DNA from: Clostridia bacterium
GTDB taxonomy: Bacteria; Bacillota; Clostridia; Christensenellales; Aristaeellaceae
NCBI GenBank assembly: GCA_017508975.1
Contig: JAFWQU010000016.1
Coordinates: forward strand, 1-34,413
DNA: 34,413 bases
Direction: 5' to 3'
The notes beneath the pieces are model-generated. The model saw only the letters and a program-made list of their open reading frames with translations. It searched no databases and was not told where the DNA came from. The position numbers and the translations under genes were made by a program. Positions 1 to 34,413 of the stretch are shown one piece after another (position 1 is the stretch's first letter; each line of letters begins with the position of its first letter).

Positions 1-145
1 AGAATAGCCCGTTTACGGGCGACCGGAACAAGCCCCTCGCAAGTGGCAGACCGTATTGCGCCTGCGAGGGCGCCAGCTAGTATCCTAGGGCTATGCCCGC
101 ATATGAAAAGCCACCGGCTACGCCGGTGGATGTTTACTCTTCAAC
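1..145 (+). mobile_element. Possible IS200/IS605-type right end with TnpB omega-RNA-like scaffold (element body outside window)
   Basis: Several small hairpins are packed together: GCCCG/CGGGC near position 7-20, GCGCC/GGCGC (58-62 with 69-73), GGGC/GCCC (88-91 with 95-98) and a strong CCACCGGC-TAC-GCCGGTGG hairpin at 111-129. The last is followed by ATGTTTAC and, 11 nt after the stem, by TCAA (141-144). A 3' terminal hairpin followed by a TCAA-like cleavage site is the layout of IS200/IS605 right ends, and TnpB omega RNAs overlap this end. Frame 3 is open from the window edge to a TAG at 78-80 (25 codons), which could be the tail of a tnpB gene. No transposase motif is visible, so this is inference. 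The 111-129 hairpin could also serve as a terminator for the minus-strand gene at 203-484, since on that strand it is followed by CTTTTC. Confidence 0.35.
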
Positions 146-151
146 CACCCC

Positions 152-185
152 AGCTTGCCGGGGAGATGCTGCGTCAGCGACAGAG
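152..185 (+). repeat. 34-nt intergenic repeat, second copy inverted at 9800-9833
   Basis: The stretch AGCTTGCCGGGGAGATGCTG and the 14 nt after it match the reverse complement of 9800-9833 at about 30 of 34 positions, with one gap. Both copies are intergenic and both sit next to larger structured repeats. It may be a fragment of a larger dispersed element. Confidence 0.7.
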
Positions 186-202
186 AAGCCGTTCTGGCCT
201 TA

Positions 203-484
203 TCACTTCATCAGGAAGAAATACCCCGCCGCCAGCAGCGCAATCTGCACGGCCAGCAGGACCGGAAAGAAGACCTTGAAATACCAGTGCTTGGTCTTGT
301 GACGGCAGAGGGTCATGCCCAGCACGCCGCCCAGGCCGCCGAAGCAGGCGGTGGCCAGAAAGAGTGTCTTCTCGGGCACGCGCCACTTGCCCTCGCGGGC
401 GCAGCGCTTGTCGTAGGCCATCAGGCTGAAGGAGATCAGGTTCAGAATCGCCAGAATGATCAGAACAATCCAGATCGTCTGCAT
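203..484 (-). CDS. DUF1294 family small membrane protein
   Basis: A 93-residue protein with an N-terminal membrane segment, a cytoplasmic-type loop with the sequence AYDKRCAREGKWRVPEKTL, a Gly-rich hydrophobic stretch (GGLGGVLGM) and a C-terminal membrane segment. This order, especially YDK followed by RVPE and GGxGG, is typical of DUF1294 proteins, whose function is unknown. An ATG lies two codons upstream at 490, but it is almost adjacent to the GAGG ribosome site, so the ATG at 484 with about 7 nt of spacing is the better start. The gene lies alone, separated from its neighbours by the two-hairpin module at 540-636 on one side and by the hairpin at 111-129 on the other. Confidence 0.8.
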   Translation of the reverse strand: MQTIWIVLIILAILNLISFSLMAYDKRCAREGKWRVPEKTLFLATACFGGLGGVLGMTLCRHKTKHWYFKVFFPVLLAVQIALLAAGYFFLMK

Positions 485-539
485 AAACATACCTCACATT
501 TCCAAACTTCTTGTCTATGGGCATTTGTTCAGAAAGATT

Positions 540-636
540 TCGCGGCCTGCGGGCCGCGACCAGGGCTTTCCGATCGCCCTGGACCTTCGGTCACATGCTG
601 TTGCTGGATTTGTAATTCTTACTTGAGATTGGTATA
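540..636 (-). repeat. Two-hairpin intergenic module, copy A
   Basis: Read on the minus strand, this copy starts with ATACCAATCTCAAGTAAG, continues through CATGTGACCGAAGGT, then forms hairpin 1 (CCAGGGC, loop GATCGGAAA, GCCCTGG; plus-strand 560-582) and hairpin 2 (TCGCGGCC, loop CGCA, GGCCGCGA; 540-559). It begins 16 bp after the stop of the phosphoesterase gene, in the same direction. Closely similar copies are at 3944-4058 and 31668-31764. No run of T follows the hairpins, so a simple intrinsic terminator is not a good explanation. Confidence 0.85.
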
Positions 637-651
637 ACAGATGAAAGAAGT

Positions 652-1323
652 CTACAATCCCATCTTGGTCATGATGCCGTCGGTGGTGACGCCGGGGTGG
701 GTCACGTAGAGCCGCGCGATCTGCTCCACCAGGGCCCGGTCCAGACCGTGGCGGCGGGCGATGGCGTCCACGGACTGCCCGCGCTGGGTCTCCCGAACCA
801 CAAGCTCAATCTGCTGCCGCAGGTCGGCTCCGGCGGTATGGGGCACGGCCTCCGCGGCGCTGTGCGGGAGATCGATCCGCTCCACGGTGAAGCCGACCGG
901 CTGGACGGTCAGCCGCGCGAGGGTGATGGGCTGCAGGAAGCGCCGGGGGCCGCAGCTGCCGGGGTTCAGGACCAGCGTGCGCCTGCCGCCGGGCGCTTCG
1001 ATCCAGTTGGCCGCGTACTGGTGGGTATGCCCGCAGACTGCCAGGTCATAATCGCTCAGACGGGCCGGCAGGTCCTTCTTCTTGTGCGCCATGCAGATTC
1101 GCAGCCCGCCCAGCTCGAAATCCAGCGTCAGCGGCAGCTCCTCCGCCCAGTCCCGGTCGTTGTTTCCGCGCACGGCTTTCACCGGCGCGAGAGCCTCCAG
1201 CTGATCCAGAACGGGCCGGTGGGAGACGTCGCCGCCGTGGAGGATGGCGTCGCAGCCCCGCAGCGCCGAGAGCACCTCCGGGCGCAGCAGATCGTGGGTG
1301 TCCGAGAGAATCCCGAGAATCAT
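652..1323 (-). CDS. YfcE/MJ0936-type metallophosphoesterase with C-terminal helix-turn-helix-like extension
   Basis: A 223-residue protein. The first ~150 residues carry the full calcineurin-like phosphoesterase set: LSDTHD (D8, H10), HGGDVSH, GNND and GHTH, which bind two metal ions in the YfcE family of phosphodiesterases. The last ~65 residues are not part of the minimal fold: after a linker come QQIELVVRETQRGQSVDAIA and RHGLDRALVEQIARLYV, which read like a helix-turn-helix. The ATG at 1323 overlaps the TGA of the upstream nuclease gene by 4 bp (ATGA), indicating translational coupling; an in-frame ATG at 1365 would lie deep inside the upstream gene. The substrate is unknown. It is the last gene of the unit with the MATE, GNAT and Cas4-like genes. 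Confidence 0.85.
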   Translation of the reverse strand: MILGILSDTHDLLRPEVLSALRGCDAILHGGDVSHRPVLDQLEALAPVKAVRGNNDRDWAEELPLTLDFELGGLRICMAHKKKDLPARLSDYDLAVCGHTHQYAANWIEAPGGRRTLVLNPGSCGPRRFLQPITLARLTVQPVGFTVERIDLPHSAAEAVPHTAGADLRQQIELVVRETQRGQSVDAIARRHGLDRALVEQIARLYVTHPGVTTDGIMTKMGL

Positions 1324-1985
1324 GGCGTCCCCTCCGCTCCGTGACAGTAACCGTAATACCAGCATTCATAGGGCTTGCAGCACTGATCCCCCGGCGGCAC
1401 CGGGAGCTCCTGCGGCTCCTTCTGCAGTCGGTTCAGGTCCCAGATGTGGTCGTTGATCCAGCGGTAGAGCCCCTTGGCGTCCTTTGTGATCTCCACCGGC
1501 AGAAAGGGGTTCTCCTCGTCCGGCCCGTGCAGGACCAGAAAGACGCGCGGGATCTTCACGCCGCAGCGGACGGCGATGTAGTACTGGAAGGCAGCGTCCC
1601 GGACGAACTGCTCCTGAACCTCCGGCGCGTTCTTGACCTCGTAGAGCTCATAGCCGTCCGGCACCTTGCGGAGAATGTCCACGGCACAGTAGTTGTTGTA
1701 GTTGCTGAAGGCCGCCTCGCACAGGATGGGCGTGCCCTTGGCGAGATGCTCCGCGGTGCGCGCGAGCATCGCCTTTTTGTCCGGAATCCGCCGGCCGGGA
1801 AGATAGACCGTCATCTCCTCGTAGGGGCCGAACATGCTCATGGCGCGGTCGCCGAAGTCGTTCCCGGCGTCCAGGCGGGCCTGCACCTCCGGCGGGATCA
1901 CCCGCAGGCCGGGCTTGTGCTTGTCCAGCCAGAGCATTTTCGGACACTGCATGCCGCGCATGAAGTCTGTCTTGGTGATGGCCAT
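1320..1985 (-). CDS. Cas4-like PD-(D/E)XK nuclease, DUF2779 N-terminal type, stand-alone
   Basis: A 221-residue protein. Near the N-terminus is CPKMLWLDKHKP with C14, as in proteins carrying a DUF2779-type RecB-like nuclease. The catalytic pattern follows: AVDIL (metal-binding Asp) and ELYEVKN (E-x-K), then AAFQYYIAVRCG. The C-terminus holds a Cys cluster (QCCKPYECWYYGYC). With C14 these Cys residues could bind a 4Fe-4S cluster as in Cas4. The larger family usually continues into a C-terminal DUF2779 domain, which is absent here. The ATG at 1985 is chosen because AAGGAGG lies 8 nt before it; an ATG at 2009 has no such site. No CRISPR array or cas gene is nearby, so a general DNA-processing role is more likely than adaptation. 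It follows the GNAT gene by 16 bp. Confidence 0.75.
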   Translation of the reverse strand: MAITKTDFMRGMQCPKMLWLDKHKPGLRVIPPEVQARLDAGNDFGDRAMSMFGPYEEMTVYLPGRRIPDKKAMLARTAEHLAKGTPILCEAAFSNYNNYCAVDILRKVPDGYELYEVKNAPEVQEQFVRDAAFQYYIAVRCGVKIPRVFLVLHGPDEENPFLPVEITKDAKGLYRWINDHIWDLNRLQKEPQELPVPPGDQCCKPYECWYYGYCHGAEGTP

Positions 1986-2001
1986 ACGGCGCCTCCTTGG
2001 C

Positions 2002-2532
2002 TTATTCAAGCGGGATATCGTAACGGTTCACGCGCAGGCCGGACTCCTCGCCGGTGAGGGTGCCCACGTAGATGCCGCCCGCGGCCAGGATCGTGCGACG
2101 GCTGCCGGTGTTGATGTCCCGGCAGACCAGGCGCACGGACGTCAGCCCGCAGGCCTTCGCCTTCTCCAGGGCGAGCTGCAGCTGCGCCTTCGCGTAGCCC
2201 TTCCGGCGCTCGCTCGGGCGGACGGAGTAGCCGATGTGCGACGCGAACTCCGGATCGTCGTCGTCATATTCGAGTTTGTGCCGGAGGCAGAGAAAGCCCA
2301 CGATCCGGCCGTCCGATTTCCGGACGGACATATACCAGGAGACCTTTCCCCGCATCTCCTCGCACCAGGCGAGCCACGCTTCCACGGAGGAAAACTCCTC
2401 AAGCCCGTCCAGCCCGGGGATCCGGTCGGGGTCGGGTGTCACCCGCATCCGGTCCGCCGGGAACTCGTCCCGGTAGGCCGCAATCTCCTGCGCGTATTCC
2501 GCCGACGGGAAAACCAGCGTCAATTCGTCCAT
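2002..2532 (-). CDS. GNAT family N-acetyltransferase
   Basis: A 176-residue protein with the GNAT layout: a central strand pair ending in GRIVGFLCLRH, the acetyl-CoA loop region YSVRPSERRKGYAKAQLQ (the R/Q-x-x-G-x-A signature), then ALEKAKACGLTSVRLVCRDI and INTGSRRTILAAGG. These features match the COG3981-like acetyltransferases common in Firmicutes; the acceptor is not predictable. Its ribosome site TAGGAGG overlaps the stop codon of the MATE gene (gap of 10 bp), so the two are almost certainly cotranscribed. The order exporter-acetyltransferase could reflect detoxification of a small molecule by modification and export, but that is only a suggestion from context. Confidence 0.85.
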   Translation of the reverse strand: MDELTLVFPSAEYAQEIAAYRDEFPADRMRVTPDPDRIPGLDGLEEFSSVEAWLAWCEEMRGKVSWYMSVRKSDGRIVGFLCLRHKLEYDDDDPEFASHIGYSVRPSERRKGYAKAQLQLALEKAKACGLTSVRLVCRDINTGSRRTILAAGGIYVGTLTGEESGLRVNRYDIPLE

Positions 2533-2542
2533 GTCCGGCCTC

Positions 2543-3892
2543 CTACACCAGTACCTTGCTCTCCCAGATGCCGCTGTGGAAGCGCCAGAGGAAGAGCGCG
2601 ATGCGGAACACCCAGTCGATCTGCATGGCGACCCAGACGCCCACCACGCCCATGCCCAGCGGGATGGCGATCAGCCAGGCGGTGAAAACCCGGAAGACCA
2701 TCATGGAGACCGAGGAGACCACCATCGTAAAGCGCGTGTCGCCCGCGGCGCGCAGGCTGTTGGGCAGCACGAAGGAGAGCGGCCACAGGGTCAGCGCGCC
2801 GGCGCCGTGCAGCGCGACGATGATCCGCGCGAGACGGTCGGCCTCCGGCTCCAGGTGGTAGGGCAGCGTGATCCAGGGGTTGAGGATCAAGAGCAGGATG
2901 TTCAGCGTGCCCTGGATCAGATAGCAGATCTTCATCAGGCGCCAGGTGTACTCCCGCGCCTGTTTGAATTCATGCGCGCCGCAGCAGCGGCCCACGACCG
3001 TGATCATCGCCAGGGAGATCGCGCCGCCGGGCAGGCAGTGGAAGGTGCCCAGGCTGTTGCCCACGGCGTTGGCCGCGATGGCGTCGGTGCCGAGGGTGGC
3101 GATCATGCGCACGAGGATCAGCTTGCCGAACTGGAACAGCCCGTTCTCCAGGCCGTTCGGGACGCCGACGGTGAAGATCATGCCCGCCAGGTCGCCGCGC
3201 CAGCGCAGTCCCTGCACCGAGGGGAAGGGGAGCGGCGCGTTCGGGCGCATCATGGGTAGCTGGATCAGCACGGATCCGGCGATGCGCGAGACGAGCGTCG
3301 CCAGCGCCGCGCCGGTGACGCCCATGCCCAGCCCGTAGATGGTCAGCGCGTTCCCGGCGACGTTGATCAGGTTCATGATGAGCGAGGTGCGCAGGCTGCT
3401 GCGGGCATCGCCCACCGAGCGCAGCAGCGCCGCGCCGGCGTTGTAGATCGCCAGGAAGGGGTAGGAGAGGGCACAGTAGAAGAAGTAGACCTGCGCGGCC
3501 TCCATGACGCCCGGCGCGATGCCCCCGAAGAGCAGGCGCAGCAGTCCGTCCCGGAAGATCAGACAAAACACCATCAGGGCGAGGGAGATCAGCCCCACGA
3601 TCACATACAGGTGCCGGGAGGCCTGTTCCGCCTCCCGCTGCTCCCGCTTGCCCAGGAACTGCGAAACCACCACCGCGCCGCCGGTGGCCAGCGCCGAAAA
3701 GACCTGGATCAGCAGCACGCTGATCGAGTCCACCAGCGAGACGCCGCTCACCGCGTCCTGTCCGCAGGAGGCTACCATGACCGTGTCCGCCATGCCGATG
3801 GCCACCGCCAGCGCCTGCTCCATGAGGAGCGGCACCAGCAGATCCCGGAGATCCCGCCGGGAGAAGAGGGACTTTGAGAGGGAAGCTTGCAT
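2543..3892 (-). CDS. MATE family multidrug/sodium antiporter
   Basis: A 449-residue, about 12-helix membrane protein. The first half contains LLVPLLMEQALAVAIGMADT, then VSLVDSISVLLIQVFSALATGG and QFLGKREQREAEQASRH, typical of MATE exporters such as the NorM/DinF group; the second half repeats this architecture (GVPNGLENGLFQFGKLILVR, then NSLGTFHCLPGGAI). MATE proteins export cationic drugs or metabolites in exchange for Na+ or H+. The ATG at 3892 is chosen because AAAGG lies 7 nt upstream; in-frame ATGs at 3913 and 3934 have no good site, and 3934 lies inside a short tandem repeat. It is the first gene of a four-gene minus-strand unit. Confidence 0.9.
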   Translation of the reverse strand: MQASLSKSLFSRRDLRDLLVPLLMEQALAVAIGMADTVMVASCGQDAVSGVSLVDSISVLLIQVFSALATGGAVVVSQFLGKREQREAEQASRHLYVIVGLISLALMVFCLIFRDGLLRLLFGGIAPGVMEAAQVYFFYCALSYPFLAIYNAGAALLRSVGDARSSLRTSLIMNLINVAGNALTIYGLGMGVTGAALATLVSRIAGSVLIQLPMMRPNAPLPFPSVQGLRWRGDLAGMIFTVGVPNGLENGLFQFGKLILVRMIATLGTDAIAANAVGNSLGTFHCLPGGAISLAMITVVGRCCGAHEFKQAREYTWRLMKICYLIQGTLNILLLILNPWITLPYHLEPEADRLARIIVALHGAGALTLWPLSFVLPNSLRAAGDTRFTMVVSSVSMMVFRVFTAWLIAIPLGMGVVGVWVAMQIDWVFRIALFLWRFHSGIWESKVLV

Positions 3893-3912
3893 GCGGTGCC
3901 TTTCTGCGCTCA

Positions 3913-3960
3913 TGCTTTTCTCGAGTAGTACCAATCTCGAGTAATACCAATCTCAAGTAA
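3913..3960 (-). repeat. Short tandem repeat of a 16-bp unit at the 5' side of the MATE gene
   Basis: On the minus strand the units read ACTTGAGATTGGTATT, ACTCGAGATTGGTACT and then a partial ACTCGAGA. The same unit occurs only once at the edge of modules A and G (near 621-636 and 31668-31683). The tandem is therefore an expansion of the module B boundary, lying just upstream of the MATE coding region where it could affect transcription. Confidence 0.7.
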
Positions 3961-4058
3961 GAATTGTAAATTCAGCAACAGCATGTGACCGAAGGTCCAG
4001 GGCGATCGGAAAGCCGCCAGTCCGGCTGCGGACCTGGTCGCGGCCTGCAGGCCGCGAA
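3944..4058 (+). repeat. Two-hairpin intergenic module, copy B
   Basis: Plus-strand copy starting ATACCAATCTCAAGTAAG and passing through CATGTGACCGAAGGT. Hairpin 1 is interrupted: the GATCGGAAA loop is intact, but about 17 nt (GCCAGTCCGGCTGCGGA) are inserted within its 3' arm. Hairpin 2 is TCGCGGCC, loop TGCA, GGCCGCGA at 4038-4057; the stem is perfect and the loop differs from CGCA in the other copies. It lies between the starts of the MATE unit and the end of cysK and reads against both genes. Confidence 0.85.
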
Positions 4059-4068
4059 ACCCTGCTAA

Positions 4069-4995
4069 TCAGACAAAAAGAGGGGTGGAGAAATAGCGCT
4101 CGGCGGTGTCCGGCAGCACGGTGACCACGGTCTTGCCCGGTCCGAGCTTTTTCGCCAGGGCGATGGCCGCCGCGACGTTCGTGCCCGAGGAGATGCCGCA
4201 CATGAGGCCCTCCTCCGTGGCGAGACGCTTCGCGGTCTCCAGGGCGTCCTCGTCGGTGACGATGTGGATGTGCGAGAAGATGCCGGTGTTGAGGATCGCG
4301 GGAATCACGCCGTCGCCGATGCCCATCTGCACATGCGTGCCGATGGTGCCGCCGGCCAGGATCGCGGCGTTCTCGGGCTCCACGGCCCAGATCTCGATGT
4401 CCGGGAAACGCTCCCGCAGAACCTCGCCGATGCCGGTGATAGTGCCGCCGGTGCCGATGCCGGAGCAGAAGCCGTCGATGGGGCCGTCGATATCCGCCAG
4501 GATCTCGGCCGCGGTGCCCTCGCGCTGGGCGGACAGGTTGTTGGGGTTCTCGAACTGCTGCGGGACGAAAACCCGGGGATCCGCCGCCGCCATGTCCATG
4601 GCCAGGTCCAGGCAGGCCTGGATGCACTTGCCGATGTCCCCGTCGTCGTGGATCAGGCGGACCTGCGCGCCGTAATGCTCCACGAGCAGCCGGCGCTCGG
4701 CACTGACCGAGTCGGGCATGATGATGACGGTCCGGTAGCCGCGCACGGCGCCCACCAGCGCCAGGCCGATGCCCTGGTTGCCGCTGGTCGGCTCCACGAT
4801 GATGGAGTCCGGGTTCAGCCGGCCCTCGCGCTCCGCGGCCAGAATCATGCGGTAGGCGGTGCGTGTCTTGATGGAGCCGCCGACGTTCAGTCCCTCATAC
4901 TTCACGAGGATGCGCGCGGCGTCCGGCGGCTGCATCCGGTTCAGGCGGATCAGCGGGGTGTGTCCGAGCGCCTGCAGGACGTTTTCATAGATCAC
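4069..4995 (-). CDS. cysK: Cysteine synthase (O-acetylserine sulfhydrylase), PLP-dependent
   Basis: A 308-residue fold-type II PLP enzyme. The Schiff-base lysine is K43 in GGSIKTRTA; the cofactor and substrate loops EPTSGNQGIGLA and GIGTGGTITGIGE and the late GISSGTNVAAA motif are present. The length equals that of CysK. The usual GGSVKDR around the lysine is here GGSIKTR, a variant I associate with a common Clostridia subgroup, so a related activity on another O-activated serine or homoserine cannot be excluded. The start is GTG at 4995 with GGGAGGAG about 6 nt upstream; no ATG is well placed. No serine acetyltransferase gene is nearby. It lies just downstream of the ribosomal-protein operon terminator. 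Confidence 0.88.
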   Translation of the reverse strand: MIYENVLQALGHTPLIRLNRMQPPDAARILVKYEGLNVGGSIKTRTAYRMILAAEREGRLNPDSIIVEPTSGNQGIGLALVGAVRGYRTVIIMPDSVSAERRLLVEHYGAQVRLIHDDGDIGKCIQACLDLAMDMAAADPRVFVPQQFENPNNLSAQREGTAAEILADIDGPIDGFCSGIGTGGTITGIGEVLRERFPDIEIWAVEPENAAILAGGTIGTHVQMGIGDGVIPAILNTGIFSHIHIVTDEDALETAKRLATEEGLMCGISSGTNVAAAIALAKKLGPGKTVVTVLPDTAERYFSTPLFV

Positions 4996-5040
4996 GGGAA
5001 TCTCCTCCCTTTGGTATGGATAAAACGGGACAAGAGACGA

Positions 5041-5075
5041 AAAGAACCTGTCCGGCGGGGCCGGACAGGTTTGTG
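5041..5075 (-). terminator. Intrinsic terminator of the rplU-prp-rpmA operon
   Basis: A perfect 12-bp stem (AACCTGTCCGGC at 5045-5056 pairing with 5060-5071, 3-nt loop) followed on the minus strand by TTCTTTTC. It lies 10 bp after the rpmA stop codon. Confidence 0.88.
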
Positions 5076-5080
5076 CGCGT

Positions 5081-5383
5081 TTACTGGATCGGGGCGGCTT
5101 CCTCCACCGGATAGACGGAAACCTTTTTCTTGTCGCCGCCGGCGTAGGTCTCGAACCGCACCGTGCCGGCCACCTTCGCGAAGAGGGTGTCGTCCTTGCC
5201 GATGCCGACGTTCAGGCCGGGATGGATCTTGGTGCCGCGCTGCCGGACCAGGATAGCGCCGCCCTGGGCGAACTGGCCGTCGGCACGCTTCGGGCCCAGA
5301 CGCTTGGACTCGCTGTCGCGGCCGTTGCGGGTGGAGCCCATGCCCTTTTTATGGGCGAAGAGCTGCAGATTCATTTTCATCAT
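5081..5383 (-). CDS. rpmA: 50S ribosomal protein L27, with Firmicutes N-terminal extension
   Basis: A 100-residue protein starting [19 protein letters not shown]27 sits at the peptidyl-transferase centre. The extension up to LQLF is the known Firmicutes feature that Prp removes, leaving AHKKG as the mature N-terminus; [18 protein letters not shown] and the following [15 protein letters not shown] are family hallmarks. The ATG at 5383 overlaps the prp stop (ATGA) and has AAGGAAGG at proper spacing; ATGs at 5380 and 5374 are alternatives that would alter only the part that is cleaved off. In many Firmicutes obgE follows rpmA; here a terminator and cysK follow instead. Confidence 0.97.
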
Positions 5384-5718
5384 GGTTTTGTACCTTCCTT
5401 CCGTATCGAGAACTTGACATAGCGTGGATAGGTCCCAGCGATGTCCTCCAGTCCGAGCCGCAGGCTTTGCAGCAGCAGCTGCGCGTCCGGCGTCATGGCT
5501 TCCGGCGGGATGCGGATGCTCAATTGCCCGTCCTCGCCGCACTCGGCGATGTCCTTCAGCCCGCAGAGGGCCTCGAGACTGTTGGCACAGGTGATGCTCA
5601 GCGCGCTGACCGCTGCGCAGACGATGTCGCTGCCCTGCTCCGCGTAGCCGGAGTGGCCGCGGAGCTCACAGCCCGTGAGCTGCCCGGAGGCATCCAGGAT
5701 CATGACTGCCCGGATCAT
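5380..5718 (-). CDS. prp: Ribosomal-processing cysteine protease Prp
   Basis: A 112-residue protein of the YsxB/Prp family. The catalytic pair is visible: H22 in [14 protein letters not shown] and C34 in VCAAVSAL. Prp cleaves the N-terminal extension from L27, an essential step for ribosome assembly in Firmicutes such as Staphylococcus aureus. It lies between the L21 and L27 genes, as is normal, and both junctions are 4-bp ATGA overlaps (with rplU at 5715-5718 and with rpmA at 5380-5383), so the three proteins are translationally coupled. Confidence 0.95.
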
Positions 5719-6023
5719 GCGTTGATCGCGGTGATCTCCACTTTCGTGTAGGGCTGACGGTGGCCCGTCTTCCGGTCGTAGTTCTTCTTGCTCTTGTACT
5801 TGCCGATGATGATCTTCTTGCCCTTGACCTGGCTGATCACCTTGCCCTCGACCTTGGCGCCCTCCAGCAGGGGAGTTCCGACCTTCACGTCGGCGCCCTC
5901 GCCCGCCATCAGCACGTCGAAGCTGATGGAGCTGCCATCCTCCTGGTCTACCTTCTCGATGTAGATCACATCACCCTGGGAGACCTTGTACTGTTTTCCG
6001 CCCGCTGCAATGATCGCGTACAC
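5715..6023 (-). CDS. rplU: 50S ribosomal protein L21
   Basis: A 102-residue protein with the L21 start YAIIAAGGKQYKVSQGD and the C-terminal signature KGKKIIIGKYKSKKNYDRKT followed by GHRQPYTKVEI. L21 is a 50S subunit protein binding 23S rRNA. The start is GTG at 6023 preceded by AGGAGG with 9 nt spacing; there is no ATG in position. It is the first gene of the rplU-prp-rpmA operon. Confidence 0.97.
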   Translation of the reverse strand: MYAIIAAGGKQYKVSQGDVIYIEKVDQEDGSSISFDVLMAGEGADVKVGTPLLEGAKVEGKVISQVKGKKIIIGKYKSKKNYDRKTGHRQPYTKVEITAINA

Positions 6024-6117
6024 CTTGCAGCACCTCCTGATTATAGACTCGCCGGGACATGAGGTAGCGCCTCGCGGCGCGATTTGGACAGACCTCTCCC
6101 GAGCGGCTTGCCCGAGT
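6024..6117 (-). promoter_or_regulatory. 5' leader of rplU operon, candidate L21 leader RNA
   Basis: About 90 nt of untranslated transcript lie between the promoter and the GTG start. It can form small hairpins, for example CGCGCC...GGCGC and CTCGGG/CCGCTCGGG-type pairings. Firmicutes rplU operons often carry an autoregulatory L21 leader at this place. The position fits, but I could not confirm the consensus by eye. Confidence 0.4.
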
Positions 6118-6146
6118 AGAATACCATAGAATGGCAGGGCCGTCAA
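6118..6146 (-). promoter_or_regulatory. Promoter of rplU-prp-rpmA
   Basis: Minus strand: -35 TTGACG (6146-6141), 17-bp spacer, -10 TATTCT (6123-6118). A run of A precedes it (AAAAAAACAC), resembling an UP element, as expected for a ribosomal operon. Confidence 0.85.
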
Positions 6147-6171
6147 GTGTTTTTTTCCGGCTTTCCGCGGG

Positions 6172-6200
6172 TTCCGAAAACCGCGGAATGGTGATATAAT
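6172..6200 (+). promoter_or_regulatory. Promoter of the VanZ-VOC gene, extended -10
   Basis: Perfect TATAAT at 6195-6200 preceded by TGA (extended -10, TGn), with a weak -35 TTCCGA at 6172-6177 and a 17-bp spacer. It diverges from the rplU promoter just to the left. Confidence 0.75.
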
Positions 6201-6221
6201 CAACACGATGGGGGGAGCGCC

Positions 6222-7301
6222 ATGAACGCAAACAGCCTGTCGACCAACCTGATCGTCACCGCCCTTGCGCTGGTGATGGTTTTTGTGCTGCCCTGGGCGG
6301 ACCGCCGGATCTGCCGGCGTCTGGGGCTCAATCTGCAGGGCGGCCTGAGCAGCAACCCCCGGGCGGAGACGCTCCTGCGGGTCCGGTTCACGATCCTTTG
6401 TACGGCGCTGGGCGTCTATCTGGCCGCACTGGCGTATCTGGTTTTCTTCTCCCGCTCGGCATCCGAGGACTATCAGGTGCACATCGCGCCGTTCGCCGAT
6501 CTGCGCAACGCGGTGCGGATCGACTACGGAGTTTTCGGTCTCCTGAGGTCGCTCCTGACGGAGGGGCTCTCCGGCGCGGCCGCCCACGTGAAGATTGTCC
6601 GGGCGGAGGACATCACCCAGGTCTATATGAACGTCATGCTGATGGTGCCCATGGGGTATCTGCTGCCCTATATCTTTCCGTGGTTCCGGGCGAAGGCGCG
6701 GATCCGGCCGGTCATGGCCTGCTTCGCGGCTGCGCTGCTGACCGAGAACCTGCAGCTGATCTTCCGCCGCGGCTTCTATGACATGGACGACCTGATCGCC
6801 AACACCCTCGGCGGTCTGGTGGGACAGTCCCTGTTCCGGTCCGTGGCGTATGTGGTCACGCACCCGGACTGGCGCAAGGAGCGGGCGTCCTACCGGCGGT
6901 GGAAGCGCAACGCCCGGACCCGCACCCTCTACCCCTTCGCCCGCCGGATGGACGTCGCCCGGGCGGCGCTCCTGGCCACGGACGAGGGCGCGATCTGGGA
7001 TTTCTATGTGATGAAGCTGGGCTTCCGGCTGATCGGACAGCTGGTGCCCATGGACTCGGAGGGGACGGACCTTCTGCTGGAGATGGGCCGCTGCCAGATT
7101 GAGGTGCACTGCTCGAACCGGACAGACCTCCTGCCGCAGCAGACCCTGACCTTCTCCGTCCGCCGCCTGCGGCCCATTATCCGGCGGCTGCGGGAGAACG
7201 GCATCGAGACGGGGGAGATCCTGCAGGACCCCTACACCGCGCAGCGCAGTATCCGGCTGCAGGGGCCGGACGGCGTGAGCGTGGTCTTCATCGAGCGGTA
7301 A
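6222..7301 (+). CDS. VanZ-like membrane protein fused to a C-terminal VOC (glyoxalase-like) domain
   Basis: A 359-residue protein. An N-terminal membrane helix (~10-25) is followed by a VanZ-like region: RVRFTILCTALGVYLAALAY, the extracytoplasmic loop DLRNAVRIDYGVFG, NVMLMVPMGYLLPYIFP, then TENLQLIFRRGFYDMDDLIAN and NTLGGLVGQ, all typical of VanZ. From about residue 245 the sequence changes to a soluble domain: AIWDFYVMKLGFRLIGQL, LLLEMGRCQIEV, LTFSVRRLRPIIRRLRENGI and GPDGVSVVFIE, matching the strand-helix pattern of the vicinal oxygen chelate superfamily (glyoxalase, bleomycin-binding and fosfomycin-resistance proteins). The VOC part would be cytoplasmic. VanZ proteins can lower teicoplanin binding, but most are of unknown role. 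It is followed after 21 bp by the YdcF-like gene. Confidence 0.82.
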   Translation: MNANSLSTNLIVTALALVMVFVLPWADRRICRRLGLNLQGGLSSNPRAETLLRVRFTILCTALGVYLAALAYLVFFSRSASEDYQVHIAPFADLRNAVRIDYGVFGLLRSLLTEGLSGAAAHVKIVRAEDITQVYMNVMLMVPMGYLLPYIFPWFRAKARIRPVMACFAAALLTENLQLIFRRGFYDMDDLIANTLGGLVGQSLFRSVAYVVTHPDWRKERASYRRWKRNARTRTLYPFARRMDVARAALLATDEGAIWDFYVMKLGFRLIGQLVPMDSEGTDLLLEMGRCQIEVHCSNRTDLLPQQTLTFSVRRLRPIIRRLRENGIETGEILQDPYTAQRSIRLQGPDGVSVVFIER

Positions 7302-7322
7302 CGGCGTACTGAGAAAGCGGGG

Positions 7323-8780
7323 ATGACGATGATTCGGGCGGGAAAACAGATTGCGGCGAGCGCGCTGCTGCTGATCGTGTTTTGTCTGGTGTGCCGTTTT
7401 GCCTTTTTCCGCAGCTACACCATGGTGGTTCCGCTGACGCCGGCGATGGAGGAGAGCTTCCGGCACGGCGGCGTCCGCGTGGAGATCGAGCACCCGGAGA
7501 TCATCCGCTGCGGGGAGCCGGTGCTCCATGAGGGCTATCTGGAGATCGACGTCTATCCGGTGCAGCCCGGCGATTCGGACATCTCCTTCCTCAGCGGGGA
7601 GGGGGAGCGGGAATCCTTCCGCGTCATGCGCGTGAGCAGGCTCCGTACGGTTTTTGACCGGGCGAGCCGCGACTTTACCGGCGATCTCGCCGTGCTCCTC
7701 GCGATCACCCTCTTCTGGCTCCTGGTGAGCGCCATCATGCTCTGGCACTTCTTTCAGGCGAAGGGCGCACAGTTCTATCACCATCTCACGGTCTACTACG
7801 CCGGCTTCTCGCTGTTCGCGCTGGTATCCGGGCTGGTCATGCTGCAGACCACGGTCTCGCATTTCTCGGACCCGGTGGGATACTCCATGATGGCGGCCTT
7901 CTCGACGCTCAACAGCGCCAGCAAGCATTTCATGATGCTGACGACCCCGCTGATGCTCGCCTTCGCGGCGGCGATGTCGGCCAGTAATATCGCGCTGCTG
8001 CGCCATGAGCGGCCGCGGCTGCAGAACATCCTGGGACTCCTGGTGAGCCTCCTGCTGGTGGCGGGGGAGGCCGTGGGCTGGTATCTGTTCACCCGCGATT
8101 TCAGCGGCTCGGAGTGGGAGAGCCGCGTGCGGAGCACCCTGGAGAACACCTACGCGACCGTGTTCGTGTACTTCGAGTGCATGCTGGCGGGCGCTGTGAT
8201 CTGCGGCATCCGCGCGGCGAAGCACGAGCCGGCCCCGGACAAGGACTTCATCGTCATCCTCGGCTGCTGGTTCCGGAAGGACGGTTCCCTGCCGCCGCTC
8301 CTGCGCGGGCGGGTGGACCGGGCGCTTGCCTTCTGGCGCAGGCAGAAGGCCGAGACCGGGAAGGAGGCCGTCTTTATCCCCTCCGGCGGACAGGGCCGGG
8401 ACGAGCCGATGCCAGAGGCGGAGGCCATGCGCCGCTACCTGCTGACCCAGGACATCCCGGACAGCCTGATCGTCCCGGAGACCAAGTCCGCCAGCACCTG
8501 GCAGAACATGGCCAACGCCCGGGAGATCATCGCGGAGCGGCAGCCGGACGCGAAGACGGTCTTCGCCACGACGAACTACCATGTGTTCCGAAGCGGTGTC
8601 TGGGCGTCCGAGGCCGGGCTGCCCGCCGAGGGCATCGGCAGCCGGACCAAATGGTGGTTCTGGCCCAACGCGTTCATGCGGGAGACGGTCGGACTGCTTC
8701 AAAAACGCTGGATCCAGGAGATCCTTCTCCTGGCCGCCCTGATCGCCTTCTTCGGCTTCCTGTCCCTGGTGCTGGGGTGA
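7323..8780 (+). CDS. Multi-pass membrane protein with C-terminal YdcF/SanA (DUF218) domain
   Basis: A 485-residue protein. Residues ~10-30 form a membrane anchor, ~30-105 an extracytoplasmic beta-rich segment, ~115-280 contain several membrane helices, and ~307-455 are a DUF218 domain: DFIVILGCWFRKDGSLPPLL, FIPSGGQGRDEPMPEAEAM, SLIVPETKSASTWQNMANA and FATTNYHVFRSG. A C-terminal membrane helix ends the protein. DUF218 proteins such as YdcF and SanA act at the envelope; SanA affects vancomycin exclusion in enterobacteria. The catalytic function is not established. The ribosome site is weak (GCGGGG) and an ATG at 7329 is an alternative start. Probably cotranscribed with the VanZ-VOC gene. Confidence 0.85.
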   Translation: MTMIRAGKQIAASALLLIVFCLVCRFAFFRSYTMVVPLTPAMEESFRHGGVRVEIEHPEIIRCGEPVLHEGYLEIDVYPVQPGDSDISFLSGEGERESFRVMRVSRLRTVFDRASRDFTGDLAVLLAITLFWLLVSAIMLWHFFQAKGAQFYHHLTVYYAGFSLFALVSGLVMLQTTVSHFSDPVGYSMMAAFSTLNSASKHFMMLTTPLMLAFAAAMSASNIALLRHERPRLQNILGLLVSLLLVAGEAVGWYLFTRDFSGSEWESRVRSTLENTYATVFVYFECMLAGAVICGIRAAKHEPAPDKDFIVILGCWFRKDGSLPPLLRGRVDRALAFWRRQKAETGKEAVFIPSGGQGRDEPMPEAEAMRRYLLTQDIPDSLIVPETKSASTWQNMANAREIIAERQPDAKTVFATTNYHVFRSGVWASEAGLPAEGIGSRTKWWFWPNAFMRETVGLLQKRWIQEILLLAALIAFFGFLSLVLG

Positions 8781-8790
8781 GGTTTCTGTC

Positions 8791-8806
8791 ATACTGATCT
8801 CAGTAT
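8791..8806. other. 16-bp palindrome downstream of the DUF218 gene
   Basis: ATACTGA-TC-TCAGTAT is a near-perfect dyad just after the stop codon. It has no T tract and is too short to be a convincing terminator; it could be an operator or chance. Confidence 0.3.
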
Positions 8807-8830
8807 CGTGTGCGAAATGTCAACAGGAAG

Positions 8831-9076
8831 ATTCCGCGCCTGCGGGCGCGGCCAGAGGCTTTCCGATCGCCTCTGGACTCTTCGGGTGCACCTTTTTTGA
8901 GTGTTCGAGTCAGCATTGTTCAGTAACCTTTGCCGCCCCAGCTTGCTGGGGAGGTGCCCGAAGGGCGGAGGGGCTTTCTTTCCTTGCTTTCTCTAAGCCT
9001 TCAAAAGAAGATGCTGCCGACGGTCCATGGCGATCGGAAAGCCGCCAGTCCGGCAGCGGCCCGCAGGCCGCGGAAT
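8831..9076. repeat. Composite intergenic repeat with inverted-repeat ends, left copy
   Basis: About 245 bp with ends that are inverted versions of the two-hairpin module. The left arm (8832-8886) holds CCGCGCC-TGCG-GGCGCGG and CCAGAGGC (8852-8859) pairing with GCCTCTGG (8869-8876) around TTTCCGATC, the reverse complement of the GATCGGAAA loop. The right arm (9017-9076) holds the same loop on the plus strand but its first stem is degenerate (CCATGGC...). The centre includes a 37-nt stretch (8938-8974) identical to 9958-9994. The second copy is at 9850-10084 in the same orientation, so the two copies are direct repeats bracketing queT. No ORF in it looks real. Confidence 0.85.
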
Positions 9077-9138
9077 TCCTTGCCTGCAATAGGCCATACC
9101 GCCGGAAATCGATATGGAAAAATCACCGAACCGGACCC

Positions 9139-9166
9139 TTGCAAAAACCGGATTCTATGATAAGAT
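9139..9166 (+). promoter_or_regulatory. Candidate promoter of queT
   Basis: TTGCAA at 9139-9144, 16-bp spacer, TAAGAT at 9161-9166. It would give a leader of about 60 nt holding the hairpin at 9176-9214. Confidence 0.5.
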
Positions 9167-9175
9167 AGCTTTCAG

Positions 9176-9214
9176 CGCGGGGCAGGACTGTCTCCTGTAT
9201 CCCGCGACTTTTTT
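9176..9214 (+). promoter_or_regulatory. Attenuator-like hairpin in the queT leader
   Basis: CGCGGG (9176-9181) pairs with CCCGCG (9201-9206), and inside it CAGGA (9183-9187) pairs with TCCTG (9193-9197). Six T residues follow (9209-9214), then the ribosome site AAGGAGG. A terminator-like hairpin between promoter and start codon suggests premature termination control. QueT genes are often under preQ1 riboswitches, but I see no preQ1 consensus. Confidence 0.55.
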
Positions 9215-9232
9215 CCGGAAGGAGGCTTCTCT

Positions 9233-9754
9233 GTGTCCAAGAGAACGCCAAATCCCAGCTTTTCCAAGCGCATTCTTTCCACCCGGTTCATCACCAACGC
9301 GGGACTCATCGCGGCGCTCTACGTCGTGCTGACCCTGGTGGCGCAGGCGCTGGGCCTCGCGAGCGGCGCCATCCAGGTCCGCCTGTCGGAGGCACTGACC
9401 ATCCTGCCCTGCTTCACCCCGACGGGCATCCCCGGCCTGACGATCGGCTGCCTGCTGGCCAATCTGGTCACCGGCTGCGCGCCGCTGGATGTCGCCCTGG
9501 GCACCGTCGCCACGCTGATCGGCGCCGTCGGCACCCACCTGCTCCGCAAAAAGCCCCTGCTGGCCTGGATTCCGCCGGTGCTCGCCAACGCCCTCATCGT
9601 CCCCTATGTGCTGATCAAGGCCTACGGCGTGGAGGACGCCTACTGGTACCTGGCCCTGACGGTCGGCGCCGGCGAGGTTATCGCCTGCGGCATCCTGGGC
9701 CTGCTCCTCTACAAGGCCCTCTCCCGGGTCAAGAACCTGAACGCCTGGATTTGA
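9233..9754 (+). CDS. queT: QueT family queuosine-precursor transporter
   Basis: A 173-residue, five- to six-helix membrane protein. After a basic N-terminus come NAGLIAALYVVLTLVAQALG, then GAIQVRLSEALTILPCFTPT, GLTIGCLLANLVTGCAPLDV and GTVATLIGAVGTHLL, the pattern of the QueT family. These are predicted substrate-binding subunits of ECF transporters or related carriers for queuosine precursors (preQ0/preQ1), assigned from riboswitch association. The start is GTG at 9233 with AAGGAGG 7 nt upstream. The gene stands alone with its own promoter and terminator, between two direct copies of a composite repeat. Confidence 0.88.
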   Translation: MSKRTPNPSFSKRILSTRFITNAGLIAALYVVLTLVAQALGLASGAIQVRLSEALTILPCFTPTGIPGLTIGCLLANLVTGCAPLDVALGTVATLIGAVGTHLLRKKPLLAWIPPVLANALIVPYVLIKAYGVEDAYWYLALTVGAGEVIACGILGLLLYKALSRVKNLNAWI

Positions 9755-9761
9755 CTCTTCC

Positions 9762-9787
9762 ACGCTCCCGCTCAGGGGGCGTTTTTT
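9762..9787 (+). terminator. Intrinsic terminator of queT
   Basis: ACGCTCCC pairs with GGGGGCGT (8 bp, one G-T pair) around a GCTCA loop and is followed by TTTTTT. It lies 7 bp after the queT stop codon. Confidence 0.9.
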
Positions 9788-9799
9788 GTGCGTGGACGG

Positions 9800-9833
9800 C
9801 TCTATGGCTGACGCAGCATCTCTCCGGAAGCTT
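9800..9833 (-). repeat. 34-nt intergenic repeat, inverted copy of 152-185
   Basis: The reverse complement contains GAGATGCTGCGTCAGC and matches 152-185 at about 30 of 34 positions. It directly abuts the left end of the composite repeat at 9850. Confidence 0.7.
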
Positions 9834-9849
9834 GGGCGAGCGAGCGAGG

Positions 9850-10084
9850 TTCCGCGCCTGCGGGCGCGGCCAGGGGCTTTCCGATCGCCTCTGGACTCTT
9901 CGGGGCTGCACCTTTTTGGAGTGTATGGGTCAGCATTGTCCAGTAACCTTTGCCTCTCCAGCTTGCTGGGGAGGTGCCCGAAGGGCGGAGGGGCCGTCCA
10001 TGCTTTCTCCAAGCCTCCAAAAGAGGATGCTGCCGAAGGTCCAGGGCGATCGGAAAGCCCTGGTCGCGCCCGCAGGCGCGAAAT
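9850..10084. repeat. Composite intergenic repeat with inverted-repeat ends, right copy
   Basis: Second copy, in the same orientation as 8831-9076. Left arm 9850-9903: CCAGGGGC (9870-9877) pairs with GCCTCTGG (9887-9894), with one G-T pair when read on the plus strand. Right arm 10033-10084: perfect CCAGGGC (10041-10047), loop GATCGGAAA, GCCCTGG (10057-10063), then TCGCGCC-CGCA-GGCGCGA (10064-10081). The arms are therefore terminal inverted repeats of roughly 50 bp. The centre carries the 37-nt stretch identical to the first copy at 9958-9994. Confidence 0.85.
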
Positions 10085-10120
10085 CCCCCTGCTAAAATTT
10101 TCTCCAAAATAAATCATATA

Positions 10121-10146
10121 AGAAAAGGCTCCCCGCGAGGGGAGCC
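10121..10146 (-). terminator. Intrinsic terminator of hppA
   Basis: Minus strand: GGCTCCCC, loop TCGC, GGGGAGCC, followed by TTTTCTT. It lies 14 bp after the hppA stop. Confidence 0.9.
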
Positions 10147-10160
10147 GGGGAAGTCGGGAA

Positions 10161-12320
<2,160 letters not shown>

Positions 12321-12373
12321 AAAGTTTCCTCCTCCTCGTATTCAGGCCCGCACGCGAGCCCATTCCAAAGCCT

Positions 12374-12402
12374 ATTCTACTCCATCCGCCGCCCGGCGTC
12401 AA
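12374..12402 (-). promoter_or_regulatory. Promoter of hppA
   Basis: Minus strand: TTGACG (12402-12397), 17-bp spacer, TAGAAT (12379-12374). Leader of about 45 nt. Confidence 0.85.
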
Positions 12403-12437
12403 TGCCCGGATTGCAGGCGCGCGGGCGGGTTTTCGGA

Positions 12438-12466
12438 TTGACATTCCGGCCCAATTGCGCTATGCT
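12438..12466 (+). promoter_or_regulatory. Promoter of gpmI
   Basis: Consensus TTGACA (12438-12443), 17-bp spacer, TATGCT (12461-12466). The -35 boxes of this promoter and the hppA promoter are only 35 bp apart. Confidence 0.88.
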
Positions 12467-12508
12467 GAAAGGGGTCAGATCGGATACTCCCAAAGGAGGA
12501 ATTGTAAA

Positions 12509-14086
12509 ATGAAGAAACCGGTTGTGCTGGTGGTCATGGACGGCGTGGGCGAGACGCCCGAGGAACTGGGAAACATGGTGCTGAAAGCCACCACGCCCAC
12601 CCTGGACGAACTGAAGGCTACCTGCCCCTGGCAGTGCATCAAAGCCCACGGCAGCGCGGTGGGCCTGCCCACGGACGACGACATGGGCAACAGCGAGGTC
12701 GGCCATAACGCGCTGGGCTGCGGCCAGATCTATTCCCAGGGCGCCAAGCTGGTGAACGAGTCCATCGAGTCCGGCTCCATCTTCCAGAGCGAGACCTGGA
12801 AGGAGCTGGCGGGCTCCGTGGTGGAGAAGGGCACCGCCCTGCACTTCCTGGGCCTGCTCTCCGACGGCAACGTCCACTCCAACATCTCCCACCTCATCGC
12901 CATGCTGCGGGAGGCCAAGAAGGAGGGCGTAAAGAAGGTCCGGGTGCACATCCTGCTGGACGGCCGCGACGTACCCGCCACCTCCGCCCTGGAGTATGTG
13001 GAGCAGCTGGAGAATGTGCTGGCTGAGCTGAATGACGCTTCCTTCGACGGACGCATCGCCTCCGGCGGCGGCCGCATGAAGATCACCATGGACCGCTACC
13101 AGGCCAACTGGGCCATGGTGGCGGCGGGCTGGGACGTGCATGTGCACGGCCAGGGCCGGCAGTTCCCGACCGCGAAGGAGGCCATTGAGACCTTCCGCGC
13201 GGAGACCGGCTGCATCGACCAGGACCTGCCCGCCTTCGTCATCGCGGAGAACGGCGCGCCCGTGGGCGCCATGCAGGACGGCGACAGCGTGATCCTCTAC
13301 AACTTCCGCGGCGACCGCGCCCTGGAGATCTCCATGGCTTTCGACGGCGACGCCTCCTTCGACAAGTTTGACCGGGGTGTGATCCCCCAGGTCAAGTACG
13401 CCGGCATGCTGGAGTACGACGGCGACCTGCACATCCCGCATAAGTACCTGGTGAACCCGCCCCAGATCCGCAACACCCTCACGGAGCTGCTGGTGGCCCA
13501 CGGCATCCGGGAGTACGCGGTCTCCGAGACGCAGAAATACGGCCATGTGACCTACTTCTGGAACGGCAACCGTTCCGGCAAGGTCTCCGAGGAGCTGGAG
13601 GACTACTGCGAGATCCCCAGCGACGTGCGCTCCTTTGACGAGTGCCCCTGGATGAAGGCCACCGAGATCGCCGACAAGGTCATCGAGGCCATCCAGAGCG
13701 GCAAGTACGGCTTTATCCGCTGCAACTTCCCCAACGGCGACATGGTGGGCCACACCGGCAGCCTGCACGCCACGGAGATCGCGGTGGAGAGCGTGGACCT
13801 GGAGCTGGCCCGGATCAAGAAGGCCTGCGACGAGGCCGGCTGCATCCTGATCGTGACCGCCGACCACGGCAACTCCGACCAGATGCTGGAGAAGAACAAG
13901 AAGGGCGGCATCGAGGTGCGCACGGCCCACAGCCTGAACCCGGTCCCGTTCATCATCTACGACAAGGACGAGCGCCACGAGATGAAGCAGGGCGCCTTCG
14001 GCCTGGCGAACGTCGCGCCCACGGTGGCGGAGCTGATGGAGCTGACGCCTCCCGAGAGCTGGGAGGAGAGCATGCTGGCGCGGTGA
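12509..14086 (+). CDS. gpmI: 2,3-bisphosphoglycerate-independent phosphoglycerate mutase
   Basis: A 525-residue enzyme of the alkaline-phosphatase superfamily that interconverts 3- and 2-phosphoglycerate in glycolysis using two Mn2+ ions. The start KPVVLVVMDGVGE holds a metal-binding Asp; the phosphorylated serine is S62 in MGNSEVGHNALGCG, at exactly the position known for the Bacillus enzyme. HILLDGRDVPATSALEYVE, NFRGDRALEIS, NGDMVGHTG and VTADHGNSDQML follow in order. The ATG at 12509 has AAAGGAGG upstream; in-frame codons back to 12455 overlap the promoter and are not used. It shares a promoter region with hppA. Confidence 0.97.
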   Translation: MKKPVVLVVMDGVGETPEELGNMVLKATTPTLDELKATCPWQCIKAHGSAVGLPTDDDMGNSEVGHNALGCGQIYSQGAKLVNESIESGSIFQSETWKELAGSVVEKGTALHFLGLLSDGNVHSNISHLIAMLREAKKEGVKKVRVHILLDGRDVPATSALEYVEQLENVLAELNDASFDGRIASGGGRMKITMDRYQANWAMVAAGWDVHVHGQGRQFPTAKEAIETFRAETGCIDQDLPAFVIAENGAPVGAMQDGDSVILYNFRGDRALEISMAFDGDASFDKFDRGVIPQVKYAGMLEYDGDLHIPHKYLVNPPQIRNTLTELLVAHGIREYAVSETQKYGHVTYFWNGNRSGKVSEELEDYCEIPSDVRSFDECPWMKATEIADKVIEAIQSGKYGFIRCNFPNGDMVGHTGSLHATEIAVESVDLELARIKKACDEAGCILIVTADHGNSDQMLEKNKKGGIEVRTAHSLNPVPFIIYDKDERHEMKQGAFGLANVAPTVAELMELTPPESWEESMLAR

Positions 14087-14087
14087 C

Positions 14088-14116
14088 TTGCAAAAGAAAC
14101 CCGGATGGGTTATAAT
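14088..14116 (+). promoter_or_regulatory. Promoter of the small P-loop gene
   Basis: TTGCAA (14088-14093), 17-bp spacer, perfect TATAAT (14111-14116). It starts right after the gpmI stop codon. Confidence 0.88.
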
Positions 14117-14148
14117 ACAGCCAGCAGAAAAATGAGGAGGGGTTTCCC

Positions 14149-14559
14149 ATGATACAGATCATTGCGGGCAAGAAAGGTTCCGGAAAGACCAAGCGTCTGA
14201 TCGACATGACCAACCAGACGGCCCATGATTCCGACCACGACGTGCTGTTCCTGGACGACGACAACCGCTACATGTTCGACATCGACCACAAGGTGCGCTT
14301 CATCAACGCGGGCGAGTACCACGTGCACACCGCCGAGATGTTCCTGGGCTTCATCTGCGGCATGCTCAGCCAGAACTTCGACGTGGGCACCATCTTCATC
14401 GACGCCTTCGTGAAACTCTGCAGGACGGACCTGGGCAGCTCCCAGTGGCTCTTCGAGGCCCTGGAGGAGCTCTCCGCGCGGCATAACGTGAACTTTGTCC
14501 TCTCCATCTCTGCGGATCCGGCGACCCTTCCCGAGTTCATCCAAAAGTATGTGATCTGA
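14149..14559 (+). CDS. Small P-loop ATPase-like protein of unknown function
   Basis: A 136-residue protein starting with a strand and a Walker A motif (IIAGKKGSGKTKRL, GKKGSGKT at ~7-14). A hydrophobic strand ending in acidic residues (VLFLDDDN) and a Walker B-like IFIDAF follow, then ALEELSARHNVNFVLSISAD, which resembles a sensor strand. It is a conserved Clostridia-type protein; some databases call similar proteins twitching motility-like, which I do not trust. It has its own strong promoter and a ribosome site GAGGAGG. It is flanked by gpmI and by a terminator before thrC, so it appears monocistronic. Confidence 0.75.
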   Translation: MIQIIAGKKGSGKTKRLIDMTNQTAHDSDHDVLFLDDDNRYMFDIDHKVRFINAGEYHVHTAEMFLGFICGMLSQNFDVGTIFIDAFVKLCRTDLGSSQWLFEALEELSARHNVNFVLSISADPATLPEFIQKYVI

Positions 14560-14583
14560 CGCCTTCGGGCGGCCAGTGTGTCC

Positions 14584-14616
14584 GGGACGGCGGGGAGCCC
14601 TGCCGTCCCCTTCTTT
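14584..14616 (+). terminator. Likely terminator upstream of thrC
   Basis: GGGACGGC (14584-14591) pairs with GCCGTCCC (14602-14609), followed by CTTCTTT. The T tract is imperfect. Confidence 0.6.
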
Positions 14617-14636
14617 GGTACAGGAGGTATAGCGCG

Positions 14637-16130
14637 ATGTCCTATTTTTCCACCCGCGGCGGCGCGGCGGTGACGGCCTCCCAGGCGATCCTCAGCGGGA
14701 TCGCGCCCTCGGGCGGCCTGTACGTGCCGGGCATCTATCCCCAGGTCAGCCTGCAGTGGATCGACTCCCTGACCCGCATGAGCTATCCCGAGCGGGCGGC
14801 GGCGGTGCTGAGCCTGTTCCTGGAGGACTATACCCCCGCGGAGATCCAGGAGGCCGTGAACGCCGCCTACAGCCCGGAGCGCTTTGACGACGCGCAAATC
14901 GCGCCGCTGCGCAAGCTGGACGGGAACACCTGGCTGATGGAGCTCTTCCACGGCCCGACCCTGGCGTTCAAGGACATGGCGCTGCAGCTCCTGCCGCACC
15001 TGATCCGGCTGGCGGCGCGCAAGAACGGGGAGGAACGCGAGATCGCGATCCTCGTCGCGACCAGCGGCGACACCGGCAAGGCCGCGCTGGAGGGCTTCCG
15101 CGACGTGCCCGGCACCTCCTGCACGGTGTTCTATCCGGCGGAGGGCGTCAGCGACATCCAGCAGCTCCAGATGACCACCACCGGCGGGAACAATACCCGC
15201 GTGATCGCGGTGGAGGGCAATTTCGACGACGCGCAGACCGGCGTGAAGGAGCTCTTCGGCTCGCTGGACTTCCGCGCCCGCATGGCGGAGAAAGGACGCG
15301 TCCTCTCCTCCGCGAACTCGATCAACTTCGGCCGCCTGGTCCCGCAGGTGGTCTACTATTTCAGCGCCTACGCCGACCTGATCAACGCCGGCGAGATCGT
15401 CTGCGGCGAGCCGCTGAACTTCTCGGTGCCCACCGGCAACTTCGGCGATATCCTGGCGGGCGAGTACGCGCGGCGGATGGGTCTGCCGGTCGGAAGGCTG
15501 CTGTGCGCGAGCAACCGCAACAACGTGCTCACGGACTTCTTCAACACCGGCATCTACTCGGTCCACCGGCTCTTCTACAAGACAACCTCCCCTTCGATGG
15601 ACATCCTTGTATCCTCCAACCTGGAACGGCTGCTCTACGAGGCGGCGGGGCGAGACGGCGAGCTGGTGCGCGTCTGGATGCGGCAGCTGCGCGAGGTGGG
15701 CAGCTACTCGATCGGCGAGCAGCGGCTGGAGGAGCTGCGCAAGGTGTTCGCGGGGGACTACGCGGAGGAGCGCGACGTGGTGCGGGCGATCCACGCGGTC
15801 CACGAGCAGACGGGCGTCGTGATCGATCCGCACACGGCGGTGGCGACGCACGTGCTGCACAACTACCGCCAGCACAGCGGCGACGCGCGGCCCGGGGTCA
15901 TCGTTGCGACGGCGAGCCCCTACAAATTCTGCGCGGACGTGCTGCGCGCGCTGCGGGGCGACGCGGCGGCGGAGGGCCTGGACGCCTTCGCCTGCGCGGA
16001 GAAGCTCGAACAGCTGAGCGGCGTGCCCGTGCCCGCGCAGATCCGGGAGCTGCGGGAGAAGCCGGTCAACCACCGCATGCGCTGCAGCAAGAAACCCGTG
16101 GACATGGCGGATGCCGTGCTCGCGGACTGA
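14637..16130 (+). CDS. thrC: Threonine synthase
   Basis: A 497-residue PLP enzyme converting O-phosphohomoserine to threonine. The N-terminal YFSTRGG and GIAPSGGLYVP are characteristic; the PLP lysine is K112 in GPTLAFKDMALQ; VATSGDTGKAALEGF is the phosphate/substrate loop; SVPTGNFGDILAGEYARRMG and LLCASNRNNVLTDFFNTG follow. The length matches the longer bacterial and fungal-type enzyme. AGGAGG precedes the ATG. No other threonine pathway gene (hom, thrB) is in the window. The gene starts a long plus-strand run of closely spaced genes. Confidence 0.95.
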   Translation: MSYFSTRGGAAVTASQAILSGIAPSGGLYVPGIYPQVSLQWIDSLTRMSYPERAAAVLSLFLEDYTPAEIQEAVNAAYSPERFDDAQIAPLRKLDGNTWLMELFHGPTLAFKDMALQLLPHLIRLAARKNGEEREIAILVATSGDTGKAALEGFRDVPGTSCTVFYPAEGVSDIQQLQMTTTGGNNTRVIAVEGNFDDAQTGVKELFGSLDFRARMAEKGRVLSSANSINFGRLVPQVVYYFSAYADLINAGEIVCGEPLNFSVPTGNFGDILAGEYARRMGLPVGRLLCASNRNNVLTDFFNTGIYSVHRLFYKTTSPSMDILVSSNLERLLYEAAGRDGELVRVWMRQLREVGSYSIGEQRLEELRKVFAGDYAEERDVVRAIHAVHEQTGVVIDPHTAVATHVLHNYRQHSGDARPGVIVATASPYKFCADVLRALRGDAAAEGLDAFACAEKLEQLSGVPVPAQIRELREKPVNHRMRCSKKPVDMADAVLAD

Positions 16131-16145
16131 CGGAGGGCGGAGACC

Positions 16146-16769
16146 ATGGCGGGACAGCAAAAACTGCACGCGGTGCAGATCCTGCCGGCGAACTACGCCG
16201 AACGGCTGACCCTTGACCTGCAGGCGGACAAAAAAGAGGCGCTGAAGGTCAACGGGATCGGTCTGGCGGTCATGCTGGTGATGGCGCTGGGCATGCATTT
16301 TGTCGTGCCCGCCCAGACGCTGTTCAGCCGCTCCGCCGGGATCGGGCTCTTCGGCCTGCGCCTGGGCGTGCTGGGGGCGGCCTACATCGCCTATATCGTG
16401 CTGCACGAGTGGACCCACGGGGTGACGATGCGGCACTACGGGGCGCAGCGCGTGCGCTTCGGCTTCACGGGGCTGTACGCCTACGCCGGCTCGGAGGAGG
16501 ACTATTTCGACAAATCCTCCTACCGGGTGATCGCGCTGGCGCCGATGGTGGTTTGGGGAGTGATATTCGCGCTGCTCCAGTTCGCGGTTCCCCGCGAATG
16601 GTTCTGGGTGGTCTGGCTCCTGCAGATCGGCAATATCTCCGGCTCGGCGGGGGACGTGTATGTCACCTGCCGGCTGGCGCGCATGCCGGCGGACCTCCTG
16701 GTGCGCGATACCGGGGTCCGGATGACCGTGTTCTGCGCTTCATCCGCAGTTCAAAATGACCCCTCATAA
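16146..16769 (+). CDS. DUF3267 family putative membrane zinc metalloprotease
   Basis: A 207-residue membrane protein. After two hydrophobic segments (~38-55 and ~65-85) comes a HExxH zinc site, H87-E88-W-T-H91, in VLHEWTHGVTMRHYGAQ. Two further membrane stretches follow, with SYRVIALAPMVVWGV and LLQIGNISGSAGDVYVT, where GDVYV may supply the third metal ligand as in site-2-type proteases. This layout is the DUF3267 pattern. Substrate unknown. It is 15 bp after thrC and 36 bp before a YesL-like gene. Confidence 0.8.
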   Translation: MAGQQKLHAVQILPANYAERLTLDLQADKKEALKVNGIGLAVMLVMALGMHFVVPAQTLFSRSAGIGLFGLRLGVLGAAYIAYIVLHEWTHGVTMRHYGAQRVRFGFTGLYAYAGSEEDYFDKSSYRVIALAPMVVWGVIFALLQFAVPREWFWVVWLLQIGNISGSAGDVYVTCRLARMPADLLVRDTGVRMTVFCASSAVQNDPS

Positions 16770-16805
16770 TCCAATGGAAGTCTCACCCGAAACGGAGGAA
16801 AAACC

Positions 16806-17846
16806 ATGTTCAAGAAGCTGATGAACAGTTACTACTTCGGCAAAGCCGGCAAGAGCGACCTGACTCCGGAGGACCTGCCGGAGACGCGGTGGCAGTTGTT
16901 CCTGGAGACATTCCGGACCCATTTTTCGATGCTCTTCCGGCTGAACCTGATGTACGTGGTCGTGTGGATTCCCGCGCTGATCGTGCTGTTCATGGGCCTC
17001 TCGGCGGGCGTCAACCAGCTGATGCTGGTGGATATCGGCGACGGAACCTCCATCCAGACGCAGATGGCGCAGGAGGAGCGGCTGGAGGCGGAGGCCAGCG
17101 GGAACACCGAGACGGCGGTCCAGCAGGCGCAGCCCGTCCTCACGATGGCGGAGGTCTCCAATAACCTGCGCAGCGTCCTGCTCTTCAGCCTGCTGCTCAT
17201 GGTCCCCTTCATCACCATCACCGGCCCGGCGACCTCCGGTATCTGCTATATCACGCGGAACTGGTCCCGGGACGAGCACGCCTTCATGTGGTCGGACTTC
17301 AAGGACGCGGTCAAGGCGAACTGGAAGCAGAGCATCGTGATTTCCTTCATCACCAGCCTCCTGCCGCTGCTGGTCTACCTGAGCTGGACCTTCTACGGCG
17401 GGCTCATCGCCGAGGGACAGGCCTTCATGGTGGTGCCGCAGATGCTCGTGGTGCTGGTCGGCGTGATTTGGGCGATCTCGGTGACCTATATGCACCCGCT
17501 GATCGTCAGCTATGAGCTGAAGCTGCGGGACGTCATCCGCAACGGCCTCCTGATGGGCGTGGCGCGGCTGCCGTTCAGCATCGGCATCCGCCTCCTGCAC
17601 ATGGTGCCCACCGCGATCGCCGCGGTGATGTTCGTCTTCTGGAATCCGCCCTACGGCATGCTGTTCTTCTTCCTCTGGTATGTGCTGTTCGGGTTCGCGT
17701 GCAGCCGCTTCATCACGGCCAGCTACACCAACGCGGTGTTCGACCGCTTCATCAACAGCCGCATCGAGGGCGCCGTCGTGAACCGCGGCCTGCGCGAGCA
17801 GGATCCCGACGAGGACGATGAGGACGACGAGGAGACGGAGTCCTGA
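16806..17846 (+). CDS. YesL-like (DUF624) multi-pass membrane protein with acidic tail
   Basis: A 346-residue protein with about six membrane segments. TITGPATSGICYITRNWSRD followed by HAFMWSDFKDAVKANWKQS is the core signature of YesL/DUF624 proteins, often linked to carbohydrate-use loci but of unknown function. It is longer than the usual ~200-230 residues: an extracytoplasmic-looking insert of about 60 polar residues (GDGTSIQTQMAQEERLEAEA and onward) sits between the first two membrane segments, and the C-terminus is very acidic (DPDEDDEDDEETES). GGAGG precedes the ATG. The next gene starts 1 bp after its stop. Confidence 0.75.
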   Translation: MFKKLMNSYYFGKAGKSDLTPEDLPETRWQLFLETFRTHFSMLFRLNLMYVVVWIPALIVLFMGLSAGVNQLMLVDIGDGTSIQTQMAQEERLEAEASGNTETAVQQAQPVLTMAEVSNNLRSVLLFSLLLMVPFITITGPATSGICYITRNWSRDEHAFMWSDFKDAVKANWKQSIVISFITSLLPLLVYLSWTFYGGLIAEGQAFMVVPQMLVVLVGVIWAISVTYMHPLIVSYELKLRDVIRNGLLMGVARLPFSIGIRLLHMVPTAIAAVMFVFWNPPYGMLFFFLWYVLFGFACSRFITASYTNAVFDRFINSRIEGAVVNRGLREQDPDEDDEDDEETES

Positions 17847-17847
17847 G

Positions 17848-18609
17848 ATGTACGAGGCATTTGCGGAAATCTATGACCGGCTGATGGACGACGTGGACTA
17901 CGGGGCGTGGGCGGCGTTCTATCAGGAGCTGCTCGGCCGGTGCGGGCTCACGGGCGGCGAGGTCTGCGAGTGCGCCTGCGGCACCGGGAATCTGACGATC
18001 CCGCTGGCAAAGGCCGGCTGGCGGATGACCGGCGCGGATATCAGCCGGGAGATGCTGGAGATCGCCGGGAAAAAAGCCCGCGCGGCAGGCGTCCGGGCGG
18101 CGTTTGTCCAGCAGAATATGTGCGAGCTCCGGCTTCCGCATCCGGTCGACGCGGTGCTGGCAACCTGCGACGGCGTGAATTATCTGCTGCAGGGCCCGGA
18201 GCTGAACGCGTTCTTCCGCTCGGCCTGGGAGGCGCTGAAGCCGGGCGGCTGCCTGATCTTCGACGTCTCCACGCCCTGGAAGCTGACGCAGGAGCTCGGC
18301 GACCGCCTGCTGGGAGCGGATGAGGAGAACTATTCCTATCTCTGGCAGAACCATTATTATCCCCGCCGGCGCTGCGTGGAGATGGAGCTCGTGATATTCG
18401 TGCGCGAGCAGGACGGGCGCTACCGCCGGGTGGAGGAATTCCAGCGGCAGCGCGCCTGGGAGTGGGAGGAGCTCTTCGAACACGTGAAGAAGGCGGGCTT
18501 TACCCGGATTGAGTGTTTCGGGGACCGCAGGCTTGCCCCGCCCCGGCGGAACGAACCGCGCTGGCACATTACCGCGGTCAAAGCGGAGGGAGGATCGGCG
18601 AATGGCTGA
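17848..18609 (+). CDS. Class I SAM-dependent methyltransferase
   Basis: A 253-residue protein. YEAFAEIYDRLMDDVDYGAW is a typical start, the SAM-binding motif is VCECACGTGNLTIPLA (~38-53), followed by TGADISREMLEIA and a post-I Asp, DAVLATCDGVNYLL and ALKPGGCLIFDVSTPWKL. The motif has ECACGTG where most have DLGCGTG. The methyl acceptor is unknown. The ATG at 17848 is taken because it immediately follows the TGA of the YesL-like gene (TGAGATG). Its end overlaps the hslO start by 8 bp. Confidence 0.88.
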   Translation: MYEAFAEIYDRLMDDVDYGAWAAFYQELLGRCGLTGGEVCECACGTGNLTIPLAKAGWRMTGADISREMLEIAGKKARAAGVRAAFVQQNMCELRLPHPVDAVLATCDGVNYLLQGPELNAFFRSAWEALKPGGCLIFDVSTPWKLTQELGDRLLGADEENYSYLWQNHYYPRRRCVEMELVIFVREQDGRYRRVEEFQRQRAWEWEELFEHVKKAGFTRIECFGDRRLAPPRRNEPRWHITAVKAEGGSANG

Positions 18610-19501
18610 GCACTGGGAGCGCCGGGAAGCGGACGAGATGCTGCACCTGACCCTGCGGGACGGACAGGCCCGGGTGCTTTTTTGCGAGACGACCGCGCTG
18701 ACGCAGCGCGCCTCCGACCTGCACAACGCGACGCCGCTGTGCACCGCGGCGCTGGGCCGGCTGATGGCGGGCACCCTGCTGATGGGCGTGATGCTCAAGG
18801 GCGGCGGCGAGTCCGTCACCGTGACGGTCAGGGGCGGCGGCCCGATGGGCAATCTGGTGGCGGTGGCGGACCGGGACAGCGTCCGCGCCTGCTGCGACAA
18901 CCCGCGGGTGGAGCTGCCCCTGCGGCCGGACGGAAAGCTGGCCGTGGGCGACGCCGTGGGCCACGAGGGCCGCATGACGGTCGTGAAGGACATGGGCCTG
19001 CGGGAACCTTACATCGGCCAGTGCGAGCTGGTCAGCGGGGAGATCGCCGTCGACTTCGCCAACTATTTCACGCGCTCGGAGCAGCAGCCCTCGCTGGTGG
19101 CGCTGGGCGTGCTGACCCACGGCGAGCGCGTGCTCAAGGCCGGCGGCCTGCTGATCCAGCCGCTGCCCGGCTGCCAGGAGGACACGCTGGAGCAGCTGGA
19201 GCTGCGCAGCCCGATGTTCGCCGACCTGAGCCGGGAGCTGGCCGCCGCGCCCAAGGAGGAGCTGGCGGAGGACTGGTTCCGCGGCCTGGAGCCGACGCTG
19301 CTGGCCCGCACGCCGCTCAGCTACCGCTGCACCTGCTCCCGCGAGCGGATGGAGCGCGCGCTGATCTCGCTGGGACGGCGCGAACTGCAGGAGATCATCG
19401 ATGACGGCCAGGGCGCGGAGCTCGGCTGCCATTTCTGCCACAGCACCTACCGCTTCACCACCCGGGAGCTGGAGGAACTGCTTGAGCAGGCAAAAACCTG
19501 A
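18602..19501 (+). CDS. hslO: Redox-regulated chaperone Hsp33
   Basis: A 299-residue protein. The N-terminal domain shows NATPLCTAALGRLMAGTLLM and RGGGPMGNLVAVAD; the C-terminal zinc switch is complete, with C243-x-C245 (YRCTCSRERME) and C276-x-x-C279 (GCHFCHSTY). Hsp33 loses zinc and forms disulfides under oxidative stress, becoming a holdase chaperone. The ATG at 18602 follows GGAGGATCGGCG and overlaps the methyltransferase stop by 8 bp, so the two are translationally coupled. Confidence 0.95.
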   Translation: MAEHWERREADEMLHLTLRDGQARVLFCETTALTQRASDLHNATPLCTAALGRLMAGTLLMGVMLKGGGESVTVTVRGGGPMGNLVAVADRDSVRACCDNPRVELPLRPDGKLAVGDAVGHEGRMTVVKDMGLREPYIGQCELVSGEIAVDFANYFTRSEQQPSLVALGVLTHGERVLKAGGLLIQPLPGCQEDTLEQLELRSPMFADLSRELAAAPKEELAEDWFRGLEPTLLARTPLSYRCTCSRERMERALISLGRRELQEIIDDGQGAELGCHFCHSTYRFTTRELEELLEQAKT

Positions 19502-19512
19502 GGAGGCTTTCC

Positions 19513-20334
19513 ATGTTCAAAACCATCGATTTTGACGCGCATTTCTCCGACTATGTGAACGAGTGGATGGAGGCGCACCGCGCGGAGTACCGGAACCCGG
19601 ACGCCATGGAGGCGGACCTGCCCAAGGTGTATCTGCGCTTCCTGAACACGCCCGCGGACTGGCTGGAGGGCATCACCCCCGGCGCGTATTTCACGCAGTT
19701 CGAGGATCCCAAGGATCTGGTGGACTGGCTGTGCGCCTACTGTGAGAACGGGGTGTCGATCCCGGACCTGCTGCTGGAGCAGATCGAGCAGGTGGGCAAG
19801 CCCTGCGAGAAGCGTCTGGTGGCGCTGCTGCGCTCGGAGGCGGGCAACGACGCGAAGATGACCGCGGTGGGCGTTCTGCGGCAGCTGGACTCCACGCTGC
19901 CCAAGATGCTCTATATCCAGTGGCAATTGAACCGCGAGGAGGAGGACGAGCTGGCGGACAACGCGCTGGACTCCCTGCGCGAGATGGGCCGCGGCGCGGT
20001 GCAGCAGATGCTGGAGGCGCTGCCTAAGGCGAACTCCGCCGGGCAGGCGGCGCTCCTGGATGTGCTGGCGAACTATCCGGGCTACGAGCCCGTCTACCAG
20101 GCGGCGATCCGCCTCTTCCGCAGCCGGCCGGCGCAGCGGGCGCTCTTCGCCAGCTATCTGGGCAAGCTCGGAGACGAGCGCGCCCTGCCGGAGCTCAAGC
20201 GCGCGGCGGAGGCACCGGAAACCGGCTATGTGGACTGGATCGAGCTGCGCAGCGCGATCGAGCGCCTTGGCGGCACGATCGCCGACCGGGACTACAGCGG
20301 CGACCCGGACTATGAAGCCCTGCACGGGGTATAA
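19513..20334 (+). CDS. HEAT-repeat-like protein of unknown function
   Basis: A 273-residue soluble protein, mostly helical. The N-terminal ~80 residues hold an aromatic- and acid-rich region (DYVNEWMEAHRAEYRNPDAM); from ~85 onward there are repeated helix pairs such as CEKRLVALLRSEAGNDAKMT, ADNALDSLREMGRGAVQQML and YLGKLGDERALPELKRAAEA, with the spacing of HEAT repeats. These usually mediate protein binding. I do not recognise a specific family. AGGAGG lies 7 nt before the ATG. It sits 11 bp after hslO and 22 bp before the zinc-ribbon/TPR gene. Confidence 0.7.
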   Translation: MFKTIDFDAHFSDYVNEWMEAHRAEYRNPDAMEADLPKVYLRFLNTPADWLEGITPGAYFTQFEDPKDLVDWLCAYCENGVSIPDLLLEQIEQVGKPCEKRLVALLRSEAGNDAKMTAVGVLRQLDSTLPKMLYIQWQLNREEEDELADNALDSLREMGRGAVQQMLEALPKANSAGQAALLDVLANYPGYEPVYQAAIRLFRSRPAQRALFASYLGKLGDERALPELKRAAEAPETGYVDWIELRSAIERLGGTIADRDYSGDPDYEALHGV

Positions 20335-20356
20335 CGGCAGACGGAGGTGAATCCGC

Positions 20357-22285
20357 ATGCTGTGTCCTTTCTGCGGAACTTACGCCGGCCAGGATGAGAT
20401 CGTCTGCCCCAGCTGCGGGAAACTGCTGCCCCGGGGGGAGAACCTCGACACCGGCGTGATGGCTATCCGCCAGGGAAAACGGGCGCGGGAGGAAGCGGCC
20501 TCGGGCCAGACGCCGATCTGGATGGCGCGGCAGGGGACCGGCCGCACCTGGGTGGATCCGGAGAGCCGGCCGACCTCCGGCGGACGGATCCCGGTTTTTG
20601 CCGACCCCGATATTTTCGACGCCGACGGGGCGCCCGCGGCCGCCTCGCAGGATCCGATGGACCGGCGGCAGTCGCGCGTCTACGGCGACACCACCGTCCG
20701 GGAGGAGCCGGTCATGGGGACCGGCGGCCGCCGGCGCAGCGAGGGAAAGCCCCTGCACAAGCGCTGGATCAACTGGATGCGCGTGCTGGTGATCCTCCTG
20801 ATCCTGGCGATCCTGGGCGCCGTGGGCACCTGGGCGTATCTGAAGCGCACGCCCAACGGCCAGCGCATCATGGCGCGCATGGGCCGCGAGGCTACCTCCG
20901 CCGCCCTCTGGGAGGTCGGCGAGGAGCAGATGAACACCGGCGACCTGACCCGCGCCATTGCGAACTTCGAGAAGGCGGCGGAGCAGGACGGCGAGGACAG
21001 CATTAACGTGGCGGGCTATCTGCTGCTGGCCAGCGCTTACGAGGCCGAGGGCCGCGTGACCGACGCGGAGGAGATCTATGTCCGGCTGTATACGGACGTG
21101 GTGCCCTCCGCCATCGAGCCCTACGCCAACGAGATCCGCATCATGATGGCCACGGGGCGCGAGCCCGAGGCCGCGGAGCTGATGACCGAGGCCTACCGGA
21201 AGACCGGCAGCAATACCTTCATGCGCCAGCGGACGGAGCTTCTGCCGCAGCAGCCGACCACCGACCAGACCGCCGGCAGCCACACGCAGAAGAAGACCAT
21301 GCACCTCACCTCCCCGCAGGGATATGATATCTACTATATCCTCGCCCCGGCGCAGGCGGTGACGGACCGCGAGAACCTGCCGAAGCTCCCCGATGAGGGC
21401 ACCAAATACGAGGACGGCATCTTCCTTGACGAGGGGTACTGGATGCTGCGCGCGGTGTGCGTGAACGGCAACCTGGTCTCCGACGAGCTCTCGGCCACCT
21501 ACCGCGTCGAGCTGCCCTCGCCGGACGCGCCCTATGTGATGCTCGCGCCCAACACCTACAAGACCCGCCAGCGGGTGCGCCTGCGCCCCGGCGAGGCGAA
21601 CCTCAACGACACGGACATCACGATCTACTATACCATCGACGGCTCGATCCCGAACGCGGACAGCCCGATTTATGACGGGAAGGCGATCCTGCTGCCCGGC
21701 GGCAAGAGCACCATCCGCGCGGTGGCGGTCAACGGCTACGGCAAGTTCAGCAACACGGTCGAGCGCTCCTACAAGATCGAGGCGCGCCCGTGGCCGAAGG
21801 ATCCCTATGTCTCCCAGGATGTGGCGGACGTCAAGCTGAATTCCACGACCTATGAGAATTTTGTCAAGGTCTGGGGCGAGGAGGAGCGGCGCGAGGACGT
21901 GACGATCCAGGATATCTCCGCGCCCTGCCGGCGGTATTTCTATCCCTGGGGCTACGTCACCTACCAGCGCGTGGGCGGCACGCAGTATCTGATCGAGATC
22001 AGCACCACCAGCCAGGAGTTCAAGGCGCCGCGCAATACCCAGGTCGGCATGTCCGAGGAGGCGGTGCTCGAGAAGTTCTGCGACATGGGACAGGTCGAGA
22101 GCCCCTCCGGCAACCGCGGCCTCTATTCCAACGACGACGGCACCGGCAGGATCATCAAGGACGCCGACGGCAGCCGCCGGATTGAGTACATCGCCTACAC
22201 GGTGGGCGGCTATATGTGGCAGCTCGACTACCTGCTGGACGAGAACCGGCAGGTGAAGGAGATCTATCAGAAATATTTGCCCTGA
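20357..22285 (+). CDS. Zinc-ribbon membrane protein with TPR and chitobiase-like FN3 domain
   Basis: A 642-residue protein. N-terminal zinc ribbon: C3-x2-C6 and C17-x2-C20 (LCPFCG, CPSCGK). A charged disordered stretch leads to one membrane helix at ~139-160 (VLVILLILAILGAVGTWAYL). Outside are TPR-like helices (GEEQMNTGDLTRAIANFEKA; LASAYEAEGRVTDAEEIYVR) and at ~415-475 a domain with DITIYYTIDGSIPNADSPIY, AILLPGGKSTIRAVAVNGYG and KFSN, as in CHB_HEX_C/FN3_7 beta domains, followed by a ~150-residue C-terminal region. The topology is a cytoplasmic ribbon with an external TPR and FN3 part. Function unknown; possibly cell-surface. An AGGTGA-type site is upstream. mnmE follows closely. Confidence 0.78.
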   Translation: MLCPFCGTYAGQDEIVCPSCGKLLPRGENLDTGVMAIRQGKRAREEAASGQTPIWMARQGTGRTWVDPESRPTSGGRIPVFADPDIFDADGAPAAASQDPMDRRQSRVYGDTTVREEPVMGTGGRRRSEGKPLHKRWINWMRVLVILLILAILGAVGTWAYLKRTPNGQRIMARMGREATSAALWEVGEEQMNTGDLTRAIANFEKAAEQDGEDSINVAGYLLLASAYEAEGRVTDAEEIYVRLYTDVVPSAIEPYANEIRIMMATGREPEAAELMTEAYRKTGSNTFMRQRTELLPQQPTTDQTAGSHTQKKTMHLTSPQGYDIYYILAPAQAVTDRENLPKLPDEGTKYEDGIFLDEGYWMLRAVCVNGNLVSDELSATYRVELPSPDAPYVMLAPNTYKTRQRVRLRPGEANLNDTDITIYYTIDGSIPNADSPIYDGKAILLPGGKSTIRAVAVNGYGKFSNTVERSYKIEARPWPKDPYVSQDVADVKLNSTTYENFVKVWGEEERREDVTIQDISAPCRRYFYPWGYVTYQRVGGTQYLIEISTTSQEFKAPRNTQVGMSEEAVLEKFCDMGQVESPSGNRGLYSNDDGTGRIIKDADGSRRIEYIAYTVGGYMWQLDYLLDENRQVKEIYQKYLP

Positions 22286-22301
22286 TCAGGAGGGAATGGC
22301 T

Positions 22302-23660
22302 ATGGCGGATACGATTGTTGCCATCGCCACGGCACCCGGGGAGGGCGGCATCAGCATTGTCCGGCTCTCGGGGCCGGAGGCGGAGGCCGTCCTTCACCGG
22401 GTGTTTTTGCCTGCGTCCGCGGCGGCCTGGCCGCTGGAGAGCCACCGGCTGACCTACGGCACCGCCCGTGAGGGGGAGACCCCGCTGGACGAGTGCATGG
22501 CCGTATTGATGCGCGCGCCGCGCAGCTATACCCGGGAGGACGTGGCGGAATTGCAATTGCACGGCGGCGGGAGCACGGCGGGGCGCGTGCTGCAGGCCTG
22601 CCTGCGGGCCGGCGCGCGGCTGGCGGAGCCCGGGGAGTTCACGCGCAGGGCGTTCTGCAACGGGCGCATCGACCTGAGCCAGGCGGAGGCCGTGATGGCG
22701 CTGATCCGCAGCCGGGGCGAGCAGGCGCGGCAGGCGGCGCTGCGGCAGCTGACCGGCGGCGCGGCGGCGTTCGTCCGCAAGGCCGCGGACGAGCTCTACG
22801 GCATCCAGGCGGGGCTCGCGGCCTGCATTGACTATCCGGAGGAGGTCAGCGAGGAGGAGGCGGCCTCCTCCCTCTCCCCGCGGATCCTCGTGCTGGCGGA
22901 GACGCTGGAGGAGGCGGCGGACGAGCAGGGCGCGCGCATCGCCCGGGAGGGACTGCGCGTGGCGCTGTGCGGCCGGCCGAACGTGGGCAAGAGCAGCCTG
23001 CTCAACGCGCTGACCCGGCAGGAGTTGGCGATCGTGACGCCCGTGGCGGGCACCACGCGGGACACGGTGCAGGGCGAGCTGACCCTGGGCGGCTGCCTGA
23101 TCCGGGTGACAGACACCGCGGGTATGCGGGAGACGGAGGACCCGGTGGAGCGCCTGGGCGTCGAGCGGGCGCTCAAGGCGCTGCGGGAGGCGGACACGGT
23201 GCTGCTGGTGTTCGACGCCTCGCTGCCGCTCACGGAGGAGGACCGCGCGCTGGCCGCACAGGTGCGGAGCCTGGGCAAGCCGGACGTGCTGGCGGTCCGC
23301 AACAAGAGCGACCTGCCGGAGGCCACCCGGGAGACGGATCTCGCGGCGCTGCTGCCGGGCGTTCCCTGCCTTACGGTCTGCGCGCAGGAGCCGGAGTCGC
23401 TCCGCCCGCTGCGGGAGGCGCTGCGGCAGCGGGCGCAGGCGGGGGACACCCTCGCGCTGACGCAGCCCCGGCATCTGGAGGCCGCGCGGCGGGCCGCCGG
23501 GCATCTCCGGCAGGCGGCGCGGACGCTGGCGGAGGCGCCCTGCGATCTGGCGGCGGTGGATCTGCTGGCCGCGCAGCAGGCGCTGGCGGAGATCACCGGC
23601 GACGCGGTGGAGGAGAAGCTGCTGGACCGGGTGTTCGCGGATTTTTGCGTCGGGAAGTAG
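22302..23660 (+). CDS. mnmE: tRNA modification GTPase MnmE
   Basis: A 452-residue protein. N-terminal tetrahydrofolate-binding domain (DTIVAIATAPGEGGISIVRL; REDVAELQLHGG; AEPGEFTRRAFCNGRIDLSQ), a helical domain, and an inserted G domain with G1 GRPNVGKSS (from 224), G2/switch AGTTRDTVQ, G3 DTAG and G4 NKSD. The C-terminus ends in FCVGK, the catalytic C-x-G-K. With MnmG it forms the cmnm5 group at wobble uridine 34. The ATG at 22302 is chosen because AGGAGG is 8 nt upstream; the ATG at 22296 is only 2 nt from it. mnmG is not in the window. Confidence 0.97.
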   Translation: MADTIVAIATAPGEGGISIVRLSGPEAEAVLHRVFLPASAAAWPLESHRLTYGTAREGETPLDECMAVLMRAPRSYTREDVAELQLHGGGSTAGRVLQACLRAGARLAEPGEFTRRAFCNGRIDLSQAEAVMALIRSRGEQARQAALRQLTGGAAAFVRKAADELYGIQAGLAACIDYPEEVSEEEAASSLSPRILVLAETLEEAADEQGARIAREGLRVALCGRPNVGKSSLLNALTRQELAIVTPVAGTTRDTVQGELTLGGCLIRVTDTAGMRETEDPVERLGVERALKALREADTVLLVFDASLPLTEEDRALAAQVRSLGKPDVLAVRNKSDLPEATRETDLAALLPGVPCLTVCAQEPESLRPLREALRQRAQAGDTLALTQPRHLEAARRAAGHLRQAARTLAEAPCDLAAVDLLAAQQALAEITGDAVEEKLLDRVFADFCVGK

Positions 23661-23674
23661 GGAGGACGCTGACG

Positions 23675-25630
23675 ATGAGAAAATGGACGGCTTTCGGACT
23701 CACGCTCCTGTGCTGCTGCCTGCTGGCCGCGGCGGGAAGCGCGGAGCTGCTGGGCTGCCGCACGCACGCCGGGGAGCTGGACGAGGCGGGCCGGCTGTCC
23801 CTGGCGGGCTGCAGCGAGCACGGGGAGACCCTGCCGAACGGGATGTCCGGCGTCCGCCAGGCGGTGGTCTGGGACCATGCCACGGCGGTGCTGCACGAGA
23901 ATGGCCAGGTCACGCTCTGGGGCGACCACGGCTTTGACACGGCGGAGGTCAGCGGCTGGCGGAACGTCCGGCAGATCCAGGCCGACGAGGACTGCCTGCT
24001 GGCGGTCACGGCGGAGGGAAGGCTCCGGGCGGTCTGGTCGGAGCGGATTCTGCGGGAGGCCGCGGAGGACAGTGAGGATCTCCGCTACACATGGGTGAAG
24101 GCGCTGGAGAACCAGTGGGTGGTGCGCCTGGCCGCGGCGCCGGACTGGCGCACAATGACGGTGGCGATGCTGGCGGACGGCGAGGTCTGGATCCCGCAAT
24201 ACATGGAGCCCCAGGTGATCCGCCCGGAGAGCCGGGTGGACTGGACGGCGTACCGCAAGGTCATCGTGAGCCACGGCGGCACGCTCTTCGCGCTGGACGA
24301 GGGCGGGCGGCTTTTCCGCCTGACCGCCGACGGGAAATGGGCGTGCATCGCGGCGCAGGCGGCGGACATCGCGGCCGGGTCGGAGATGCTCTGCATCCTG
24401 ACCGTGGACGGCGGGCTCCGCTTCGCGAAGGCGGACGAGGCGTCGATCGCCTGGCGGGACCATCTGTACGATCCCTGGGACGGCACGCGGCTGCCGGACT
24501 GGGAGCACGCGGACGAGATCAGCCTGATGGTCGGCGGGGACTATGTGGTCGTGCGCTGCGGCGACACGCTGGCGGCGGAGGGGACGCTCGGGGAGACGGA
24601 CGCGCTCCCGGCGGTGAGAGCGCAGCTGGAGGGCCCGTCGCCGCTGGTGGAGACCGCCCAGAACGGCTCTTACCTGATCCTGCGGCACATGGACGGCACC
24701 CTGCAGACGATGCGCGTCGACGGCGGGATGTACGCGTTCTCGACCTTCGGCGCGGAGGACGCCCGGAGCCGCGCGCTGCGCTTCGAGGAGGCGGGCGGCC
24801 CGGAGCGGCAGATCCTGCTGCGGGATCTGCGCATGCGGGTCTCCTGGCCCTACGCGGTGTGTTCGGACGGCCGGGTGATCGCGCTGGAGGACGGCGGCAT
24901 CCCTGAGGTGCTGAACTGGGACGGCGTGCGCGGAATCGCCGCGGAGGGTGATCTGGTGCTGGCGGTGCTGGAGGACGGCCTGGTGCGGACCGCCTGGCGC
25001 GGGGAGGACCCGGGGCTGGCGGGCCTGGCCCAGGAGGCGGCGCTCTGGACGGACATGGCGGAGGTCATCGTCTACCACCAGGTGATCGCCGGGGTAACCC
25101 GGGACGGCCGTGTGCGGCTGGCCGGCGCGGTGAAGGCCGAGCCGGACTGGCGGCAGTGGCGGGAGGTGGTCAGTGTCGCGATGACGGGCGGCATCCACTC
25201 CGGCGACTGGCACGAGGAGGTCCATCTCGTCGGCCTGCGCGCGGACGGCACGGTGCTGGGCGAGCTCTGCGGGACGGACCAGGTGGTGAGCCTCTCGGGC
25301 TGCAACCGGGTGATTGCCGCGACGCGGCTGGACGGGAGCGTCACGGTGCAGGGCTGGAACTTCCTGGGCGACTGCATGACCGGGAGCCTGCACGGTGTGC
25401 GCTATTTGGCCTTCTCCGACGAGTTCTACACGCCGGCGTACCTGATCGGCCCGGACGGGCGGGTGTACGAGCCGGGGAACTTCCCGGAGCAGACCGTCGA
25501 GGGCTTTGAAAACCTCACGGACGTGGCCATGCTGATCCCCGTGAACGACTGGGACAACCGATGGCTGGCGCTGTGCTCGGACGGATCGCTGCACGACCAG
25601 GACGGAATCGTCTGGATGCTTGAAAAGTAA
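23675..25630 (+). CDS. Secreted RCC1-like beta-propeller protein
   Basis: A 651-residue protein with a Sec signal peptide (MRKWTAFGLTLLCCCLLAAA, cleavage after GSA). The rest is a series of ~50-residue strands with the recurrent pattern of RCC1-type repeats: HENGQVTLWGDHG, TAEGRLRAVW, LADGEVWI, LDEGGRLFRL, VDGGLRFA, MDGTLQTMR, SDGRVIALEDGG, LEDGLVRTAW, TRDGRVRLAG, RADGTVLGEL, RLDGSVTVQGWN and PDGRVYEPG. It may hold one or two propellers. Such proteins in gut Clostridia are of unknown function, probably binding at the cell surface. It starts 14 bp after mnmE; the ATG at 23675 has GGGAGG upstream. The promoter of the next unit overlaps its last codons. Confidence 0.78.
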   Translation: MRKWTAFGLTLLCCCLLAAAGSAELLGCRTHAGELDEAGRLSLAGCSEHGETLPNGMSGVRQAVVWDHATAVLHENGQVTLWGDHGFDTAEVSGWRNVRQIQADEDCLLAVTAEGRLRAVWSERILREAAEDSEDLRYTWVKALENQWVVRLAAAPDWRTMTVAMLADGEVWIPQYMEPQVIRPESRVDWTAYRKVIVSHGGTLFALDEGGRLFRLTADGKWACIAAQAADIAAGSEMLCILTVDGGLRFAKADEASIAWRDHLYDPWDGTRLPDWEHADEISLMVGGDYVVVRCGDTLAAEGTLGETDALPAVRAQLEGPSPLVETAQNGSYLILRHMDGTLQTMRVDGGMYAFSTFGAEDARSRALRFEEAGGPERQILLRDLRMRVSWPYAVCSDGRVIALEDGGIPEVLNWDGVRGIAAEGDLVLAVLEDGLVRTAWRGEDPGLAGLAQEAALWTDMAEVIVYHQVIAGVTRDGRVRLAGAVKAEPDWRQWREVVSVAMTGGIHSGDWHEEVHLVGLRADGTVLGELCGTDQVVSLSGCNRVIAATRLDGSVTVQGWNFLGDCMTGSLHGVRYLAFSDEFYTPAYLIGPDGRVYEPGNFPEQTVEGFENLTDVAMLIPVNDWDNRWLALCSDGSLHDQDGIVWMLEK

Positions 25631-25648
25631 GTGCGAATCTGATAGAAT
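25620..25648 (+). promoter_or_regulatory. Promoter of the GH112-rhaM-glgB unit
   Basis: TTGAAA (25620-25625), 17-bp spacer, TAGAAT (25643-25648) with TGA before the -10 (extended). It overlaps the 3' end of the RCC1-like gene. No clear operator dyad is seen next to it. Confidence 0.82.
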
Positions 25649-25689
25649 ATCCGCAAAGAGCAAGAAAACCATGCAAGGAGGCCGAGCCT

Positions 25690-27843
25690 ATGAGCACACG
25701 CATGCGCGGCGGTTTTACGCTGCCGGGGGAGGCGGGGTATGAGGCGCTGACCCTCTCCCTGGCGGAGAAGTGGGGCGCCGACGTCATCCGGGACAGCGAC
25801 GGCACCCGCCTGAGCGACGAGATCGTCCGCGCCGGATACGGCATCTACTCCACTATCTGCATCATCCGGCAGCACAACGCTTTCGCGGAGGCGCACCCGG
25901 ACAGCCAGCAGCAGACCTTCCTGTCCTCCGATCCGGTGATGGCCGAGGGGAGCACGCTGATCCTCGACCCGATGGCGGGCTTCTTCCGGGAGCAGTTCGA
26001 GCCGAACACCTCGCCGGCGGCGCTGCGCTACTGGCAGGTCTGGGACCGCACCGCCGGGACGGAGCTGTCCCGGGACTGCTGGACCCTGCGGGAGGACGGG
26101 CGCGTTCAGCTGACCGGCTGCACGCCCTGGCACCGCTATACCGTCTCCTTCCTCGCCTGGCGCATCTGGGAGGAGATCAACATGTACAACCACACGACGA
26201 ACCACTGGACCAGCGAGCACCTGCGGCAGCTGGACCCGCGGCATCCGGAGGCGTGTGCGTACCTGTGCGGCTGGCTGGAGGACTGGTGCCGGGCGAACCC
26301 GGACACCACGGTCGTGCGCTTCACCTCCCTGTTCTACAATTTCGTGTGGATCTTCGGCGAGGATCTCCGGCGGCGGACGCGCTACTGCGACTGGGCGAGC
26401 TATGACTTCACGGTGAGCCCCGCCGCGCTGCAGGCCTTCGAGCAGCAGACCGGGCAGGCGCTCACGGCGGAGGATTTCATCCGACAGGGTCACCTGCAGC
26501 CGACCCACCGGCCGCCGACTCCCGCCAAGCGGGCGTGGATGGACTTCATCCAGGCGTTCGTGGCGGAGAGGGCGAAGGCGCTGGTGGAGATCGTGCACCG
26601 CTATGGCAAGAAAGCCTATGTCTTCTACGACGACAGCTGGGTGGGCCTCGAGCCCAACGGCCCGCGCTTCCGGGAGATCGGCTTCGACGGGCTGATCAAG
26701 TGCATCTTCTCCGGCTTTGAGTGCCGCCTGTGCGCCAACGCGCAGGTGCCCACCCACGAGATCCGGCTGCACCCCTATCTGTTCCCGGTGGGGCTCGGCG
26801 GACTGCCCACCTTCTCGGAGGGCGGACACCCGGAGCGCGACGCGCGAGCCTACTGGGTCAGCGCCCGGCGTGCGCTGGTCCGCAAGCCGGTGGACCGCAT
26901 CGGCTTGGGCGGCTATCTGCACCTGACGGAGGGCTATCCGGCGTTCGTGGACGCCATTGCGGACATCGCCGACGAGTTCCGGCGGATCAAGGCCCTGCAC
27001 GAGGCGGGCGAACCGGAGACGCTGCCGCTGACGGCGGCGGTGCTGACCACCTGGGGCGAACTGCGGGCCTGGACCTGCTCCGGACACTTCCACGAGACCT
27101 ACATGCACCCGCTGATCCACGTGCTGGAGGCGCTCTCCGGGCTGCCGGTGCGGGTGAAATTCCTGACCTTCGCGGAGGCGGCCGACGGCGGGCTGTCCGG
27201 CGTGGACGCGGTGATCAGCGCCGGCCGGGCGGGGGACGCCTGGAGCGGCGGCGAGGCCTGGGCCGATACCCGGCTGGTGGACGCGCTGACGCGCTTCGTC
27301 TGGGAGGGCGGGACCCTGCTGGGGATTGGCGAGCCCTCCGCGCTGCCCGGCGGGGACACCTTCTTCCGGATGGCGCATGTGCTGGGCGTGGACGAGGACA
27401 ACGGCGTCTACGTCTGCCACAGCCCCTGGAGCTGGGAGACGCAGCCGGACGGCACGATCCCGCTGGAAGCCGGGATGCTGGGCGCGAATCCGGCGATCCG
27501 GCTGACCGACGGGGAGGGGCGCGTACTGGCGGAGGCCGCGGGCGCGCCGCAGGCGGTGGTGCATGCCTTTGGAAAGGGCCGGGGCATCTATCTGAGCGAC
27601 TTCCAGTGGAAGCCCGGGCGCGCGCTGGCGCTGCTGCGGCTGCTGAACTGCGGGCGCGGGGAGCTTCCGGGCTGGGTAAGCATGGATCCGCGGGTGGAGA
27701 CCGCCTGGTATCCCGCCTCCGGCACACTGGTGGCCCTGAACAACGCGGACGAGCCGGTGACGCTCACGCTCTGCCCGGACGGAAAACCGGTGCAGCTGGC
27801 GCTGGCGCCGCTGGAGACAAAAATACTGCAGCCAAACGCATGA
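25690..27843 (+). CDS. GH112 phosphorylase, probably D-galactosyl-beta-1,4-L-rhamnose phosphorylase
   Basis: A 717-residue protein matching GH112 along its full length: RGGFTLPGEAGYEALTLSLA at the start, EKWGADVIRDSDGTRLSDEI, YNHTTNHW, FTSLFYNFVWIFGEDLRRR, YDFTVSPAALQAFE, KKAYVFYDDSWVGLEPNG (region of the catalytic Asp) and FRMAHVLGVDEDNG. The architecture is a TIM barrel (~1-435), a Rossmann-like domain (~440-640) and a C-terminal beta domain. GH112 enzymes cleave beta-galactosides with phosphate to give galactose-1-phosphate; acceptors are N-acetylhexosamines or L-rhamnose. The adjacent rhamnose mutarotase favours the rhamnose type, but residues alone do not settle this for me. AAGGAGG precedes the ATG. 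No signal peptide, so it acts in the cytoplasm. Confidence 0.9.
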   Translation: MSTRMRGGFTLPGEAGYEALTLSLAEKWGADVIRDSDGTRLSDEIVRAGYGIYSTICIIRQHNAFAEAHPDSQQQTFLSSDPVMAEGSTLILDPMAGFFREQFEPNTSPAALRYWQVWDRTAGTELSRDCWTLREDGRVQLTGCTPWHRYTVSFLAWRIWEEINMYNHTTNHWTSEHLRQLDPRHPEACAYLCGWLEDWCRANPDTTVVRFTSLFYNFVWIFGEDLRRRTRYCDWASYDFTVSPAALQAFEQQTGQALTAEDFIRQGHLQPTHRPPTPAKRAWMDFIQAFVAERAKALVEIVHRYGKKAYVFYDDSWVGLEPNGPRFREIGFDGLIKCIFSGFECRLCANAQVPTHEIRLHPYLFPVGLGGLPTFSEGGHPERDARAYWVSARRALVRKPVDRIGLGGYLHLTEGYPAFVDAIADIADEFRRIKALHEAGEPETLPLTAAVLTTWGELRAWTCSGHFHETYMHPLIHVLEALSGLPVRVKFLTFAEAADGGLSGVDAVISAGRAGDAWSGGEAWADTRLVDALTRFVWEGGTLLGIGEPSALPGGDTFFRMAHVLGVDEDNGVYVCHSPWSWETQPDGTIPLEAGMLGANPAIRLTDGEGRVLAEAAGAPQAVVHAFGKGRGIYLSDFQWKPGRALALLRLLNCGRGELPGWVSMDPRVETAWYPASGTLVALNNADEPVTLTLCPDGKPVQLALAPLETKILQPNA

Positions 27844-27857
27844 GAGGAGCGGACAGC

Positions 27858-28175
27858 ATGGAACGGTTTGCCTGGAAAGGACGCATCAAACCCGGGATGC
27901 AGGCGGAGTACAAGCGGCGGCATGACGAGATCTGGCCGGAGATGCTGGAACTGCTGAAATCCGCGGGCATCGCCAACTACTCGATCTGGAGCGACGGGAA
28001 CGAGGTCTTCGGCTACTACGAGTGCGAGCAGGGCATCGAATTCGCGGAGCGCACTCAGGCCGGAAGCCCGATCGTGGACCGCTGGAACGACTACATGCAG
28101 GACGTGCTGGAGCTGGAAATGGACCCGGAGACGGGCGCCCAGCCGAAGCTCAGACAGATGTTTTTCATGGCGTGA
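27858..28175 (+). CDS. rhaM: L-rhamnose mutarotase
   Basis: A 105-residue protein of the YiiL/RhaM family: FAWKGRIKPGMQAEYKRRHD with the conserved H and EIWPEM, then KSAGIANYSIW, and DRWNDYMQDVLE. The family interconverts the alpha and beta anomers of L-rhamnose through a His/Tyr/Trp site. The ATG at 27858 has GAGGAG about 9 nt upstream; an ATG at 27840 overlapping the GH112 stop would add six residues. Its place directly after GH112 suggests it processes the rhamnose released by phosphorolysis. RhaA, RhaB and RhaD are not in the window. Confidence 0.93.
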   Translation: MERFAWKGRIKPGMQAEYKRRHDEIWPEMLELLKSAGIANYSIWSDGNEVFGYYECEQGIEFAERTQAGSPIVDRWNDYMQDVLELEMDPETGAQPKLRQMFFMA

Positions 28176-28190
28176 GGGAGGAGAATGAGC

Positions 28191-30239
28191 ATGAGCGAGA
28201 AGAATCTGACGCCCAAGCCGGCGGAACCCAAGCAGGAGATCCCGGAGAGCAGTCTGGGCATCCTCAAGCGCCATCCGGAGCTCAGACCCTGGACCGGCGA
28301 TCTGGAGCTGCGCGATCAGCTGCACACGAAGAAGCGCGCTCAGCTGCTGCCGGAGGGCGGGAGCCTGTCGGACTTTGCCGACGGCCACCTCTACTACGGC
28401 TTCCACAAGCTGGAGGACGGCTGGGTCTACCGCGAATGGGCGCCCGGCGCGGACCAGCTGTATCTGACGGGTGACTTCAACAACTGGCACTGGCTGGACA
28501 CGCCGCTCACGAAGCTCGAGAAGGGCAACTGGGAGGTGAAGCTCCCGGGGGACACGATCCACCAGGGCAGCCGCGTGATGACCATCGTGCGCAACGGCGA
28601 CCGGCTGACGCAGCACCTGCCGCTGTACGCGCGGCGCGTGACCCAGGACTGGGTGTCGCAGAGCTGGTGCTGCGAGGTCTGGGGCGACCAGGACAATTTC
28701 GTCTGGACGGACGCGGATTTCGAAAACACCGAGCCGCCGCTGATCTATGAGGCGCACGTCGGCATGAGCAGCGAGGAGGGCCGCATCGCCACCTACCGCG
28801 AGTTCGCGGACGACCGCCTGCCCTACATCAAGGAGCTGGGCTACAACACCGTGCAGCTCATGGCGATCATGGAGCACCCCTTCTACGGCTCCTTCGGCTA
28901 CCAGGTCAGCAATTTCTTCGCCGCCTCCAGCCGCTATGGCTATCCGGACGAGCTGAAGTATCTGGTGAACAAGGCGCACAGCCTGGGCCTGCGGGTGCTG
29001 CTGGACGTGGTGCACTCCCACGCGGTGGGCAACACGCTGGAGGGCATCAACCTCTTCGACGGCACGTCCTACCAGTTCTTCCACGAAGGCCCCAAGGGCG
29101 ACCACAGCGCCTGGGGCACCAAGTGCTTCAACTACGACAAGCCGGAGGTGCTGCACTTCCTGCTGTCGAACCTGAAGTTCTGGATGCAGGAGTACCACTT
29201 TGACGGCTTCCGCTTCGACGGCGTGACCTCCATGCTCTACCACGACCACGGCCTGGGCACCGCCTTCAGCAAGCTCGACTACTACTTCACCATGAACACG
29301 GACACCGAGGCCGTGACCTATCTGCAATTGGCCAACGAGCTGATCCGGGAGGTCAACCCCAAGGCGCTGAGCATCGCAGAGGACATGTCCGGCATGCCCG
29401 GCATGTGCGAGCCCGTGGCGGACGGCGGCATCGGCTTCGACTACCGGCTGGGCATGGGCCTGCCGGACATGTGGATCCGCCTGGCCAAGGAACGCAGGGA
29501 CGAGGATTGGAACCTCGGGGATATCTGGTATCAGATGACCTTCCGCAACGCGCCGACGGTGGCCTATGTGGAGAGCCATGACCAGGCGCTGGTGGGCGAC
29601 AAGACCATGATGTTCCGCTTTGCCGACGCCGCGATGTACGACCAGATGAACAAGGACTGCCACACGCTGGTCATCGACCGCGCGATGGCGCTGCATAAGA
29701 TGATCCGTCTGCTGACCCTGGCGGCGGGCGGCACCGGCTATCTGAACTTCATGGGCAACGAGTTCGGCCATCCCGAGTGGATCGACTTCCCGCGGCCGGG
29801 CAACGGCAACAGCTTCCACTATTGCCGCCGGCAGTGGAGCCTGATGAGAAACCCGGACCTGAAGTATCAGTATCTGTATCAGTTCGACCACGATATGCTC
29901 GCCGTGATCAAGGAGCACAAGGTGCTCGAGCAGACCTGGCCGACGCTGAACTGGACCCACGAGGCCGAGCACGTGCTGGCCTTCGAGCGCGGCGGACTGC
30001 TGTTTGTGTTCAACTTCTCGCCGGACCGCAGCTATGAGAGCTATCCGATCCCGGTGGACGAGGCCGGCGACTGGCAGATGATCCTCTCCAGCGACGACGC
30101 GGTCTATGGCGGCTGGGCCCGCAACGAGCACGGCCGATTCAGCGCCCTGGCGCCCGGCAAGGAAAAGCCCACCGTCCGCCTCTACCTGCCCGCCCGCACC
30201 TGCGTGGTGCTGGAGCCGGTGAAGGGAAAGAAGGACTGA
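28191..30239 (+). CDS. glgB: 1,4-alpha-glucan branching enzyme, eukaryote-like GH13 subtype
   Basis: A 682-residue enzyme with an N-terminal CBM48-type beta domain (VYREWAPGADQLYLTGDFNN), a GH13 barrel and a C-terminal beta domain. YEAHVGMSSEEGRIATYREF, MEHPFYGSFGYQVSNFFAAS, LGLRVLLDVVHSHAVGN, and FMGNEFGHPEWIDFPRPGNG resemble the plant/animal branching enzymes (GH13_8) rather than the E. coli type. Catalytic residues: nucleophile D343 (GFRFDGVTSM), acid/base E397 (SIAEDMSG), stabiliser D464 (ESHDQAL). The ATG at 28191 is preferred to 28185 because GGGAGGAG is then at 7-8 nt. No other glycogen gene is adjacent, which is unusual; it follows rhaM by 15 bp. Confidence 0.93.
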   Translation: MSEKNLTPKPAEPKQEIPESSLGILKRHPELRPWTGDLELRDQLHTKKRAQLLPEGGSLSDFADGHLYYGFHKLEDGWVYREWAPGADQLYLTGDFNNWHWLDTPLTKLEKGNWEVKLPGDTIHQGSRVMTIVRNGDRLTQHLPLYARRVTQDWVSQSWCCEVWGDQDNFVWTDADFENTEPPLIYEAHVGMSSEEGRIATYREFADDRLPYIKELGYNTVQLMAIMEHPFYGSFGYQVSNFFAASSRYGYPDELKYLVNKAHSLGLRVLLDVVHSHAVGNTLEGINLFDGTSYQFFHEGPKGDHSAWGTKCFNYDKPEVLHFLLSNLKFWMQEYHFDGFRFDGVTSMLYHDHGLGTAFSKLDYYFTMNTDTEAVTYLQLANELIREVNPKALSIAEDMSGMPGMCEPVADGGIGFDYRLGMGLPDMWIRLAKERRDEDWNLGDIWYQMTFRNAPTVAYVESHDQALVGDKTMMFRFADAAMYDQMNKDCHTLVIDRAMALHKMIRLLTLAAGGTGYLNFMGNEFGHPEWIDFPRPGNGNSFHYCRRQWSLMRNPDLKYQYLYQFDHDMLAVIKEHKVLEQTWPTLNWTHEAEHVLAFERGGLLFVFNFSPDRSYESYPIPVDEAGDWQMILSSDDAVYGGWARNEHGRFSALAPGKEKPTVRLYLPARTCVVLEPVKGKKD

Positions 30240-30255
30240 GCGACGGGAGGCCGGC

Positions 30256-31668
30256 ATGAAGCAAATTGTCTGTGAACTGTGCGGATGCACCCGGTTCTCG
30301 AAGGAGGACGGCTGGTTCATCTGCGGCGGCTGCGGGACGCGCTATTCCCAGGCGGAGGCGCGAAATATGCTCCGGGAGGTCCCGGACGCGCCCGGGGCAG
30401 CCGGGCCGGAACCGGCTGCCCCGGTCCAGCCCCCGGAGACCGCCGAGCGCTCGGAAAAGCTGCTCCTGCTCGCAAGGCGGGCGAAGGAGTCCAACGACTC
30501 CGTCACCGCGGCGAAATACTACCAGGAGCTGCTCCTGGAGGAGCCGGAGAACTGGGAGGCAGCCTTCTACACGATCTACTTCGACGCCATGAACGGCAAG
30601 ATCGCCCAGATCGGCGAGGCCGCTGCCCGGGTGAGCAACTCGCTGGACTATGTGTTTGAGCTGATCAAAAAGCGTCCGCGGGAGGAGTGGGAGAAGGACA
30701 GCGTGGAGGTCGTCGGACAGGTGAGTGCGCTGGCGCTGATGCTGAGCAAAAACGCGGCGGACACTATTCGCCAGAACGCTTCCGGACCGCTGTTCTATAC
30801 GACACAAGAGACGAACGCCATGATAGACCGCAATCCCCAGCAGGCGTTCGCAACCCTTATGCTGCTGAAGAAGAACAGAGACGTGGCCGGACCTAACGCC
30901 AACAGCTGGTTTGCGCCGATCGGCAGTATGCTCATCAACCTGGGGGATAAACTCCACCAGGAGATGGGATGGAACTATGGGCAGGTGAAAGCGGTCTATG
31001 ACGTTGCGGCGTCCGCAGTAGGCGTTGCGAGGAATCTGTTGTTCCGACAGGATTCCACGGGCGACGAACTGAAAAAGCATATGGCGGCAATCGGCATGCA
31101 AGATGTCTATGAAACCTACATGCTGGCAAACCAACGTAAGAAAGACGCTGAGTGGAACGCCCAACAGGAGGAGAGGCAGCGAAAGGAACAGGAGCGCGAA
31201 CGGATCCGCCTCTATTGGGAAGAACACACAGAGGAGCGGGACGCGATCGTGGGGGAGGCAGCGGAGCTGCAGCGGCAGGCGGACGGCCTTCAGAAGGAGA
31301 TTTGGAAGCTGGAGGAGGAAACGAACCGGGAAAACCGGGAATTCCGCAAGTCGGCGGGCCCTCTGGAACAGCAGTACAGAGATCTGGAGACACGCATCCG
31401 CGAGAAAGAGCGGGTACGGAATTCGCTGGGACTGTTCAAGGGCAAGGAAAAGCAGCGGTTAACTGACGAGATCGAAAAGTTACGCAAGCAGCAGCCGGAC
31501 GAAACCGACTGGAAGCGGGAGAAGGCCGACCGGGAGCGCGCTTTCCGGGAGCGGACAAAACCTCTGCAGGAAGAGATCAGACAGCTGCGCACATCGTGGG
31601 ATGAACTGAACCGGAAGGCCGACGCCCTGCGGGCAAAGCTCACGCGGATACCGGAGGAGAAAGCTTGA
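30256..31668 (+). CDS. Zinc-ribbon protein with long C-terminal coiled coil
   Basis: A 470-residue protein. N-terminal zinc ribbon C6-x2-C9 with C11, and C23-x2-C26 (CELCGC; FICGGCG), then a Pro/Ala-rich linker, a helix-pair region (EKLLLLARRAKESNDSVTAA; KYYQELLLEEPENWEAAFYT) like a single TPR, a mid domain, and from ~290 a highly charged coiled coil (KKDAEWNAQQEERQRKEQER; REKERVRNSLGLFKGKEKQR). Function unknown; it looks like a scaffold. Base composition of 30800-31200 is visibly less GC-rich than its neighbours. Its TGA stop touches module G. It follows glgB by 16 bp. Confidence 0.72.
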   Translation: MKQIVCELCGCTRFSKEDGWFICGGCGTRYSQAEARNMLREVPDAPGAAGPEPAAPVQPPETAERSEKLLLLARRAKESNDSVTAAKYYQELLLEEPENWEAAFYTIYFDAMNGKIAQIGEAAARVSNSLDYVFELIKKRPREEWEKDSVEVVGQVSALALMLSKNAADTIRQNASGPLFYTTQETNAMIDRNPQQAFATLMLLKKNRDVAGPNANSWFAPIGSMLINLGDKLHQEMGWNYGQVKAVYDVAASAVGVARNLLFRQDSTGDELKKHMAAIGMQDVYETYMLANQRKKDAEWNAQQEERQRKEQERERIRLYWEEHTEERDAIVGEAAELQRQADGLQKEIWKLEEETNRENREFRKSAGPLEQQYRDLETRIREKERVRNSLGLFKGKEKQRLTDEIEKLRKQQPDETDWKREKADRERAFRERTKPLQEEIRQLRTSWDELNRKADALRAKLTRIPEEKA

Positions 31669-31764
31669 TACCAATCTCAAGTAAGAATTGCAAATCAAGA
31701 AAAGGCATGTAACCGAAGGTCCAGGGCGATCGGAAAGCCCTGGTCGCGCCCGCAGGCGCGAAAT
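31668..31764 (+). repeat. Two-hairpin intergenic module, copy G
   Basis: Plus-strand copy starting at the last base of the preceding stop codon: ATACCAATCTCAAGTAAG, CATGTAACCGAAGGT, hairpin 1 CCAGGGC (31721-31727), loop GATCGGAAA, GCCCTGG (31737-31743), hairpin 2 TCGCGCC-CGCA-GGCGCGA (31744-31761). Relative to copy A, the second stem has changed on both sides (GCGGCC/GGCCGC to GCGCC/GGCGC), so pairing is kept. Confidence 0.85.
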
Positions 31765-31824
31765 CCGCTTGTACAAAGCCCATATTCAAACGGAAAACCC
31801 TATGAGCAATAAGGAGGAACCCTG

Positions 31825-33051
31825 ATGAAACAGTGTCCGAAGTGCCGTGGACCGGTGGCGGATGACGCGCAGTTCTGTCCGATCTGCGGGCAGGAGATCG
31901 ACAAGCCCGTGGTGCCGGAGGAGCCGGCGCCCGTGCCGGAACCGGTACCGCCGCCCGCGCCGCAGCCCCCCAAGCCGGCAGCAGGCAGCATCCAGAGCTG
32001 CCCGGTGTGCCGCTGGCCGCTGAGCCAGGGCGCCGACCGCTGCCCCACCTGCGGTCATATGGTGGGCACGGAGCCCACGCCGGAGGAGATCGAGGCCTTC
32101 CATCGCCGCGAGGAGGAGAAGCGGAGCCAGAGCCAGCAGCCGGCGCAGCAGCCGGCCCAGCCGCCCGTCAGACCCACCCCGCCGCCGATCTTTTCCGCCT
32201 CGCCGAGGCAGGACCCCGCCAAGGCGGAGGAGGCGTTCCGGGCACATCTGGCACGGGCGGAGAAGTACAAGGGCATCGCCGAGGGCCTGGAGAAGAAGAT
32301 CAAGGCCGCGAAGCGCTGGGTGCTCCCGCTGCTGGCGGTGGCGGTACTCCTGGTGGTCGGCGGATGGATCGCCCAGCAGAGCGTCGGGGATCTCACGTAC
32401 AAGAGGACCCTGGAGCCGGAGGAGATCCCGATGTACACCCCGGAGGCTGAGAAAGGCACAGTTGTCCACTTCAAGGTCAAGAGCATCGAGGACTTCTTCG
32501 TCTATACGAGCACCCGCACCACGACGATGAGGAACAGCTATTCGTCGAATTACCTCCGGACCGCCAGACCCATCTCCTCCACAACCACCTACTACGGTCT
32601 TGTGGAATTCAGCGACGAGGACGAGAACAAGATCTTCATCAGCTTCTATCTCCCCGACGCAGACAGTCTGGAGTCCAAGCTGATCGAGAAGTATGAGAAC
32701 ATCGTCGGAGTCGAGCTTGGAGACTACACGTACCCCCTCGTGCGCGAACCCTTCACCATCACCGGAGAGCTGAAGCGCCTGAGCTCGGTCATCTCCAGCA
32801 GCAACATGAACGCCGCCAGCCTGAGCAAATACAATCTGATCAAGGACATCCCCCTGCTGGACACGGACAAGGCGACATTGCAGGTCGAGGAACCCTATGA
32901 GGGCCGGAAGGAGCGGCTGGAGCTGTTCAAGAAGGTCACCACCGCCGGCATCGTCCTGCTGGCGGTCGGCGCGCTGTGCTACTACGTATTCATCGTGCAG
33001 ATCGAGAAGAGACGCAAGGAGGCCATGCGGCAGGCCACGATGCCCTTCTGA
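31825..33051 (+). CDS. Double zinc-ribbon membrane protein
   Basis: A 408-residue protein. First zinc ribbon C4-x2-C7/C18-x2-C21 (KQCPKCRG; FCPICGQ), a Pro-rich linker, a second ribbon near residues 60-78 (CPVCRW; CPTCGH), a Gln/Pro-rich stretch, a short coiled coil (KAEEAFRAHLARAEKYKGIA), a membrane helix at ~163-184, an external beta-rich domain of ~185 residues rich in Ser/Thr (YTSTRTTTMRNSYSSNY), and a second membrane helix at ~371-392 with a short basic tail. AAGGAGG precedes the ATG. I do not recognise the external domain. It ends at a shared bidirectional terminator. Confidence 0.75.
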   Translation: MKQCPKCRGPVADDAQFCPICGQEIDKPVVPEEPAPVPEPVPPPAPQPPKPAAGSIQSCPVCRWPLSQGADRCPTCGHMVGTEPTPEEIEAFHRREEEKRSQSQQPAQQPAQPPVRPTPPPIFSASPRQDPAKAEEAFRAHLARAEKYKGIAEGLEKKIKAAKRWVLPLLAVAVLLVVGGWIAQQSVGDLTYKRTLEPEEIPMYTPEAEKGTVVHFKVKSIEDFFVYTSTRTTTMRNSYSSNYLRTARPISSTTTYYGLVEFSDEDENKIFISFYLPDADSLESKLIEKYENIVGVELGDYTYPLVREPFTITGELKRLSSVISSSNMNAASLSKYNLIKDIPLLDTDKATLQVEEPYEGRKERLELFKKVTTAGIVLLAVGALCYYVFIVQIEKRRKEAMRQATMPF

Positions 33052-33065
33052 CGGGCAACAAAAAC

Positions 33066-33104
33066 AGCAGCCAGCCGGGAGACTCCCGGCGGCTGCCGTT
33101 TTTT
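33066..33104. terminator. Bidirectional intrinsic terminator between convergent genes
   Basis: GCAGCC (33067-33072) pairs with GGCTGC (33091-33096) and GCCGGGA (33074-33080) with TCCCGGC (33084-33090), with one bulged A. TTTTTT follows on the plus strand (33099-33104) and TGTTTTTG follows on the minus strand, so it serves both genes. Confidence 0.92.
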
Positions 33105-33111
33105 GATGAAA

Positions 33112-34269
33112 TTACTTCAGCTTTTCGCGCACAGCCGCGATGTCGTCCGCGCTGACGCCGATCGCGAGCAGATACTGCTCCGCGGCGGCGGCGAGATCCA
33201 CGCCCTCAAGGCTCGGGACGCCGAAGGCGGCGGCCAGGCTCTTGAGGATGTTGCTGTTCGCGATGATCGCGTAGCGATCCTCCTCAGGCTTGACGCCGTA
33301 GTAGTTGTAGAAGGTCACCATGTAGTCCGCGACCACTTCGTCCACGGTGGCGCCCATCAGGCACTCCAGCACGGCGGAGACGAAGCCCGCGCGGTCCTTG
33401 CCCTCGTTGCAGTGCACCAGCACGGGGGTCTCGTTGGCGGCGATGAAGCGCACGCCCTCGGCCAGACCGGCCTTGAATTCCTCGGCGGAGAAGTCCACGC
33501 CCAGGTTCAGGGGAATGATCTGCTGGCCGGCGTAGTAGCTGTCTGCGAAGCCCTCATAACCCTGCAGCACCTCAAGATTGTCGGCGAGGTTGATGAAGGT
33601 GCGCACACCCGCCTCCTTCGCGGCGGCGTCGGCGTAGGTGTTCCGGTTGATCTCGGGGTTGACGGGGCTGGAGGAGCGGTAGAGCTTGCCCTCGCCGATG
33701 CCGGTGGTCCGCACCATGCGGAAGTTCGCGAACTCCTCGTCGGTCAGGTCGGGGTAGTCCTCCCGGTTCTCGGAACGGAGCAGCTGGTGGATCACCCACT
33801 GATCGTAGTAGGCGCCCGCCTCAGACAGCGTGATGGTCACGGCCACGGGCTCCGCAACGCCCTCGTTGTAATGCCAGACATAGCCGGGATCGGCCTCGAT
33901 TTTTTCCTTCGTTGCGATGCCGGCGGTGGTGGCCAGGTCGCCCATGTTGATGGCCAGCAGCACCATGTCCTCCGCATCGTGGTAGACCGCGCGGCAGATC
34001 ATGCTGCCCTGGTCAACGTCGGAGTAGTTGGAGCCGACGGGCATCTCGAAGGTGTGGCCGTTCAGGCTCACGCTCACCATGTCGCCGTAGGCGAAGCCCG
34101 CGTAGAACAGCTCGGAGGCCTTGGCGTCCAGCACCAGGTTGCCGTACTTCTGGATCTCCACGAGATTGGCCTCGAGGACAGGCTGGAGCGCCTCGGCGGG
34201 CTCGGCCAGGACGGGCAGCGCGCTGAGCAGCAGCAGAAGGCTCAGCAGCAGGGCAGTCAGCTTCTTCAT
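33112..34269 (-). CDS. Secreted tyrosine-type phosphatase with N-terminal SAM_HAT_C-like domain
   Basis: A 385-residue protein with a signal peptide (KKLTALLLSLLLLLSALPVL, cleavage near ALA). Residues ~170-340 are a phosphatase of the Y_phosphatase3 group: GEGKLYRSSSPVNPEINRNT, GVRTFINLAD, and the P-loop H286-C287-x5-R293 (VHCNEGKDRAGF). Residues ~25-120 (YGNLVLDAKASELFYAGFAY; GSNYSDVDQGSMICRAVYHD; MVLLAINMGDLATTAG) resemble the C-terminal beta-barrel of SAM hydroxide adenosyltransferases (FGNLVTN..., SYSDV..G, ...A.N.G.A). That similarity is by eye. The ATG at 34269 has GAGGA upstream and starts the signal peptide; an ATG at 34293 lacks a site. Acts outside the cytoplasm; substrate unknown. 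Confidence 0.82.
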   Translation of the reverse strand: MKKLTALLLSLLLLLSALPVLAEPAEALQPVLEANLVEIQKYGNLVLDAKASELFYAGFAYGDMVSVSLNGHTFEMPVGSNYSDVDQGSMICRAVYHDAEDMVLLAINMGDLATTAGIATKEKIEADPGYVWHYNEGVAEPVAVTITLSEAGAYYDQWVIHQLLRSENREDYPDLTDEEFANFRMVRTTGIGEGKLYRSSSPVNPEINRNTYADAAAKEAGVRTFINLADNLEVLQGYEGFADSYYAGQQIIPLNLGVDFSAEEFKAGLAEGVRFIAANETPVLVHCNEGKDRAGFVSAVLECLMGATVDEVVADYMVTFYNYYGVKPEEDRYAIIANSNILKSLAAAFGVPSLEGVDLAAAAEQYLLAIGVSADDIAAVREKLK

Positions 34270-34413
34270 GAGAATTCCTCCCCATAATGTCAAGTAGAAT
34301 GGTGTAGTATTGATGCGGGTTTCCGAGTGTTACCTTCATCCAGAAGAGCCGCTGCAATGGACATTCCGGCGCATCAGAGTGTGGAATCAGCGGTTGCAGG
34401 GCTCAGCGAACAC
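34270..34413. other. Upstream region of the phosphatase gene at the window edge, no gene seen
   Basis: I see no coding region. TTGACA lies only ~20 nt before the start codon on the minus strand and so cannot serve as its -35 box in the usual way. A loose inverted pair, CCGCTGCAA (near 34351) and TTGCAGGGC (near 34394), is present. No convincing promoter. Confidence 0.3.

What the first reader, a model, noticed from the sequence alone, without database searches (positions are those of the whole stretch)
540..31764. Unnamed two-hairpin intergenic module with an invariant loop and covarying stems, seven arms in one window
Hairpin 1 keeps a 9-nt loop GATCGGAAA in all copies while its stem changes on both sides: CCAGGGC/GCCCTGG (560-582, 10041-10063, 31721-31743) versus CCAGAGGC/GCCTCTGG (8852-8876). 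Hairpin 2 keeps a 4-nt loop while the stem varies: TCGCGGCC/GGCCGCGA, TCGCGCC/GGCGCGA, CCGCGCC/GGCGCGG. Compensatory change means selection on folding or spread of folded single-stranded DNA. Solo copies also share a 5' box ATACCAATCTCAAGTAAG. It could be a REP/REPIN- or MITE-like element mobilised by an outside transposase, or a structured RNA at transcript ends. I do not know a named family with this loop.
Basis: partly seen in the sequence, partly recalled or inferred. Interest (0 to 1): 0.78.

Follow-up and report, generated by a model that had tools for sequence, protein, structure and literature searches.

The report
Mobile RNA pseudoknot after stop codons
A small folded RNA knot that sits just behind the ends of genes in some gut and rumen Clostridia and their phages has been copied hundreds of times in several of these genomes; it matches no family in the RNA library searched and looks like a mobile mRNA-end module.

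Summary
In detail: seven arms, all between genes. Read on the other strand, an arm is a hairpin plus an H-type pseudoknot: stem S1, loop TTT-CCGA-TC, and a downstream TTCGG pairing with CCGA of the loop. This explains the "invariant loop". Relatives and phages confirm it: with loop GCGR the tail is TTCGC (42 distinct copies, one exception), with CCGR it is TTCGG (202 distinct, two exceptions). S1 and the first hairpin change on both sides. Where linker length fits S1 (33 of 74 distinct pairs), its sequence follows S1 in parallel register (118 of 124). Rfam has no match at gathering score. The own genome holds 349 copies of the loop. In phages and other, mostly low-copy species the sense strand follows stop codons (phages 43:9, loop a median 14 nt after the stop); in G000, G009, G035 and G011 it does not. 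One class in the own lineage is a 134-155 nt MITE with TNA target duplications (12 of 13). No RAYT, reverse transcriptase or TnpB was found in G000, G009, G035 or G011; no mobiliser was identified. Best reading: a new 3'-UTR pseudoknot, probably protecting or insulating the upstream message, captured and spread by MITEs. Structure well supported; function inferred.

The parts
538..590 (+). arm 1, sense strand: hairpin 2, then S1 CCAGGGC with loop TTTCCGATC, linker ACCT, tail TCGG
   Evidence: model R1 51.3 bits, E 8e-13; fold z -4.2
618..635 (-). 5' box ATACCAATCTCAAGTAAG of arm 1 (MITE-type terminal repeat; no matching 3' repeat found)
   Evidence: position; repeat defined
3944..3961 (+). 5' box ATACCAATCTCAAGTAAG of arm 2
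3989..4059 (-). arm 2, sense strand, with 18-nt hairpin insert in S1
   Evidence: R1 24.7 bits, E 3e-5
8832..8885 (+). arm 3, S1 CCAGAGGC; left arm of first inverted pair
   Evidence: R1 64.3 bits, E 1.7e-16
9017..9075 (-). arm 4, shortened insert form with decayed stem; right arm of first inverted pair
   Evidence: R1 20.8 bits, E 4e-4
9850..9903 (+). arm 5, S1 CCAGGGGC/GCCTCTGG (one G-T pair); left arm of second inverted pair
   Evidence: R1 62.4 bits
10033..10083 (-). arm 6, S1 CCAGGGC; right arm of second inverted pair
   Evidence: R1 62.1 bits
31668..31685 (+). 5' box of arm 7; the repeat TACCAATCTCA starts at 31669, directly after the TGA stop (31666-31668) of the gene 30256-31668
31713..31763 (-). 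arm 7, S1 CCAGGGC
   Evidence: R1 62.1 bits

Best explanation
The arms are copies of a new cis-acting RNA. Its sense strand reads: short hairpin, mostly with a TGCG loop (absent in many phage copies); S1 5' strand; TTT; NCGR; TC; S1 3' strand; linker; TTCGN. The loop's NCG(R) pairs with the downstream (T)CGN to make an H-type pseudoknot, with the linker probably running along S1. It works as a 3'-UTR module right behind stop codons, most likely as a structural roadblock that protects or insulates the upstream message from 3' degradation or from downstream events (inferred). In the window's lineage it was captured as cargo by short non-autonomous transposons (TNA duplications), is also found as inverted pairs, and was amplified to hundreds of copies. 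There, orientation no longer follows the genes, and many window copies are probably passengers. Shown: structure by covariation, position and strand bias, copy numbers, target duplications. Inferred: base triples, exonuclease or insulation role, and that capture came after the 3'-UTR role.
For: Pseudoknot covariation; S1 and hairpin-2 covariation; linker sequence follows S1 in the 33 of 74 distinct pairs that fit a length rule; orthologous sites that keep the element with compensated stems (L170/L190, L218/L072); sense bias behind stop codons in phages 43:9 and other species 34:10, absent in G000, G009 and G035; phage loop a median 14 nt after the stop, 41 of 49 within 60 nt; 8 of 20 scanned phage upstream genes are major head and 2 major tail proteins; 20 scanned host upstream genes are of many families; depleted between divergent genes; no T-tract directly behind S1 in 317 of 317 distinct copies; MITE duplications 12 of 13.
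Against: No transcript, 3' end or decay data exist here. Sense bias is absent in G000, G009 and G035 and leans the other way in G011 (7:14, p 0.19), so most copies in the genomes with the most copies show no sign of this role. Two of the window's arms lie outside two canonical terminators and may not be transcribed. 41 of 74 distinct S1/linker pairs do not fit the length rule. The fourth S2 pair is absent in variants of G025 and G748. The phage gene enrichment comes partly from related phages, and 80 other genes of the same contigs already hold at least 6 major head proteins.
Confidence: 0.5

Rival explanations
1. Selfish REP/BIME-like DNA: a transposase not yet recognised binds the folded single strand, and structure is kept for mobility, not for a role in mRNA.
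For: Hundreds of similar, species-specific copies in G000, G009, G035 and G011; inverted pairs (-,+) are the commonest of the pairs closer than 600 nt: 16 of 22 in own stretches, 23 of 31 in G009, 21 of 41 in G035; patchy presence within one family.
Against: No Y1, RVT_1 or TnpB in G000, G009, G035 or G011; strand bias and stop-codon anchoring in phages and other species; retention with compensated stems at orthologous sites.
Confidence: 0.25
2. Transcription terminator or attenuator without a U-tract, limiting read-through after abundant products.
For: Position behind stop codons and often behind phage head genes; enrichment between convergent genes; few separate intrinsic terminators beside convergent copies (7 of 96 against 8 of 44 convergent ends without a copy).
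Against: No T-tract directly after S1 in any of 317 distinct copies and after the tail in 15 of 317; phage operons would be cut repeatedly (inference); S2 covariation is not needed for a terminator hairpin.
Confidence: 0.13
3. A self-cleaving ribozyme or a protein-binding site of unknown kind in 3' UTRs.
For: Near-invariant nucleotides in the loop (TTT, CG, TC) beyond what pairing needs.
Against: No ribozyme family of Rfam matches; cleavage and binding are untested.
Confidence: 0.08
4. Neutral palindromes: stems are kept perfect by template switching, not by selection.
For: Quasi-palindrome correction is a known mutational process (recalled) and would also give paired changes in S1.
Against: It does not predict the S2 covariation across S1 or the linker-S1 register, nor the strand bias.
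Confidence: 0.04

Closest known systems
REP / BIME elements and RAYTs (abstract and outline of PMC2817692; passages of PMC12306157)
   Same: Many short palindromic intergenic copies, alternating orientation, species-specific variants, and copies close behind stop codons
   Different: Pseudoknot core with CCGAAGG, not a hairpin with a GTAG foot (foot recalled); no Y1 transposase in five carriers tested, one in G005; also in phage contigs
MITEs with TNA or TWA duplications (IS5/IS1031 groups, recalled)
   Same: Type A: 134-155 nt, terminal inverted repeats, 3-nt TNA duplications
   Different: Carries a conserved RNA pseudoknot; no DUF4096 transposase in G000, and its only DDE_Tnp_1 frame has no type A ends; other copies lack these ends
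H-type RNA pseudoknots in viral 3' UTRs and exonuclease-resistant RNAs (recalled)
   Same: 3'-UTR position, compact pseudoknot, possible loop-stem contacts
   Different: No Rfam relation found; bacterial and phage; function untested
ERIC / BOX modular repeats (recalled)
   Same: Modular imperfect palindromes of about 100-200 nt, transposase unknown or lost
   Different: Core here is a pseudoknot with strand bias in phages and some species

Membership tests
REP/REPIN | many extragenic palindromic copies | tested here: met
   349 loops in 1.52 Mb against 1 control; 6 of 87 copies in own stretches, 0 of 53 in G009 and 0 of 68 in G035 fell in called genes
REP/REPIN | cognate RAYT (Y1 transposase) in the genome | tested here: not met
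   PF01797 absent in G000 (66% complete), G009, G035, G011, G019; one in G005, two in low-copy G008
REP/REPIN | simple hairpin with conserved 5' GTAG-type foot (recalled) | tested here: not met
   core is a pseudoknot with CCGAAGG / TTCGG
MITE (type A class) | terminal inverted repeats and target duplication | tested here: met
   TAC..GTA ends; identical TNA flanks in 12 of 13 complete elements; 9 of 11 with a looser end pattern
MITE (type A class) | autonomous partner with the same ends | tested here: inconclusive
   none in the fetched stretches; no PF13340 in G000, and its one PF01609 frame lacks these ends; genome 66% complete
Rfam RNA families | match at gathering score | tested here: not met
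   0 in window, 0 in 140 kb of seven loci with copies; relaxed search of five loci gives 3 chance-level hits
Intrinsic terminator | U-tract directly after the hairpin | tested here: not met
   0 of 317 after S1, 15 of 317 after the tail
Structured RNA with conserved pseudoknot | paired substitutions in each helix | tested here: met
   hairpin 2: 3 of 7 pairs; S1: 5 of 9; S2: 1 of 4 with changes on both sides
IS605-type TnpB omega-RNA elements | TnpB gene in carriers | tested here: not met
   PF07282 absent in 12 of 12 genomes

The most novel reading that the evidence does not exclude
A new class of mobile 3'-UTR: a pseudoknot RNA with a stem-linker contact zone that phages and their Clostridia hosts share, that protects or insulates messages, and that small transposons carry so that insertion at stop codons (TNA includes TAA and TGA) fits a gene with a ready-made mRNA end.
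Probability: 0.27. Interest if true: 0.87.

Novelty: new variant of a known kind. Interest (0 to 1): 0.72.

Why it matters
It links two things usually studied apart: repetitive extragenic palindromes and cis-acting RNA. The pseudoknot is testable at once in vitro. If it blocks nucleases, it gives Clostridia and their phages a portable 3'-end module and would help explain why such repeats are tolerated and spread behind genes without a RAYT.

Tried and rejected
RAYT-driven REPs: no Y1 in G000, G009, G035, G011, G019. Retroelement: no RVT_1 in G000, G009, G035, G011, G005; one in G019. TnpB/omega-RNA: none in 12 genomes. Known Rfam family. Autonomous copies: no transposase with these ends found; the one DDE frame in G000 (L245) has other inverted repeats. 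Intrinsic terminator: no T-tract; my test for separate terminators downstream was inconclusive. My first gene caller picked antisense frames in GC-rich DNA and was discarded; one search replaced it. Of six loci around single matches in relatives (L001-L006), only L001 shows the element; five are chance. Bridge-RNA (IS110) elements were considered but not searched. An alignment of all stem lengths (A1) misplaced stems and was not used for counts. Papers: nothing naming this element in the listings (four of these returned no paper); PMC8040213 (abstract and passages seen) lists thousands of gut RNA candidates whose tables I could not search, so an unnamed earlier listing is possible. After the recount (33 of 74 linker pairs in register) I lowered the probability of the novel case from 0.30 to 0.27.
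Full report
What was given. The finding named seven two-hairpin arms with loop GATCGGAAA. The loop is there seven times against 0.24 expected, always between called genes. Its own genome (G000, 1.52 Mb in 26 contigs, 66% complete) holds 349 copies against 1 for the reversed control. Among 60 genomes (own included) 30 have GATCGGAAAGCC: 512 in G009, 314 in G000, 274 in G035, 62 in G011, 33 in G005, 15 in G019 and 0-10 in the others. Some single hits are chance: of six loci L001-L006 only one shows the element. In a phylum sample 6 of 398 genomes (own included) have the 15-mer GGCGATCGGAAAGCC, and in an order sample 9 of 297. The covariance model finds 24 of 150 relatives (own included), 23 of them in the own family (at most 37 candidates scored per genome).

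The structure. CCGA and TCGG are complementary, so the loop can form an H-type pseudoknot with the tail; this explains why both look invariant. Over all loci held, loops CCGR have tail TTCGG in 323 occurrences (202 distinct) and loops GCGR have TTCGC in 51 (42 distinct); one GCGA has TTCGG and two CCGA have TTCGA or TTCGT. Occurrences include overlapping loci; the distinct numbers do not. Rarer loops with a tail in that call: TCGA 2, CCCA 1 and CTGA 1 with TTCGG, GCAA 1 with TTCGC. Element-like copies without TTCG in the stretch searched were set aside (6 CCGA, 2 CCGG, 2 ACGA). The call required six perfect S1 pairs. The GCGR variant dominates in G011 (226 matches to GGCGATCGHAAAGCC) and is common in G001 (22) and G004 (27). 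With a looser choice (four of the first five S1 pairs; own, G009, G035 and other-species loci) S1 positions 1-7 pair in 152 to 178 of 179 distinct cores.

Counts on alignments. On a gap-free alignment of 36 nine-bp copies (23 distinct), 49 cells change on both sides against 17.9 in shuffles and 0-9 when slid; the outer S2 pair is C-G in 11, G-C in 11 and broken in 1. With hairpin 2 included (22 copies), paired changes occur in 3 of 7, 5 of 9 and 1 of 4 pairs of the three helices. These copies were picked because both hairpins and a tail could be found, so the percentage paired is biased upward; the covariation is less so. Related copies are not independent events.

Linker and S1. In one search, 7 bp go with 4 nt (87 of 218 distinct cores), 8 with 5 (35), 9 with 6 (47), and 49 have other combinations. 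Counted by distinct S1/loop/linker records, 51 of 93 fit this rule, and 33 of 74 distinct S1/linker pairs. In those 33, in parallel register, the linker has C opposite S1 G and A or T opposite S1 A at 118 of 124 positions (first linker base left out), against a shuffle mean of 97 and maximum of 110 in 5000. The rule was read off the same sequences. It is what one expects if the linker runs along S1 in the direction of its 5' strand; the base triples are inference. S2 is not always four pairs: loops TTTCCGCTC and TTTCCGTTC occur in G025 and G748.

Forms. An 18-nt hairpin insert, and a longer internal domain of about 70 nt whose own hairpin differs in sequence but stays paired, occur: the insert in G000 and two named MAGs, the domain in G000, G009, G011, G004 and, in another version, G035. 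No Rfam family matches: window, seven loci, five loci at relaxed threshold, best E 0.019 at 25 bits against a gathering score of 137.

Where it sits. In co-directional gaps the sense strand runs with the genes in 43 against 9 phage copies (p 2e-6) and 34 against 10 in other species (p 4e-4), but 20:18 in G000, 8:7 in G009, 6:6 in G035 and 7:14 in G011 (copies with identical flanks removed). Phage copies before that removal: 49 with both neighbours in sense; stop to loop quartiles 9, 14, 31 nt; gaps with a copy median 88 nt, all 454 co-directional gaps 17 nt. Nine of 72 phage occurrences fell inside a called gene; some of these look like chance matches or wrong frames. Of 27 upstream phage genes listed (over 450 bases, loop within 38 nt), 20 were scanned, the others being repeats or from the same contig pair L094/L096: 8 match major head protein families, 2 major tail, 2 terminase, 2 portal, 1 protease, 1 baseplate, 1 primase and 3 nothing named. 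Eighty other genes of these contigs (of 187 candidates) give 6 matches to the commonest major head family and 6 to major tail; only the first 25 of 106 families are shown. The excess for head genes is therefore moderate, and some of the phages are related. Twenty of 24 host genes directly upstream (loop within 60 nt) belong to many families; only VanY is best hit twice. Copies avoid divergent gaps: 3 of 77, 0 of 39 and 0 of 62 classified copies in G000, G009 and G035, while divergent gaps are 17 of 190, 14 of 107 and 27 of 139.

Gain, loss and retention. Two phage contigs with 98-99% identical flanks differ by 86 nt with the element against 10 nt without (L193, L095), and other related phages lack or hold it at one site. 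At other orthologous sites both keep it with compensated stems: L170/L190 in phages, and L218 (G608) against L072 for hairpin 2. So it comes and goes, yet at these sites the fold is kept.

Mobility. One class in the own lineage has ends TAC(C/T)..TCTCA and TGAGA..GTA, 134-137 nt, or 154-155 nt with the insert; 12 of 13 complete copies (11 from G000 stretches, 2 from MAG RGIG5966) have identical TNA triplets on both sides (9 of 11 with a looser end pattern). TAA and TGA are such triplets. In the window the repeat of arm 7 begins directly after the TGA stop of gene 30256-31668. None of the window's three single arms has both ends. No mobiliser was found: Y1, RVT_1 and TnpB are absent from G000, G009, G035 and G011; DUF4096 is absent from G000; its only DDE_Tnp_1 frame lies in an element with other inverted repeats. 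The commonest pairs (-,+) place both arms so that a transcript entering from either side meets the sense strand first (orientations).

Is it a terminator? No T-tract follows S1 in 317 of 317 distinct copies with a tail; 15 have one after the tail. In the window the second pair lies between two ordinary intrinsic terminators, 9762-9782 on + and 10146-10127 on -, so these two arms are probably outside transcripts. The test for separate terminators elsewhere was inconclusive.

Mechanism. Best supported: a cis-acting 3'-UTR pseudoknot acting as a roadblock or insulator behind the stop codon. Structure, position and strand bias are shown; the protective role is inferred from place, compactness and the phage head genes. 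E. coli REPs within 15 nt of a stop codon are reported to downregulate translation (passages of PMC12306157), so an effect on translation is an open variant of the same idea. In the window's lineage most copies behave as passengers of mobile elements.

Novelty. The motif has no Rfam match at gathering score, and no paper listed in my searches names it, but thousands of unnamed gut RNA candidates exist (PMC8040213, abstract and passages), so I call it a new variant of known kinds (REP-like repeats, MITEs, 3'-UTR RNA) rather than a new kind.

Noticed in passing
window 8936-8973 and 9956-9993: Between the arms of both inverted pairs lies another palindromic repeat (CCAGCTTGCTGGGGAGGTGCCCGAAGGGCGGAGGGG and neighbours), also seen beside other copies in G000; a second REP-like family.
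   Followed up: no
L017 4451-4503, L029, L031, L208, L201 and others: A longer form with a domain of about 70 nt inside hairpin 1 whose own hairpin differs between species but stays paired; possibly the fuller RNA of which the short form is a reduction.
   Followed up: partly
L245 (G000) 1126-2331: A DDE_Tnp_1-like transposase frame, apparently broken, in an element with inverted repeats near 813 and 2468; two copies of the arm lie in the same locus near 147 and 204.
   Followed up: partly
L177, L200, L198: Some phage contigs carry both CCGR and GCGR variants, each with its matching tail, in one contig.
   Followed up: no
L130, L131 (MT836735, MT838741): Human fecal phage records also carry the element, so it is not limited to the rumen.
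   Followed up: partly
L039, L041, L052, L065, L067, G009:C7, G727: Copies often lie close to contig ends, as expected if the repeat breaks assemblies; true copy numbers may be higher.
   Followed up: no
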